From Allomyces arbusculus (lineage: Eukaryota; Blastocladiomycota; Blastocladiomycetes; Blastocladiales; Blastocladiaceae): 64,000 nucleotides of DNA. The position numbers and the translations under genes were made by a program. The notes under the pieces were generated by a model. It saw nothing but the letters and a program-made list of their open reading frames with translations. It had not been told where the DNA came from and made no database searches. The DNA is taken from NCBI GenBank assembly GCA_027604705.1, contig JADHYV010000071.1, positions 33,416 through 97,415 on the forward strand, in the 5' to 3' direction. Positions 1-64,000 of this stretch are shown piece by piece (positions within the stretch are counted from its first letter, which is position 1; every line of letters starts with the position of its first letter).

Positions 1-131
1 TGCCCTTTTCGTTACTCCCCATGTCGGTCATTTCCGTTCCCCTCAGCCTCGTTCGGCATCCGTTCCGCCCCGTTCAATGCAAATCCCCGTCTCGTCGTGC
101 TTGCTTCTATTCCACGCGCAACCATCATCTA

Positions 132-2006
132 TCACTCGCTCTCCACCTCGGCCCCGACGCCGTCCCGCGCGTCGCGCCCCTGCACCAAGAAATTCGGCAC
201 ATGTACATACTGCGTATCGCGAGCCGTATCCAACAACTTCATCCGCAAAAACGCCTTCCCCGGCACCGTCTTCTGCTTCAACCACACCTCCTCCAGCACC
301 GAACCCCTTGGCACATGCCGCTCGACCACCTCGCGCACTGCCGTCCACACCGCGCCATGCTCGGTCACATCGCGCACCAAAACGCGCACGAGCCGGTGCA
401 CGTGGCCCATGATCAGCGCGTGGTAGAGCAGCACGGCCCCGGCGCGCATCGAGTCGGCCAGGATCGGCGAATGAGGGTGCAACTGGTCGATCAGCGCGGA
501 CCCGTGGACGGCAGCAAACGTGGCCGCGTGCAGATCGATCCCGCCAAAGTCGCGCACGGCGAACCCCGTGGGGTGGCCCGAGACCGGATCGAGTTGGACG
601 AGCGTGTTCTGCAAGTGCGCCTCGAACGCGAGCCCGTGGCGCAGATACGGCGGCAAGAACGCCGTCAGCAGCACGTTGGCGTACCGCGCAATCCATTCGT
701 GCTCGGTCCCCTTGGGCACGAACCGCGCCACGTGCGGGAGTTCCGCACTGCCAACGGCGTGTTCGACGAGCGCCGCACAGACCACGTAGCCCCGCGGCGT
801 ATTGAGCCGGAAAATCGCCGCGAGCGCCTTCGCCACGTCCGGGTCCGCGTGGACCGACCCGCACGCGGCCGGTTCCTCGAGGACCGTCAATACGTCCCTG
901 ACCTCGGTGGTCGCGAGCGCCGCGATCTGCGAGATCACGGGCCCGTTGTGCACGGAGGGGGCCGAGACGGTGCGTAACGCCGAGGTCGTCACGACAAACA
1001 CGGGTAACTTGATCGCGTACTGCGCAAGCGGCCAGGTGCGGTCCACGGGAACGACCGTGCGCAGCGACGCCTGCGCGGCACACTGGAGGGTCGCGGCCGT
1101 TGGCAGCAGGTGCGCGACTGGTGGCGGGAAGAGCGCGGCGACGACGGGCAAGTGCAGCGGGTGAATCGGGAGCAGCGTGCGCTCGGGGCCGTCGACAAGG
1201 GCGACCGCCTCCTTGGTCTCGGCGACCCGCGCGCGCACCCACGCGCGCATCGCCGGCTCGACTTCCGCACCAAACACGCCGTGCGCGCCGACCGCGGTGC
1301 GCAAGACCGCAACGAACCGGACCCCGGGGTACAGCTGCGCCTCGAGCGCGGCGCGCGACGTTACGTCCTCGTCGCGCACGGGGGAACGCGCGGCGCGCGC
1401 GCGGTGCATCGGGTGCATCGGGTGGCCCTCGACGACGGCGTGTTCCCAGACGACCGGGTCGTTGCTGAGCGACGGGGTTGCCGGGAGCGGGAGGGTGGAG
1501 ATGAGCGATTGCACCCGTGCCGAGACGGCGAGTTCGTGGGCGATGCGCGCGACAGCGGTAGGAGAGGTGAACGGTGTGGTACGGGAGGTGGCGAACGCGG
1601 TCCAGATGGCGGCCGGGTCGGACGAGGTGGAAAGTAACGAGGTGGACAGGACGACGTGTGGGCCGACGAGGTCGGTCGGGTCGAGGAACGCGATTGCGCG
1701 CGTGCCGGTGCCGGCGGGGACGGGACGCGGCGTGAGGAGGGCGTAGAGCGCCGTGTCCTTGTCGTCGGTGCCAAGCGGGACGAGCCTGGCAATGGGCCCA
1801 TGATCGAGGAGCAGCGCACGCACAGCGTCCGGGATCTCGGTGGGTAAGTGGATCGTGGCCGACGCGGCGAGCTGCTCGTTGATGAGCGCAGCAACGAGCC
1901 GGGCCGTCGTTGGCCAGCCGGGCGCTGTCGTCGTCGAGGTGGTTGCAGCCATCGTGGTCGTAATTGATTTCGTTCCTGCACGCAGGCCGACCGACGCGGC
2001 AGGCAC
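132..2006 (-). CDS. NRPS-independent siderophore (NIS) synthetase, IucA/IucC family
   Basis: The family makes siderophores by ATP-dependent adenylation of citrate or another carboxylate and its condensation with an amine or alcohol. Residues are counted from the Met at 2006. Seen: EGHPMHPMHR (~193-202, the GHPxHP nucleotide loop), IHPLHLPVV (~281), KLPVFVVTTSALRT (~333-346, the 'K..VTSALRT' signature), HLQN (~464) and RDFGG (~485-489), all in family order. An uninterrupted frame of 624 codons fits the usual 580-630. A second Met at 1952 (MAATTS) is equally plausible as the start. No signal peptide, so cytosolic. In Mucoromycota the known member is rhizoferrin synthetase (two citrates plus putrescine); a similar product here is inference. 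No transporter or reductase gene lies beside it. Family call firm, product unknown. Confidence 0.9.
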   Translation of the reverse strand: MPAASVGLRAGTKSITTTMAATTSTTTAPGWPTTARLVAALINEQLAASATIHLPTEIPDAVRALLLDHGPIARLVPLGTDDKDTALYALLTPRPVPAGTGTRAIAFLDPTDLVGPHVVLSTSLLSTSSDPAAIWTAFATSRTTPFTSPTAVARIAHELAVSARVQSLISTLPLPATPSLSNDPVVWEHAVVEGHPMHPMHRARAARSPVRDEDVTSRAALEAQLYPGVRFVAVLRTAVGAHGVFGAEVEPAMRAWVRARVAETKEAVALVDGPERTLLPIHPLHLPVVAALFPPPVAHLLPTAATLQCAAQASLRTVVPVDRTWPLAQYAIKLPVFVVTTSALRTVSAPSVHNGPVISQIAALATTEVRDVLTVLEEPAACGSVHADPDVAKALAAIFRLNTPRGYVVCAALVEHAVGSAELPHVARFVPKGTEHEWIARYANVLLTAFLPPYLRHGLAFEAHLQNTLVQLDPVSGHPTGFAVRDFGGIDLHAATFAAVHGSALIDQLHPHSPILADSMRAGAVLLYHALIMGHVHRLVRVLVRDVTEHGAVWTAVREVVERHVPRGSVLEEVWLKQKTVPGKAFLRMKLLDTARDTQYVHVPNFLVQGRDARDGVGAEVESE

Positions 2007-3156
2007 TGGCCGCTACTTGAAGTTCTCTGCACTCGCTCCTCCTGGTCGCCGTCGACGAAATCGTGATCGTGCAAGGTTGCTGCTGGTCGGCCGAGCGGGG
2101 GCGTGCCAAGTGCCGGTGCTTGATCAGATTATGTGTCCCGGGTCGGCGGCAGGCGCCCCTTCGGCGCGCCGTAGTTGGTCATCGACAGCCGATCAAGTGC
2201 TTGCTCGGTCGCTCATGGTCTCGATGGGCCTCGATGAGGGTCTTTCGAGCAAGATGCGGCCGACCAGGACGACGACGAGGATGACGACGAGGACGAGGAC
2301 GAACTGGCGTGCAGTCGACTCGGCGGTGGATTTGTCTTTCAGCAGATTTTGGGTGTAAGATGTTTACGCCTTCGCAGACAAATATCTCCATTTGCTTTCA
2401 ATCACATCACGTCGAACTCTTGCGATCCGCGCGTGCCGGCGCGACCGCGCTTTCCGGTCGGCACCGCGCGCACCGGCTTATCCAACTTGCGGCATTCGGA
2501 TGGGTCGGCCCGCGCGACTCCAGCGTTGGCCATGGCGCGCGCCGAAAATACGGTCGGTGGTGGTGCTGCTGCTAGTCGAGGTGGTTTGGGTGTTGACAGT
2601 CGGGCCTCCAGGTTGCCTCCAGCCGGCAGGTGCAGGCCTGCACCAGCAGCGAACCCCGCTGGCCCGGAACGACCAGTGTCTCTCCTGAAATTGAGCGCCG
2701 GAGCGACGAGAGCTCCTTCATGGTCGTGCCTTGAACAAGCCATGGAGATCGTCGCCGTGGCCAGGTGTTGTGAGTGGATGTCACAATGGGAGACGTGTGC
2801 GTTGCCGAAGCGCCGGCTTCTTCGCAACGACACCCTCTCCACCACGCGAAAATAAATAACGAACACGCCCACCTCCCGCAGGGACGGGCCTTCCCGCTCT
2901 CTCTTCTCTCACTCTCCCTCTTTCGCTGATTCGGTCCTCGGATCGCGACCTGACGAGCAAACCACCAAGAAAGGAGTTGTGCTGAGCGCGTTGCACGCCT
3001 CCCGCACCACGTTCAACCTTCAAGTTGCTGCAAGCAGGAACCCCGCACTGCAGGAAACGAAATCGAACCACGCACCAGTGGACATACTGCCATCACTTGG
3101 CAGACTCTGGGCCGAGCTCAACTTCCCGACCCGTTCCACGTCGATTCCAAATCATA
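2007..3156. other. Divergent intergenic region
   Basis: Shared upstream region of the siderophore synthetase (-) and the thioesterase (+). Open frames on both strands look like composition artefacts without domain signatures. No RNA gene or iron-responsive GATA cluster was recognised by eye. Confidence 0.5.
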
Positions 3157-4733
3157 ATGTCTGCGCCAAAGTCGCCGCCCGCGCGCAGCGACCATGCCGA
3201 GAACCCTCGACCGGCCCCAGGATCCGCCGCTGCGGCCCGCGCGGGTGCCAACGCGTCGTCGTCTTCGACCGGACGCGCTCCCGCTCCCGCTCCTGTCTCT
3301 CCTCCCGCGTCCGCGACCCACGACGCGACGCACGACCACGGTATTCCGCTCGTGCGCAAGGCCCCGACCATCTCCGCCAGCGGCACCACTCCGACAACCA
3401 TGCCGCCGCCGCTCCCATCACAGACGCTGACCGCGTACGGCCCCAACCCGCCCGCGCCGCGGATCGAAGACTCGCTTCGACTCGAGGAACTTGACAAGAA
3501 CCTGTTCCGGTGCCACCCGGAACACTTGTGGCTGCCCGTCGGTTCGCGCGGCGTGTTCGGCGGGCAAATTATTGGTCTGGCGCTGGTCGCGGCGACCCAT
3601 ACCGTTCCGCGCGCGTTTTCCGTGCACTCGCTGCACAGCTACTTTTTGCTCGGCGGCGACAACACGAAACCGATTCTCTTCCATGTGACGCCGATGCGCG
3701 ACGCGCGGTCGTTTATGACGCGGCAAGTCACGGCGAACCAGGACGGGAAGCCCATTTTCGTGATGCTGTGCTCGTTTATGCGCGGCGAGGACCGCGCGCT
3801 CGTGCATCAGTACCAAATGCCGACGCCATTTGTCGACCCAGAGTCGTTGCCCACGCGCGAACAGGTGTTTACCGGCTGGTTGGACCGCGTGCCAGCCAAG
3901 TACCACGACGGGATTCGTGAGCGGTTGGCGGAACCAATACCGGTGGATATGCGGTTTGTCGCGCCCACGCGGCCGACTGATTACACGTTCCCGAAACGCA
4001 AGGATCCGCGCGCGTTGGTCTGGATGAAGTCAAAGACCAAGTTGCCGGCTGACCAGGCGCTGCATAATTGCGTGGCCGCGTATTGCTCGGATCACCATTG
4101 TACGTTATTTTCCGGGTCGGGTCGTGCTTGTTCACCGTGTCTTTGTTGGTGCTGACGCGTTTGAACGGGGCAGTGGTTTGGACGACGCTCTACCCGCACG
4201 CCGTGACTGGCTGGACCAACCCGAAACTTAACATGATCATGTCGCTCGACCACTCGTACGTTGCCTTCTCCACCCCCTCTCCCGTTCTTTGTCCGGTTCC
4301 TGACTTTGACCCCTCCTCGCCCTCCACCTGCAGGATCTGGTTCCACGCCGACTTCCGCGCTGACGACTGGCTCCTCTACGAAATGGAATCGCCACGCGCG
4401 TCGGGCAACCGCGGCCTGGCGCTCGGCCGACTCTGGGCGAAAGACGGCACGCTCGTCATGTCGTGCGCTCAGGAAGGCCTGATCCGCGCCACGTTTGCAC
4501 CCGACAAGCCCCTGTCGGTCCCGCCGCTCGAGGGCGTGGACGACCGCGGCGTGGCGGTCTTGAACGCACCGCTGACGGACTCGCCGCTGGACGAGATTAA
4601 CCGCAACACGCGCAAGTTGCCGCCGACGTACGTGGTCGTCCCGCAGGAGATGGTCAAGGGGTTGAAGGAGATGGGGGAGAAGCGCAGCAAGGGGGTGAGC
4701 ACGGAGGGGGTGCCGAAGGCAACCAAGCTGTGA
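3157..4733 (+). CDS. Acyl-CoA thioesterase, TesB/ACOT8 family
   Basis: Hydrolyses acyl-CoA to free acid and CoA; fungal and animal relatives are usually peroxisomal. Three exons fit: 3157-4099, 4174-4255 and 4334-4733. Introns are GTACGT...CAG and GTACGT...CAG. The product is 474 aa with a disordered Pro/Ala-rich start of about 105 residues. Two hot-dog halves follow: the first with RGVFGGQIIGLAL and SVHSLHSYFLLGGD, the second with NMIMSLDHS, IWFHADFRADDWLLYEMES and SCAQEGLIR. The expected Asp/Ser-or-Thr/Gln catalytic set is seen in SLDHS, in the Ser/Gly-rich segment after DWLLYE, and in CAQEG. The C-terminus is TKL, only loosely like a PTS1 signal, so peroxisomal location is likely but not shown. 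The Met at 3157 was chosen because upstream frame lacks family similarity. Confidence 0.9.
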
Positions 4734-5138
4734 GGAGGCCGAGGGCGCGCGTGGAGCGCGTCCGAAGTGGATGAGAGGGTCGCGGAAGGAGGGAATCCAT
4801 AAACATGATGACTTGACGCTCATCTGTCCCGTGGTGGTGGTGGCCGTTGCCGGTGCAAATCGCGACAGGGCCACGCTTCGACATGGGAGAAAACACAAGT
4901 TCATTTCCAACGTTCAAAAAGCACACCCAAAAAAAAAACTGGCTCACGCCGACGATGGCGATGCAGCACGGCATGGCACGGCATGGCACGGCACGGCAGA
5001 GCATGTCAGGCCATGTCTGGCACCGGGCGGCAGCGTTTCGCGACCCAGTTCATTGCGCACGAGTTCATTGCGCCGGTCAAAGCTTGCACGCGTCGCAGTG
5101 CGCCGTACTCGAGCGCGCAACTCCAACGACGGCGGTCA
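4734..5138. other. Intergenic region between convergent genes
   Basis: 3' flanks of the thioesterase (+) and the small membrane protein (-). It holds an A9 run near 4929 and a tandem GGCATGGCAC-type short repeat around 4970-5005. No gene seen. Confidence 0.5.
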
Positions 5139-5423
5139 TCACTCGCCCAGCACAAACTTGCGGTCGAGCTGCTGGAAAAGCGCGAGGCACGCGACGTAGC
5201 CTGTCAGGAACCCGACGCCGGCAAACGCAGCGTGACGGCCGCCGAGCGGTGCGTTCTGGTAGAGTATGGCGCTGTCAGCTCGAATGTTGTGGAGGAAGAT
5301 GATTGCAAGGGTCGCGATGGTCGGACGTACTCGGTAGTACCGCACGGCAAACGAGTACCCGCCGTACCCGACGCCCACGCCGCCGGCGAGTGAAATCGTG
5401 TTGACGATCTTGTTGACGCCCAT
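5139..5423 (-). CDS. Small hydrophobic protein, unrecognised
   Basis: Single-exon frame of 94 codons starting MGVNKIVNT and ending KFVLGE. A Gly/Tyr-rich amphipathic start (~12-30) is followed by two probable membrane segments, about 34-46 (PTIATLAIIFLHNI) and 65-85 (AAFAGVGFLTGYVACLAL). Both loops are short and basic, which would suit an organelle inner-membrane or ER protein. I do not recognise a family. Support is the coherent hydrophobic pattern and lack of low-complexity bias, unlike the spurious frames nearby. It lies head-to-tail upstream of ATP1 on the same strand's 3' side; no functional link is implied. Confidence 0.6.
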   Translation of the reverse strand: MGVNKIVNTISLAGGVGVGYGGYSFAVRYYRVRPTIATLAIIFLHNIRADSAILYQNAPLGGRHAAFAGVGFLTGYVACLALFQQLDRKFVLGE

Positions 5424-5946
5424 AGTTGTTCGGTCGGTATTGAGGGTTGGTGAGGGTGAAGACCAGTCAAGTACGAAACTGGCCGAGCAATGGCGGTGCT
5501 GCTGCCGCTTTCGTTGGGCTCACAGGTCGTCGGCAAGAAGGCAGCGCTGAAGGACCCTGCTGGTGCTGCTGCTGTTGGTCCAAGCTGCGGGCGTCAGGAC
5601 CGCAGGTCGAAAGGGTGACCGGAGTTGATGGAGAGGAGAGAAACTGCGGGGAGAAGCGATCGGCCCAGGTCAGAGCGTCAACAAACACCCGTCGCGGTCA
5701 CGACCTGTGCATTTCGTTGCCACCGGTCCATGCCTGCCCATGATCTCAGTGTGCTCTTGTTGCCAACGGCGCTGGTCGCGCGATTCCGGACGGGGAAACA
5801 ATGTCGAGCGATGCCTCGGGATAGGGGGAAACGAGTGGACCTCAACAACAAGCAAGGGGTCAAAGAAGACAAACAACGCATTGCCTATTTCCAATTACGC
5901 ATTCGGCACGAAAACACGCAACGCTATCCTCGTCCATTGTTTCAAT
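5424..5946. other. Intergenic region 3' of ATP1
   Basis: Upstream of the small membrane protein and downstream of the ATP1 stop. No TATA element, RNA gene or conserved frame recognised. Confidence 0.4.
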
Positions 5947-7773
5947 TTAGGCAAACGACTTGGCAAAGTCCTCGCACACCTGCGCGAGCTTCGCCTCGGT
6001 CTCGGCCGAGAGCTTGCCCTCGGTGCGGATCGTGGCGAGCAAGTCGGCGTGCGACGCCTTGAGGTGCGGCAGGAAGGCCTGCTCAAACTCGACAATGCGC
6101 TTCGTGTCGACGCGGTCGAGGTGGCCCTTGACACCGGCAAAGATCAGGGCGACCTGGTCCTCGACGGCGAGCGGCTTGTACTGCGGCTGCTTGAGCAGCT
6201 CCGTGAGACGCGCGCCACGGCCGAGCAGGAACTGCGTCGACGCGTCGAGATCCGAACCGAACTGTGCGAAGGCAGCGACTTCACGGTACTGCGCGAGGAA
6301 GAGCTTGAGCGAACCAGCGACCTGCTTCATGGCCTTGATCTGCGCGGCCGAACCGACACGCGAGACCGACAGACCGACGTTGATGGCCGGGCGAATACCC
6401 TTGAAGAAGAGCTCAGCCTCAAGGAAGATCTGGCCGTCGGTAATCGAAATGACGTTGGTCGGAATGTAGGCCGACACATCACCACCCTGCGTCTCAATGA
6501 CGGGCAGCGCCGTGAGCGAACCGGCACCGAACTCGTCCGACATCTTGGCGGCGCGCTCGAGCAGACGCGAGTGCAGGTAGAAGACGTCACCAGGGTAGGC
6601 CTCACGACCGGGCGGACGACGCAGCAGCAGCGACATCTGACGGTAGGCGACGGCCTGCTTCGACAGATCGTCGTAGATGATCAGCGCATGCTTGCCGTTG
6701 TCACGGAACCACTCGCCCATGGCGCAACCCGAGTAGGGGGCCAAGAACTGGAGCGGGGCCGCCTCCGAGGCCGTAGCGGCAACGACGATCGAGTACTTGA
6801 GCGCGTCGTTCTCCTCGAGCGTCTGCACAAACTGCGCGACCGTCGAGCGCTTCTGGCCAACAGCAACGTAGACACAGTAGAGCTTCTTGGCCTCCTCGTT
6901 GCCGTCGTTCCAGCGCTTCTGGTTGATGATCGTGTCGAGCGCGACGGCCGTCTTACCCGTCTGACGATCGCCAATGATCAACTCACGCTGACCACGGCCA
7001 ATCGGCACCATCGAGTCAATGCACTTGATACCGGTCTGCATCGGCTCGTGGACCGACTTGCGCGGGATAATACCGGGCGCCTTGACCTGGACACGCGTCG
7101 ACTTGACGTTCTTCAGCGGACCCTTGCCGTCGATCGGGTTGCCAAGACCATCCACGACACGGCCGAGCAGACCCTCGCCGACCGGGACGTCGACAATCTT
7201 GCCCGTACGCTTGACGGTGTCGCCCTCCTTGATCAGACGATCGTTACCGAACACGACAACACCGACGTTGTCGGGCTCGAGGTTGAGCGCCATACCCTAT
7301 ATGAAAACGGTTCGCCGCGCGGTCAATCTACCGGGGCCCTTTGCTCGTTCACGCACGCACGAAGCGGAAAACAGGAAGCGTACCTTGATGCCCGACGAGA
7401 ACTCGACCATCTCCTCGGCCTGGACGTTCTTGAGGCCGTAGACGCGCGCAATACCGTCACCAATCGTGAGGACGCGGCCCGTCTCCTGAATGTCAGCGGC
7501 GGCATTGGCGCCGAGGATGCGGTCCTCGAGAATCGACGAGAGCTCCGACGCGCCGGGCTTGGCAGCGGCGAGGCGCAGCGACGCCGTCGAGAAGGCGCGG
7601 AGCGCGGCGGGGCGCGCCTGTAAAGGGGAGAGAGGAAAGGGGGAGGAGTGGTCAGTGGGTTGGCCGAGGAGCCGTGATCTGGGCGACCAGCCGGTCCGTC
7701 GGCGGTGCGTGAGCCGTGGGCCACTTACGTAGGCGGCGCGCGCGGCGGCGCGGGCAACGGTACTGAGCGACAT
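5947..7773 (-). CDS. ATP1: Mitochondrial F1 ATP synthase subunit alpha
   Basis: Non-catalytic nucleotide-binding subunit of the F1 head in the mitochondrial matrix. Exons (transcript order): 7729-7773, 7384-7617 and 5947-7296, with introns GTAAGT...CAG and GTACGC...TAG. These join in phase to 542 aa. The first ~35 residues ([15 protein letters not shown], then Ala/Arg/Ser-rich) are a typical presequence, split by intron 1. The mature part begins near [15 protein letters not shown]. Walker A is GDRQTGKTA, Walker B is ALIIYDD, and the alpha/beta signature is [17 protein letters not shown]. The second junction restores [15 protein letters not shown], which is invariant in the family. Strong codon bias fits high expression. 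Head-to-head with NAT9. Confidence 0.98.
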
Positions 7774-8206
7774 GGTGCAGGTGGTCGCGCGCGTGCTCGT
7801 GCGATAGATGGCGAGCAGCCGGCAGCGGGATGAGGTCGGCTCGGCAGTGGTGGCCGCGAGAAGGCGTGTTGTGGAGCGCGGGCTCATCGCGTGCGCTCAC
7901 CTGACCAGAAGGCAAGCCGGCCGCTCTTTGACAGAGCGAAACAATTCACGGCTATCGTTGTCAGGCTATCAACTTTACGCCGCGTCGCTCTGATCAGAAG
8001 CGATCGGGCAAACGAAGCAAACGACCAAGTCGAAAGCGCTTCACGGTGCTTGACCGACGCTGGCGCTTCCACCTCAGCATCAGCAAAGGACGACCGCTTG
8101 CTCACAACCGCTATCGATTGAACGGCAGCAACCCGCCGAGCTCGAGAGGATCAGCAGCTCGTCCGCGCGAAGCAGCTGCGTTTCGACCACGACCCCTCCC
8201 GGCATC
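7774..8206. promoter_or_regulatory. Shared divergent promoter region of ATP1 and NAT9
   Basis: 433 bp between the two start codons, transcribed outward in both directions. There is no clear TATA box. The stretch near 7900-8060 is AT-richer than the genes. Regulatory role is inferred from layout only. Confidence 0.4.
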
Positions 8207-9221
<1,015 letters not shown>

Positions 9222-10093
9222 TTGCTGCTTGATGAGAATACAGTGGTCCAGCGCATCTCAAAAAGAATCTCCGATCAACCTCAATAATTTTCCCAACTCT
9301 CGAGAGCGCGCGATTTTGGATGCCGCAAACATGACGCGAGGTCAGGAATGAGCCGACTTGGAGCAAGGAAATAGACACCAGTTCCACTGCCTTGACAGTC
9401 AAACGAAAGTGGATTGAACCGCTAGTCTCACTCTCCCAACACAATAAAAAGTGGAAAAACAAATTCAGACCTGATATAATTGATGTCATGATGCTACCAG
9501 CGATTTGCTGCTGTTTCAGGGAGTACATACAAACCAGTTCGCGTCCACCATGTGATCAGTGGGTCAGAAGAGCCAATCCAACCTTTGCTCCAATTATGAT
9601 GGGGCGCAACAGATGAACTCAACTTCGTAACTGATGTGGGCGTATGGTGTAGAGACGAGGTTGATCAGCAAACTCCTTATGCCACGGTGTGACAAGATTG
9701 CCACTAGGAGACACAAATATGCGAAACAAGCCTTGTGTCAGGTCGCTCAAGGACCATGGTGGTGGTGGCTCGCTAAAAATGGGTATGTCCAACCCTTCGC
9801 CCACCATAACTCGAACTGGACACTCTGCAGGAATGCACGGAGCGCCATGAAAGGGGATGCTCAAGGCGCCCCTGGACATGCAGTCCAGAATGCTACATCA
9901 CCCCCCTCCACCCAATCAACCTGGCAAACTCAGTGGATCAGCGCCTTGGAGAATTTCCGCGACGCGCTGGCGGGCCGAGAGCCGCGCGTAGCAAACGGCG
10001 CGCATCGCGGCTCGCGATGGCGACGACGTGGCGGACCACACCGGCGGGCCTCGGCCACTGTGCCCCGTAGCTGCTTGCCACCGCGCTTGGCAT

Positions 10094-10165
10094 GGGCGTA
10101 TGGTGTAGTGGTATCATGCTTGTTTTGGGTACAAGAGGTCTCGGGTTCGATCCCCGATTCGCCCC
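10094..10165 (+). tRNA. tRNA-Pro (UGG)
   Basis: 72 nt cloverleaf. The acceptor stem GGGCGTA pairs with TTCGCCC (one U-U mismatch). The anticodon stem CTTGT/ACAAG holds the loop TTTGGGT, anticodon TGG. The T arm is CGGGTTCGATCCCCG. No intron. A near relative lies at 32559. Confidence 0.9.
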
Positions 10166-10565
10166 TGAACTGTGAGCGAAGTCTTTTTGTACTTTTGCAA
10201 TTGAGTTCGCTGTCACGCGGTCTTGTTCATGAAGCCCTCATAGGTGTATGGTTGCACTCAGATCAAGACCCTGATGCCATGTCGCCGTCTGCACCTGCTG
10301 GCCAAAACGAGATTGAAAGTGTGATTTATGCATTATTGTACAAATTTAAAATGTCAAGTGTGGTTGGCCTTGCTTCATGCTCTTGGTGTGAGCTTGCTGG
10401 TTTGTTTTTCAACCAGCAACGCCTCTGTCTGGTTTGAATCGTTTGGAGGCCATTGCAGCCTGCAGGCCGGATTGATCAATCTGGAGGAAATCTTTGAGCC
10501 TCGTCCAGATGTATATATATAACGCCATACGTTTCCTGAGCACCAGCCAACATCTGGGAAATTTC

Positions 10566-10647
10566 GACAACGTGTCCGAGTGGTTAAGGAGATTGACTAG
10601 AAATCAATTAGGCTCTGCCTGCACAGGTTCGAATCCTGTCGTTGTCG
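10566..10647 (+). tRNA. tRNA-Ser (AGA)
   Basis: 82 nt type II cloverleaf: acceptor GACAACG/CGTTGTC, anticodon loop CTAGAAA (AGA, read IGA), long variable arm, T arm ACAGGTTCGAATCCTGT, discriminator G. The same gene recurs at 40633 and, with one visible change, at 45151. Confidence 0.95.
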
Positions 10648-11306
10648 CTCACTTTCCGGCTACAAGGGTGTGCATTGACTCACAAGTTGCATAGCTGCGA
10701 CGGCTCTGCAGCCTGATTTTTTTGTTCCGCCTTGCAGGTGTTGTCTTTGAATGCATCTAGTTGCATAAGCTAGTTTTCTCCAACTTTTCTGCAAGGACAC
10801 GAGTCATAGTCCTGTGGGGCTGTGGACGATCATGCATGCACCTGCAATAATGAGCGTGAAATAAGCAGAACCGGACTTGTTTGACAAGCAAGGGGATGTT
10901 GAAAAACCTCGTGCTGCTGCTCTTGTCCATGGTTTTGTTGACACAGACCGCTCTTGTCTTCCTGCCCATCACAACAACCATCAAGCGCCTCATGCCTCAT
11001 GCCCAAGTCATAGAGCGGCCAGAGGCAGGTTCAGAGCCAACACGCAAGTCATCCCTGCTCTTGCAAGTCGTTGGTCGTGTGTGCTGGCTGACATGTAACA
11101 AACAAGTATGTGCGCCCTTTGGCCGCAACAACACTCGTTTGAGGGGAAGAGTGCTGCTCATGACAGTACCCAAACAACCGTGCCAAAAGGCCGTCAAGTC
11201 CATTAAAAACATTATACGATTTCACTGCCACAACTTCAGCGCTTGACACCACGATCAAAATTTGACCAAAGAGAATGACGATCTCACCTCACTCTGCACC
11301 CTACTC

Positions 11307-14012
11307 TCACGCCCCTGTCACCATTTCCCGCACCACATTTAGCGCTGGGGCTGACGCGACCGGCCGCAACCGCCTCGCCGCCGGCGTCGCCGGGGACATG
11401 GCTACGGGTACTGTATGCTGCACGGGCGCCGGCGCAGCGGGCCGCGGCACGCCACGCGGCAGCGCACGCCGCACCCGTCCTGCAACGCGGCGGCGATGCG
11501 CGGACGACGACGCCTGCGACGACGCGACACTGGTCCCGCGCTTCGTGCTCCGCTGGGTCGATGACGGAGCGCCGGTCGCGGGCGTCGACGATGCGTCGGA
11601 CCACGCCGAGTCCGTGTCGGACTCGATTGCCAGCTCGTCTTCGGCGTCATCCACGTCTTCCCACTCGTCCCGCCCTTGGGGCGCCGTGACGACCGACGCG
11701 CCAGTCCCCGCGCGGCCACGCGCGGAAGCGGCGGTGGCAGGAGAAGCAGGGACGACGCGCGGGAACGCCAGCCGCCGGCGCCGTCCCCCGCGTCCCGCGC
11801 CACGACCAACCGATGCAAAACTCCGTGCCCCGACGCTGCGTGCGGATTTCGCGACCGACCGCACACTCTTCGCGTCCGCTGCTGCCGCGGCCGCCACCGA
11901 CTTCTTCGACTCCGCCACGACTTCGGCCGTCGCGAGTTGCCCACGCAACACCTGCCCGACATTCACCGCGGCCATCATCGCGACGACCACCGGGTCGCGG
12001 CGGTTCGCATGCGCGCGCGCCGTTGCGAGCCACGGGTGTGCGAGCGCGTCCTGTGCGGAAATGCGCGCGCCCGGTGGGACGGCGAGGACGCGCGCGAGCC
12101 AGTCCCGCGCGTACGGCGAGATGTGGGCCCATGCGGGCGGCGTCGATGGGTTGGTGACGGGCGGCGGGAACGCCGAGGTGGTGGACGTGGCCAGCCGGCG
12201 GATCGCGCGCGTCGACGAGTAGGGCAACTGGCCTGTGAGCAGCACGTACGCGACGGTGCCGGCGCTCCACATATCGGCGGCCGGGGTGGTCGCGTTCGCG
12301 CGCGCCGCGGTCGAGACGGTTGACGTGTCCGACGCGCGCTTGGGGCTGGTGGATTTGGCCGCGTGCACGGCGACCGCGACCTCGGGCGCCCAGCACCGCG
12401 GATCGCCGTCCTCCTCTCCTTCGTCTTCCGCACTCGCCCATGCGACCTGCACCGCCCAGGGGTCCTCGCCGTCACGCACTTGCACGACGCAGTCGGGCGC
12501 GACGCGGCCATGCACGACCCCGACCCGATGCGCGGCGGCCAAGGCCGCGACCATTTGCGCAACGATTCGAGCCACGTCCAATTCCGTGACCGTCGGCGCA
12601 CTCGCAAGCGCATCCAGAACCCTCGCCCCGGCGCGTTCCACAACCACATAACATCCACCCTTCCCGCTCGCGCGCTCAAACACGTTCGGCACCGGCGCGA
12701 TCTGCTGCACGGTCATGCACCCGCTCATCGCGCCCAGCTGCGCGGCCAAACTCGTCGCCGCGGACGCCGATCCCGTCGGCACCAGCGCGCACGGTAACGA
12801 CGTGGCGCGGTGCGTCGCCGTCAATGTCCCCGGCACCCGATCGTAGTGCCGCGCGAGTTCCGCCGCGCCGTAGACGACGGGCGGTGCCGTGGACCGCGTC
12901 GAATTGGACGACCGCGCCGACCGCGTCGACCGCGTGTCTCCAGCGGGATCGTGCCGCCCGGGCGGCGTGTGCGGCGGCGAGAGCGCGTAGGTTGCGTAGT
13001 ACGGCGACCCGGCGGCCAGGGAGGGCGGAGAGTAGTACGCGAATGCCGGTGGCGCCGGACACGCGCACGGCGACTGCGCGGCCGACTGGGTCGATGCGGG
13101 TGGCCACGCGCACAGATGCGTCGTCGTCGTGGGAGAGTGGTGGTGGTGGTGGTGCGGGTACAGGTGGTGCAAGACGGGCGTGCCGGCCGCGGCCGCATAG
13201 AGGGCCGGCGGGGACGCAGCTGCAGCAGCGAGTAAGTGGTGCGAGAGCGCCGCGTGCAGGTCCGCGTGCGACGGGACTAGCGCCGGATTGTACGGCATCG
13301 GTGATCCGGACGCGGCAGCGGCATTGGCCCAGTCGGCCTCAGCGGCCGCAGCGGCACGCAGGTTCGGGACCGACACGCTGTGCGCGAGCGCGGGGGACGT
13401 CCATGCGCGTTGCGGCGGCGGCTGTTGCGTTGCGGTCGACGGCCAGTCGGCGATCCGCGTCGACGATGCCGTCGGGGTCGCGCCGAGCTTGGACTGCCGC
13501 GCACGCGCGGTCGCGGCCGACGGCACGAGCGAGATCTGGCTTGGTGCGGCCCCCGGACGCGGCGGGACATACGACCAGTGCGACGTGGCCGCCGACCGGA
13601 CCGACAAACCGTCGGCCTCGCCGCGCAACGTGCCCGCCGTGCGTCGCCGTCTCAAAATCCCGGCCAAGGGTGAATCGCGCCGTCCGGTCGTCCCGACGGT
13701 CGCGGTCGCCGCCGACTTGGTCGACGCCGCGGGGGCCGCGCGCGCGTCGGCCAACGCCGTATCCAAATCAATCAATTCGTCCTCGTCTTCTTCGGGCACG
13801 ACGTACGGTTTCGCGGACCGGACCGACGGCACGGGCGGGGTCGGCGGCGCCACGTCGGTCACGGTCGAGTTACTCGAGGCGCGCCGTAGACGCGCGTGCT
13901 TGGGTAACCCGAACGCGCCGAGCGCGCCATTCGGGCGCGGGACGGGCCATTTGGTCGGGTCGCCGTCGTCGCCGCACCCGGTGCAGAGGACGCGTGTCGA
14001 TGCGCGAGGCAT
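11307..14012 (-). CDS. Predicted pseudokinase with long disordered flanks
   Basis: About 901 aa from the Met at 14012 (context ACCATGC); the frame stays open further upstream. Residues ~1-395 are disordered and Ala/Pro/Ser-rich, with a His run near 13150. A protein-kinase-like fold covers ~400-672. The C-lobe landmarks are clear: HGRVAPDCVV at the HRD loop (~500), WAPEV at the APE site (~539), ADMWSAGTVAYVLLTGQLPY for helix F (~577) and RISAQDALAHPWL near the end. Catalytic residues are missing: HRD is HGR, the loop Lys is Ala, no DFG is visible (VAWASAEDE in its place), and the VAIK region reads CALVPTG without Lys. A scaffold or allosteric role is inference. The C-terminal ~230 residues are Arg/Ala-rich. 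A short CxxC (CTGC) lies near the N-terminus. Confidence 0.7.
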   Translation of the reverse strand: MPRASTRVLCTGCGDDGDPTKWPVPRPNGALGAFGLPKHARLRRASSNSTVTDVAPPTPPVPSVRSAKPYVVPEEDEDELIDLDTALADARAAPAASTKSAATATVGTTGRRDSPLAGILRRRRTAGTLRGEADGLSVRSAATSHWSYVPPRPGAAPSQISLVPSAATARARQSKLGATPTASSTRIADWPSTATQQPPPQRAWTSPALAHSVSVPNLRAAAAAEADWANAAAASGSPMPYNPALVPSHADLHAALSHHLLAAAAASPPALYAAAAGTPVLHHLYPHHHHHHSPTTTTHLCAWPPASTQSAAQSPCACPAPPAFAYYSPPSLAAGSPYYATYALSPPHTPPGRHDPAGDTRSTRSARSSNSTRSTAPPVVYGAAELARHYDRVPGTLTATHRATSLPCALVPTGSASAATSLAAQLGAMSGCMTVQQIAPVPNVFERASGKGGCYVVVERAGARVLDALASAPTVTELDVARIVAQMVAALAAAHRVGVVHGRVAPDCVVQVRDGEDPWAVQVAWASAEDEGEEDGDPRCWAPEVAVAVHAAKSTSPKRASDTSTVSTAARANATTPAADMWSAGTVAYVLLTGQLPYSSTRAIRRLATSTTSAFPPPVTNPSTPPAWAHISPYARDWLARVLAVPPGARISAQDALAHPWLATARAHANRRDPVVVAMMAAVNVGQVLRGQLATAEVVAESKKSVAAAAAADAKSVRSVAKSARSVGARSFASVGRGAGRGGRRRRLAFPRVVPASPATAASARGRAGTGASVVTAPQGRDEWEDVDDAEDELAIESDTDSAWSDASSTPATGAPSSTQRSTKRGTSVASSQASSSAHRRRVAGRVRRALPRGVPRPAAPAPVQHTVPVAMSPATPAARRLRPVASAPALNVVREMVTGA

Positions 14013-14390
14013 GGTGCCGTCCTTGGTGGGTTGTTGGCTGCTGCGGTGTGCTTGGATGCAGAAGATGCGGCAGCTGCGTGGCGGGAGCGAGGTGGGTCGA
14101 GATTGAGGTCGAGCGTCGTGAAGTGCGAGCAGGACGAGAACCAGGGCGACGGGAGAGAGGAGAGCGAGGACAAGCGCGATCGGAGGGGTCAGTCCACTAG
14201 TCGGGGAACCAGAACAAGAAGCGCGAGGTGCGCACGGCGAACGGCGAAGGGAGCGACAGACGACCGACACGCGGTCCAAAAGGTAATTCGCCTCCGGCAC
14301 ACCGCTTGCCCCGCGAATCGAAAGCAAGACCGCGCGTGCACGGTAAGGCTCTCAGCCAGTGAACCGGCGCGCGTGCGGTCGGGCACTCTC

Positions 14391-15482
14391 TCACGACCGA
14401 CCAGACCGACTGGGACGACGACGACAGCCGAGTCGGTGCAGATCGTGATCTGCGGACAAACGGCGCGCTAGGCGTAGCCGGTCCCTGCCCGTCGTGCCGC
14501 TATGGGCAGGGCAGTTTGTACACGGTCGTCGCCGTGCAATCGCGCCGCCCGAGCCCATTGCGCAGAAGCGCCGGCTGCCACCCACTTCCGGTCCGCCTTT
14601 CGCGCGCAAAGAACGAGAGAAACGTTGAGACGCGTACCCGATGGTCACCGACCGGACAACAGCGGTCGGTGGAGACGACGCGTCGGAGATGCGCGAGTCG
14701 GGATGGTCAGGTTGCAGTTGTGCGTCGGGCGCGTCGGGCGCGTCGTGCTGGTGATGCGACTTGGCAGCAAGCGACTTGGCGCGCGTTGTCGAGTGCGTTG
14801 ATGCCACGTCCGAGCGCAGGTCGTGATCGGTCGCGTTGTCACTGTTCACGTCGTTCACAACGACTTCGTAGGCGCGCGAGGCCGTCGGTGCGGGCGAGGC
14901 CGGGACTGCGTGGAAGTGGTGCTGCAGCGACGCGCGCGGGAGCGGGAGCGGAGAGAGTGGGGTCGGGACAAGGTCGCCGGCAATGGCGATGATGGACGAG
15001 GTTGAGGAAACCGCGGAAGAGGCCGAGGTGGTGGAAGTGGCAGAACAGGTACTGGCGCGGCGCGTCGTTTTCTTCGCCTTGGGTGCGGGCATGAGCTGCC
15101 AGAGGTGCGCGGTCACGTCGAGCGGGTGGTTGTCGTCGACGACGTTGGCGCCGCCGTTGCCCTGGAGCGCGTCGTGGCGGCGCGTGGCGGCGACAGCGAC
15201 AGCAACAGCAACAGCGGCGTGGCTGGCGGGCGCAGGCAGCGGTTCGGCGGCAGAGGCGCGGAGAGCGTCGTCGACAGACTCTTGGCGTCCAAGGACAAGG
15301 GCGGGGAGATGGGCGGGGACGACAGCGTGCGCGTCGACGTTGTCGTTGTCAGGCGGGTGCGCAGAGCTTGCGTCGCGGCGTTCACGGCGGCGCTGGAACC
15401 GTTGTGGCGCGCCGTCGGTGGTGGTCGCGGTGGTCGCGTCGAGCGCGCGTATTTGGCGGCGGCGTCGGCGGCGTGGCGGCAT
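14391..15482 (-). CDS. Low-complexity basic protein, unrecognised
   Basis: Frame of about 363 codons from MPPRRRRRRQIRALD. It has an Arg-run start, an Ala/Val repeat (AVAVAVAVAA), a Ser/Thr-rich stretch (SATSTTSASSAVSSTSS) and an Asn/Asp-rich segment (VVNDVNSDNATDHD). No domain is recognised. The Arg-rich N-terminus could act as nuclear or matrix targeting; that is a guess. The last ~80 codons read like GC-biased noise, and an intron with a different true end is possible. Confidence rests on the length and the AT-richer, less repetitive middle. It lies between the pseudokinase (same strand) and the zinc-finger gene (divergent). Confidence 0.4.
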   Translation of the reverse strand: MPPRRRRRRQIRALDATTATTTDGAPQRFQRRRERRDASSAHPPDNDNVDAHAVVPAHLPALVLGRQESVDDALRASAAEPLPAPASHAAVAVAVAVAATRRHDALQGNGGANVVDDNHPLDVTAHLWQLMPAPKAKKTTRRASTCSATSTTSASSAVSSTSSIIAIAGDLVPTPLSPLPLPRASLQHHFHAVPASPAPTASRAYEVVVNDVNSDNATDHDLRSDVASTHSTTRAKSLAAKSHHQHDAPDAPDAQLQPDHPDSRISDASSPPTAVVRSVTIGYASQRFSRSLRAKGGPEVGGSRRFCAMGSGGAIARRRPCTNCPAHSGTTGRDRLRLARRLSADHDLHRLGCRRRPSRSGRS

Positions 15483-16575
15483 TGCGGAAGGGCAGGGGAC
15501 ATAAATGGGTGGGCGTGGGGGGGAATTGCATCCAAGATGACGGCCAGTGATGGTCGGCCGGCCGGTCAGTTGCGTGTGCGTGCTCGCATGCATCGGCAAC
15601 AGGGAACAGGGTTGGCCACTGTCGAGCGTCACGGCCGCCCGCGGCCATCCGACAGCGTTTGGCACGCGGTCCGAGCGGTTGCCGGCCCAGACCGTTGGCA
15701 GTGGCGGCACCGCGAACACACAATGGGGCGCGACCGCGGTAAAGTCAAACCCGGGCCAGCGGCACGGCAGCGGAGATTGATGCGCGCTGATGAAGCGCAC
15801 AGAGGACAAGGGCAACGCTAATGAATGAATGAACCAGCCAAGCAGGAAGCGGGAAGCGCACCCGCGTCAGAAGCGCGCTCACGGCGCCGGCCAGGGGCGG
15901 CGGCAGCATGACGTGCTCGGATAGCGGCGCGAGCATGCGATCGCGCGCGAGGCAGACTCGGGATCAGGGTCGGCAAGACTTTGCGGCACGTCGTGGTGCG
16001 TCTGGGCGTGCGCGTGCCGTGCGTTGCCGTCGGGCACCGTGCGGCTGCCGGGCCGAGCGCAACGCGGCCCGCAGGGCGGTACAGCGTGCGAGGTGGTGCA
16101 GCGTGCGAGGCGGCGCGAGACGCGGCGTGACTTGCGCGTGTGTCGGAGCGTGCGCGTCACGGATCGCCGCCGCGCTGTCCCGCACAGCCGCGCGGGTCGC
16201 ACCAAGGTTGCACGCGCGGTGCGGGTGGCCCGCGGCGGCGGCGCCGCTCCACCACCACCGCCCGCCGCGGCAGCGCGCCCTGCACATCCGCAGGCCCACC
16301 CGCCGCAAAGTGCAGACGCCGGAGACACCCGCGGCGTTGCGTGGCCGCTGTCTGCAGCGCGTTCGCGGCGCTGGTGCTGGTGGCCGGTCCCTGCCGCGAG
16401 CTGACCGATCCCCCACCCGAGCCGCCGATCGCTCCAGTTGGGTTGAAGAAGCGCGCCCGGCTCCACGTTTGCGCTCTCTCCCTCGGCCCCTCGCGCACGA
16501 CCACGACGCACCCGCCGACGCCAAGCTGCACCCGTCGATGAGACGCACGACACCGGCCGCACCATAGCCGCGACC
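15483..16575. other. Divergent intergenic region
   Basis: Upstream region shared by the low-complexity gene (-) and the zinc-finger gene (+). Very GC-rich, open in several frames, with no conserved motif or RNA gene recognised. Confidence 0.4.
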
Positions 16576-19500
16576 ATGCTCCACGCCGCCGCCAACCGTC
16601 CGCTGGCGCGCCGCGCGAGCACGACTTCCACCACCACGGCAAGCGCCGCCAACCGTCCACTGACGCCGCCGGCGCGCCGCTCGCTCTCTTCGGCACCTGC
16701 CGCGCTGCTCGCCTCTGTGCACGCGCCGCCCACTGCGCCGCCCATTGCTGTCGCGGCACGCGCGGTCGAGGCCGACGACGATGTCCAGTCCGTGGCTCCG
16801 TCAACTGCAGCCGCCAGCGCGGGGCTCGCTTGCCAATGGCTCGTTGGCGCGTGTTGCCACGACTGGCGCGACTCGACTGCCGACGTGCCTCGGCCCGACC
16901 CGCACTCGTGCGCGCGCCGGTTCAACTCGGCCGCCGCCCTGCTCAAGCACTTGGTCGAGGCGCACGCCGGGTCGCCGTCTGGACCAACAAATGTGTGCGG
17001 ATTCTGCCACTGGGCCGGGTGCACCAAAGTCTTCAAGACGCAATCCAAGTTTGCGCGCAAAGACCACTTTCGCGCGCATCTCGCCGAACTGACGGCGGCC
17101 GAGGCCGCAGCGGCACGGTGCCGCGACTGCGGCGCGCATAATCCCGTTACGGTGGTGGAGAATGACGATGCCGTCTCGGACCGACTCTCGGCTGCAGATT
17201 CGGCCGCGACATCGACGGCGTCGTACCTTGCGCCGACGGCCGCAACCACGAGCGCGCGCGATCCACCCGCAGTCCCAAAAGTGTCGGCGGCTACGGCGAA
17301 ATCGCTCGCGCGTCGCGCGTCGTCGGCGTCGCTCGCCTCGGGTACCGGGGCTCCATTACGCCGGACCGGGTCGCTCGCGGCCAACGCGGCTGCCAACCGG
17401 CGGTCGTTACACCTGCCCGAGCGGTCATTTATGCTGCCCACCCCACGGCGCGCGTCCACGCCGACCCCCTCGAAACGCGTCCCCTCGCCACCGGCATCCT
17501 CGGCCGCGGGTCCGCCGCCGTCGCTCGATTTGCCCGATTTACCCCCACCGCTCGAGCCCGAGTTGCTGTTTGCCGACACGAACGAGCGCGTCGCCGCGTG
17601 GGTCCGGCACGACGCAGCCCTTGCCGCTGCGGGCGCTGACGGTGCTGCCGTCGATCCCGACCCGATGGAATCGTCGCCACTGGAATCGATGCGCGCGCTC
17701 GCCAAAGACGTGCGCACCGTCGAACGCAGCTTGGCCGCCGAGTACGGCCCGCCTCCACGGAAACCGCCGAAATTGACGATGGTCACAACCGTGCTCAATA
17801 TCGCGCCCGCCGAACCCGATTTGGTCGACGACAGCGCGGTAGATAAGGTCAAGGACGCGGCCAACGACGTGGCCCGCGCACTCGCGGCCTTGCGCCCGCT
17901 CGCCGCACGCCGGCGCAAACTCATGCTCGCGACCGCGTTACGTCGCCCTCGGTCGGCCGGTGCCGTGACCCCGCCATTACCGGGCGCGCGCGCCGCGGCG
18001 CTGCGGCCACGGCGGTCGATTGCGCGGCTCAACCTCACGCCACCGCCGCCGTCCGCACCGCGTGTCGATCCGTGGACTGGGCCGTCGGACGATCCGCTGT
18101 CCTGGGCCGCTGCAATCCCACTGCCCCGCTCGACGTCGTCGGCTGCCGCGTCCGACCCAGGCCGCCCGACCCGCGGCCGTCCCGCCTCGATCGCGTCGTC
18201 ATCGTCGCACGACTCGACTGATTGGGCGTCGGTCGCTGCGCACGTCGCGCACCGCGTTGACGCTTCGGTGCTCGCGTTCCAGGATGAGTTGGTGACCCGG
18301 CTCGAGTTGCTCGCGGACGCACAGACGGCCGGGCTCGCTGCCGCCGCGGCGGATATGGTCGCTGCTGTGCAGACGGCGGTCGAAGCAATGCGCGCGACCG
18401 CGCCGGCAAATACCGAGGACGCACCTGCAGCTCAACCGACATCTGCGCTCTCGCAACAACTCGGCGCGCGGTCGGCGACCCCGTTGTCCCCGATGCGCGT
18501 CGAGTCCGAAACCTCCCCACCGCCCCGGCACACTACGTCACCACCGCCGCGCGCGATGCCGCTGACCATGTCTCCGCCCGACACACTCGCCTCCCTCCCC
18601 TCGACCTCGCGAATTTTACCCCGCGGCACGTCCCCACACCCGCCGCCGCACCGCACCTTCTCGGACCCGTCCCTCCGCACCCAGTCCCCGGTTCTCGCAC
18701 GCCCACATTCCTTACGGTCCCGATCCCGCGCGCGGCCACTGTCCCTCGTCGCGGCGTCCCCCGCGGGGACTTCCATGGCCGCGGCGCTCGACTTGCCCTC
18801 AGTTCGCGCATCCGCCGTCGCATCGGTGTCCTCGGAACTCGCGCTCGCGTCGGCGCCGACGACGCCCGTAACCGCCGCGCACCCGCGCTTGCGGTCCCGC
18901 GAGTCGTCGGTAGTCGTGGACTCCACCGGCACCTCTGGCGGCGCGCCGCGGTCCGTCGTGGATCCGTGGCTTGTGTCGAGCTCCCCGCTGGGGGCACTCC
19001 AGGTGGCCGCACCGGCGCCGCCGACTGCGCCCGCCTCGCGTTCAGCCACCCCGGGCCTGTTCCTGATGGACCCGTGCGCGTCGCGCCCGGGGACCCCGCC
19101 GGCAAGTGCGCCGCCCGTCCCGCCGCTCCTTGCGCCGGTCCCGCGCCGCGCAACGGTGCCGGCACACTCGCCGCTCGTTCCCGTGGAACCACCGACGGCC
19201 CCGGTCGCGCCTGCGGCTGAAGGCGAATCCGCACCACCGGCGCATGCGCCGCACCGCGCCGGATCGCGCCGAGCGTCGGCCGCATCCTCGTCTTCTTCTG
19301 CTGATGCCGCAGCTGCAGCAGCCTCATCCGCGGCTCCGGCGGCCACGGCGCGGTCGCCCTCGCCACCACGCGCGCCGTCGCCGCCGCGCACGGGCATGTG
19401 GGCGTCGGTGCGCCGCGTGTTCCGGCGCGACAAGCCCGCTACGGCGCCGGCGCCCGCGATGGCGGCGGTCGTGGATGCCGCGGTGAAAGCAGCGGCTGCA

Positions 19501-19614
19501 GGGAAGCCCGTGGCAGCGGTGGCGAGGAGGAACGAGGAGGACGACGATGCGGTGGTGCCCATCGTGACGGGGGTGAGTCCCCGGGAGCCGCGGGAGGCGT
19601 TGCGGGAGCGGTAA
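16576..19614 (+). CDS. Zinc-finger protein with a Gli/PacC-like finger pair
   Basis: 1012 codons in one exon. Two linked fingers sit at about residues 84-170. Finger 1 begins CQW (C86) and closes with FNSAAALLKHLVEAH (H125, H130). Finger 2 is C144HWAGC149 with KFARKDHFRAH (H164, H168). The Cys-x-Trp start of finger 1 and the Trp between the cysteines of finger 2 recall the interacting first two fingers of Gli/ZIC/PacC(Rim101). A CRDCG (~182-185) follows without a His pair, so a third finger is absent or degenerate. The remaining ~830 residues are Ser/Pro/Ala-rich with short acidic patches, and the tail holds a basic segment near GMWASVRRVFRRDK (~940). Nuclear DNA binding is inferred. A 719-codon open frame on the opposite strand (15879-18038) is a composition shadow. 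Confidence 0.75.
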   Translation: MLHAAANRPLARRASTTSTTTASAANRPLTPPARRSLSSAPAALLASVHAPPTAPPIAVAARAVEADDDVQSVAPSTAAASAGLACQWLVGACCHDWRDSTADVPRPDPHSCARRFNSAAALLKHLVEAHAGSPSGPTNVCGFCHWAGCTKVFKTQSKFARKDHFRAHLAELTAAEAAAARCRDCGAHNPVTVVENDDAVSDRLSAADSAATSTASYLAPTAATTSARDPPAVPKVSAATAKSLARRASSASLASGTGAPLRRTGSLAANAAANRRSLHLPERSFMLPTPRRASTPTPSKRVPSPPASSAAGPPPSLDLPDLPPPLEPELLFADTNERVAAWVRHDAALAAAGADGAAVDPDPMESSPLESMRALAKDVRTVERSLAAEYGPPPRKPPKLTMVTTVLNIAPAEPDLVDDSAVDKVKDAANDVARALAALRPLAARRRKLMLATALRRPRSAGAVTPPLPGARAAALRPRRSIARLNLTPPPPSAPRVDPWTGPSDDPLSWAAAIPLPRSTSSAAASDPGRPTRGRPASIASSSSHDSTDWASVAAHVAHRVDASVLAFQDELVTRLELLADAQTAGLAAAAADMVAAVQTAVEAMRATAPANTEDAPAAQPTSALSQQLGARSATPLSPMRVESETSPPPRHTTSPPPRAMPLTMSPPDTLASLPSTSRILPRGTSPHPPPHRTFSDPSLRTQSPVLARPHSLRSRSRARPLSLVAASPAGTSMAAALDLPSVRASAVASVSSELALASAPTTPVTAAHPRLRSRESSVVVDSTGTSGGAPRSVVDPWLVSSSPLGALQVAAPAPPTAPASRSATPGLFLMDPCASRPGTPPASAPPVPPLLAPVPRRATVPAHSPLVPVEPPTAPVAPAAEGESAPPAHAPHRAGSRRASAASSSSSADAAAAAASSAAPAATARSPSPPRAPSPPRTGMWASVRRVFRRDKPATAPAPAMAAVVDAAVKAAAAGKPVAAVARRNEEDDDAVVPIVTGVSPREPREALRER

Positions 19615-20279
19615 GCAGATGAAGAGGATAGGTAGTGGGCGATGTGGAGTCGTTGGTGTGCCGTGTATTTATATGTTGTTGTTTGTCGAGTGACGCTCGC
19701 TGGTCAAGTTCCGCGCACGCGCGTGCGCGCTTGTTGTCGATTTGGTTGGGTATCGTTTTCTGTTGTCTTGTTGTCTTGCCTTGCCCTTCCCCGCCCTGTT
19801 CGTGTCTTTCTCCTTCTACCCCCGGTTTTGATTGACCCATTGTACGTGCGGCCGCTGCTCCTGGCCTTACCTTGCCGTGCATTTTTGCTTACCCTTCATG
19901 ATATATACACGACCAATGCGTCTTGCTGTCATTCGTCCCCGGATGCCGTCCTAAAGTCCATTCTCCACCCGTCGTCGTCGTCGTCGTCGTCGTCGTCCTA
20001 CATCCGCAACCTCGTCCCATGAGTCAAGATCTTTCCTCTTCCTCCAAACAAGTCTCCTTCTTCTCCACCCCCATACCACTCCCGCGCACGTCCCGAACTC
20101 ACCGGACTCACGGCGCGCGCGGTCGCACGGACCACCGGCTCCGTCACCATCTCCATCCCCATTCCCTTCCCACTCGACTCCCCGACCTCGCCCGGGGCGG
20201 CCGAATGACTCGCCGACCGCGCGCGCGCGCCAGTGGCGCCATCACCGCGCTCCCCGCCGCCGCCGCCGACACGGGCATC
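19615..20279. other. Intergenic region with a (CGT)n tract
   Basis: Pyrimidine-rich 3' flank of the zinc-finger gene, with an AT-richer patch (TGATATATAC near 19900) and a run of about nine CGT/TCG units at 19971-19997. No gene recognised. Confidence 0.4.
19971..19997. repeat. (CGT)n microsatellite
   Basis: About nine perfect GTC/CGT units outside any confident gene. Confidence 0.8.
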
Positions 20280-20412
20280 GCCCTTACCCCCCGCCCCACA
20301 CTCGATCCCGGACGACCCGCCACACCGCCGCCGACGGAGCGCGCCCCTGCCGCCGCGAGTGCTCCGGCCACCGCGTCCGTGTCCGGCTGCGTCGGGAGTT
20401 TGCACGGCCCAC

Positions 20413-20414
<2 letters not shown>

Positions 20415-20452
<38 letters not shown>
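20415..20452. repeat. (CCG)n microsatellite
   Basis: About twelve CCG/GCC units inside the receptor pseudogene's tail remnant; reads as poly-Gly on the minus strand. Confidence 0.85.
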
Positions 20453-20658
20453 TCGTCGTCACGACCACGCACGCCGAGCGGCAAATCGCCGGGCCGCGGG
20501 TCGAAAACGTTGTGCGCGCCGTCGCGAATGCGGTGCCCCGTGACGCCCGGTCCGGCGCTCAGGGTCGCCGAGACGAGCGCGAGGGAGGCCGTCCCCCGGT
20601 GCAGGCGGAACGACAATGTGCACCGCGGGCGGCGTGCCAAGTCTTCGTCCACCCCCTG

Positions 20659-20733
20659 CCACCACCACCACCACCACCACCACCACCACCACCACCACCA
20701 CCACCACCACCACCACCACCACCACCACCACCC
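20659..20733. repeat. (CCA)n microsatellite, about 25 units
   Basis: A perfect 75-nt CCA/CAC run, the longest simple repeat in the window. It sits between the seventh-helix remnant and the PH-like remnant of the receptor pseudogene, where the intact paralogues have unique sequence. Confidence 0.95.
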
Positions 20734-23559
20734 GAACCCGCCGACCTGTTTTCACTGGCGCTAAATGGACCGTCGCCCGTGCGATCTGGCCCGTCGGGTC
20801 CAATCGACGTGCACGTGCGCGGACGACGTCGTGCCGGAGGCCAAGGTCCCGCATCTGGTGGAGGTGGAGGTGGTGGCCGAGTCGGCCGAGGGCACCATGG
20901 CGAGCGTGGACGCGGTCAGTGAGTGCACGGCGGCGAGGGCCACGCGGCCGACGAGCGCCATGTAGGCGAAGGTCGCGGCGTAGAGGGTGAGGAAGGACCG
21001 CAGGTAACAGGCGGCGAGCTAAAGGTTGGCAGGGCGATGAAGGTGAAGGTCAGGATGATGATCGCGGCAATGGCCACGTTCTATGGGCGGGGGGTGAGGG
21101 TGAGTGACGGGAATGAAGTGATGGTGTGAGTGATTCCAATGAACAACGCGCCTGGCCCGTATAACACGATCCACTGCGTTTCACAGAACGCCGAGGCCAC
21201 GTTCTGCGTCTACAATATCCATCACCATCGACAGTTTCTCTCGCGTTCCACACTCGCACCACCGACTCTCGCGACCCCGCGCGTACCTTGTACCTGAGCA
21301 CAACCACCGCGACCAATAACGCGATATTCAGCGCCAACGACGCGCCCACAATCACGCGGTCCCCGACGTTGTCGCGCGGCACGCACTGGCACGAGACGGT
21401 CGACTTGGACGTGACGAGCTCGGGAGCACTGGCAAACACGGTTGTGCGCACCGCGTAGAGCGCCGACTGCACGGCGATCACGGCGCGCAAGAGTTTGGCG
21501 TTGCTGTACTGCTTCATCCGGGCCAGGAAGTTTTGAAAATCTAACGGTGCGCACGGAAGCGTTTTCAGTCAGAAGCGGAGGGAGAGCACTGCGAATGGAG
21601 AGCTGTGTACGGACCCGGTACGTGCGCACCGCCGCCGACCCGACCACCAGCTGGTACCGATCGTCAGCTCCCACAAGGGGGCATGGCACATCTCCTGTGC
21701 GGGTTCCCCAACGACCAGAAACTCGGCGACCAGGACCATCATGACCCCGACCGAGATCACCAGAAAAACGGGTAGCTCATGCTTTTCACGAGCGGCACGT
21801 GTCGCTTCTTGGGGAGTACGGCGATCCCGGACATGCAGACGCTGAGCATAGCGCGCACAAGACGGCAAGCACGACCACGATCGGGTCAGGCCAGGTTGGG
21901 TAGAGCTTGGCTTTCGGCGGCGTGTTGGTGGAATCACCGAGTCCCCGCTGGCGAAGATGGGTGTCGAGCGCTGTGCGCGTGTGTTGTTGGCGAACAGGTC
22001 GTAGGCGAGGTGCAAGTTGCCGGCGTAACTGTTTCACACGGAAAAGTCGCTAGATACCCAACACCGGCACCGTCAGCAATTGGGTCCGACACGCATTGGC
22101 ACGCGTCCATGTGCGATGACGACAACAACGTACCCGACGCGATCGCCCGTGCTCGTGAATGCACCGTTCCGGACACGCTCTCGTGGGCGGGCGGCATAAA
22201 CTCGGCCAACGTCAGGTTACCCGTGGCGCTCGTGAGAGCCGCGACGCCACGGCGCAGCACGGTGGGCACGATCCCGCGCGCGAGCGTCACGGCACAGTCG
22301 TAGCAGAGTGTGCCGTAGGGCACGTTGAGCAAAGCGCGCGACGAGACGCGGGCCCATGCGGCCAAGAGCGCGGCGTACGCGTCGGTCTCGGTCGCAGCGC
22401 GCGGATACCTGAATCGGGTTGCGTCAGAACATGAAGCGGGGGACGCGAGAAGAAAAAGGGAACGTACACGTAAAACGCGCCATCGGCATTTGCGATATCC
22501 TCGGTGGCCGTCGGCAACGCCGCCGACGTTGACAGGTAGTCGGAAAAGATGTCGGTGCTGATCCAGACGTACTCGGGCGCAACGAGCCCCGCGTCGCGCG
22601 CCTGTCGCAGCATTTCGCGCGCGACTACCGTGGGCATGGCAAAAATGATAATGTTCGAAAGCGACGTGCGGAGGGTCGCGATCACAGACGTGAAGTCGGT
22701 GGCCACGGGCGAGACGACGGATTGTGTCGAGATGGTGATGCCGGCGTCGGGCGCGGCGGCGATCGTGCTGGCCGCGACTACAAGTGAAGGTATGGTGAGT
22801 GGAACTGCAACAGATTGCGGCAGAGAATTGAGGCCGACGTACTCGACGTCCCGTACGCGTCGGTCGCCGTGACCAAATTCATGCTACCCCACCCCTTCGC
22901 CTTGACAAACGGAATCAGCGCCGGGCCCTGCTGCGAATCATCTTGAATCGTGCGGAAAAACCGCCCAAATTTGGTTTTGTCGCTCAAATCCGTCGAGCTG
23001 GCCACGCCCGAACAGTGCCACGCGCGAGTCATGCCTCGGCAAGGACGAGAGGGATCGTCGTTGCCGAATCCCACTCGCCAATAAAGGCCACTGGGTTCGG
23101 ATGAGTCGAGGAGATGTTGAGCATGGCGGCGATCGCGCCGGCACGCGTGCCCTGCGAATCGCCCTTGACAAACTGGAATTGCGCGAGATTCGGGTTGAGC
23201 GCGTTCATGGCCGGCAGCGCGAGCGAGGTCATGGCAAAGACGTCGTCGGTGTCGGGGTAAGGCGTATTGTCTACTCATCGGTCATTAAGAGAGTCAGGTC
23301 GAGGTACGTGCGCGCGGCAATGGCGCAAAAGAATCGCAAACGGACTCGGGTACGTGTACTGCAGAATTACGCCAATCGTGAACATGGTTGGCACGGCGCG
23401 CACAAACGCGGCCGTGATCACGAGAAAGAGGATCACGGCGAGCCCGATTCGCGACCGGTTAACGGCGACGATGTGTCGTCGCGCATGGCCCGTCGACAAC
23501 GACGGAGCGGGAAATCGCAGCTCAATCGACCGTCGTATGCGCATTGGCATGATCAGCAT

Positions 23560-24426
23560 CGTGCAGGTCGAGCGCGCAACTGGTTGCAGCGACCGAGAGC
23601 GTAGCCCAGAGCGAGGTGGGGCTGGTGACGCGGATAACTGCTTGCCTGGCCGGCGAGAACAATCGGCGAGTACGCAAGGGGGTCCGGTCCACGCTGGGTC
23701 AGGAGACACGGAAGGAGGGCAGGAATCGTGTCGTTGAGCGTCGGGCACGACGGCGAGGACGGTCCTTGGCAAAAGCGGAGAGGTAATTGGCAAGAGCGAG
23801 CTTGTCGCCTTTGTCCAGGTTGACGTGGTTGACCTGCAGGCCCCGAAACGATCTCATAATCTCACGAAGCGCACACGATCTCATGAAGCGCACAGCGGAG
23901 CCCACGGTGCTGATGGCAAGGATGGCGGGCCGCGACCAGTCGACGGGATCTCCGCTGGGAGACGCACGCCCGGCAAAGAGCCGCTTGATTTCGGGCGCAA
24001 CATCAAAGGCATGGGAACCGTCGCGTCCCCAGGCAGCCCCGTTGACAAAGACCCTCGACAAAGCACGCGCGTGCCAAATCGGCGACTTGGCAGCAACACC
24101 ACCAGCACCACCAAAACGCACTGGGTCGCGGCGTGCGCGCATGATTAAGTCCACGCCTGATCTCGCTCGTGTGCAGTCTGTCGATCAAGGTCGATGGGGC
24201 GATTCGTGGTCGAAATGGATGCGGGGTGTCTGCCCATAGAAAAGGAAATTGAAAGAAGTTCGACTGACCAGACACGCGGAGGCCAAAGGCACGATTGACA
24301 AAGATGCATTCATGCTGAGCTATACATTGGCGCCCCCGGTACGGGCAACTCCCGACCGCGTGCGCGCACTGGCCTCAAAATCGTGGGCCGACAACGACCG
24401 GGTCGCGTCGCGTCACGTCGCGTCGT
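23560..24426. other. Intergenic region
   Basis: Upstream of the receptor pseudogene and downstream of the first C2 gene. It includes a tandem duplication of about 20 nt (ATCTCA-rich, 'ATGAAGCGCACA' near 23857-23895). No gene or RNA recognised. Confidence 0.4.
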
Positions 24427-25003
24427 TTACTACAAAAAAGCGAAGACAAACCCAGCACCCGTCAGCCCTCGAACCACGCGCAACTCGACAGTAGAGCAGA
24501 AGGAGACATACGAAGATGGGCGTGATCGTGACGTGGATCTGGCCAGCGCGGCGGTGGATGTGCTTGGTGTGCAGCTGCACGACCTCGTTGAACGTCTGGC
24601 CAGCGAGCACAGCGTCGAGGTTGATCTTGGCCCGGCCAATGAACTCGTCGTCCTTAATGTGCTCGCTGTCGTAGACCTCGAGCAGGATCTCGTTCTCGCC
24701 CTGCACGTCGAGCACCAGCGTCTCGTTGAAGTCGAGGTTCGAGCCTTCGTCCTTGTGCACCTGCGACTTGGCCTTGGCGTTCTTGCCAGCCGATACGATT
24801 ACGACCGGGTCCATCCGGCCGAGCGACTCGACGTCACGGAGGTTCTCAGCACGGCCTGTTCATTATTGGTGGCGATGTGGGTCAGCTTGTGCGGTCGACA
24901 TCCTGGCCGCTAACGCGTTCATGGTCGCAGCTAACGCGGTCGGGCGGCGAGGCAAGGCGAGTCGAGAAATACCAAGGTGGATCTGAACGCCGCGGGCCGA
25001 CAT
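24427..25003 (-). CDS. Single C2-domain protein (paralogue A)
   Basis: Exons: 24973-25003 (MSARGVQIHL plus one base), 24512-24855, and a terminal exon that would hold only the stop codon TAA (24427-24429) after an intron GTATGT...TTTTTTGTAG. This gives 125 aa ending TITPIF. Read through, exon 2 instead runs to a TGA at 24413-24415 with a Cys/Val-rich tail absent from the paralogue. A C2 beta-sandwich fills almost the whole protein: AENLRDVESLGRMDP, the strand pair TRVHKDEG-like SQVHKDEGSNLDFNETL, and VYDSEHIKDDEFIGRAKI. Asp residues in loops 1 and 3 (DVESLGRMDP, YDSEHIKDDE) suggest possible Ca2+ binding, though loop 1 is not canonical. Membrane or phospholipid binding is inferred. Same intron phase as paralogue B. 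Confidence 0.85.
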
Positions 25004-26210
25004 GATGGTGGATTGGTTGTGTGGTGGGTGGTGGGGGAGAGGACGAATCGCGATTCGGAGCTGGAGAGCGTGGACCGGCGCGGGGCCGCGGTCGCGTTTT
25101 ATACTCGCGCTGGGACGCGTCGCGCTCCACGAGGGACGCGCGACACGAGTCCGATCCGCTCCACCCGCCGCGACCGGGACACGTCGACACGGCTCGCGCT
25201 CGCGTGCATGCCGTCGACCGCGACCGAACGGTGCAACGTGGAACATGAATGGCGGGACGCGTCGCGCGACCACGCCTCGCGCCACCCTACCTGCCTGCTC
25301 CAAGTCAGACCTTCGGCCCAAAAGCGGCTGAACGACCTGCGTCCGTGTCTTGGCGTGCGCGCCTTGTTCGGACCGGCTCCCTGCTTGCACCACACCAGCA
25401 CCCGCGCCCGACTTGGCGCGCAATTCGCTCTGGCAAGGTCGTGCACACGCACTGCCGACGGGAAGAAGAGAGCGGTGCTGACCGTTGGGCTGGTTCAGCG
25501 CCGAAGAATGATGTCGAACCTTGCTGGATCGTTCTTGCAATCATTCAATGGTGTGGGGCCAACTGGACGCGTTCCGACAACGCCCTCCGCTGGAGCGCCG
25601 ACGACGTGCTCGCGACGCGTCTTCGATGCCTCACGGCGCGTCTAGGTCGGCGTTGATGTCATTCGGATCGTGTGCAAAACGCGTCTTTGGCAAAACAGAA
25701 TAATTCTCAACAGGAGGACTTCCTTGCTCGACCGAGCTCGGGATTCAATCGTCGGCGGCGAGCCCGCCCTCAAGAGGTCCTTTCATGAGTATCGGCGCTC
25801 GACACACTGTGCTTGGCTGAACGAATCCTGGTAGATCGCCGAGACGCGAACAAGCACCGAGGACAGAGGACGTGCTGATGTGGTGAAGTGCAGAACGCGA
25901 GCGCCGCGCCGTGAACCAGCAACGCACAAGGACGAGCCTGGCACAAAACGGTGACGACGGTTCACAAAAAAACTTGCAGCGCGACCTGAGAAACGCCCAA
26001 CAGGACGAAATGACAAGTGCGGCTCTTGAAAATCCGAGCGCAACGAAGCGCGAACCGCAACGGAAGAAAGGGGTGCACAAGGCATCAATATACATTTGAG
26101 ACTGATTACATGCAAAATCTTGCTCTCCAATCTCCATCGGCGCGCCCCGACCGGAAACCACGGCGACGCGACCGTCTACACGACTACAGCCACCTCAACA
26201 CGACAAGCGC
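25004..26210. other. Intergenic region between the two C2 genes
   Basis: Promoter of C2 gene A and 3' flank of C2 gene B. Apart from the TATA element listed separately, open frames here have no domain or composition support. Confidence 0.4.
25097..25110 (-). promoter_or_regulatory. TATA element of C2 gene A
   Basis: Minus-strand GCGCGAGTATAAAA, about 95-105 nt upstream of the start codon. The 13-mer GCGCGAGTATAAA is identical upstream of C2 gene B (27279-27291) at a similar distance, so it is probably a conserved core promoter. Confidence 0.6.
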
Positions 26211-27196
26211 TTAGTAGCGGGGCGAGATGCGGACGTGGATCTCGCCGGCGCCGCGGCCAATGTGCTTGGTGCGCAGCTCGACCCACTGGTCGAACGTGTT
26301 GCCCTGCAGCACCGACGAGACGTTAATCGTGGCCTGGCCAATCAGCTCGTCCGACTTGATGTTCTCGTGGTCGTAAATCTCGAGGAAAATCTCCGACTGG
26401 CCCTGCAGGTCGAGCTCGAGCGTGTCGTCAAAGTTGAGGTTCTTGCCCTCATCCTTGTGCACGCGCGTCTTGACCTTCGCGGAACCGCAGGTCAGCTGGG
26501 CGTAGGGGTCCTGCCGGCCGAGCGACTCGACGTCGTGCAGGTTGCGGGCCTCACCTGTTTGAAAGAGTGCAGAAACCTGGAGGTGAGTTGATGTGTTCGA
26601 GGTGGTCCGACGGGGCCGTACAGCTCTTGCAGGTCGTGCGCGCGCGAGCGACCGCGAGAAATCGTGAAGGGAAGCGTACCGAGGTGCACCGTGACGGAGC
26701 GGACCGTGCGGCCGCCCTGCTGCTGCTGCTGGTACTGGCCCTGCTGCTGGTTCTGCTGCTGGCCGACGGGCTGGTAACCACCCTGCTGCTGGCCCTGCTG
26801 CTGGCCAATCGGCTGGTAGCCGCCCTGCTGCTGCCCGCCCTGCTGGTTGTAGTTGTTGGTCTGCTGGTAGTTGTTGGTCTGCTGGTAGTTGGACGACTGC
26901 GACTGCGAGTAGCTCGACGACTGCGACTGCGAGTAGCTCGACGACTGCGACTGCGAGTAGCTCGACGACTGCTGCTGGTTGTACTGGCCCTGGTTCTGCT
27001 GGTTGTACTGGCCCTGGTTCTGCTGGTACTGGCCCTGGTTCTGCTGCTGCTGCTGCTGCTGCTGCTGGTTGCCGCCGTACGCCGCGCCCGCGGTCATGGC
27101 CGCGTGCTGCTGCTGCAGACGAATCAGGTCCTGCTCGGCCTTCTGGTGCGCCTCGAGCTGCTGCTGGTGGCGGCGGAGACCTTCTTCGTACGACAT
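26211..27196 (-). CDS. Q/N-rich C2-domain protein (paralogue B)
   Basis: Exons 26680-27196 and 26211-26554 (intron GTACGC...CAG) give 286 aa. Residues 1-35 (MSYEEGLRRHQQQLEAHQKAEQDLIRLQQ) look like a short coiled coil. Residues ~40-160 are prion-like: a Q9 run, NQGQYNQ repeats, three copies of an 8-residue SSSYSQSQ unit (24-nt direct repeats, 26891-26967), then GGYQPxGQQQ repeats. After VTVHL-G the C2 domain runs to the end (EARNLHDVESLGRQDP, VKTRVHKDEGKNLNFDDTLELDL, EIYDHENIKSDELIGQATI, IHVRISPRY). The intron splits the first C2 strand at the same place and phase as paralogue A. The Q/N tract suggests condensate or scaffold behaviour (inference). Loop acids resemble those of paralogue A. Confidence 0.9.
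27041..27067. repeat. (CTG)n tract coding poly-Gln
   Basis: Nine units, in frame in the Q/N-rich part of C2 gene B (minus strand CAG). Confidence 0.9.
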
Positions 27197-27277
27197 GGTG
27201 AGATGAGCTTGGGGGAGTTAGGTGGGGGAGAACAGTGTCGGCGAAGAGAGGAGATTGGTTCGCGGGCAAAGAGCGCG

Positions 27278-27291
27278 CTTTATACTCGCGC
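27278..27291 (-). promoter_or_regulatory. TATA element of C2 gene B
   Basis: Minus-strand GCGCGAGTATAAAG, about 82-95 nt upstream of the start codon. It shares 13 identical bases with the element of C2 gene A. Confidence 0.6.
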
Positions 27292-28164
27292 CAGATGGAG
27301 CGCGTGAGTGGCGGGGAATTTGCTCGCACATCGATGGCGAAACGTGTCGGTTGGTGGGGGCGCGCATCGAAGTCGCGCGTCAGCCTGCCCGACCAGCCAG
27401 GCCTTGGTGGTGGTGAGCGGGCCTCGGCCCAACGCGTCGCGACGCGTTCGGCTTGCGCTTGCACAACTTCGCGACTCTCTCGCAACTTTGGGTGCACAGC
27501 CCGGGCCCCGGCCGGATGGATTTCCGAGAATGGAAGGCAGGCACCTCCGCCTGGTTGGTGCACAACGACCAACGTGAACGTTTGTGGGGGGGCGCAAGCG
27601 AGGTGGAAGTGCCTGGGTGTAGAATTAGAAGAAGGAAGAAGAATGCAAACCAAAAAACGAGAAAACAGAGCGCCACATTGGCCGCCTCTCGATTTGGTGG
27701 CTGTGGATGGCCAGTGTTTGTGCAAAATGACGGCACCAATTGCGTGCCAATTAAAGCTATTGACGGGGCCGCTCGAAATGAACGGGAAACAGAAGCGAAT
27801 GACAAATTAAATATGATTCCAGCGAACAGAAATGAGAAGTCGTCAGCTTCACGCCGACGACCAGCTGCTCCACACGGCACGACCAGGACGGCTACGGCAG
27901 CGCGGATGGACGACACCGACCAGCTAAGATGGTCAAGCTGGCCATTGTGCGCGTCCCCACGCCGGCTCGCCGTGCCGCGTCCCAACCATCAATCACGATC
28001 ACAGACAATCACGCTGCACCTATTCCACCCGGCATCGGCGACCGCGCGCGCCGATCCACGTCCTTGCCCTTCTTCTTGCTCTTCTTCCCCTCCCCTCGTT
28101 TCTCCACCACTTGCTTTCGACCGTCCTGGGCGGGCCGCGCTGGCACGGGCCCGCCCGCCTGGCG
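27292..28164. other. Intergenic region
   Basis: Upstream of C2 gene B and 3' of the helical Q-rich gene. AT-richer around 27640-27850. No gene or RNA recognised. Confidence 0.4.
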
Positions 28165-29049
28165 TCACCGGCCCCCCGCAGGTCGTGCCGGAACCGCGGT
28201 CCCCGTCGACCCCGAGGGCCAGGCGCCGGGCAACGGCACATTCCCGTTTGTGGGCGACGTCGGCAACATGGGCGAGGTCGGTGCGGCGACAGCAACGGCA
28301 CTTGTGCGCGGGACTTGTAACGTGGCCGGTCGCTGGATTGGACGCGTGGGCGCCGCAGGACGTGTCGGCCGCTGTGGGACCGCGAGCTGCTCTTGTAGGA
28401 CCGTCGGCGGGCGATGCTGCTGCTGCTGCTGCTGTTGCTGCTGTTGCAGCTGCGTGGTCGTCACGGGACGCGGCGGTTGCGGCGACGTAATCGGACGTTG
28501 CGGTTGCGGCGGACGCGCGACCGGCGCCGGCGTGGGCGTGGGTCGCTGCTGCTGCTGTTGCTGCTGGAGCGGCGGGAGAACGGGCACCGCGACGGCCGGC
28601 TTCATGGCGAGCGGGACGGCGGGCCCGCTCGCGCCCTTGATCGCGAGCCCATGCACCTGAACCGCGAGCTGCAAGTCCCCTGCGACGCCGGTGAGCGTGT
28701 TCCCGGCCTCGACGAGCTCGTCGTGAAAGTCGTCTGCGGACAAGAGTTTCTTGAGCTTGGACGCGCCCGCCATCTTGGCCGTCATGTCGCGAATGTGCTG
28801 CAGTGTGTCGAGGAGCAGCTGCGCGGGTCCCTGCAAGTGCGGCGGCAGTACCCCGCCCGACAGACCGGCGGCCTTGGCGAGCGTATCGTGCAAGTTCTTG
28901 CTGCGGCGCACGAGCACGTCGAGCAGTTGCTGGTTATCTTTAGTCGTTTCGAGCGCGGCTTGTAGCGCAACGAGCGCCGCCAGGAGATCGGTGATGTGCG
29001 CGAGTGTCGTGCGCGCGAGTGCGGCTGCGGCGAGCTCGACGACCACCAT
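28165..29049 (-). CDS. Helical-bundle protein, MLKL-N-terminus-like, with Pro/Gln tail
   Basis: 294 aa from MVVVELAAAALART. Residues ~1-145 are amphipathic helices without Pro: THITDLLAALVALQAALETTKDNQQLLDVLVRRSKNLHD in pattern, then LQGPAQLLLDTLQHIRDMTAKM and ADDFHDELVEAGNTLTGVAGDLQLAVQV. Heptad spacing, the 'LLDTLQHIRD' helix and the lysine-rich SKLKKLL break resemble the four-helix adaptor domain of MLKL and of fungal tyrosine-kinase-like proteins, where it normally precedes a kinase. No kinase follows here. The rest is Pro/Thr with two Gln runs (Q7 and Q10, CTG repeats at ~28413 and ~28549) and ends PARPAGGR. A further exon downstream cannot be excluded. The family call is tentative; a general helical adaptor is safer. 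Confidence 0.6.
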   Translation of the reverse strand: MVVVELAAAALARTTLAHITDLLAALVALQAALETTKDNQQLLDVLVRRSKNLHDTLAKAAGLSGGVLPPHLQGPAQLLLDTLQHIRDMTAKMAGASKLKKLLSADDFHDELVEAGNTLTGVAGDLQLAVQVHGLAIKGASGPAVPLAMKPAVAVPVLPPLQQQQQQQRPTPTPAPVARPPQPQRPITSPQPPRPVTTTQLQQQQQQQQQQHRPPTVLQEQLAVPQRPTRPAAPTRPIQRPATLQVPRTSAVAVAAPTSPMLPTSPTNGNVPLPGAWPSGSTGTAVPARPAGGR

Positions 29050-29511
29050 GGTTGATTGCTTTGCGTGCTGTGCTGGTGCCTCAAGGGTATCTCGGCGGGT
29101 ATTGGCGAGCAAGTTGCAGGGAGAGCGCGCTCGCGGGTCTTGTTGGGATTTATGGATTGCTCGCGGCTGACCACGTCGGTTGCGGTCGGATTCGACCAGG
29201 CACGCGTGCCAAGCGAAGCGACCTGCCGACCACCACTGCAAACGGCCAAACGAGCCCGACCGAACCGGCCACAATGATTGTTCGCCCGCGCTGCGTGCTG
29301 ACGCACGTCATGTTCACGGCCCAGGGATTGCGGTTCAAATTCTGAGCGTGCCTGTAAGCAAATGCGTGCGCTTCGCGGGTTTTATGGCAAGCGGCGCGAG
29401 GTGCTTCTTGCTGCAGATCTGAAGAGACCTCGAGTGCGAACTGCACTGTCGTTCACAACGACAAATCCGTGAACACGAATAAATATATGGCTATATAATC
29501 TGAGCCGGTGC
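29050..29511. other. Intergenic region
   Basis: Between the helical protein's start and the EF-hand gene's stop. AT-rich patch around 29475-29500 (AATAAATATATGG) likely belongs to 3'-end signals of the EF-hand gene on the minus strand or is neutral. Confidence 0.4.
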
Positions 29512-30028
29512 TCACAACGACGACGACGGCGACGGCGCTGCTGCCGCTGACGTACCCGCTGCGACGGGCTTCAGCTGGTCGTCAAACCCGAGCCGCTGCA
29601 AATCCTTGCGCGTCTCGGCCTCATCACTCTGCGTCTGCAAGTGGTACATGTCCATGAACCCATCGACGGCGAGCATGATCTCGGGCAGCTTGGCGTCGTC
29701 AGCGAAAAACTCTTGGATTTGGTCGAGCGTGTCCTGGTCAAACTCGCGGTCGTTGGTGGCCACAGCAAACGCTTGCAGCTCGGTCACGTTCAGGTACCCG
29801 TCCTTGTCAGCGTCGAACCGCACAAAGATGGCCTTCTATTGTCGTGGCAAGGGCACAGACGCCATGCAACTTGGTCAGCGTGAGGAGGAGTCCGGGTGCC
29901 GTTGATGCGTGGGGCAGGGCAGGTCGAATCTGGCAACGCACCAGCGCCGCCTCAAGCGCCGGCGTAATCTCATCGTTGTCGTCGAGCAGGACCGCCGGAG
30001 CGGGGCGACGGTGGGTGGGACCGGCCAT
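29512..30028 (-). CDS. EF-hand calcium-binding protein
   Basis: Exons 29942-30028 and 29512-29835, intron GTGCGT...TAG, phase 0, giving 136 aa. After LEAAL-KAIFVRF comes a canonical loop, DADKDGYLNVTEL, with ligands at positions 1, 3, 5, 7, 9 and 12 (Glu). A second region (EFFADDAKLPEIMLAVDGFMDMYHLQT) has the spacing of a degenerate paired hand. The end is LKPVAAGTS plus an Ala/Ser/Pro tail. The arrangement 'F.DMYHLQT...ETRKDLQRLGFD' recurs in several single-EF-hand eukaryotic proteins, so this is a complete small protein, not a calmodulin. Ca2+ binding by the first hand is very likely; partner unknown. The Met at 30028 gives MAGPTHRRPAPAVLLDDNDEI. Confidence 0.85.
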
Positions 30029-30161
30029 CGTGATATTGCAGGTACTGCAGCGGGCGTCCACTGCAAAACAGCGTTGTCAAAAACGGCGGTGCAAAATCAG
30101 CAACCGCTCATTCGAGGCCGCAGCGTCGTGAGCAAACTTGCTCACTTTGAACCACCTTGTC

Positions 30162-30253
30162 GACACGAGCAGGATTCGAACCTGCGCTGTCGGGTAGCAC
30201 CTCCGCGTGCAGTCGAGGCCGACTTCCCGTTGATCACATGCCAGAATCGTGTC
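30162..30253 (-). other. tRNA-like element, possible tRNA pseudogene
   Basis: 92 nt on the minus strand with a perfect 7-bp acceptor stem (GACACGA/TCGTGTC), a perfect 5-bp T stem around TTCGAAT, discriminator G, and a plausible long variable arm (GTGCT/AGCGC). The D arm does not fold convincingly, and the anticodon stem (CTCGA/CGGAG around CTGCACG) has two mismatches, with nominal anticodon GCA. Serine-type ends but no credible core; either degenerate or carrying an unrecognised intron. Confidence 0.35.
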
Positions 30254-30504
30254 CATCCGATGCCACTTCGTCTTTGCTCACCTCTACTCAGGCGCCCCCA
30301 TGTTGCACCGCCATTTGCACCCACACAACCACCACTAACTTTTGTGAAGCAGCATGGAGGTGCCACTTTAAGAAAGGAAGGGAACTGATGATTTCGAGTG
30401 ACCAGGAGAAGCTTTCTTGCAGCCAATCAATATATTCAAGGGGCTGTGGGGACAGCTGGAATATGAGGGAGAGCGTCCATGCACAGAGCACATGCCCAGT
30501 CATT

Positions 30505-30517
30505 GGGGGGGGGGGGG
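30505..30517. repeat. G13 homopolymer
   Basis: Run of 13 G in the AT-richer island. Confidence 0.9.
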
Positions 30518-31480
30518 CCTGGTCAGGCTATGAGAAAAAAGAGCTCATGCCTCTCATGGCAGCAGGTCCTGGATGTGTTGGCATCAGTGCTGATGGTGAC
30601 CAAAATGGATGTGGCGTGCAAGGTTAGCAATAAGTAACAGGGATAGCGTGCAGCCCTGTTCTGTTCACCATTTCAGTTCAGTTTGTGTCTGACTCAAATC
30701 CAAACTGAACTGATTTGAGACCACTGTTGTGCACAGAAAAAATCAATTCAATTTGCACCATTCTCAAAACCAACGCTCTGCCAATTTTATTGGCACCCAG
30801 AGATGCACATCAACTTGGCAGACCTAGCACACCAATTTTGTGTGGAATGCTGGCCTTGTTCTTGGTGGAATGGTGGGAATGGTCACAATTTGTGTGAATA
30901 AATTTGGAGGTGGATCAGCTTCATGCCAAAACAGAAGGGTTTTTGGATTAGTTCAAGGCTGGTCCAATCAGTTCAATCTGCAAGATATCCATGGGACACC
31001 AAAGTGAACTGAAACAATAAACTGAAATTGGTTGTGCACATCCCCTAATATGCAAGATGCGTTTGTGGGCACTTGGAGAAGTCAATGAAATCTAAGGGTG
31101 TCCATTGTTTGGTCCACCCCAAGTCTTCTAAACAGCATCCAAGGTGTATAGGTGATCAATGGCAGTTGTGATATTCTTGGAAGTTAACAGGTGCACTGCC
31201 AGCAGATGGCAAAATTTCAAAAGAAAATTAGGACAACATGACAATGTTCTGCTGGAAGAAGGTGGCAGAGTCATTCAATACAAGATTACTTGTCAATGGA
31301 ACACACCATGATCCTGATTTGACTTGAGGAATGCATTCTTTCAAACTAAAAACCACACTTGCTGGTGATGCTGCCACTGTGCCCGGCTGTGGTGAGCGCT
31401 TTGGGAATTCATCAAGAAGTTGAAAAAAATCTGACCAACTCTGGCATTTCATTGACCTGAACCCCTTCACCTGTGACTAG

Positions 31481-31562
31481 CGACAACGACAGGATTTGAA
31501 CCTGTGCAGGCAACGCCTAATTGATTTCAAGTCAATCTCCTTAACCACTCGGACACGTTGTC
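31481..31562 (-). tRNA. tRNA-Ser (UGA)
   Basis: 82 nt type II cloverleaf on the minus strand, differing from the Ser(AGA) genes at only a few positions. Anticodon loop CTTGAAA gives TGA; the T loop is TTCAAAT. Acceptor GACAACG/CGTTGTC, discriminator G. Confidence 0.92.
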
Positions 31563-32558
31563 AGATTGCCATGATCAATCCAGTTGATGTTCAGATATTT
31601 CTGATGCATAGATAGGCTTGGACATGTGTTTGCAAACTGGGTCCCAACACCCTTAAAGTCAATTACCTTTGGCCTGCAAGTGCCCACAAACCATTAAATC
31701 CAGAAAGCCTTTGACATCCCATGACATCTTGCCCTCAAGCAACCCTAGCAATCCCCAGGTGAAGAATCAAAATGCCTCGTCCTTTCCACAAGCTGAGAAT
31801 GAGGCAAGCTGCACTTGACACTTTAGAGATGTGCAATACCACATACAATTACAATTTTCAATTTGATAGTCAGCAGGTTGTGGGACAACATGGCATCAAA
31901 ATCTGACCAATGAGCCATCACTTGCCTGCAAATGATGTTGGGTCATCTTCAGCAAAAGCAACTGCTCCAAGCTAGTAACTGACTGAAATAATGCAGAGAT
32001 GTTGGGCCAAGACCTTTTGCACTGGCCAGATCAAGAATTCAAGGCACAAGAGTGCAAAGGCGCTCTTGATCATGTTTTCCTGTTAGTGATCTGAGTGACC
32101 AGCAGCAGATCAACACACAACCAAATAAAAATTGTTTGAACAGCCTAACTGTCAAGCACTGGCAGCCAAGGGTTTGATGGTGAGGGAAGGTTGGTTGTGC
32201 TCAATCAAGTGTCACTGCTGTCTCAGGGTTGTCTTATTCATCGTTTCTGAAATCTTATTATTCTTCTCACTTTTCTGGGCTTTCTTCCATTGCACAATCA
32301 GTTGGTGATCCATGGGTGCATGTGAAGTCAGATGGTGAGTCTCAATAATAGGAGCCAGTGCAGACCTGCATGTAGGCAAGCATGAGCCTGGGTCAGCCTT
32401 GTGGAGGGCACATGAACCAGTGTGAGGTCAGGCTGCTCCAAGTCGATCTCTGCCCGGCCAGACCGCCGCACTCATGCAACCAACATGCCCTGATGTTGCT
32501 TGGTCAATTGCTGTGCCGGCTTTACACACAGGATTCACTTCAGAAGAGTCGAATGTCA

Positions 32559-32630
32559 GGGACGGTGGTGTAGTCGTATCATGCGTGTTTTGGGTACACG
32601 AGGTCCGGGGTTCAATCCCCCGTCGTCCCC
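32559..32630 (+). tRNA. tRNA-Pro (UGG)
   Basis: 72 nt. Acceptor GGGACGG/TCGTCCC (one G-U), anticodon stem CGTGT/ACACG with loop TTTGGGT (TGG), T arm CGGGGTTCAATCCCCCG. A diverged relative of the gene at 10094. Confidence 0.88.
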
Positions 32631-32800
32631 CTCATTATGGCAAGTTTTCGTTACAGGTGCTGGTCTTTGGGCTGATGGGCTTGATCCTTGACTTCATGTT
32701 TTTTCGACCTGCCAGCACCACGGTGTTGGCGCATATCCTTTGCAAAATCGATGTCAGACCTGCATAACTTCTGGAATCGACTTGAGATCCCCTCTGCTCT

Positions 32801-32813
32801 CCCCCCCCCCCCC
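32801..32813. repeat. C13 homopolymer
   Basis: Run of 13 C in the AT-richer island. Confidence 0.85.
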
Positions 32814-33298
32814 TACCTCCCCCCTTGAAACTTTTCGACCTCCTCATCTGGAACACCAGTCTTGCTGTCACATCTCGCCTGCTGTGATCCTGGGCCTCTT
32901 TGATTGTGAAGACCATTCACCTGGGATGCAATGCTAGAGCTCACTGATGTGCTCACCTGCTGCTGGTATAGCACACAGGCTACATGCTTTTGTTAATATA
33001 GATGGGTAGTCGATGGGCGCGGAATTGGCTTTCAACTTCAAGATTGTGGCGAGTTTTGTTGGCCTGGCCTGAGCACTGGCCTGACTCGAAAAACCAGCAA
33101 GGCCGTCCACCATCATCTAAACGTGGTATGTATTTGCGACCCAAGAAGAAAAAAAAAATGAAAATGATGATGAGAAGAACAAAAAAATCACGTCCGGACC
33201 TTGATTAAGACGCAAATGATGGGACGCAATGAGCAAGACGAACAGACTAGCACTGCGGCACAATGATATACGGCCCATCACGAATGAGCCACGGCCAT

Positions 33299-34576
33299 TC
33301 ATGGCGCCGTTGGTCGCAGCGTCGGCGATGCCGCACGCGGTGGAGAAGCCCCGCCTGGCGCAGGCGGCGGTGCCGCAGTGGGCACGGTGCGCGGCGATGC
33401 GGACGGTGGGGATATTGCTGGTGCAGGTGCGATTGGGTTGGATGGTGGTGCTGCTACTTCTGCTGCGGCTGCTGTTGCCGGCGGATCCGACGCGCTCCTT
33501 GTCGTCGCGGTAGTCGGCGCAGGCAAAGCGTCAGCAGACGAGAGGAACGTGTCCGCGGCGGTCGTCGGCGTCACGGGCGGAACTGGTGGAACCGGATCCG
33601 TAACTGCGGCCGCACCCACCGACGCGGAAACAGCCGATCCGACCTCGCTTGTCCCATGCGGCGCACCTCCACCCCCTGCGTTCGTCCCAACTGACGACCC
33701 CGTCGGCGACCGCTGCGGCGGCTGCCCCGCGCGCGAATTACTGGTCCACGGCCACGCGTGCCGCGAACCACCACCACCATCCGACGCACCCGCTGTCCCC
33801 TCAGTCCCACCCGGTCCCGTGGGCGACGGCGGCAATGGCGGCGGCGGCGACGCTGGCGGCTGCGGGGACCACAGCGTGCTCATCCTCGCCCACGTCCACG
33901 ACACCGGGCGGATCACGAGCGCCGACGCGCGCGCGCGCAGTCCTGCCCCACCGGTCGCGTGTTCCTGCTCGGTCGTATCGTATCGCGGCAGCGTATCGAC
34001 AACGACCGACGTGGTCGTTTGCAGCATGCGTCGATCGGCCTTGAGCAAGTGCCGCTCGCGCCGTGCGAGCGGATGCTCCTTGAGTCGGCGCAGCCGGCGA
34101 CGGATCACGGAAATGACGAGGCCCACAGCGACGAGGATGGCGAGCAGGATCGCGGAGCCCTGCGCCCAGACGGCCTGGGACTCGGAGTCGCCGCTGGTCT
34201 TGGCGATACCCGTGGCCGTCGGGATCGGGTCCGAGGTCGTTGTGGGAAAGATGCCGCCAGTCACGTCCAGGACTATTTCGATGCTGTTCGGGAAGACGAT
34301 CTTGCCGAAGCGGTTGCCGGCGGTGATTTCCGTTCGCAGCGCGCCGCTGACGCCTGGAAGGGTCGTGACGAGCGGCATCGTTGACGGGGGCGGCATCGTC
34401 GCGAAGAGCCAGGTGGTGCTGCGCAACGTCGTGCTCGTTGTTGCTGTGGGTGTCGGTGCGGGTGCGGCCGTGGGGATGGGTGGAGAGCTGGTAGGTGCGG
34501 CGGCATTGTCAGGCACGCCCACGATGGGTGTCGCCAGGGGGATGGGCGGGGTCAGCGAGTCGGAGCTCGCGCTCAT
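33299..34576 (-). CDS. Predicted single-pass membrane protein, Ser/Thr/Pro-rich
   Basis: 425 codons. Residues ~1-60 are Pro/Thr-rich; ~61-130 form a small, less biased segment (NRFGKIVFPNSIEIVLDVTGG) that may be an extracellular domain. A clear helix follows at ~136-162 (GSAILLAILVAVGLVISVI), flanked by RRRLRRLK, so the N-terminus is probably outside. The cytosolic part carries DTLPRYDTTEQ, resembling the LPxY-type motifs that recruit WW-domain ubiquitin ligases or arrestins (inference), then a long Pro/Ala/Gly tail. No signal peptide is visible at the chosen Met, so an upstream exon may be missing. The opposite strand also has an open frame over this region, but only this strand gives a credible helix plus charge pattern. 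Confidence 0.65.
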   Translation of the reverse strand: MSASSDSLTPPIPLATPIVGVPDNAAAPTSSPPIPTAAPAPTPTATTSTTLRSTTWLFATMPPPSTMPLVTTLPGVSGALRTEITAGNRFGKIVFPNSIEIVLDVTGGIFPTTTSDPIPTATGIAKTSGDSESQAVWAQGSAILLAILVAVGLVISVIRRRLRRLKEHPLARRERHLLKADRRMLQTTTSVVVDTLPRYDTTEQEHATGGAGLRARASALVIRPVSWTWARMSTLWSPQPPASPPPPLPPSPTGPGGTEGTAGASDGGGGSRHAWPWTSNSRAGQPPQRSPTGSSVGTNAGGGGAPHGTSEVGSAVSASVGAAAVTDPVPPVPPVTPTTAADTFLSSADALPAPTTATTRSASDPPATAAAAEVAAPPSNPIAPAPAISPPSASPRTVPTAAPPPAPGGASPPRAASPTLRPTAP

Positions 34577-35338
34577 GTTGCTAGCGTCGAGGTCGCGATT
34601 GACGCTGTCGTGACGGTTCAGCGAGCGTGCAGTTGACGGAGATCGTGCGGGACTGGCTCGTCGTGGTTGGCGCTGGCGCCGGGATCAAGCTGCGAATCGC
34701 CTGGCGCCGCTGCCGTCGTCCTGGAGCTCGACGGGTCGTGCGTGCAGTCGGCCGTCGTCGCCGCGCGTGCAGTTAGTTGGTCGGTGGTCACCGCGTCCCG
34801 TCGCTCGCCGTCGAAAATCGCAGCAGTCCTCGTCGTCGCCGTGATGTCGCTGGCTCTGTCACCGCAGCACTCGTCGTCGCGTCGTCGTCGTCGCTGTCGT
34901 CGTCGTCGTCGTGCTTATCGCCCGTGCCCGAACAAGTTGCAGCAAGTCGCAGGAGCGATGTGTCTTTGGCCAGGCCCCGCGCTGGTTATAGCAGTTCGCT
35001 GCTGGAGGATGGTTTGCAAAAGCAGCGCCGGCTGTGCGTTTCGTCTTGCTGTGCATCACCTCGGCAATCGCCATTCGCCCGGCTGCGGCGCTGGCGTGCC
35101 TGGCGACTGGCGACGCGGGCGCCACAGGACGACGCTGGCGCGACCAGTGCACCTCATCACTGCGCCGTGGAACCTGCTCTCCCCGCGCGAGCAGTGGTGG
35201 CGGCCATCCCGCGCGCGCACGTCGCACGCGTTCTGCACCGGAGCGGCGCTGCCCCCTTTCTTGTGCAAGTCAGTCATGACATCCGCGTCCTCAGGTCTGT
35301 ATTACTATACATCTCCTCCCCTTCCACGCCGTCGTCGT
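34577..35338. other. Intergenic region
   Basis: 5' flank of the membrane protein, including a (CGT)n-like patch at about 34870-34910. An upstream exon encoding a signal peptide could lie here but was not found. Confidence 0.35.
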
Positions 35339-37567
35339 CTACGGGCACGGCGAGACCACCGAGAAATACGCATCAATCACGTCCTCCTCGTCGGCCACAC
35401 TCACCGTCGGCTCCTGTGCGGCGGGTGGCACCGGCGCCGGCCGCTTCGCCGCGCGCCGCGCGCGCACGCCTTCGACTCCGGGGACGGGCCCGACCAGTGG
35501 CAGTCCCGGGGTCACGGGCGTGACGGGCACCGTCGGGTCCTCGCGGTCCGCAACAGCCAGCGCCATTTCCGCGGCCTTCGGGCCCAAATGGCGCGCCTGG
35601 ATCTGCGCCAACGCCGCGTGTAAGAGCTTCAGTTCGGTCGCCGTGTCGGATACCGGGCGGTCCATGGTGGACGAGGCGGTGGTGGATGTGGTCGCGGTGC
35701 TCGCGGCCGACGGCCGGCGCACGCGCGGCACGTACGGTTCGCGCCAGACTGACGACGACGCCTCCGACCGGGTCGGGGAGACGGGCACGGACGACGTCGT
35801 AACGAGGTGACTGAACGCGGACGGCTGCGTGGGCGGCTCGTCGAGCGTCGCGATACTGCCCGACCGGCCACGCGCGAGGATCGTCTCGCTCTCTTCCACC
35901 GCGGCCCCCGTACGGGGGAGCGATGCCCACACTGCGGTGACCGCGGCCACCGCATCCGCCGCGTGGTCGCGCAGACTCGATCGGCGGCGCGGCGGGACGT
36001 CTGACAGGGACGCGGTGCGTGCGTGCCGCGGTAAGGTCGGTGTCCGTGCGATCCGCGGTGACCCAGGGACGATCGGAGACGGCGCGGGCGCGCCGCGCGT
36101 CTGCAGGGATTCGAGGAACCGGTGCGCGTCGCGCGCTTCGGCGAACCGCAGGACCAGAGGGAAGGATTGTGCTGAGGCCGAGGCCGTCCAGCTGGGCGCG
36201 CCCGCGGGAATCGGCGCGGTGGGACCGGCACCGCTACCCTCGTCCGAGGACGCGACCGAGTCGACGGATCCGGCGCGCGCGCGGCCCGTCGCGGTGGTGG
36301 CCGGTGCGCTCGCAGAGGACGTGGTGGATGAACTGGAACCGACAAGCCACCCAGCGACTTGCCGCACGGCGCGGGGCGACGGCATACTGCCGAGCAAAGC
36401 GCGCTGTGCGGCGGACCGACGGACAGGCCGGTCGACGAGGAACGCCGCGTCGGAGCTGAGGACCAGCGCGAGCGCCGGGGACGGGGTGACGTGCGGCTGG
36501 GCCGCTGCGGCGGCGGCGGCAGGGGGCGCAGGAAGTGCCGCCTGCGTCGAAGTCGAAGTCGAGGTGCCGGTTATGGCGCTCGCTGCCGACGCAGCCAGCA
36601 CGAGCGACGCGCGGCGGCTCGCTGACGCCACGCCCGACAAGACCGCGGTCAATGATCCACGCCGCGGCCGTCCCGCCACCGGCGGTGTCGCCGCCGGCGA
36701 AATCGACGAGGTGCTCGTCCGTGACCGCGGCACGACCGCGGGCGACGGGACGGGGGACGGCGTCCTCGCCGAATGGTCCTTGTCCATCTCATCGTCCTCC
36801 TCCTCATGTGGCCCCTCATGCCCTCCATCGCGGTCATCGTCAGCAAAGAACACGGCCGTGGCCAACGGCGACTGCGGCGGCGACCCGCCCTCATTCACTT
36901 CCGTGAATGCCGTCGTTGCCGGGACCGGAATGATCCGCGACGTCCAAGCTTCGGGCACGGCAATCCGCTTCTCCGCGACCGCGTCCAGGTTCGCAGTCGT
37001 GTTTTCTTTTGTCAGGTAAATCGTCCACTTCCCGTCAACGTACATGCCCGTCGCGTACCGCGGCCGCCACGAGACGGCGCGCGCCGCGTGCGCTGCGCGA
37101 GCCGACGAGGGCGTCGTGGCGAGGACCCGCGCGACATCCGCGACCATGTGCGCGCGCCGGTGGTGCGGGACGTAGACGAGGCACGGTGGGGCCGTGGTCG
37201 GTGGTGCGGGCGCAGTCGTGGTGTCGAGCGAAAGCGCGGCCGGGTCGAGAATCACCGAAGACCGCCGCGAGGGTAAAGGCGGTGGTGCAGTTGCAGAGTC
37301 ATGACTGCCGCCGCCGACTGGCGGCGTCGTGCATGGTGCAACCGTCGGCAGCTGCGGCGCAGGCGCGCCGGGACGTGGTGGGACAAGCTGCTGGTCGGCG
37401 TTGCTGGAGGTGGTGGAGGTGGTCGAGGCGGCGGATGCGGGCGTGATTTCGGACAGAGTGCGGGGAGCAGAGTCGGCAAGGGGAAAAGCGGTGCTGGCGG
37501 GACTCGGCATGGCGTTGTTGATAGCGTCGTCGTGCGCTGGCGGGAGTGGGGGCAGTGCCTTGGCCAT
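35339..37567 (-). CDS. Large disordered protein with PH-like segments
   Basis: About 742 aa from MAKALPPLPP; the frame is open further upstream to 37807. Two structured patches stand out from Ser/Pro/Ala-rich sequence. The first (~150-225) reads LVYVPHHRRAHMVADVARVL, GMYVDGKWTIYLTKE and TSRIIPVP. The second (~490-515) reads FPLVLRFAEARDAHRFLESLQ, which looks like the last strand and helix of a PH domain; ALALVLSSDAAFLVDRP (~390) could be a preceding strand. A long insert would split the domain. An acidic cluster (DDDRDGGHEGPHEEEDDEMDKDH) lies near 270, and RxxS-type basic sites are frequent. The end is DEEDVIDAYFSVVSPCP. I recognise no named family; a membrane or cortex scaffold is inference. 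Confidence 0.6.
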   Translation of the reverse strand: MAKALPPLPPAHDDAINNAMPSPASTAFPLADSAPRTLSEITPASAASTTSTTSSNADQQLVPPRPGAPAPQLPTVAPCTTPPVGGGSHDSATAPPPLPSRRSSVILDPAALSLDTTTAPAPPTTAPPCLVYVPHHRRAHMVADVARVLATTPSSARAAHAARAVSWRPRYATGMYVDGKWTIYLTKENTTANLDAVAEKRIAVPEAWTSRIIPVPATTAFTEVNEGGSPPQSPLATAVFFADDDRDGGHEGPHEEEDDEMDKDHSARTPSPVPSPAVVPRSRTSTSSISPAATPPVAGRPRRGSLTAVLSGVASASRRASLVLAASAASAITGTSTSTSTQAALPAPPAAAAAAAQPHVTPSPALALVLSSDAAFLVDRPVRRSAAQRALLGSMPSPRAVRQVAGWLVGSSSSTTSSASAPATTATGRARAGSVDSVASSDEGSGAGPTAPIPAGAPSWTASASAQSFPLVLRFAEARDAHRFLESLQTRGAPAPSPIVPGSPRIARTPTLPRHARTASLSDVPPRRRSSLRDHAADAVAAVTAVWASLPRTGAAVEESETILARGRSGSIATLDEPPTQPSAFSHLVTTSSVPVSPTRSEASSSVWREPYVPRVRRPSAASTATTSTTASSTMDRPVSDTATELKLLHAALAQIQARHLGPKAAEMALAVADREDPTVPVTPVTPGLPLVGPVPGVEGVRARRAAKRPAPVPPAAQEPTVSVADEEDVIDAYFSVVSPCP

Positions 37568-38485
37568 GATGGATGAAGTGGAAGACGCCGTGGTCGGCGT
37601 CGTCGTCAGCGGCAAGCTTGCGTGGCCGGGGTTGCTGGCGTGGCCTCGAACAGGCAGCGGGGACTGGACCGGGTGGACAAGCACGGCGCGGTCGAGAACA
37701 GGCACGTCGTGCAGTCGAGGGACCGGGAAACTGGCGGCGGCGCCGATGCGGGTTGATGTTCGGTACGGGGTCGCTGCTGCTGTTTGGTCGCGCAGCGAGT
37801 TGAGCACTCGTGGGCTCTTGGGTTGGCCACGGGGACAGACGCGTGCGCGCGTGCTCTAGCTCTTGTGGCAGCGTGTTGCTTGCGGGGGTGCGTCGCCGGT
37901 CAAGTTGAAGAGGTTGGAGAGAAGCGGTGGCCGTGGTCGTTGATGGCGGTGGTGGTGGTGGTCGGGGTCGGCCGGCCAGTCGACGTTGGCGCGACGGCTC
38001 GCGGTGGCGCGCTGCGGCGGGGCCGCGCGGAGCGCCACCGGCGCCGCGATCAAGCCTTCTTTGCACGCCGATCGCATGGCGATCCGACTGGCAAGAGGCG
38101 CCACGGCGCGTGCCATAGGCTCGCGTGAATGCCATGTGATCGTCCCGCACGCAAGCGCGAGGCGTCCAGCGAGCGCGACGACCGCAGGGACCTGGCGCTG
38201 TGCGACGTGCGCGCCGTGATGACGGTGGCGACGACGGGTTCGCCGCACGCTGATCTCGGGGGTGGAGACGACGCGGCCGCCGCCAGCGAGCACGAGCATG
38301 GCCCGGAGTGCGGCCTGGGTCCTCGGGCGCGAGCTGCACTGCAATCGGCACAACCATGAAGCGGACACGCCTCCCTCGTCGTCGTCGTTGAAAACAATCC
38401 CGTGGGTTCATTACCACCTCCATGACACTACACCATGTCGTGACGTCGAAGGGTTCGCGCCCTTGCCCCCTCTTCTCAACCCCCT
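37568..38485. other. Intergenic region
   Basis: Between the PH-like gene's start and the UPF3 stop. A 420-codon minus-strand frame crosses it but overlaps the neighbour in a different frame and has only composition-driven sequence. Nothing else recognised. Confidence 0.4.
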
Positions 38486-40321
38486 CTACTGCGGCTGTGC
38501 CGCACCGCCGCCTCCACGTCCGGCCCCACCGCGGCCTCCCCCACGTCCACGGCCGCGCCACCCACCCATACCGCGTCCACCACGCCCGCCGCGTGCTGGG
38601 GTGCTCTGCGTGTCGCGCGCCGGTGGTGCACCCCCTGACTGCGGTCGTGGCGACGGTGCCGGCGGTGCTGCTTGACCCGAGCCCGTTGCAGCAGGCGGAA
38701 CGAACGCGGGCGCCGCCACGTTGAGCGCCGTCGCCGGGCGCGCACTTGCCGCCGCGGGCTCGGCGCGCTTGGCAATCATGCCGACCGAGAGCGCCGGCTG
38801 CTGCTGCTGCTGCTGCTGCGGTTGCGATTGCTGCGGTTGCGATTGCTGTTGCTGCTGCTTGGGCTGCTTAGCCGGTTTCGGCGGCCGCGGCGCACTGCCC
38901 TTAGCCGCCGGCCCGGGCGCAATAATACCGGATGGTGCCGAAGCGGACGGCGCGCCGTCGTCGCCCGTGGGGAGCTTGCCGCTGCGCTTCCCACGTCGCG
39001 TCGACCGCTTCTTGTCGTCGGCGACCGTCGCGTTGTTGGCGTCAGTCGTGCTGGGTGCGGGAGAGGCAGCTGCGGGGACGCCAGTGGCAGCGGCGGCCAG
39101 AGCGGACGCCGGCGCTGGCTTGGGCTTCTTGGCCGGTTTCGGCGGACGGGGTGTCGGCGCCAATGCGGTTTCGGGCGCTGGAGCCGATCCGGTCGTGGTC
39201 GCGGGCGGCGCCGGTCCCACCGGCGATCCAGACGCGGCGGCGGCGGCCGCGAGCTTGGCGCGGCGCATCGCGCGCTTCGACATTTGCACCGGCGCGTCGC
39301 CTGACGACGGCGTCGGTCCCACGGCGGCAACCGCGCCGGGCGCCGGGGATCGCGGCCGCGGCACACCTGCACTCGCACCTGAACTCGCACCACCTTGCCT
39401 CTGCGCCTGCTGCTGCTGCTTGAGCGCCTTGACCGCCGCCTTCTTGGCCGCACGCTGCGCGCGGCGCTGCTCGCGCACGACCTCGCGCTGCTGTTCCTTG
39501 GCCAATCGTTTCTGCTCGCGGATCGCCTTCTTCTCGGCGGCGCGCGCGGCCTTGGTCGTCGTCGCCGCGGTGGCGGGCGTGGACGGCGTCGTCGACGCAG
39601 GTCGCGCCAAGATCGATTTTCCCGCGGGTGAGGACTTGCCAGCGGCGGCCGACTTGACTGCGCGCTGCTGCTGCAAGTACTCGATCAACGGCGTCGTGGA
39701 CGGTTTCGACGGCGCGGGCGTCGCGACGTCTTGTTTCTTCGCCTCCGGTTCGGCCACGTCGCCTTCCCCATCCGGGAGCAACCCCTTCGCTGCCAAAAAC
39801 TTGCGATATTCTGGATCCTTGTCTAACGTCCCCGCCAACGCATCAGGGGCCCCCACCGCCCTTCGCGGCGGCACCTGGCCCGAGTTTTTCCAGGCGACCC
39901 CGGACCGCCGCTGCCAGAGCGCGTACTCGACGGCGACCGGGTACGCGGTCCCCTGCGAGTCGACGAATCCGTGGCCCGCGTATTTCCGCGCCATGTCCTG
40001 CACGTCCGACGCGGACCGGAATTCGAGGTACGCGGCCCCCGGCGTCGGGCGTTTACCGGACCCGCCAAACCGTAACGTCGCGCGGGGCACGTGGCCCGCG
40101 GCGTAGCGCGCGGCGAGGAGGGTTGTGTCGAGGGACGCGCCGGTGAGCCGCGCGAGGTCCGCGAAGAAGAGGGTCGCGGGTAACGAGGGGGGTAAGTGCC
40201 GCACGACAACTTTGAGTCGGGACCGGGAGGAGGAGGAGGTGGTCGTCGCAGCGGGCGTGGTCGCGAGGGTCGCGGTGGTCGCGGTCGCGACGGGTGCCGC
40301 GGCGGGCGCACTGGTGGTCAT
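38486..40321 (-). CDS. UPF3: UPF3/Smg4 nonsense-mediated decay factor
   Basis: UPF3 binds UPF2 and links the exon-junction or terminating ribosome complex to mRNA decay. 611 aa, single exon. The UPF3 RNP-like domain covers ~34-185: RLKVVVRHLPPSLPATLFF (RNP2-like strand), AYLEFRSASDVQDMARKYAGHGFVDSQG, YPVAVEYALWQR, and the downstream family marker LDKDPEYRKFLAAKG. The remainder is a Lys/Arg/Gln-rich charged helix (AAEKKAIREQKRLAKEQQREVVREQRRAQRAAKKA in part), then low-complexity sequence ending in an RGG-type tail (GGRGMGGWRGRGRGGGRGG), which suggests RNA binding. The Met at 40321 was chosen because upstream codons are not conserved. It is longer than animal UPF3B (about 480 aa) because of the low-complexity part. 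Confidence 0.92.
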   Translation of the reverse strand: MTTSAPAAAPVATATTATLATTPAATTTSSSSRSRLKVVVRHLPPSLPATLFFADLARLTGASLDTTLLAARYAAGHVPRATLRFGGSGKRPTPGAAYLEFRSASDVQDMARKYAGHGFVDSQGTAYPVAVEYALWQRRSGVAWKNSGQVPPRRAVGAPDALAGTLDKDPEYRKFLAAKGLLPDGEGDVAEPEAKKQDVATPAPSKPSTTPLIEYLQQQRAVKSAAAGKSSPAGKSILARPASTTPSTPATAATTTKAARAAEKKAIREQKRLAKEQQREVVREQRRAQRAAKKAAVKALKQQQQAQRQGGASSGASAGVPRPRSPAPGAVAAVGPTPSSGDAPVQMSKRAMRRAKLAAAAAASGSPVGPAPPATTTGSAPAPETALAPTPRPPKPAKKPKPAPASALAAAATGVPAAASPAPSTTDANNATVADDKKRSTRRGKRSGKLPTGDDGAPSASAPSGIIAPGPAAKGSAPRPPKPAKQPKQQQQQSQPQQSQPQQQQQQQPALSVGMIAKRAEPAAASARPATALNVAAPAFVPPAATGSGQAAPPAPSPRPQSGGAPPARDTQSTPARGGRGGRGMGGWRGRGRGGGRGGAGRGGGGAAQPQ

Positions 40322-41069
40322 GTTTGGTCGTGGTTGCGCGCAGTTGGGCGTGCTGGGCGTGGACGGTGCAGATATAGATTGGATCAGCTCGACGTCGAGG
40401 GCGCGTCGATGCGGGTTGTGGTCGACTGTGTTGGAGGCCGTTCGCGTTCGATCAGTGGTCGTTGGACGGGGATGTAATGGCACAGAAGAGGGGAATAACG
40501 GGTGGATTTGGGCCTATTTCCCGGCGTGAAGGTCCTTGTTCGCGGTTTGGGGGTCAGTGAAGGCTTGCGCAGAGCACAATATACATGCAAGAAACGCTTC
40601 AACATCCAACCGGATGAATCCCGGGAACGTCCGACAACGTGTCCGAGTGGTTAAGGAGATTGACTAGAAATCAATTAGGCTCTGCCTGCACAGGTTCGAA
40701 TCCTGTCGTTGTCGCTTATTCACTTGTGTATTCAAGTTGATCTGGATGTGAGCTACATTGCCTTTTGCTTCACTCCGCTCCACCATGCCTTTGACGTGTT
40801 TCAACCATCTTCTGCCCGGACACAACGCCACTTGTTTGGGCTGCAGCCCTCTCATGTCGTCGGATTTGTCGATTATGTAAACGAACACGGGCACTGCCTC
40901 CATACTCACAATTGACGAGGAGCGACGCGGGTCAACGAGCTCCATGTTAGGATCGAATTTTCCACCTAAGAATGCTATACTGATTTACTCCTATAGCAGT
41001 CCCTCCCACCTTGCCCAGTCTCTCCACCGAACACGTTGCATCCCTCATCTCGTCCACCGCCCACTTTGA
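40322..41069. other. Intergenic region with a tRNA gene
   Basis: Contains tRNA-Ser(AGA) at 40633; the rest is AT-richer and shows no protein gene. Confidence 0.5.
40633..40714 (+). tRNA. tRNA-Ser (AGA)
   Basis: Same 82-nt sequence as at 10566 (acceptor GACAACG, loop CTAGAAA, T arm ACAGGTTCGAATCCTGT). Confidence 0.95.
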
Positions 41070-44000
41070 TCAGTCCTTGGCCCCAGCCCCACGCACCGGC
41101 AACATCCCGCGGGACGTATTCGCCGTCGCCAGTACCCCTTCGGACGTGGCACTCGGCAAACTCGTGCCCTCCTTCGCATTCGCGCCGCCCGACGCGCGCG
41201 GATCCTTACTACGGGACCTCGACGTGGCCGATACGGTGGCCACACTCGCCATCACCTTCGCCCAGGCATCGCGGTCCTCATCCTTCTCGAACTGGATCAC
41301 CCAGCTACGTCCGCGGGAGAAGATCGCCAAGCAGGTCGTGTAATTCACGGGGCTCGGATCAAACGTGGTGCCCGCGAGCCGCACCATCGTGCCCAGGTGC
41401 CCGACCGTCTCGGCCGAATCCGGCACAAGCGCCAGGTACCCGTCCCCCGCGTACAGGTGGACCGCGTGCATCTTCCACGTCGCAAACCACCGGCTCGTTT
41501 CCTTGATCGGGTACCGCCCGTGTACGTGCGCGACTTTGCCCGTGTCGTGGTTCAGCGATACCTTCATCGCCGCCTGCGCGCGGGCCGTGGCCGCGCCCGT
41601 GGCGGTCAGGGTGCCGGCGCCGCCGGTCTTGCCTGTGTCGGAAGCAGCGGATTCGACGTTGGCGGCGCCGCGGAGGAGGGCGACGACGAGCCGCCCAACG
41701 AGGGCCATGTAGGTGAAGAGCACGGCGTAGATGAGCAGAATGGTGCGCACAATGTACGCGCCAAGGGCAAAGTCGGAGAGCGAGATGAGGCTGAAGGAGA
41801 GGACGATGATCGCGACAAAGCCGACGTTCTACAAAGGGACGGCGGCGGTGTGAGGTGGGGTGAGTTGGGCATCCGGACGCGTGCGCACAGAAGGTATGTG
41901 ATCCGGACCTGGCTCGTGTACATGATCCAGAGCGTCTCGCGGAACGAGGAGGCCACGTTACGCGTCTACACCCACATGTCGGTTGGTCAGTCTTGATTTC
42001 CTTCAAAAACCCATCTCGTTGCGCGAAGGACCCGGTGCAGACCTTGTACCCCAAGAAAATCACAAACAAGAGCAACAGCGCGTTGATCGCGACCGAGACG
42101 CCTGTGACGACAGCCACGCCCGTCGGGTTACTCGACCGGCACTCGTAATACAAGTACTGCTTGGACGTGACAGCGACGGGCGTTGACGGGAACGCGCCAA
42201 GCCAAATCGCGAAAACGATGGATTGCACGAAAATGACCCCGCCAACGAGCCGGAACAGGTACTCGTTGTTGATGGCGCGCAGGCGGCGCATCGACTTGTC
42301 TGTTTGGTGGGGAGGGAGAGGGGGGTGAGCGAGGTCGGCGACGTGCGCGCGGGTGGAGCGAGGAGTACGAACTGTCTATAAAGTGGGTGGAGAGCGTTGG
42401 TGAGTCTTTGCCGCGTCAACAAGCAATACCACAGCAATAATAATGGACCGACCAAAAATCCGCCAAATCTAGCAAAGGAAGACCCCAACCGTCAGTCCGC
42501 GCTCGACGCAGCCATAATCTACAAAGCGGCCAACAACATACCCGGTACGTCTTAACCGCGGCACTCGTCATCGCCATCTCGTACCCGACCGTCAAAATCC
42601 ACACGGGTGCATGGCACGTCACCCTGGACGGTAATCCCACAGTGACGAACTCGCTCACCAGGACCAACTGGCACCCGACCGTAATCATCACCAGGAACGG
42701 GAAACTCAAGTTTTTCACCATCGGTTTCGCGCGGTGCATGATGAGCACGCCCGTACCCGCCGAGAGCAGGGCCAGGAGCAACCCGCGCACGGCGGCCATC
42801 GCGACCACAAACGGGTCCGACCAGGTCGGGTAGAGCGGGGTCTTGGGCGGGATGTCGGGCGGCGTGATGGCGGTGCCGGTATAGAATTGTGGGGGGTTGA
42901 TGCTCACGACCGACGCGTTCGCGTAAACATTGTAGGCGACGCGCTTGGTGCCGCCGTACATGTTCCAGACGGAGAAGTCGCTAATCACGCACGCAAGCGT
43001 CAGCGACACGCGCACCCGATCCACACCCACAAACGAAGGAGGTACCCGAGCCGGTCGCCCGTATCTGTAAATGCCAGCGTCCCTGTGGCGCCACTAAACG
43101 GCGGCGTGAAGAAATTATTCACGAGCCACAGGTTTTTCATCGTCACGTTCTCTGCACCGTAGTTGACGGCGATCTGGATCAGGCCCTTGGCGAGCGCGAG
43201 TGCACAGTCGTAGTTCAGCCCACCGTAGGCGACCGCGTCAGGCGAGGTCGTCTTACCCATGGCCGCCCACGCCGCTTCCATTTGCTGGTACGGCGGCGTT
43301 CCCGTTGCGAGTAACGGGTAGACAAAGAAGACGCCCTGCGTGTTGGCCAAGTCGGACGCGTAGGTCGGCGAGGACGGGCTGAGATAGGATAAGTACTCGG
43401 ACATGGCATCAGTGCCGATCTAGATGAGGAAGGCTCGTGAGTCGAGTTCACGCGTGTTCGAGACGGATCACATCGGCGGTCGCGTACCCAGACGTGACTT
43501 GCATCGAGCGCGCCCTGCTTACGCGCCTCGCGCATCAGCGTGATCGCGTCGTCGCCCGACGAGAGCGCGAGAATGACCACGTTCGACTCGCTATTGAGAA
43601 TGTTCTTGACTTGTGCGCTCATGTCCTGCGTGCCCGACGAATAGACGTCGCTCAGCGACAGCGTGATGTTGAGCCCGTGCGCCGCCTCCGTAAAACTCGC
43701 ACCGACTACCAGCGAGGGGGTGGGGGTCAAGACGGGTGGAGAAGGATGCGAGGACGAAGAGGAGGCAACGTACTTGATGTCCCGTACGAGTCGGTCGACG
43801 CGAGCATGTTCACGTGTGTCCACCCCATGGATTTGACGAACCGCGCGAGCGCAACACCTTGCTGCGAATCGTCGGGAATCGTGCGAAAGAAGCGCGGGAA
43901 ATCGTCCTATCCACGCACAGCTCGCCGTGTCAATTGGCCACCGCAACGAACCAAACCCAACGCTCGCGCGGGCGGACGTACCTTGCTCAAATCGGTACTC

Positions 44001-44570
44001 GACGCCATGCCCGAGCAATGCCACGTCCGCACGCGACTCTCGGCAAGCACCAACGGTACAGTCGTGCCCGATGCGGCCTCGCCAATGTAGGCCACCGTGT
44101 TGTTCTTATCGTAGAGGTCGTACATGGCGGCGATCGCGCCGGCCCGCGAGTCCATGGAGTTGCCGGGAATCAGGTTGAACTGGTAGTAGGTCGAGTTGTA
44201 GCTGTTCATGACGGGTAACGCCGTCGTGATCAGCTGGTAGAGCGTCTGAATCGAAAGGTTCGGCGTGCCGTCTGTCCGAAGCGTACGGTTTGTGGTCAGC
44301 GCGGGTTTCGTGGAATCGCGCCGATGAGGTTGATGCAAGCGTACCGGGCTCCGTCAGCGGCAGGATCACGCCGATATTGAACGTCCAAGGGGTCGCGAGC
44401 ACGTCAGTCGGCGCATGCGCAACGAGAAGGAGCAGCACGGTCGCCGTGGCCATGATCACGACGCGCGCCAGTGCTGAAATCGACCATGGTGACCACTGCA
44501 AGTGCGTGCGCCGTGCCGACGTTGGTAGTCGCGGCGGGCGCGCCGCTGGTATTGAGCGCGTCGGATCCAT
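41070..44570 (-). CDS. Class C (GABA-B-like) receptor with PH-like tail, copy 2
   Basis: Ten exons, all phase-consistent: 44345-44570, 43982-44271, 43774-43906, 43488-43705, 43046-43419, 42542-42980, 42453-42468 (16 nt), 42043-42299, 41909-41965, 41070-41828; 922 aa. The N-terminal hydrophobic segment is VVIMATATVLLLLVAHA. A Venus-flytrap domain (~55-410) begins FNIGVILPLT and includes WHCSGMASSTDLS, FPRFFRTIPDDSQQG and GWTHVNMLASTDSYG. Seven helices (~465-735) start at WSDPFVVAMAAVRGLLLALL. Helix 3 ends SAAVKTYR-IWRIF-D, the class C signature, split by the micro-exon. Helix 7 is IVRTILLIYAVLFTYMALVG. The tail (~775-890) reads as a PH-like domain: RWFATWKMHAVHLYAGDGYLALVPD, then SWVIQFEKDEDRDAWAKVM. 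Ligand unknown. Family members sense small molecules and signal through G proteins. About 40% of positions look shared with copy 3 by eye. Confidence 0.9.
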
Positions 44571-45693
44571 GGCGAGGTGCGACAGGTGGAGGGGCTCGAC
44601 GATGGTGGTCGGTAACGGGTCTGTCTGCGTGGGATGCGTGTTGTTGGTCAATCCGAGGACCGGCACCCAAGAAACGTCGAGCGGGCAGGGTGGCGCGTCA
44701 CGACATGGACGGAACAGTTTGATTGTGTTGAGATGGAGATTCGCGCCTTGACGCGTCAGGTCGGTTGAGAAGAAAACGATCTGCAGCTGGGTTCCGCCGG
44801 TGGAGCGCAGTGACATGATTCAGCACCAGTTTGAGAGGCCGACTGGCCAACGCGGCGCCCTCCCTTGAATTGCGACTGGTCGCGCCAGCGGGTCGTCAAG
44901 AACGCGACGTGCGGACGCGCCCGTCATCTGCCAACCTCGTGCGAAAAGAGCTGAACGTTGACAGGGAGACACTTCTTTGATCTCAGTGGGAGACGAATAA
45001 TGCGTCGCAAAGAGCATTGGTTCAACTTGGTGAGGCTTGGCAAATGGCACGCAATCGACGTGGTCTGGCTTGAGATGGTGACCATGTGGATATTGTGATT
45101 TCTATGTCCTCGGAGCCGAATATAGTTTTGGGTATGACCCCGATGATCTCGACAACGTGTCCGAGTGGTTAAGGAGATTGACTAGAAATCAATTAGGCTT
45201 TGCCTGCACAGGTTCGAATCCTGTCGTTGTCGGTGACTCACTTGTGGGCTTGTCTGTTAGCCCGTTCCGAGCATTCCTCTCTTGGACTACCTCCAAGGTA
45301 ACACCAGTTAGTCTTCATTTTTGGTCAGGGCAACTGACTATCCTTCCTGAGCAAGACTGCGATACGTTTTGTTCTGCTCCTGGTTAGTTGATGGAACGGA
45401 AGGCCGTCCCACATCACGACTGCTGTTGAATGGTGCAGCATTTCCATCAAACATGATCAGGTCGACATCACAGGTTCGCATCCGTTGTAGCTGAAAGATG
45501 GATTAAAATGTCTTCGAAGTGGACTTGCATGCCACGGCCACGGAGGTCGGTTCTAACGCATACGTTATTTCTCAAGGCGCTCTTCTAGACAGTCAAAGAT
45601 GCTAATCGGCCCTTCACTCACTTCTCCGCGCTGGGGCCCGCAACAACATCGGCAGGACAGCAAAGCGTATTTCCAATAAATACTGGCTATCCA
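44571..45693. other. AT-richer intergenic region with a tRNA gene
   Basis: 5' flank of receptor copy 2 and 3' flank of the YcnI-like gene, with tRNA-Ser(AGA) at 45151. Near 45469-45487 there is a T-arm-like fragment (ACAGGTTCGCATCC) without the rest of a tRNA. Confidence 0.5.
45151..45232 (+). tRNA. tRNA-Ser (AGA)
   Basis: 82 nt; identical to the other two Ser(AGA) genes except GGCTTTGCC in place of GGCTCTGCC at the variable-arm boundary. Confidence 0.95.
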
Positions 45694-46461
45694 TTACAAC
45701 ACAAGCGCCATCCCCACCGCCAGCGCACCCACCACCCCCACGACCGTCTTCCCCATCACCTCATTCCTGCCCGCGCCCGACTTACTCGCCGTCGCTGTCG
45801 CATTCGCACTCCCCGCCCCCGAGCCCGCCGCCGACGACGCCGAGTCGACAATCTTGACCGTCGGTGCCGGATGCTCGTACGCCGTCTTATCATCGGCGCC
45901 CTTAGGCACCTGCGTCCACTCGGCCGTCATGTTCCCCTCGCACTTTTGCACCGCCGGGAAGTAGTAGACCTTGCCGGCGTCGGCCGCGGGCGTCTTCCAC
46001 TGGATCCCGAAATCGTAGTACTGCCAGTCGGGCAATGCGTTGCCCGGGCCCGCGGTCCAGGTGACCGATGCAACTTTCCAGGTGTAGTTCGTCCCGCCGA
46101 CGGTGGCCGGTGGAGTCAGCGTCTTGTTGTCGATGGAGACGGCCCACCCGGGGGTCATCGCGGGCTTGACGGTGTAGACGTCGTCGCTGGAAAGGGCGAA
46201 GTTGAAATCGATCAGTTTGGTGCCGACGCGGCGTGGACGGACGGTGGTCGGAGCAGAAGGAGAATGGACGTACGGAATTTGAACTGTCACGGCGTTCGTG
46301 GCCGCGCCTGAACACCCGTGCGGCACGCGCAATGCCGTCACCGTGTAGGCGTTGGCCGGGGCGGTCGCCGGGTTCATGGTCGCGTGCGCGTGCGCGCCTG
46401 CGAGCAGCGCGAGCACGACCGCCAGCGCGAGAAGAGCGAGTGTTGGTGCCGGGAAGGTCAT
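45694..46461 (-). CDS. YcnI/DUF1775-type copper-binding surface protein, probably GPI-anchored
   Basis: 255 aa, single exon. The signal peptide is MTFPAPTLALLALAVVLALLAGAHA; cleavage would expose HATMNPATAPANAYTVTALRVPHGCSG, the opening of bacterial YcnI domains, where the new N-terminal His is a copper ligand. The domain continues with AVTVQIPYVHS, PAMTPGWAVSIDNK, VTWTAGPGNALPDWQYYDFGIQWKTP and YYFPAVQKCEG. Conserved Trp/Pro/Gly positions are kept. A Ser/Ala/Gly/Thr linker then leads to a hydrophobic C-terminus (VVGVVGALAVGMALVL) preceded by small residues (SKSGAGRN), the pattern of a GPI signal. Extracellular, wall- or membrane-anchored copper binding is inferred. In bacteria the domain often sits beside CopC/CopD-type genes; none is here. 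A minus-strand TATAAAT lies about 75 nt upstream, near 46531-46539. Confidence 0.85.
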   Translation of the reverse strand: MTFPAPTLALLALAVVLALLAGAHAHATMNPATAPANAYTVTALRVPHGCSGAATNAVTVQIPYVHSPSAPTTVRPRRVGTKLIDFNFALSSDDVYTVKPAMTPGWAVSIDNKTLTPPATVGGTNYTWKVASVTWTAGPGNALPDWQYYDFGIQWKTPAADAGKVYYFPAVQKCEGNMTAEWTQVPKGADDKTAYEHPAPTVKIVDSASSAAGSGAGSANATATASKSGAGRNEVMGKTVVGVVGALAVGMALVL

Positions 46462-47590
46462 GGCTGCAGCGGGGATGGCGAGGGAATCAGAGTGCTGAGA
46501 GATGAGGGGCGGGGAGCGCTCGAAGCCCGAATTTATAGGCCCGGTCGAGCACAGGAGGGACGGAATAAAGCCAGCAACAAAGCGCCAAAGCTCGGCGAGC
46601 TCAGCGAGCTCGCCATCGAGCTCGTCAAGACCGAATTTCGCATGGACGGGCACGAGGAGGAGGCGGGGGCCGAGAGCGCGTCACGTGCGCGTCGTTGACC
46701 GCTGTGGCTCGTCGTGCGGCTGGAAACACGTGCTTTGGTTGCATGCAAACGTGCATGCACGGCCGGCAGCGGTGAGAGGCGAACGGTCCGACGTGGCAGG
46801 CGAGAGAAGGGTCGATGGACGTGGACCGTGCGGTGGATGCGGCATGCGCGTGTTTGCAGTCGACTTCATGGGCAGGGCGGTCGCAGCATGAGAAATGGCA
46901 GACCAAATCACATCGCCGTCGTCGCCGTTGTCGTCGTGGCGTCGTCGAGGTGCTGGAGTCGACGGGCGCGCATGCATTTCCGTGCGTGTTAGCCGGTCGG
47001 GTCGAGCTCACGGATCCGCCATGGCGGAAGTCGCCCGGGAACGTGCAGCGGGGATGGTGCTGGACGTGGTGGTTGCTGCTGGAGTGGGGGCGGGAGCAGA
47101 ATCTCGTCGAACAGCTCGAAATTGTCGCATTTCGCAGAGGAGCAAAGGAACCAACAGACCAATCAAGGCGAGCCGGAATGGACGGAGGGCGGTCTTGGTT
47201 TTTATAGCCGGCCGGGGGACGACGGTGGAGGCCCAAGTGCGCGATTTTCTTTGAGCTTGGCAGCTTGGCGTCGCCCGTATGGCAACGCGGCCTGTGGACT
47301 TCGCGTGACCGCGTCAACGCGCCTCCTGCCTGTGCAACTTGTCGTTTTGTGGCCGTCGTCATGCACGCCGCCAGCACAACCAACCGTCGCCACCAACCGC
47401 GTGCAGCCAGCGTCTAGCCTCGTCCAGTTGTTCCTGTCACTGAGAGCGTGCCGTTGCGGGTCCCATCCTCACCAGATCGACCTGCATCCCGCTGTTCCGT
47501 GCTACAACTGCCTCCGCTATCTCGCGCCAAATACCGTCCCAACAACGTAAACCGTGCTCAACAACTAGACCCGCACCCAGCCCACCAACC
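46462..47590. other. Divergent intergenic region
   Basis: Shared 5' region of the YcnI-like gene (-) and the SLC35F-type transporter (+). It has TATA-like elements on the minus strand near 46535 and the plus strand near 47202 (TTTTTATAG). Open frames in it lack domain support. Confidence 0.45.
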
Positions 47591-48811
47591 ATGGCGCGCA
47601 TCAATCTCGCCCACCTGGCCACGGTCGTCCTCGGCGGCCAAGTCCTATCGCTGCTGATCGCGGCGTCGAACTTGGTCAACACCAAGCTCTGGCAAGTCAC
47701 GGCCGCCGACCCGGACACGGGCTTTACGCTCAGTTTCACGCAACTCGCGCTTCACTACATGTTCCTGCTCGTCGTGTTTATCGGCGTCCACGTGGTCCGT
47801 GCCGCACAGGGCCACTCATTTCGCACCGACGTCGTCGACGCGTTCATCAAGACCTGGAAGTTCTACTTGCCGCTTGGTTTGTTTGATTTCTACGCGAATT
47901 ACTGCGTGACCAAGGCGTTTGGGTTCACGTCGTCGCTGTCGGCGTTTTTGTTGGTCCGTTCATGCCCTCGAGTCGCGCGCGCGATCAGACACTGACCTTG
48001 CCCCTACGAACAGAACTCGTCCTCGACCCCGTTCACCGTGATCATCTCGGTGCTGCTCTTCAAGGCCAAGTACAAGCCTCTCCACTACTTTGCGATCCTC
48101 GTCTCGGTCGCCGGCATGGGCATCGTCTGCTGGCAGGACGTGACGGCCACGTCGCGGCTCGTCGGAGATGTGGCAGACGGCAGTAAGGTCGTGATCGGCA
48201 ATATTCTTGGGCTCGTCTCGGGTCTTTTGTTCGCTGCTGCGAATACGACGCAAGAATTTTCAGTCAAATCGCTCGGCGGACCGCGCGAGTATTGTCTCAT
48301 GATGGGCCTGTTCGGAACCGTGGTCTCGATCCTCCACATGGCCTTGTTCGAAAGGTCCGAAATCACGGCGCTCACGCACGCGCCCGCCGACCAAGTCGGG
48401 CCGATCGCCGCGTGCCTCGCCGGATTCGTCGCGGCCATGTTCTTGTTGTACACGCTCGCATCGCTTTATTTCACCACGGCGTCCGCAACCCTATTCAATT
48501 TGTCGATTCTCACGAGCAACTTCTACGTGCTCGTCGGCACCGTCCTCGTCCTGCATTCGGCGCGCGTGACGGCGTGGTACTTGGTCGGGTTCGTCCTGAT
48601 CGTCGCGGGGTTGGTCGTGTTCAATGGCGACCCGAACGGGTGGTCGGATATGTTCACGCGCGCGCAGGCGTCGCGGGATGTGGAGAGTGGAGGAGGGGCG
48701 CGCACGTCGGCGGATGGGTTGCTCGAGGGGGCGGGGTCGAGCGCGGCGGGTGCGGGTGCGGGGTACGGCACGACGGAGAATGGCGGCGAGGAGGGGAAGC
48801 CCAAGGCGTAG
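47591..48811 (+). CDS. SLC35F-type solute transporter (drug/metabolite transporter fold)
   Basis: Exons 47591-47953 and 48014-48811 (intron GTCCGT...CAG, phase 0) give 386 aa. About ten membrane helices: from VLGGQVLSLLIAASNLVN through YMFLLVVFIGVHVV, FYLPLGLFDFYANYCVTKAF, STPFTVIISVLLFKAKY, HYFAILVSVAGMGIVC, GNILGLVSGLLFAAANTTQEF, CLMMGLFGTVVSILHMALF, GPIAACLAGFVAAMFLLYTL, LTSNFYVLVGTVLVL and AWYLVGFVLIVAGLVVF. The DFYANYCVTKAFGFTS and 'S.TPF' segments match SLC35F1/F2 relatives. The cytosolic tail is Gly/Glu-rich. Substrate is not predictable; animal SLC35F2 has been linked to import of nucleoside-like compounds. Lys-rich end (GKPKA) is not a clear ER-retrieval signal. Confidence 0.9.
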
Positions 48812-49267
48812 ACAGTTGGTGGTGCTGGGTGGATGAATGTGTTCCCCTATTTTCTGATGTTGATGTTGTGCTGAGTGGTTGTAAGATGGGGGGTACGTAG
48901 AGAAGGTGTGTTTGCGAATGCCGCTTTGCGCGCCATGATACACAGAGATTTTGGGTGGGGATGGTTTGTCTTGCTCGCTGAATCGCGCACGTCGTTTTTG
49001 CGCGAATATGAGCCGGTTGTCCGACAGTCGATCATGCCGACGTGCACTCGGACAACATGAAGCTGTGAAGGAAGCAAATTGAGCAACAGAAAAGACCCAT
49101 GACAACGCTACACGTGACGGCACGCGATGCGAACCGCACTCCCGACCGCCATGCGTTCTTTCGCCGCACGCCCAGGAAAACTGCCGCCGCCAACGCCGTT
49201 GCTTGCTCCCTCTCTCCATCCGCCCATTCCCCATTTGGCTTGGTCACCGCTGAGTTCTCTTATCAAC
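48812..49267. other. Intergenic region
   Basis: 3' flank of the transporter and promoter of RPS20. It is AT-richer around 48850-49080. No other gene seen. Confidence 0.5.
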
Positions 49268-49639
49268 ATGTCTCAAGTCGCCAAGTCCGCCGCGAACAAG
49301 CCCGGCTACGAGGAGTCGGCCGACGTTAAGGTGCACCGCATCCGCATCACGCTCTCGTCGCGCAACGCCAAGGCGCTCGAGAAGGTGGCCGGCGACCTCG
49401 TCAAGCGCGCCAAGGACAAGGACCTCAAGGTCAAGGGCCCCGTCCGTCTCCCGACCAAGCACCTGTCGATCACGACGCGCAAGGCGCCCAACGGCGAGGG
49501 TTCCAAGACCTGGGACCGCTTCGAGATGTCGATCCACAAGCGTCTGATTGACCTGATCTCGCCGTCGGAGATTGTCAAGCAGATCACGTCGATCTCGATC
49601 GAGCCCGGAGTCGAGGTCGAGGTCACGATCGCCAACTAA
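49268..49639 (+). CDS. RPS20: 40S ribosomal protein S20 (uS10)
   Basis: 123 aa, one exon, the normal family length. Conserved blocks: [49 protein letters not shown] (in part), [27 protein letters not shown]. It sits in the head of the small subunit. Codon use is strongly biased to C-ending codons, as in ATP1. The Met at 49268 (CAACATGT) matches the family start; the open frame upstream is leader. Confidence 0.98.
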
Positions 49640-50862
49640 GGCGTCGGTGATGCGTTTGCGTTTGCCGTGCTGAGTCGTCGGCGTCGGACGCTCGCGTGGC
49701 CATGGGCAGCGGGTTCGTTTCGGCCGGGTGCGCGGTGAGCGCGCGGAGCGCATGCGTGCGGCTCGTTTCTTCAAATATAAGTTGGACGGGACGGCGCGTC
49801 GCTATCGCAATCGCTTCATTTCCATTGTCGCCGTGGCCAGGGCTGCTCCTCTCGCGTCGTCGTCGGCGTGGACATTCATCCGTTCTTGTCAAAGAGCCGG
49901 ACTCCAGCAGAGTGGAACATGATCTGATTTGTCAGGCCAATGAAGTGGAGCGTGCAAACATGGAACAGTGGGCGCGTTGTCAGTGTCGCCCCGGCGAAGG
50001 CCGAGGCGGGCTTGGTTTGGTCGTTGGCGGTCATGGTTGCGGTTAAGTTTGTGTGGCGCCTTGCGGCTGGGCCAACGAAAAGGAAACGGCGCCCGCGCTT
50101 CCGAGTCGACCGCTGCTGCGCACGAGGCGCGGAAAGCGAAGCGAACGGCAAACCGCTGCCGGCCGTGCTGGTCGGCCCCCGGCCTCGGGGTCACGTCCCT
50201 CACGGCCCTCCACCGCGGCCAAGCCAACGCCCGACCGACCGGCCGACCGTCTCCTGCACACTCACCGCACAAACATCCTCGCGACCGACTCCGTTGCTCT
50301 CGCGCCCTCCTGCTTGCTGCCCCGAGGCCCCGACTTGCTGCAAACCGACGCTCGACACCCGCGCCGTGCCGTGCCGTGCCGTGTCTGCCAGTGCCGGCCG
50401 TGACTTGCTTGCTTGCTCGGCTCCTGCGAGGAACCCCGCCCGCGCTCCTGCCCCGTTCAACTGCTGCTCGCAACTCCAGCTGTTTGCCAACGACGCCGGC
50501 GCTCAACGTCCCTGCCCGACTGTGATCTGCGCGCTCGTGCGGTGGTTCCTGGACGTCGGCGCTGCACTCCTCCCGCTGCGCTGATCCGCCCCGCCTGCCT
50601 GCCTGCCTGCGCCCGATCTGCCGTGGTCGCTGTCGGCCGCCGTGGTCAACTCTGATCCGCGCGCTCGCAAACTACGAGGCCAAGATGGCCGCACCAGCGT
50701 ACGTCTCCTCGTTGGTGGTGTGCGCACCCGGCCCGCCGCTCCCGTTCGTGTGCGACGTTACCAGCCGCCCGCCGTGCTATATGCGGTGGTCAGCGAGTCG
50801 ATGACTTGTTCTTCCCCCTGGCACGCACTCACCACGCGCTCCGCCCTTGACCAAACAGCAGC
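49640..50862. other. Intergenic region
   Basis: 3' flank of RPS20 and 5' flank of the C2H2 gene. Tandem GCCGT(G)CC-like and TGCCTGCC short repeats occur near 50360-50385 and 50595-50615. No gene or RNA recognised. Confidence 0.4.
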
Positions 50863-52902
50863 ATGGCCACCGCGCCGCCGCCCACTTCCTCGTCAACCAC
50901 GACTCGCCCGGCCGCCGCGTCTGCGTTCAGCGACCACCGCGGCCACGCGGCCCTGTCCCCGGTGACTCCATTGATCCGGCACGTCCCCGTCCCGCCCAAC
51001 CTGCCCCCTCTCTCCCCGGACCACGACGAGGCCGTCTCGCTCGGCCCGCCCGCGTCGGCGCCCACACCGCTCGTTACCAGCTTGCGCACGCCCGTTGTTC
51101 CGCCTGCCACGCCCTTGCCGGACTCGCCGGCGATGGGACTCGCGTTGCTGAGCCTTGTTGCGGACCAGCTGCTCGCGGCCGAGTTCCCGGCCGACGACCG
51201 CCGCAGCCAAGGGCAGCAGCAAGGGCCGGGGACGTGGTTACCGCCCGGCTCCCCGCGCGTCCCGCGCGGGTCGTTGCTCGGCCGCCCGCTCTTGGCCGCC
51301 GCCGCGGCACCACGTGCGCGCGTTCCGTCGGTCACGACTGCCCCGGCCGTGACGTTGCCCTACGCCGCCCCCGGCGCGGCCAAGTCGCCTTACCTCGACC
51401 ACGCAGCGCCGCCCATGTTCGCGTCCCCGCGTCCCGCGCACGCCGCGCTCCTGTCGCATTCGGCGACGGCGTCGCCGCGCGCGAATTACGCGTCGCCGCG
51501 GCCCTCGCACGCGCCGTTGCTGACGACCCGGTCGGTCTCGGCGTCGCGCAAGCGCGCGTCGTCGCCGACGCTGCCGCTCGCGCACGGGCCCGTCACGCAG
51601 TCGCCCGCGCCGGCGCACGCGGCGCTGCGCGTGCATGACGAGGAGGAGCTGGATGATACGCCGAGGAAGAGGACGAGGACGCCCGCGCCGCCGGAAGATG
51701 AAGAAGGAGTGCCGCCGCCGCGCACGCGGTCGGCGTCTGGATCGTCGATCACCGGCGTGGGCGGGGGCGTGCACGCGGGCGTCTGGGTCGCGCCGGCGTC
51801 GGCGCCCGCCGTCCCGCCAGTCCCCCCACACCACCACCACCACCACCACCACCACCATTCGGGCGAGTCGATGGACGCCGACCCGAAACCTGACCCGGAC
51901 GCACACTCTGGCGGCTCGTCAGGGGACGACCCGTCGTCGAGCGACCGCAACGGCGCGCCCACGGCCATGTTCCCGTGCGAGACGTGCGGCCGGTCGTTCA
52001 CGCGCAAGCACGACTTACGGCGACACCATATGGTGATCCACGAGCAGGCACGGCCGTTCCGGTGCCCGAACCGCATCATGTGCCAGTTCCAAACGAACCG
52101 GCGCGACCAGCTGTTGCGGCACTTGAAGAACCGCATCCATTGCCTCGAGTACGTCCTCCTGCACGAACATGTGTTGGCCCCCGGGATGGAGGAGACGTTT
52201 GGCGCGCGGTGGCGCGAACTGGTCATGCCAAAGTTGCCGGCGGGCGTGCACACATCGCCGGTCGTCCCGCACGCGGCAAGGGTCGGCGCGGTCGCAGCGA
52301 GTCCCGCAATGAGTGCCGCGCCGTCGCCAAGCGTCGCGCCCGCCAATGGCGGCGGGGGCGCGCCGCTCTTGCGCGCGCCCACCGCCGTCCCCCCGCCCGC
52401 ACCGCTCCTCCGCGCGGCCCCGCCACCGCCGGCCCCCGGCGTCCTGCTCCCGGCGCCCGCGGCCCCGCCGTCGCCGCCGCCGCCGCCACCACCGTTCCCG
52501 ACGGCGCCGCCCGCGACGGGGGCGGCGGTGCGACTCCCGCCGCTCCAGCCGCCGAGCCTGCACCACACGCACATGCACCACCACCACCACCATCACCACT
52601 TGCACGTGCTGCACCCGGCCAACGGCACGGCACCGCCAGCGAGGGCGCCGTCCCAGGGTGCGTATGGCGGCGCGGGGGACGCCGGACCGCTGCCGTCGAT
52701 CAGGGCGCTGCACCTGGCGGGACCCACGGTGGCGCCGCCGAGGGGGGTCCCGCCGCCGCCGATTCCGATGCCGGGCATGGTCGCGCGGCAGCCGCCGATG
52801 CCGCCGCGGAGCGCGAGCGCGAGTCGGAGCTCCGCGGACGACGCGTCGTCGCTGTCGAGCGCGTCGGGCAGTGGCGGATCGGGTGGCGGCGCGGGCGCGT
52901 AG
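50863..52902 (+). CDS. C2H2 zinc-finger transcription factor
   Basis: 679 aa, one exon. Residues ~1-365 are Pro/Ala/Ser-rich with basic patches (PRKRTRT near 270) that could serve as a nuclear signal, and a His10-11 run (CAC repeat, 51828-51857). Finger 1 at ~370-392: PCETCGRSFTRKHDLRRHHMVIH, canonical C2H2. Finger 2 at ~397-425: RCPNRIMCQFQTNRRDQLLRHLKNRIH, with a five-residue Cys spacer, so atypical. A QARPFRC linker replaces TGEKP. Between and after lie HLEYVLLHEHVLAPGMEE and a long Pro/Ala tail with a second His run (near 52580). DNA binding is inferred from finger 1; target unknown. Confidence 0.8.
   Translation: MATAPPPTSSSTTTRPAAASAFSDHRGHAALSPVTPLIRHVPVPPNLPPLSPDHDEAVSLGPPASAPTPLVTSLRTPVVPPATPLPDSPAMGLALLSLVADQLLAAEFPADDRRSQGQQQGPGTWLPPGSPRVPRGSLLGRPLLAAAAAPRARVPSVTTAPAVTLPYAAPGAAKSPYLDHAAPPMFASPRPAHAALLSHSATASPRANYASPRPSHAPLLTTRSVSASRKRASSPTLPLAHGPVTQSPAPAHAALRVHDEEELDDTPRKRTRTPAPPEDEEGVPPPRTRSASGSSITGVGGGVHAGVWVAPASAPAVPPVPPHHHHHHHHHHSGESMDADPKPDPDAHSGGSSGDDPSSSDRNGAPTAMFPCETCGRSFTRKHDLRRHHMVIHEQARPFRCPNRIMCQFQTNRRDQLLRHLKNRIHCLEYVLLHEHVLAPGMEETFGARWRELVMPKLPAGVHTSPVVPHAARVGAVAASPAMSAAPSPSVAPANGGGGAPLLRAPTAVPPPAPLLRAAPPPPAPGVLLPAPAAPPSPPPPPPPFPTAPPATGAAVRLPPLQPPSLHHTHMHHHHHHHHLHVLHPANGTAPPARAPSQGAYGGAGDAGPLPSIRALHLAGPTVAPPRGVPPPPIPMPGMVARQPPMPPRSASASRSSADDASSLSSASGSGGSGGGAGA
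51828..51857. repeat. (CAC)n tract coding poly-His
   Basis: About ten units, in frame in the C2H2 factor. Confidence 0.9.
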
Positions 52903-53431
52903 CGCAGCGCGCTGCGCGCGAGGAAGAGAGGTTGCCGTGTCTTGTCGTTTCGTTTCGTTTGAACCGGGCTGGGATCGAAATGGACTCAAGTTGAAATAGA
53001 TGCGTGTGTCCAGCGCTGCGTGTGTCGAGCGCTGCGTGTGCCCAGCCCTGCGACGCAGCCGAGGAGGCGGCCGCGGATGCGAGCGGTCAGGTGGGCAGGC
53101 GGACCCCGGGGGGGCAGGGCGAGGCGGCCCCACGTGTGCGGCACAGCAGCGCGGCGCGTGACAAACTCAAGCCCAGGCGACGCGCCGCGCGCTGCCGCTC
53201 CGCCGCGCGCTGTCGCCGCCGCTGCCGCCAAGCCGTGCCGACGACGACGCGCCCGCCGCTGCCCGACTGCTTCTCCCCGTCCGACCAGGAGAGCGCGCCC
53301 GCACCGCACGAGCGCGGCGCTGCTCGAGCGCACCAGCAACCGCCAGCAACCGCCAGCAACCACCAGCACAACCACCACTGACCAGCAGCACCAGCAGCAC
53401 CAGCAACAACAACAACATCTCCAACACCACC
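52903..53431. other. Intergenic region
   Basis: 3' flank of the C2H2 gene and 5' leader of the WASP gene. A CAGCAACCGCCAGCAAC-type tandem repeat and CAG/CAA-rich leader lie just before the start codon. No other gene seen. Confidence 0.45.
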
Positions 53432-55871
53432 ATGCTCGGCGTCGCCACCGCAACGGGCGGCGCCAACTCGGCCGAAACGCTCGCGCGCCGCGCGCTGCCC
53501 GGTCTCGCACACGGCGCGCGCCCGCCGGTACGCTCGCTCGGCTCGTCCTGCACGTGCATGTCTTGCCGTGGAACAGACAGAACCTGACGTTTGCCCCTCC
53601 TCCCACGACACTACCCAACAGACCCTGCTCGCCGCCGCACACGCGCGCATCTACCTGTCCACCGGCACGCAATGGTCCCTGCAACACGAGGGCGTCGCCG
53701 CGCTCACGGGGTCGTACGCGCGCCAGGGCACCGACCTCGCCATCCACCTGTTCGCCGACGGCACGCGGCACGTCTGGACGCAGCGGCTCTACCGCGGGTT
53801 CGAGTACCGCCAAGACCGCGCGCTGTTCCATTCGTTTGAGGGGGACGACGCCGTCGTCGGGATCGCGTTTGCCAACAAGGCCGAGGCGCTCGCGTTTGCG
53901 CACGCGGTGCTCGCGTTGCCGCTCGAAGAGGAGGAGCACGTGGTGGAGAAGCCCAAGTGGGGGACGCCACCACCGATGATGGCCGCGCCCGTCCCGGTCG
54001 CAATCAACGGGTTCGCGGTCGGTGGCGGCAGCGCGAGTGCCGATGCGGCGCGCACGTCGGCCTTGGCCGCGTCGTCGAACGGGAAAGACGCCAAGGACAA
54101 GGACAAGAAAAAGGCCAAGAAGGAAAAGAAATCGAAAAAGTCGAAGTCCTCGTCGTCCTCGGCGCGCGACGACCTCAAGGCCAAGATCTCGACGCCGTTC
54201 GACTTCCGGCACACGGCCGGCATGAAACTCGCCGACGACGGCCGGTTCGAAATCTCCAACCTCAAGCCCGAATGGCTCGCTGCCATTCACCAGGCGGGCA
54301 TCTCGGACGACATGCTGCGCGACGAACAAACGCGCGAGACGGTCCTGCAGGCGCTCAAGGACGCCGAGCACGCCGTGCACGAAGAACGCAAGTCGCTGAA
54401 ACGGCAGAAGAAGGCCGAGTCGGTGGTGGGGGTCCCGACGCACGCGCCGCCCCCGCCGCCCATGCCGGCGGTTGTCGTGCACCCGCCGAACCACGCGCCC
54501 CCGCCGCCTCCCCCGCCGATCAACACGTACGGCGCGAGCAACGCGTACGGCGCGCCGTCGACGTCGGCCCCGGCGGCCCGCCTCTCGCCGCGCCCGCCCG
54601 CATGGACCCCGCCGTCCCCCGCGCGGTCCCCTCCACCGCCCGTGCACGCCCCACCTCCCCCTCCGCCGGCGGGGATCGCGCGCACCCCGACGCCCTCGCA
54701 CCCGCCGCCTCCCCCTCCTCCGGCACCGACGGCGCGCGCAGCCACGCCGCCTGCGCGTCACGCCCCGCCGCCGCCTCCCGCGCGCCGTGGTCCACCACCT
54801 CCACCGCCCGCACGTCGGCGCGGGCCACCGCCGCCGCCGCCGAAACGGCGGCCGGGTGAAGCGCATGGGGCTCCGACACGCGGACCTCCGCCGCCGCCGC
54901 CGACCGTGCGGCCCACGGCAACGGGTGGAGGGCCGAGCAGGGTGCCTCCGCCGCCGCCGCCGGGGGTGCGTCCGGGGACGGCCACGCCGAGTTGGGTCCC
55001 GCCGCCGCCGGCCCCGCCGGTGCAGCATGTCGCGGCGCCCGTGGTGGCGAGCGGTGGGCCACCCCCGCCGCCGCCGCCACCCCCGCCTGTCATGCATTTC
55101 GGCGGTGCCGCGACGGCCGTCGCGAGCGGTGGTGCACCGCCCCCGCCGCCCCCGCCGCCGCCGGTCATGCATTTCGGCGGCGGCGGCGGCGGCACCGCGG
55201 CGGCCGAGACGCAGTCGGCGCCGCCCACGCGGTCGGCACCGCCGCCCCCACCTCCGCCCCCGCCGGTTATGGGCGGGTCGTCGGCGCCGCCGTCACGCTC
55301 GGCCCCGCCACCCCCACCGCCCCCACCGCCCGTCATGGGCACGGCCGGTGGGCCGCCGCCGTCGCGCACGGCCCCGCCGCCTCCTCCGCCGCCGCCCGTC
55401 ATGGGCGGCGGCATTCCGCCTGCGGTCGGCGGCGACGGTCGGTCGGCGCTGATGGACGCGATCCGCAACGTCAACAAGGCCGCGGTCCTGAAAAATCACG
55501 TCGAAGAAGGGTCCGGCGTCCCGCCGCCGCCCCCTCCCCCGCCGCCTGCGATGGGCGGCGGGGCGGCCCCTCCCGCACCGATGCCCGCGATGGGTGGTGG
55601 CGATGGCCGGTCGGCGTTGCTCGATCAGATCCGCAATGTGGACAAGTCCGCGGTCCTGCGCAAGGTCGGGCCGCCCAACGGCGAGGGAGGTGTCGCCGCG
55701 CACGGGACCGGCGGGTCCACGGGCGCGGCCGCGGCGGTCGGCGGCGCAGTCGCGGTGACCGGGTTGGCCGGGTTGTTTGCGCAGGCGCTGAAGCAGCAGC
55801 GGGAGGCGATGGGGGAGTCGGGGTCGGAGGATGGGAGCAGTGACGAGGACGAGGACGATGATGATTGGTGA
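53432..55871 (+). CDS. LAS17: WASP-family Arp2/3 activator
   Basis: Nucleates branched actin by presenting actin to Arp2/3, usually under Cdc42/Rac and phosphoinositide control. Exons 53432-53527 and 53577-55871 (GTACGC...CAG, phase 0), 796 aa. WH1 domain at ~45-155: ARIYLSTGTQWSLQHEG, WTQRLYRGFEYRQDRALFHSFEGDDAVVGIAF. A Lys-rich basic patch (KDKKKAKKEKKSKKSK, ~210-228) is followed by a CRIB/GBD (~236-300: ISTPFDFRHTAGM, WLAAIHQAGISDDML). Hence it is full WASP architecture, unlike yeast Las17, which lacks a functional GBD. A Pro-rich span (~320-645) has many P5-P9 runs for profilin and SH3 partners. Two WH2 motifs follow: DGRSALMDAIRNV (~653) and DGRSALLDQIRNV (~708). The central/acidic end is LAGLFAQALKQQR...DEDEDDDDW, with the terminal Trp. 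Confidence 0.96.
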
Positions 55872-56588
55872 GGGTGAGGGATGAGAGGTCGAGTGTTTGG
55901 TTGGTTTTTTCTACCTGGATTCGTTTTTGGTGTTGAGCAGTTTTTGGATGACGCAAATGCATGCTTTGTTTGTATGTTCACTTCAGGGCTCCGACATCGC
56001 GAGTCGCGGGCGAGACATCTGAGCCACTGACGTGGTCCCAGCCTGACTCTCGCATGCTTCATCCGGACGCGCGCGCGTCTTTCGGGCCAGGGCGTCGAGC
56101 GCGTGGCGCTCCACAGTCCGGAAAAAAGGCGCTGGCGCCCGAGTGGCCAAGTCATGAACGAACCACCGTCCTTGCTCTTCGCTGCTGCCACGCACGACGC
56201 GCGCGACGCACAGGGCCAACCTCATCGTGCTGCGCGCCTGGGGCCCGTGGCGGCGCCCACGCGGCGACAACGACCACGCTCACGCGACCCCGAACGGGCA
56301 CCTCAGAGGCGCAAGGAGTCTCTCCACGCTCTTTGCATCGCTCTTTGCATCGACCCGCCCCGCACCAGCAACGGCGGTAGCAACAGCAGCCGTGAGCAAC
56401 AACGCAGCACCGGCAGCAGCACCGGCAGCAGCAGCAGCAGCACCGGCGGCCGAAGCACCAGCGCGGCCCACGACCCAAGCGCATCGACGCGCCACTGCCG
56501 CGCGCATCTTGTCCACCCGCTCGCCTGCCACCAAACCGACCAGACCCCACGCGGCCGCTCGCGCCCGCCCGCACGCGCGCCAAACGCC
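55872..56588. other. Intergenic region
   Basis: 3' flank of WASP and 5' flank of the next gene. CAG/CAGCAC repeats at 56405-56450. The next gene's frame is open through part of it, but the Met at 56589 is preferred. Confidence 0.4.
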
Positions 56589-57824
56589 ATGACCATGGCC
56601 GACCAGCACGACCACGACGACATCGACGACCAGCTCGACCCCAGCATGCCCGCCGTCACCGTGACCGCCATCCACCACGAAACTCTCGCCGAACCAGAAC
56701 CTCCAATGTCGTTCAAGGACCGCGCACGGTTCCGGCTGTCCGCGCCCGTGTCCGACTTGGGCAGCGACGTCTGGGCGAACGACGCGCTGCTCGATGCCTT
56801 GGACCGCGCACCGGACGCGGACGCGTTGGAGGCGATTGTCGCGTTGCGGAAGATGGTCGGGGGTGAGGATGAGGACGAGGACGAGGAGGAGGCGGAGGGT
56901 GGGCAAGAGGACGAGGGTGGCGATGGTGACTGTGATGCGCCGGTGCCTCGCTCCACGTCGCCCGGCGCGCACGACGACGACGACGACGAACACGCGCACG
57001 CGCCCGCCGCCCCGCCGCGCCCACCCCGCGTCGACGACGACATGCTCCTCCCACCACCGCCACGGCGGTCCCGGTCCCTACCCCCACCGTCGATGCGCGC
57101 GCCGCACCCGCTCGCCGCCCCGCCACTGCAAGCAGCGCCGCCGACCGTTCTCACGACCGTCGCAAAACGCACCGTCTCCATGGCCTGGACCACCATCGCC
57201 AAGCACATGCCACCACCGCCCGTCCCGCCCGTCCCGCCCCTCCACACCCTGCCGTTACCGCGCGCGATCCCCATCCCCACGGGCGACTTCAACGCCCCGC
57301 CGCCGGCGCCGATTCCAGTGGTCGTGGCGGACCTGAACGTCCCGCCCGAGCCGGTCGTCGCCGTGGAGGACTTCACGGCGCCGCCGCTCCCGCCGGCGCT
57401 GCCGCCGCCCGCGCCGCACGTCGTGCTCCCGCCGCCGCAGACGTCGCGGTCGCCGTCGCTCCCGCCGCCGCCGCGACGCAACTCGTCCGTGTCGCCTACG
57501 ACGTCCATGCCGCGACGAGCGACGCACCGGCCGGCGGTCGCCGCCGCCGCCGCCGCCGCCGCCTCCCCCATGGCGGGGGCGGGCCCCCCTGCGTCGTCCG
57601 AGTCGACCATCGACGCGTGGCTGTCGGACGCCGACTCGGCGCTGGTGAAATTGCATGCGATGCTCGACGCCGTGGAGCGCCAGGTCGCGACCGATGAGAG
57701 GACGCGCGGGAGGACGTGGTATGGGGATGGGGGCGGGAGGTGGACGCGGACGACGTTGCCTCGCCGCGGTGGGGGCGGGGTCGAGGGGGAAGGGCCGGCG
57801 TCAGCGCCAGCGGGGACGGCGTAA
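56589..57824 (+). CDS. Acidic/proline-rich protein, unrecognised
   Basis: About 411 aa from MTMADQHDHDD. Residues ~40-90 contain a compact, less biased segment: MSFKDRARFRLSAPVSDLGSDVWANDALLDALDRAP followed by ADALEAIVALRKMVGG, likely helical. An acidic run (EDEDEDEEEAEGG) comes next, then Asp/His and Pro-rich sequence. Near the C-terminus STIDAWLSDADSALVKLHAMLDAVERQV (~340-368) predicts an amphipathic helix, possibly a coiled coil. Ser/Pro-rich patches (PPRRSRSLPPPS) could be SH3 or 14-3-3 sites. I do not recognise a family. The neighbouring WASP gene is in the same orientation, but no functional link is shown. Confidence 0.5.
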   Translation: MTMADQHDHDDIDDQLDPSMPAVTVTAIHHETLAEPEPPMSFKDRARFRLSAPVSDLGSDVWANDALLDALDRAPDADALEAIVALRKMVGGEDEDEDEEEAEGGQEDEGGDGDCDAPVPRSTSPGAHDDDDDEHAHAPAAPPRPPRVDDDMLLPPPPRRSRSLPPPSMRAPHPLAAPPLQAAPPTVLTTVAKRTVSMAWTTIAKHMPPPPVPPVPPLHTLPLPRAIPIPTGDFNAPPPAPIPVVVADLNVPPEPVVAVEDFTAPPLPPALPPPAPHVVLPPPQTSRSPSLPPPPRRNSSVSPTTSMPRRATHRPAVAAAAAAAASPMAGAGPPASSESTIDAWLSDADSALVKLHAMLDAVERQVATDERTRGRTWYGDGGGRWTRTTLPRRGGGGVEGEGPASAPAGTA

Positions 57825-58607
57825 GTGTGGTGGAGAGGAGTGAGGGAAGGGGGGGGGGAGGGGAGAAGGAGGGGGAGGAGGTTGGGCTAGAGGGAAGTGG
57901 AGAGCGATGGTATTCAATAGACGCACGTGCGACATGGGATGAGGTGCAGGACGTGGGGACGGTTGGTGGTTTGTCTGGGACAAAGGGCCGGAAATGGGTG
58001 GAGTGCGCGCGCACATCTTTCGCCTGGAACCTCGGTCGTTCGCGTTGTTTTTTGCTGGTATGCGGAGCGCCCGCCCGGCCCATGGAGCAGCAACCCCGGT
58101 GCACCAGCATCATGATGAAGCGCGCGGTGGATCGCATTGGTGGGCGCTCCCTCTTTGCACGTTCATCGCTTGCACACCCGCCGATGGCACCGCTGGCGCC
58201 CCGCTCTCCGGTAGAGAATACTCGCGTTGGCACAAACGGGCGCCACGACGACGTCGGCCTAGTGCACGCAGCACGTCGAGCGACGTTCTCGCGCAAGCAT
58301 CGGTCCATGCGCAGGACTGTCGTCCGGCATCGCCCCGCGACCACGGCGCCGTGGCTCTCCACCGCCGGAAAAAGATTATGAAGGAGATGCAGCGGTTCCA
58401 CGTGGTGCAGAAGTTGGCGCTGTCATCTGCGGCCGTGCCGGCAGCAACGCAAGCAGTGACTCAGCGCCGTTACCACTATCTTGACGCGTGTCGAACGGCG
58501 ACACAACTCATGACAAGACACAAGCTCGCACCGATCGCCGACCTCAAGTATAAGAGCGGCCCGCCGCACACAAACGACTATCACAAACGCAGCGTCTCTC
58601 TCGCCGC
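57825..58607. other. Intergenic region
   Basis: G-rich 3' flank (G runs at 57846-57870) and upstream region of the half ABC gene, with plus-strand GTATAAGAG near 58547-58555 as a candidate TATA element about 55-60 nt before that gene's Met. Nothing else recognised. Confidence 0.45.
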
Positions 58608-59183
58608 ATGGCCCCGTCCGCAAACAAGAAGCGGCCACCAGACGAGGTCCGTAGACTGGCCACGACCGCCATCAACGACGAGCACGAGATGGCGTACCGC
58701 CGCGCAATTTACCTGAGTGCGCTGCAAAATGACTTGGAGCGGATGCCCGCGGGCGACGCGACGGAGATTGGCGAGAAGTGCATCAACGTATACGCACGAT
58801 TTAATTTCATTCTTGCAATGAGCATGACGGCAGAGGACTAACAAATCTTCTCCACCCATTTTACCCAGCTCTCGGGCGGCCAAAAAGCGCGCGCAAACCT
58901 GGCGCACGCGCTCTCCTCGGACGCCAGCGTGTTGCTCATGGACGACATTCTTGCTGCCGTTGACGCGCACGTGGCCGCGCTCCTGTTCCACGCGTGCATC
59001 AAGTCGAGTCTGCACGGCAAGGCGCGCGTGCTCGTCACGCATTCGCTGTCCAACGCGGCGCAGTGCAACTACATCGTGCTCATGGAAAGCAGCCGCATCG
59101 CTGAACACGGCGCGCATGGGCATGACTTTTTTGTGATCGTTCGATCAATAATGAGGCCTTCAACTCACATAACGAGGAACTGA
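58608..59183 (+). CDS. Half ABC ATPase (ABCC NBD1-like fragment lacking the P-loop)
   Basis: Exons 58608-58787 and 58869-59183, intron GTATAC...CAG with a CTAAC branch-like site, phase 0; 164 aa. The join restores the ABCC order [41 protein letters not shown], then Walker B and D-loop (SVLLMDDILAAVDAHV) and H-loop (VLVTHSLSNAAQ), ending at IVLMESSRIAEHG. Walker A, Q-loop lead-in and all transmembrane domains are absent; the first ~25 residues (MAPSANKKRPPDEVRR) are unrelated. So it cannot hydrolyse ATP alone. Either a truncated gene relic or a short expressed gene with its own TATA-like element and intact splice signals. The Walker B Glu position is Ile (DDILAAVD), so it is also catalytically degenerate, as NBD1 of ABCC proteins often is. 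Confidence 0.65.
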
Positions 59184-59465
59184 GCGCGGCAGGCGCGGCA
59201 CATCCTTCAAGGAGCGGGTGTGGAGCGAACCACAAATTCAGCATTTCGTCGAACCAAGCTGAGGAAGTGTACGCAAAGCAAAGGATGCACACACGAAGAC
59301 CAAACTATGAGATTGATTTGCACGCCGCGCGTGCGGCTACTATGCCTATCCTATCCACCTTCCCGACGTACAGTCCTCGACTCGGCTTCCCAAGCTCATC
59401 GGCACTAGTCTCCCCCTCCTGTTCCCAGTCCCTCCGCTCTCATATCCTCCTCCACCCACAGCCAC

Positions 59466-62400
59466 TCAGAACTGTCGCGTCGGCCGCGTCGGCTGCAACG
59501 CCGCGCGCGACGCGTTCACTGAAGTCCCCGGCAATCCCGCCTCCGACGCATTCGTCTGCGCCGTCCCAGTACGCGCCAGCGCCTCGGCACTCTTCCCCTT
59601 GCCCATCTTCCCGGTCGCAGTCTCCTTGTTCGGCGCCGCCGCCGACATTTCCGCGGGTTTCCCTGTTGCACTGCGCGACCGCGAACTTGAACTGACCGTA
59701 CACGTCGCGGCCAAGACCTTCACCCAGGCATCGCGGTCCGGCTCCGACTCGTACTGCACGAGCCACGCGCGGCCATGCGCAAACAGCTCGATACAGAGTG
59801 CCGCGCGGCCCGGGTTCGGGTCGTACTGCGTGCCGGCCAGCGGAAGGATCACACCGTGCGTGCCCTGCGTGTCCTGCGAGTCCGGAACGAGCGCAATGAT
59901 CGCGTCGCCCGAGAAGAGATGGACCGCGTGCATCGTCCATGTTGCAAACCACGCCGACGATTCCTTGACCGCGTACTGGCCCGAGACGTGTGCGACCTTG
60001 CCCGTCTCGTGGTTCATCGACACGTGCATTGCCGGGTTCGGAGCGGCGGCAGTGGTCGTCACGGCCGCACGCGCGGCGCCCGTCATGCTTGTCGTGCCCA
60101 CACCGCCGGTGGCGAACTTGGCGCGCGCAGCGGCGGCCGCCCCGGCGGGCGGGTCGGCAGCTCCTTCAGGTGCACTGGCGGTGCCGCGGAGCAGTGCAAT
60201 GACGACGCGGCCGACAAGCGCTGCGTAGGTGAAGGCGACGACGTAGATCATGACGATCGTGCGGATCATGTAGGCGCCGAGAATGAAGTCGCCCATGGTG
60301 ATGAAGCTGAACGAAAGAATGATGACGCCGGCAAACGCAATGTTCTACCACCCGGCGTGCGTGGATGAATTGCGAGGGGACGGGGCTCGCGGACGTGACG
60401 GGGGAAAAAAATCAAGTACCTGTGCGACGTACATGATCCACAGCGTTTCGCGGAACGACGAGGCCACGTTGCGCGTCTACAAGTGTCCACCTCTCCCCGT
60501 CAGATACGGCGACACCTCGTCCACTCGAATCTTCCCCCCTCCTTGTGCACCAACCTTGTACCCGAGGAATATCACCGCCACGAGCAACGCCACGTTGAGC
60601 GCGAGCGTCGTGCCCATGACCGCCTGCTCGCCGACCGTGCTCGACGAAGTGCACGTGTAGTAGAGCAGTTTCTTGCTGTTCGAGGCCACGGGCGAGCTCG
60701 GGAACGCGCCGAGCCAAATACCGAAAATAATGCTTTGCAGCGCGATCAGCGAGGCCACCATCTTAAACAGATACGGGTTCTGAATCGTCTTGAGCCGCCG
60801 CATCGACTTGTTGTCTACGATCGCATCGGGTGGTCAGTCAAGGAATCGGCCGAGGAGCATGGACACGACGAGATGAAATGGGCCGGACCAAAGATGCGCC
60901 AGATCTAGCACATGAGACGTGGAAGAGCGTCAGTTTTCGATTCGGCCAATGAGCGCGCCAACCATCCCAAGGCAACGCACCCGGTATGTCTTGACGGCAC
61001 TGCTCCCAATAATCATCTGGTACCCAATCGTCAAGATCCACGCGGGCGCGTGGCACGTGACGCGCGACGGTTTCCCAATCGAGACAAACTCGCCGACCAG
61101 CACCCAAATACACCCGTTCGTGATCAGCACGAGGAAGGGGAACGAGAGATTTCGGACGATCGCCTCGTTGCGGTGCTTGAACAGCACAGCCGTGCCGGCC
61201 AAGAACAGTACAATGAGGATGGCGCGCACCAGCGACGTGATAATCACGCCCGGGTCAGACCACTGCGGGTACAGAATCATCTTGGCCGGAATGTCGGGCG
61301 GCGGGGTCGACGAGCCCGAGAAGAATTGCGGGGCAGCCACGGACTGGACAGAGCCGTCGGCGAACACGTGGTAGGCCGCATACCGCTGCCCGCCGTACAT
61401 GTTCCAAACTGAAAACGACCTACGTCGGTGAGAAGCGGCGCAGTCAGTCTCGTCACCGATAGTCGGCACGATGCGATACAGCCAGCCGTACCCGGCACGA
61501 TCACCCGTATTTGAAAACGAGACCTCCCCCGTGGCCCCGGCAAACGGCGGCGGCAAGAAATCACGCTCCAAGACCAGGTCCGCACGCGTCACGTTCGTGG
61601 GCCCAACAAGCTCGGCCGTCTGGATCAGACCGCGCGCGAGGGCCACGGCACAGTCGTAGTGCAGTGCCGCGTACGGGACTTTGCTGATCGGGTAGGTCGT
61701 GTTGATGGCCGAGTAGGCGGCAGCCATCGTCTGGTAAGCCGTGCTGTTCGTGTCGACATACGGCGCAAGGTAGAGCACGCCATTCGCATTGGCCATGTCG
61801 GTCGCGTAGTTGCTTGATGTGGGTGAGATCCCGTTGGTCATATACAGTTCGAGCGCGTCGGTCCCGAGCTAGGAAGGGCACGTGCAACTGATCAGGGCAA
61901 GCTTCGAGGAGCGCGGGTCGGAACATGAGCGTACCCAGGCATTGTCGGCATTCAACAGGCCCTGCGCGCGCGCCTCGCGTAGGAGCACGACAAAGTCGTC
62001 GGCGTAGGCGGCGACGACGTTCACGTTCGAGTAACTGTTGGCCAAGTTGCGTACTTGCGGGCTCAGATCCTTGTCGCCCGGCACATAGACGTCGGTGGTG
62101 GCAATCGTGATGCCGAGCAATTGCGCCTCGGCGAGGAAGCTGGATGCGACTGCAAAGTAATCATGGTGAGACGAGTAAGTCGCGTGGAACGAGGACCGGA
62201 CGACAAACCAAGTACGTACTGGTCGAGCCATACGAGTCAGTCGCCACGAGCAAGTTGATGTGCGTCCACCCCATCGCGAAAGCAAACTTGGCCATGGCCG
62301 CGCCTTGCTGCACGTTGTCCTAGATGGTCCGACCCCGCATCCCTTAGTCATCATTTCTCGCCACTCCATCGGCGCATGTGCTTCGAACAGTGACGCACAG

Positions 62401-63084
62401 GAATTGTCCGGAAGAAACGCGGAAACTGGTCGCTGCTCAAGTCGCTGCTGGACGCGCTGCCGCTACAATGCCACGACCGGATCCGCGACTCGGCATAGAC
62501 GAGAGGGATCGTGTTCTCCGACGTGTACTCGCCAATGTAGGCCACCGTGGCGTTGTTATCTGCCGTGACCCCAAACCGTCAGTTATTCCGCCGGTGGTCG
62601 GATGGATGCGAATCAATTCGTACCGTAGAGCCGCCACATGGCCGAGATCGCGTAGGCGCGGTTGCCGCCCGAATTGCCGCGCACAAACCCGAATCGGTAG
62701 TTTGGGTTTAGCGCGTTCATGACGGGCAGCGCCGATATGATCACTTGCCACAACGGCAGGATGTTGGGGTCCACGACAATCGACGCTGGCGGGCAAAGAC
62801 AGGACGCTTCGGGTCAGCATGTCGTTCGACATGAGGAGGCGGTGTCGATATGGTGTAGAGACGGCGTACGCACACAAATTCGTCGTTGGAAGCACGACCC
62901 CAATCACGTAGGTGGTCACGGCGTTTGCGGACCCGGCAAAGAGTACGGTCACAGCCATCACCACTCCAAGCACGGCCGCGACGGTCATTGCAACGTGGAT
63001 AGCACGATCTCGGCGCACCCCGGCTCGAAAACGGTGCCTGCGGGGCCCGCCAGCGCGGTCCCTCAGCGGGCATGCGGACGGCAT
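59466..63084 (-). CDS. Class C (GABA-B-like) receptor with PH-like tail, copy 3
   Basis: Eleven phase-consistent exons: 62874-63084, 62624-62785, 62399-62559, 62220-62319, 61935-62149, 61492-61868, 60981-61419, 60889-60904 (16 nt), 60555-60814, 60420-60476, 59466-60344; 958 aa. The N-terminus has Arg-rich sequence then a hydrophobic segment (MTVAAVLGVVMAVTVLFAGSA). The flytrap domain includes IGVVLPTTN, ALPVMNALNPNYRF, VAYIGEYTSENTIPLV, WHCSGSASSSDLS and MGWTHINLLVATDSYG. The seven-helix domain includes WSDPGVIITSLVRAILIVLFLAG, AVKTYR-IWRIF-D and MIRTIVMIYVVAFTYAALVGR. The tail is PH-like (AWFATWTMHAVHLFSGDAIIALVPD; AWLVQYESEPDRDAWVKVLAA) and ends Thr/Arg-rich. Compared with copy 2, it has one extra intron (62560-62623), and the intron after the WHCSG block is shifted by about 13 codons. 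Confidence 0.9.
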
Positions 63085-63664
63085 GGTAGCGTGGTGGGAG
63101 ATCGGCCCGGGCTTTGCGGAACGTGGAACGGGGTCGCTTGGCAGGCCCAGGAGCACTACGGTGCGAAAACGCGGGTTGTAGAGCGACCGGAGGGCACGAC
63201 AAGGAGTCGCACAGGGACTGGGTCGGTTGCTGATCAGCACGCAGAACGCGGTCGCGGCACACCTTGGAGCAAGTGCGGTCCCGGTGGATCGTCGTGCGGC
63301 AAGTTGCGTGCTGACTGGGTGGTCACGCTGATCGTGGACAATGAAATGTGGTTTGCGTGCAGCGTGAGGAAGTGACTGTTGAAGACTGATCAGCACCAAC
63401 CTTGGGAATCACAACGTGACCGTGAAAGAGTCTTGTCTTTCTTTGCTCGCACGCAAATCAGGCCGACCCGCTGCAGACCCGCTGCAACGATCCAGAACTT
63501 CTCCAAACATTCTGGTCCTGCAGCGCCGTAATGCCCAGGACGCCAGTCTTGGCGTGGGGGATCCGCAAATGGGAGGATTCGCAGGCGGTCGCTGTTGCAA
63601 AAACCTGGCCGGCATTGCAGCTGGTTTGTCCAACCTTAATCAACGTCGGTAATTACAAGTTCAT
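63085..63664. other. Intergenic region
   Basis: 5' flank of receptor copy 3 and 3' flank of the ABCC gene. Open frames lack domain support; nothing else seen. Confidence 0.45.
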
Positions 63665-64000
63665 TCAGCAATGGTTGACGTTGGCCGCTTCAGCCAAGCG
63701 ACGCAACACTGCAGCGTTTGCCGCGCCAGTGTCTTCAACCATGCCCGCGAAAACCGACCCACTCTGCTTGAGCAGCTCCAGCGGCGACCCCGACTCAATT
63801 ACTTGTCCCTGATCCATGACGATGATCTGGTCGTAGTCTACCGACACGCACGAATTCCGAGTCAGTCTTCCATTTGCAGCCTTCTCCACTCCACCCCCCC
63901 CCCCCCCCCCAACGTCAAAGTAACGTACCAATGACCGTATGCAACCGATGCGCAATCGTCAAGATCGTAACTCCATCAAAATCACGCCGAATCGACGCCT
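63665..64000 (-). CDS. ABCC-type transporter, C-terminal end (partial)
   Basis: The last two exons of a multidrug-resistance-type ABC transporter that continues past the window. Exon 63929-64000 (incomplete) ends IRRDFDGVTILTIAHRLHTVI and carries the H-loop His (AHR). An intron GTACGT...TAG follows. The last exon 63665-63837 encodes DYDQIIVMDQGQVIESGSPLELL, GSVFAGMVEDTGAANAAVL and the stop. This is the standard end of NBD2 in ABCC proteins. The intron holds a C17 run. Substrate unknown. Its strand is opposite to that of the half ABC gene at 58608, which corresponds to NBD1, so the two are not pieces of one gene. Confidence 0.9.
63894..63910. repeat. C17 homopolymer in the ABCC intron
   Basis: Minus-strand G17 within the last intron of the ABCC gene; the longest homopolymer seen in the window. 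Confidence 0.9.

Follow-up and report, generated by a model that had tools for sequence, protein, structure and literature searches.

Introduction

Do the class C receptors encoded in this stretch of Allomyces arbusculus DNA end in a folded cytosolic domain, and if so, which domain is it and what might it do? Class C receptors matter as drug targets, and their cytosolic tails are mostly unfolded. We find that a PH-type module is present on the inside end of many receptors in the large glutamate/GABA-type family of this swimming-spore fungus.

Two receptor genes with matching tails

The window (the whole stretch of DNA that was analysed, 64,000 nucleotides) encodes two intact class C receptors, both on the minus strand and with open frames, at the positions proposed in an earlier sequence-only reading. 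Their features are as follows.

41070..44570, minus strand: copy 1 class C receptor gene; 10 exons, 922 aa, predicted start codon; ANF_receptor and 7tm_3
42947..44390 (approximate, introns counted in), minus strand: copy 1 Venus-flytrap ligand-binding domain; PF01094, E 5.6e-37, residues 105-422
41673..42841 (introns counted in), minus strand: copy 1 seven-transmembrane domain; PF00003, E 2.1e-33, residues 466-714; TM7 and the PH block share an exon
41541..41672, minus strand: copy 1 Ala/Thr/Gly-rich linker, 44 residues
41232..41540, minus strand: copy 1 predicted PH-fold cytosolic domain, residues 767-869; weak PF00169 match (E 0.14), family profile, model and Foldseek
59466..63084, minus strand: copy 2 class C receptor gene; 11 exons, 958 aa, predicted start codon; ANF_receptor and 7tm_3
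61386..62916 (approximate, introns counted in), minus strand: copy 2 Venus-flytrap ligand-binding domain; PF01094, E 2.3e-32, residues 94-417
60189..61280 (introns counted in), minus strand: copy 2 seven-transmembrane domain; PF00003, E 6.8e-33, residues 461-710
60003..60188, minus strand: copy 2 Ala/Thr-rich linker, 62 residues
59694..60002, minus strand: copy 2 predicted PH-fold cytosolic domain, residues 781-883; PF00169 match (E 0.0052), ASAP1 PH domain by phmmer (weak) and Foldseek

The 19 predicted introns of the two copies (64-153 nt) were placed by hand at GT-AG borders, keeping the frames of the conserved domains. For the receptor part, Pfam matches of both proteins are limited to ANF_receptor, Peripla_BP_6 and 7tm_3, and both genes thus have the seven-helix and Venus-flytrap domains of a class C (Glutamate-family) GPCR. 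No match to the NCD3G cysteine-rich domain was found in either protein (Pfam, E up to 0.1), and no catalytic domain is among their Pfam matches. In copy 2, the flytrap match stops at residue 417 and 7tm_3 begins at residue 461.

Behind TM7, both copies continue with a linker, the PH block and a Ser-rich end, and in both gene models the block shares exon and frame with TM7. The PH domain is expected to be inside the cell because it is placed after helix 7. We are nearly certain of the architecture as a whole: flytrap, seven helices, a linker of 44-62 residues and a PH domain.

The PH block is 55.3% identical between the copies over 103 residues, with no gap columns. Identity is 50.0% in the linker ahead of it (18 gap columns) and 38.5% in the C-terminal end behind it (24 gap columns). 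The matching blocks were previously given as about 115 residues long; the match holds, and the length was slightly generous, the core being about 103. With the copy 2 tail as query, a genome search gave 29 places (self counted) with E up to 10, of which 23 have E<=0.01; the other window copy matches at E 5.6e-42. The block is therefore no product of chance. An alignment was made from 18 of the 29 places. The eleven left out (L017, L018, L021, L023, L024, L025, L027, L028, L034, L036 and L037) were partial, intron-split, interrupted by a stop at a junction, or redundant. The Trp of the closing helix, earlier described as invariant, is at least 90% conserved in this alignment of 18 tails.

Identity of the tail block

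The block appears to be a PH domain, a conclusion settled by the tail family and not by single copies. The PH profile PF00169 matches the individual window tails weakly (copy 1, E 0.14; copy 2, E 0.0052), and both are below the Pfam cut-off (the copy 2 match covers profile positions 7-104 of 105 at 18 bits; cut-off 25.1). For copy 1, the unrelated PF09276 ranks ahead of PH (45 residues, E 0.062, likewise below its own cut-off). Across the alignment, 11 of the 18 tails match PF00169 at E up to 10 (best 2.1e-6), and the other seven have no listed match. In the genome scan, three tail loci are listed over the cut-off: C42 (28.8 bits) and C74 (26.2), whose matches run through one stop, and C3 (25.0), which passes only with neighbouring matches (25.3).

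Profile comparisons point the same way. All 12 matches in a PDB profile search with the tail family are PH-domain proteins (E 0.0047 to 1.2). In hhalign, the family was compared with PH domains from the same genome (eight of ten loci; L038 and L039 contain stops and were dropped), giving 92% and E 5.3e-7, against 0.2% for a control with the 7TM segment; the two window tails alone reach 49%. The first single-sequence match of the copy 2 tail by phmmer is the PH domain of ASAP1, although weakly (E 0.22 and 0.6).

AlphaFold models of the two window tails are of low confidence (pLDDT 43.2 and 41.9), and each shows six strands and a C-terminal helix, where a PH barrel has seven strands closed by such a helix. 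Foldseek ranked the ASAP1 PH domain first for both of these low-confidence models, with E 1.9e-3 for copy 2 and a weak match for copy 1 (E 0.078, TM-score 0.40, rmsd 13.4). Much of the remainder of the two lists is PH or EVH1, which has the same superfold as PH, along with a few unrelated entries (e.g., microtubule-doublet proteins). The proposal that the tail is PH-like is thus borne out by family profile, PDB search, profile-profile comparison and model topology, and the profile test for PH-like families was passed clearly through the family, not through the single window copies.

Other accounts of the block were considered. It is very improbable that the block is some other small beta domain of similar layout. 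The sub-threshold scores of the window copies, the leading PF09276 match of copy 1 and the low confidence of the models would suit such a domain, but the PH matches listed above the cut-off in paralogous tails, the uniform PDB matches, the hhalign result and the PH and EVH1 entries in the Foldseek lists stand against it. Chance resemblance to PH was rejected, as profile, PDB, hhalign and the two models all give PH. An origin from a separate downstream gene or an assembly artefact can be virtually dismissed given the exon and frame common with TM7 in both copies and the downstream position of tails at 31 of 59 receptor loci (see below); the separate gene was rejected on account of the common exon.

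Tails across the receptor family

The proposed receptor family is found in the genome: a profile search gave 59 7tm_3 loci, which are merged exon matches and not verified genes. At 31 of the 59, a tail or PH match follows on the same strand no more than 1.8 kb downstream, and at 29 of these it reaches E<=0.01. A tail upstream or on the opposite strand was found at none of the 59.

Reading of 20 stretches gave weak PH tails at five loci not counted in the 31. The tail profile picked up L061, L064 and L067 (E 2.1e-4 to 1.4e-5; L064, 3.5e-6), and PF00169 picked up L053 and L065 (E 0.0049 and 0.0018). With these five, the count would rise from 31 to 36 of 59. Pfam gave no match in L063, L052, L056, L057 or one of the two L065 pieces, and in eight short stretches the best tail-profile match was only E 0.032. 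By eye, several of these eight are PH-like; L069 and L070 are not. About 12 loci were left out of the reading. No PH tail was seen in the ~1.8 kb behind the 7TM part of the C8 pair (L069 and L070), and the module is therefore not universal.

Distances between tails correlate with distances between 7TM parts (Mantel r 0.828, p 0.0002, 18 loci); tail and 7TM part have been inherited together at the 18 loci measured. The genome also encodes G-protein machinery, with 37 exon matches for G-alpha and 11 matches for RGS, and two PI3K_C2 matches were identified.

Lipid-binding features

The usual phosphoinositide-binding motif of PH domains is [KR]x(n)[KR]xR in strands 1-2. In the form [KR]x(3-14)[KR]xR it is present in one of 18 tails (two of which, L019 and L022, start after strand 1), and both window copies lack it. 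This scarcity points to binding that is weak or not to lipid. Four of ten other PH domains of the genome have it, and lipid binding by the tails is therefore unproven; the difference (Fisher p 0.041) is not strong because the sequences are related. Three residues past the conserved Trp, at what we take to be the site of the PH specificity Arg, nine tails have His, five have Thr, two have Arg, and one each has Asn and Gln. The strand 1-2 segment is net positive in 17 of the 18, and the beta-1 position is Lys or Arg in 11. In the five C88 tails Leu replaces the beta-1 Lys, although two Arg come next. Over its full length, the copy 2 domain is acidic (net -5), and membrane binding is therefore not favoured. 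Phosphoinositide binding, which the sequence-only reading had put forward, is thus not supported as it was stated.

Possible function of the PH tail

There is an even chance that the tail is a tethered docking or regulatory module, which we consider its best reading. Ligand would shut the flytrap, and the 7TM part would then turn on a G-alpha protein. With its short tether, the PH domain would stay at the membrane and serve the receptor for docking and regulation; there it may hold a partner on the inner face, possibly G-beta-gamma or the surface of a small GTPase (both suggested by analogy). The basic face of strands 1-2 could add a weak, unspecific attraction to acidic lipid. Such a grip would set receptor position or the duration of the signal. 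The full explanation, a PH-tailed class C receptor with a docking or regulatory module, seems to us slightly on the probable side. A more specific version, in which the tail is a feedback sensor within the receptor that upon activation captures G-beta-gamma or a lipid product of the pathway, is unlikely. The PH domain of GRK2 captures G-beta-gamma in animals. If the feedback version were true, each PH-tailed receptor would have its own gain control, with no separate kinase or arrestin step.

Two other roles were weighed against docking. A true phosphoinositide sensor, in which a specific lipid (PI(4,5)P2 or a 3-phosphoinositide) makes output depend on the local lipid, is also doubtful. The ASAP1 PH domain, first by phmmer (weakly) and Foldseek, includes an entry (5c79) that is a PI(4,5)P2 complex, and the positive strand 1-2 segment, the beta-1 Lys or Arg and the PI3K_C2 matches are consistent with a sensor. 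Its expected signature is scarce, however: the basic motif is rarer in the tails than in the other genomic PH domains, Arg at the presumed specificity position occurs in only two, and the C88 tails have Leu for the beta-1 Lys, though two Arg come next. A purely structural fold, serving receptor dimerisation, folding or trafficking in place of the GABA-B coiled coil, is a little less probable still. Such a role fits the inheritance of the tail with the 7TM part, the equal block length in both copies and the little-conserved lipid motif, but not the C8 pair, which apparently has no tail.

In this single genome, about half of the 59 class C loci appear to carry a folded PH module, co-inherited with the seven helices where measured (18 loci). 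They provide a natural receptor set for studying tail regulation that resides in a defined domain, and would allow tests of how zoosporic fungi couple chemosensing to the signalling of lipids and G proteins.

Comparison with known systems

GABA-B receptors end in a C-terminal coiled coil, and the tails of calcium-sensing (CaSR) and metabotropic glutamate (mGlu) receptors are mostly unfolded; unlike both groups, the window receptors have a predicted folded PH domain in this position. Among PDB sequences, copy 2 matches CaSR and mGlu5 best, within its 7TM part (E 4e-19 and 9.9e-15), and solved GABA-B2 chains match residues 391-708. According to the main text of one study, CaSR and mGlu receptors have a cysteine-rich domain, and of the known class C receptors only those of the GABA-B type join flytrap to 7TM without the nine-cysteine domain (PMC5168858). 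The window receptors, with no NCD3G match, resemble GABA-B receptors in this respect and differ from CaSR and mGlu.

Class C receptors are expanded in zoosporic fungi, with 78 in Allomyces macrogynus and 22 in human (Krishnan 2012, PMC3251606); the Glutamate-family receptors of Allomyces and chytrids described there are likewise a lineage-expanded class C set. That study covers N-terminal domains, and its main text does not contain the terms pleckstrin, PH domain or C-terminal. Three strains of anaerobic gut fungi have 51, 24 and 32 class C receptors, described as lacking the ANF domain that the window receptors have and as having pectin-lyase or sugar-binding N-termini; pleckstrin, PH domain, C-terminal and cytosolic are absent from the main text (PMC5168858). 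Among the PMC matches listed (titles and the starts of abstracts), none describes a class C or fungal receptor with a PH domain; subscription journals, supplements and domain databases, which may list the architecture, lay outside this search.

The window receptors are like the GPCR-bigrams of oomycetes and other protists in fusing 7TM to a cytosolic domain. In the main texts of two studies, bigrams carry signalling domains, some acting in phospholipid signalling, that are catalytic (PIPK, INPP, TKL, AC, PDE), some with DEP, and the term PH domain does not occur (PMC6033456, PMC5784254). The window receptors differ in having no catalytic Pfam match. The first match of the tail by phmmer and fold is the ASAP1 PH domain (2da0, 5c6r and 5c79; 14-24% identity in fold alignments), which sits in an Arf-GAP, whereas the PH domain of the window copies sits in a receptor.

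Two class C receptor genes

We identified two receptor genes in the window, each with a complete open frame in its model:

44570..41070, minus strand: copy 1, 10 exons, 922 residues, predicted start codon
63084..59466, minus strand: copy 2, 11 exons, 958 residues, predicted start codon

Splice sites are predictions placed by hand, guided by conserved domain frames. The 19 predicted introns of the two genes are all GT-AG and 64-153 nt long, and the proteins are 54% identical (855-column alignment). ANF_receptor and the seven-helix domain 7tm_3 (PF00003) were identified by Pfam in both (each E < 1e-31); a cysteine-rich domain was identified by Pfam in neither. Among proteins of solved structure, the calcium-sensing receptor and mGlu5 match copy 2 best, with GABA-B2 lower in the list. 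Both are class C receptors, and with open models the claim of two intact genes holds.

Between the receptors, on the plus strand, are genes for an SLC35F transporter (47996-48808), a ribosomal protein of the S10/S20 family (49118-49636) and a protein whose C2H2 zinc finger match is below cut-off (50851-52899). The window also encodes a WASP-like actin regulator (53382-55868, plus strand; WH1 E 2.8e-12, WH2 E 1.1e-5), which has an extended polyproline run and ends in an acidic segment, and, on the minus strand, a DUF1775 protein (45697-46680; E 9.9e-31), a domain known mainly from bacterial copper-related proteins, here in a fungal genome. Pieces resembling the C-terminus of an ABC transporter flank copy 2 at 58842-59183 (plus strand; Pfam 25.1 against a cut-off of 25) and at 63668-63958 (minus strand; by eye, with no Pfam match).

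A PH domain behind TM7

In both copies the TM7 exon also encodes an Ala/Thr/Gly-rich linker (44 or 62 residues) and a 103-residue block, which is followed by a Ser-rich end. The blocks align without a gap column (55.3% identity, close to the 54.2% of the flytrap and below the 63.7% of the 7TM part), whereas the linker has 18 gap columns (50.0% identity) and the C-terminal end 24 (38.5% identity). Thus, the length of the block is constant while its flanks drift.

In single sequences the PH signal is weak. The PH profile PF00169 covers most of its length on each tail below cut-off (copy 1 E 0.14, behind an unrelated short match to PF09276 at E 0.062; copy 2 E 0.0052), and a phmmer search of the PDB with the copy 2 tail gave two matches (E 0.22 and 0.6), both to the PH domain of the Arf-GAP ASAP1. 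It is the tail family, rather than either copy, that decides the identity. In an alignment of 18 tails from this genome, 11 match PF00169 at E up to 10, the strongest at 2.1e-6; any other family is limited to 1-3 of the tails, and several of these families are PH variants. The profile of this alignment found 12 PDB sequences at E up to 10 (hmmsearch; best Centaurin-gamma 1, 0.0047, and ASAP1, 0.013), all 12 of them PH-domain proteins by name or known domain content. Aligned by hhalign with eight further PH domains from the genome, the 18 tails gave a probability of 92% (E 5.3e-7), compared with 49% for the tails of copies 1 and 2 alone and 0.2% for the negative control, a 7TM segment represented by two sequences. 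In a genome scan with PF00169, tail loci on contigs C42, C74 and C3 are listed as exceeding the Pfam cut-off; the C42 and C74 matches each read through one stop, and the C3 match scores 25.0 bits (25.3 with neighbours).

AlphaFold models, made from two-sequence alignments of window sequences only, have low confidence (pLDDT 43.2 and 41.9); each has six strands and then one C-terminal helix. In Foldseek, the top match of either model is the PH domain of ASAP1 (copy 2, E 1.9e-3, TM-score 0.64; copy 1, only E 0.078, TM-score 0.40). The sequence-only reading had described the tail as PH-like, and the PF00169, PDB and hhalign matches bear this out. Of the two findings it named as counting against a PH domain, a lack of PH profile matches was not encountered, the profile match being clear through the family; as to the other, a fold that is not a seven-strand barrel with a C-terminal helix, the low-confidence models have six strands and the helix.

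The receptor family and probable origin of the fusion

We identified 88 7tm_3 exon matches in the genome (25.9 Mb, 197 contigs), which merge into 59 loci. In five genome searches combined, 31 of the 59 are followed on their own strand, no more than 1.8 kb downstream, by a tail or PH match (29 at E 0.01 or better); none of the 59 has such a match upstream or on the opposite strand. With the copy 2 tail as query, 29 places score at E up to 10, and 23 of these reach E 0.01 or better. Queries came from four of the 29 better loci, and each of these was recovered by another query too. Six tail-query matches lie away from any 7tm_3 match, five with E > 0.02; the remaining one (C80:35194, E 9.7e-9) has TM7-like sequence in front of it. 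Since introns interrupt several PH tails and the reading extended to a subset of the remaining loci, 31 is an incomplete count; closer reading revealed weaker PH tails at five more. In four loci read on contig C50 (L057, L059, L062, L063) no tail-profile match was better than E 0.41. A receptor pair on contig C8 (L069, L070) has a common tail motif, CKFCKQQIG/CKYCKQQIG; the sequence read behind the 7TM part shows no PH block. The 7tm_3 loci are clustered, with five on C88, six on C98, six on C50 and three on C74.

Pairwise distances of the 7TM part and the tail are strongly correlated (Mantel r 0.828 and p 0.0002 across 18 loci); thus, receptor and PH domain were mostly duplicated as one unit. 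Tails of different subfamilies retrieve each other in genome searches, which points to a single, old fusion event.

Possible role of the tail

G proteins relay the signal of class C receptors, and matches to G-alpha and RGS are present in the genome. The tethered PH domain may dock something on the inner face of the membrane. A phosphoinositide had been proposed as ligand. In 17 of 18 tails the segment of strands 1-2 carries a net positive charge, yet the copy 2 domain is acidic overall, and the basic motif that marks specific phosphoinositide binders occurs in 1/18 tails (two of which start after strand 1) versus 4/10 other PH domains of the genome (Fisher p 0.041, for related sequences). These features lead us to consider a protein partner, perhaps with weak lipid contact, more likely than a sensor of a specific lipid. 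G-beta-gamma, the other ligand proposed, would be an attractive putative partner.

Comparison with known receptors

A microbial-rhodopsin match at L076 (G000:C7:515350-516000; PF01036 E 1.2e-26) shares one open frame with a guanylyl cyclase domain (PF00211 E 5.7e-21) that comes after it. A second microbial-rhodopsin match was found at L077 (G000:C15:369892-370536). The rhodopsin-cyclase fusion, implicated in zoospore light sensing, is known from Blastocladiomycota, Sanchytriomycota and four orders of Chytridiomycota (PMC9616733). Given the fusion and the class C expansion, we infer that the genome is that of a zoosporic fungus.

Class C expansions are described for Allomyces and chytrids (PMC3251606), for both Blastocladiomycota and Chytridiomycota (PMC12842992) and for gut fungi (PMC5168858). 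No paper among the open-access literature matches listed places a PH domain on a class C or fungal receptor. The terms pleckstrin and PH domain are absent from the available portions of Krishnan 2012 (PMC3251606), the 2025 fungal classification (PMC12842992) and the gut-fungus study (PMC5168858); in those of the 2025 choanoflagellate survey and the GPCR-bigram papers (PMC6033456, PMC5784254) pleckstrin occurs only within DEP. The PH-tailed class C receptor is thus apparently a new variation, although domain databases may already list the architecture. The receptor fusions of the GPCR-bigram papers carry catalytic domains, whereas the receptors of the window carry a PH domain.
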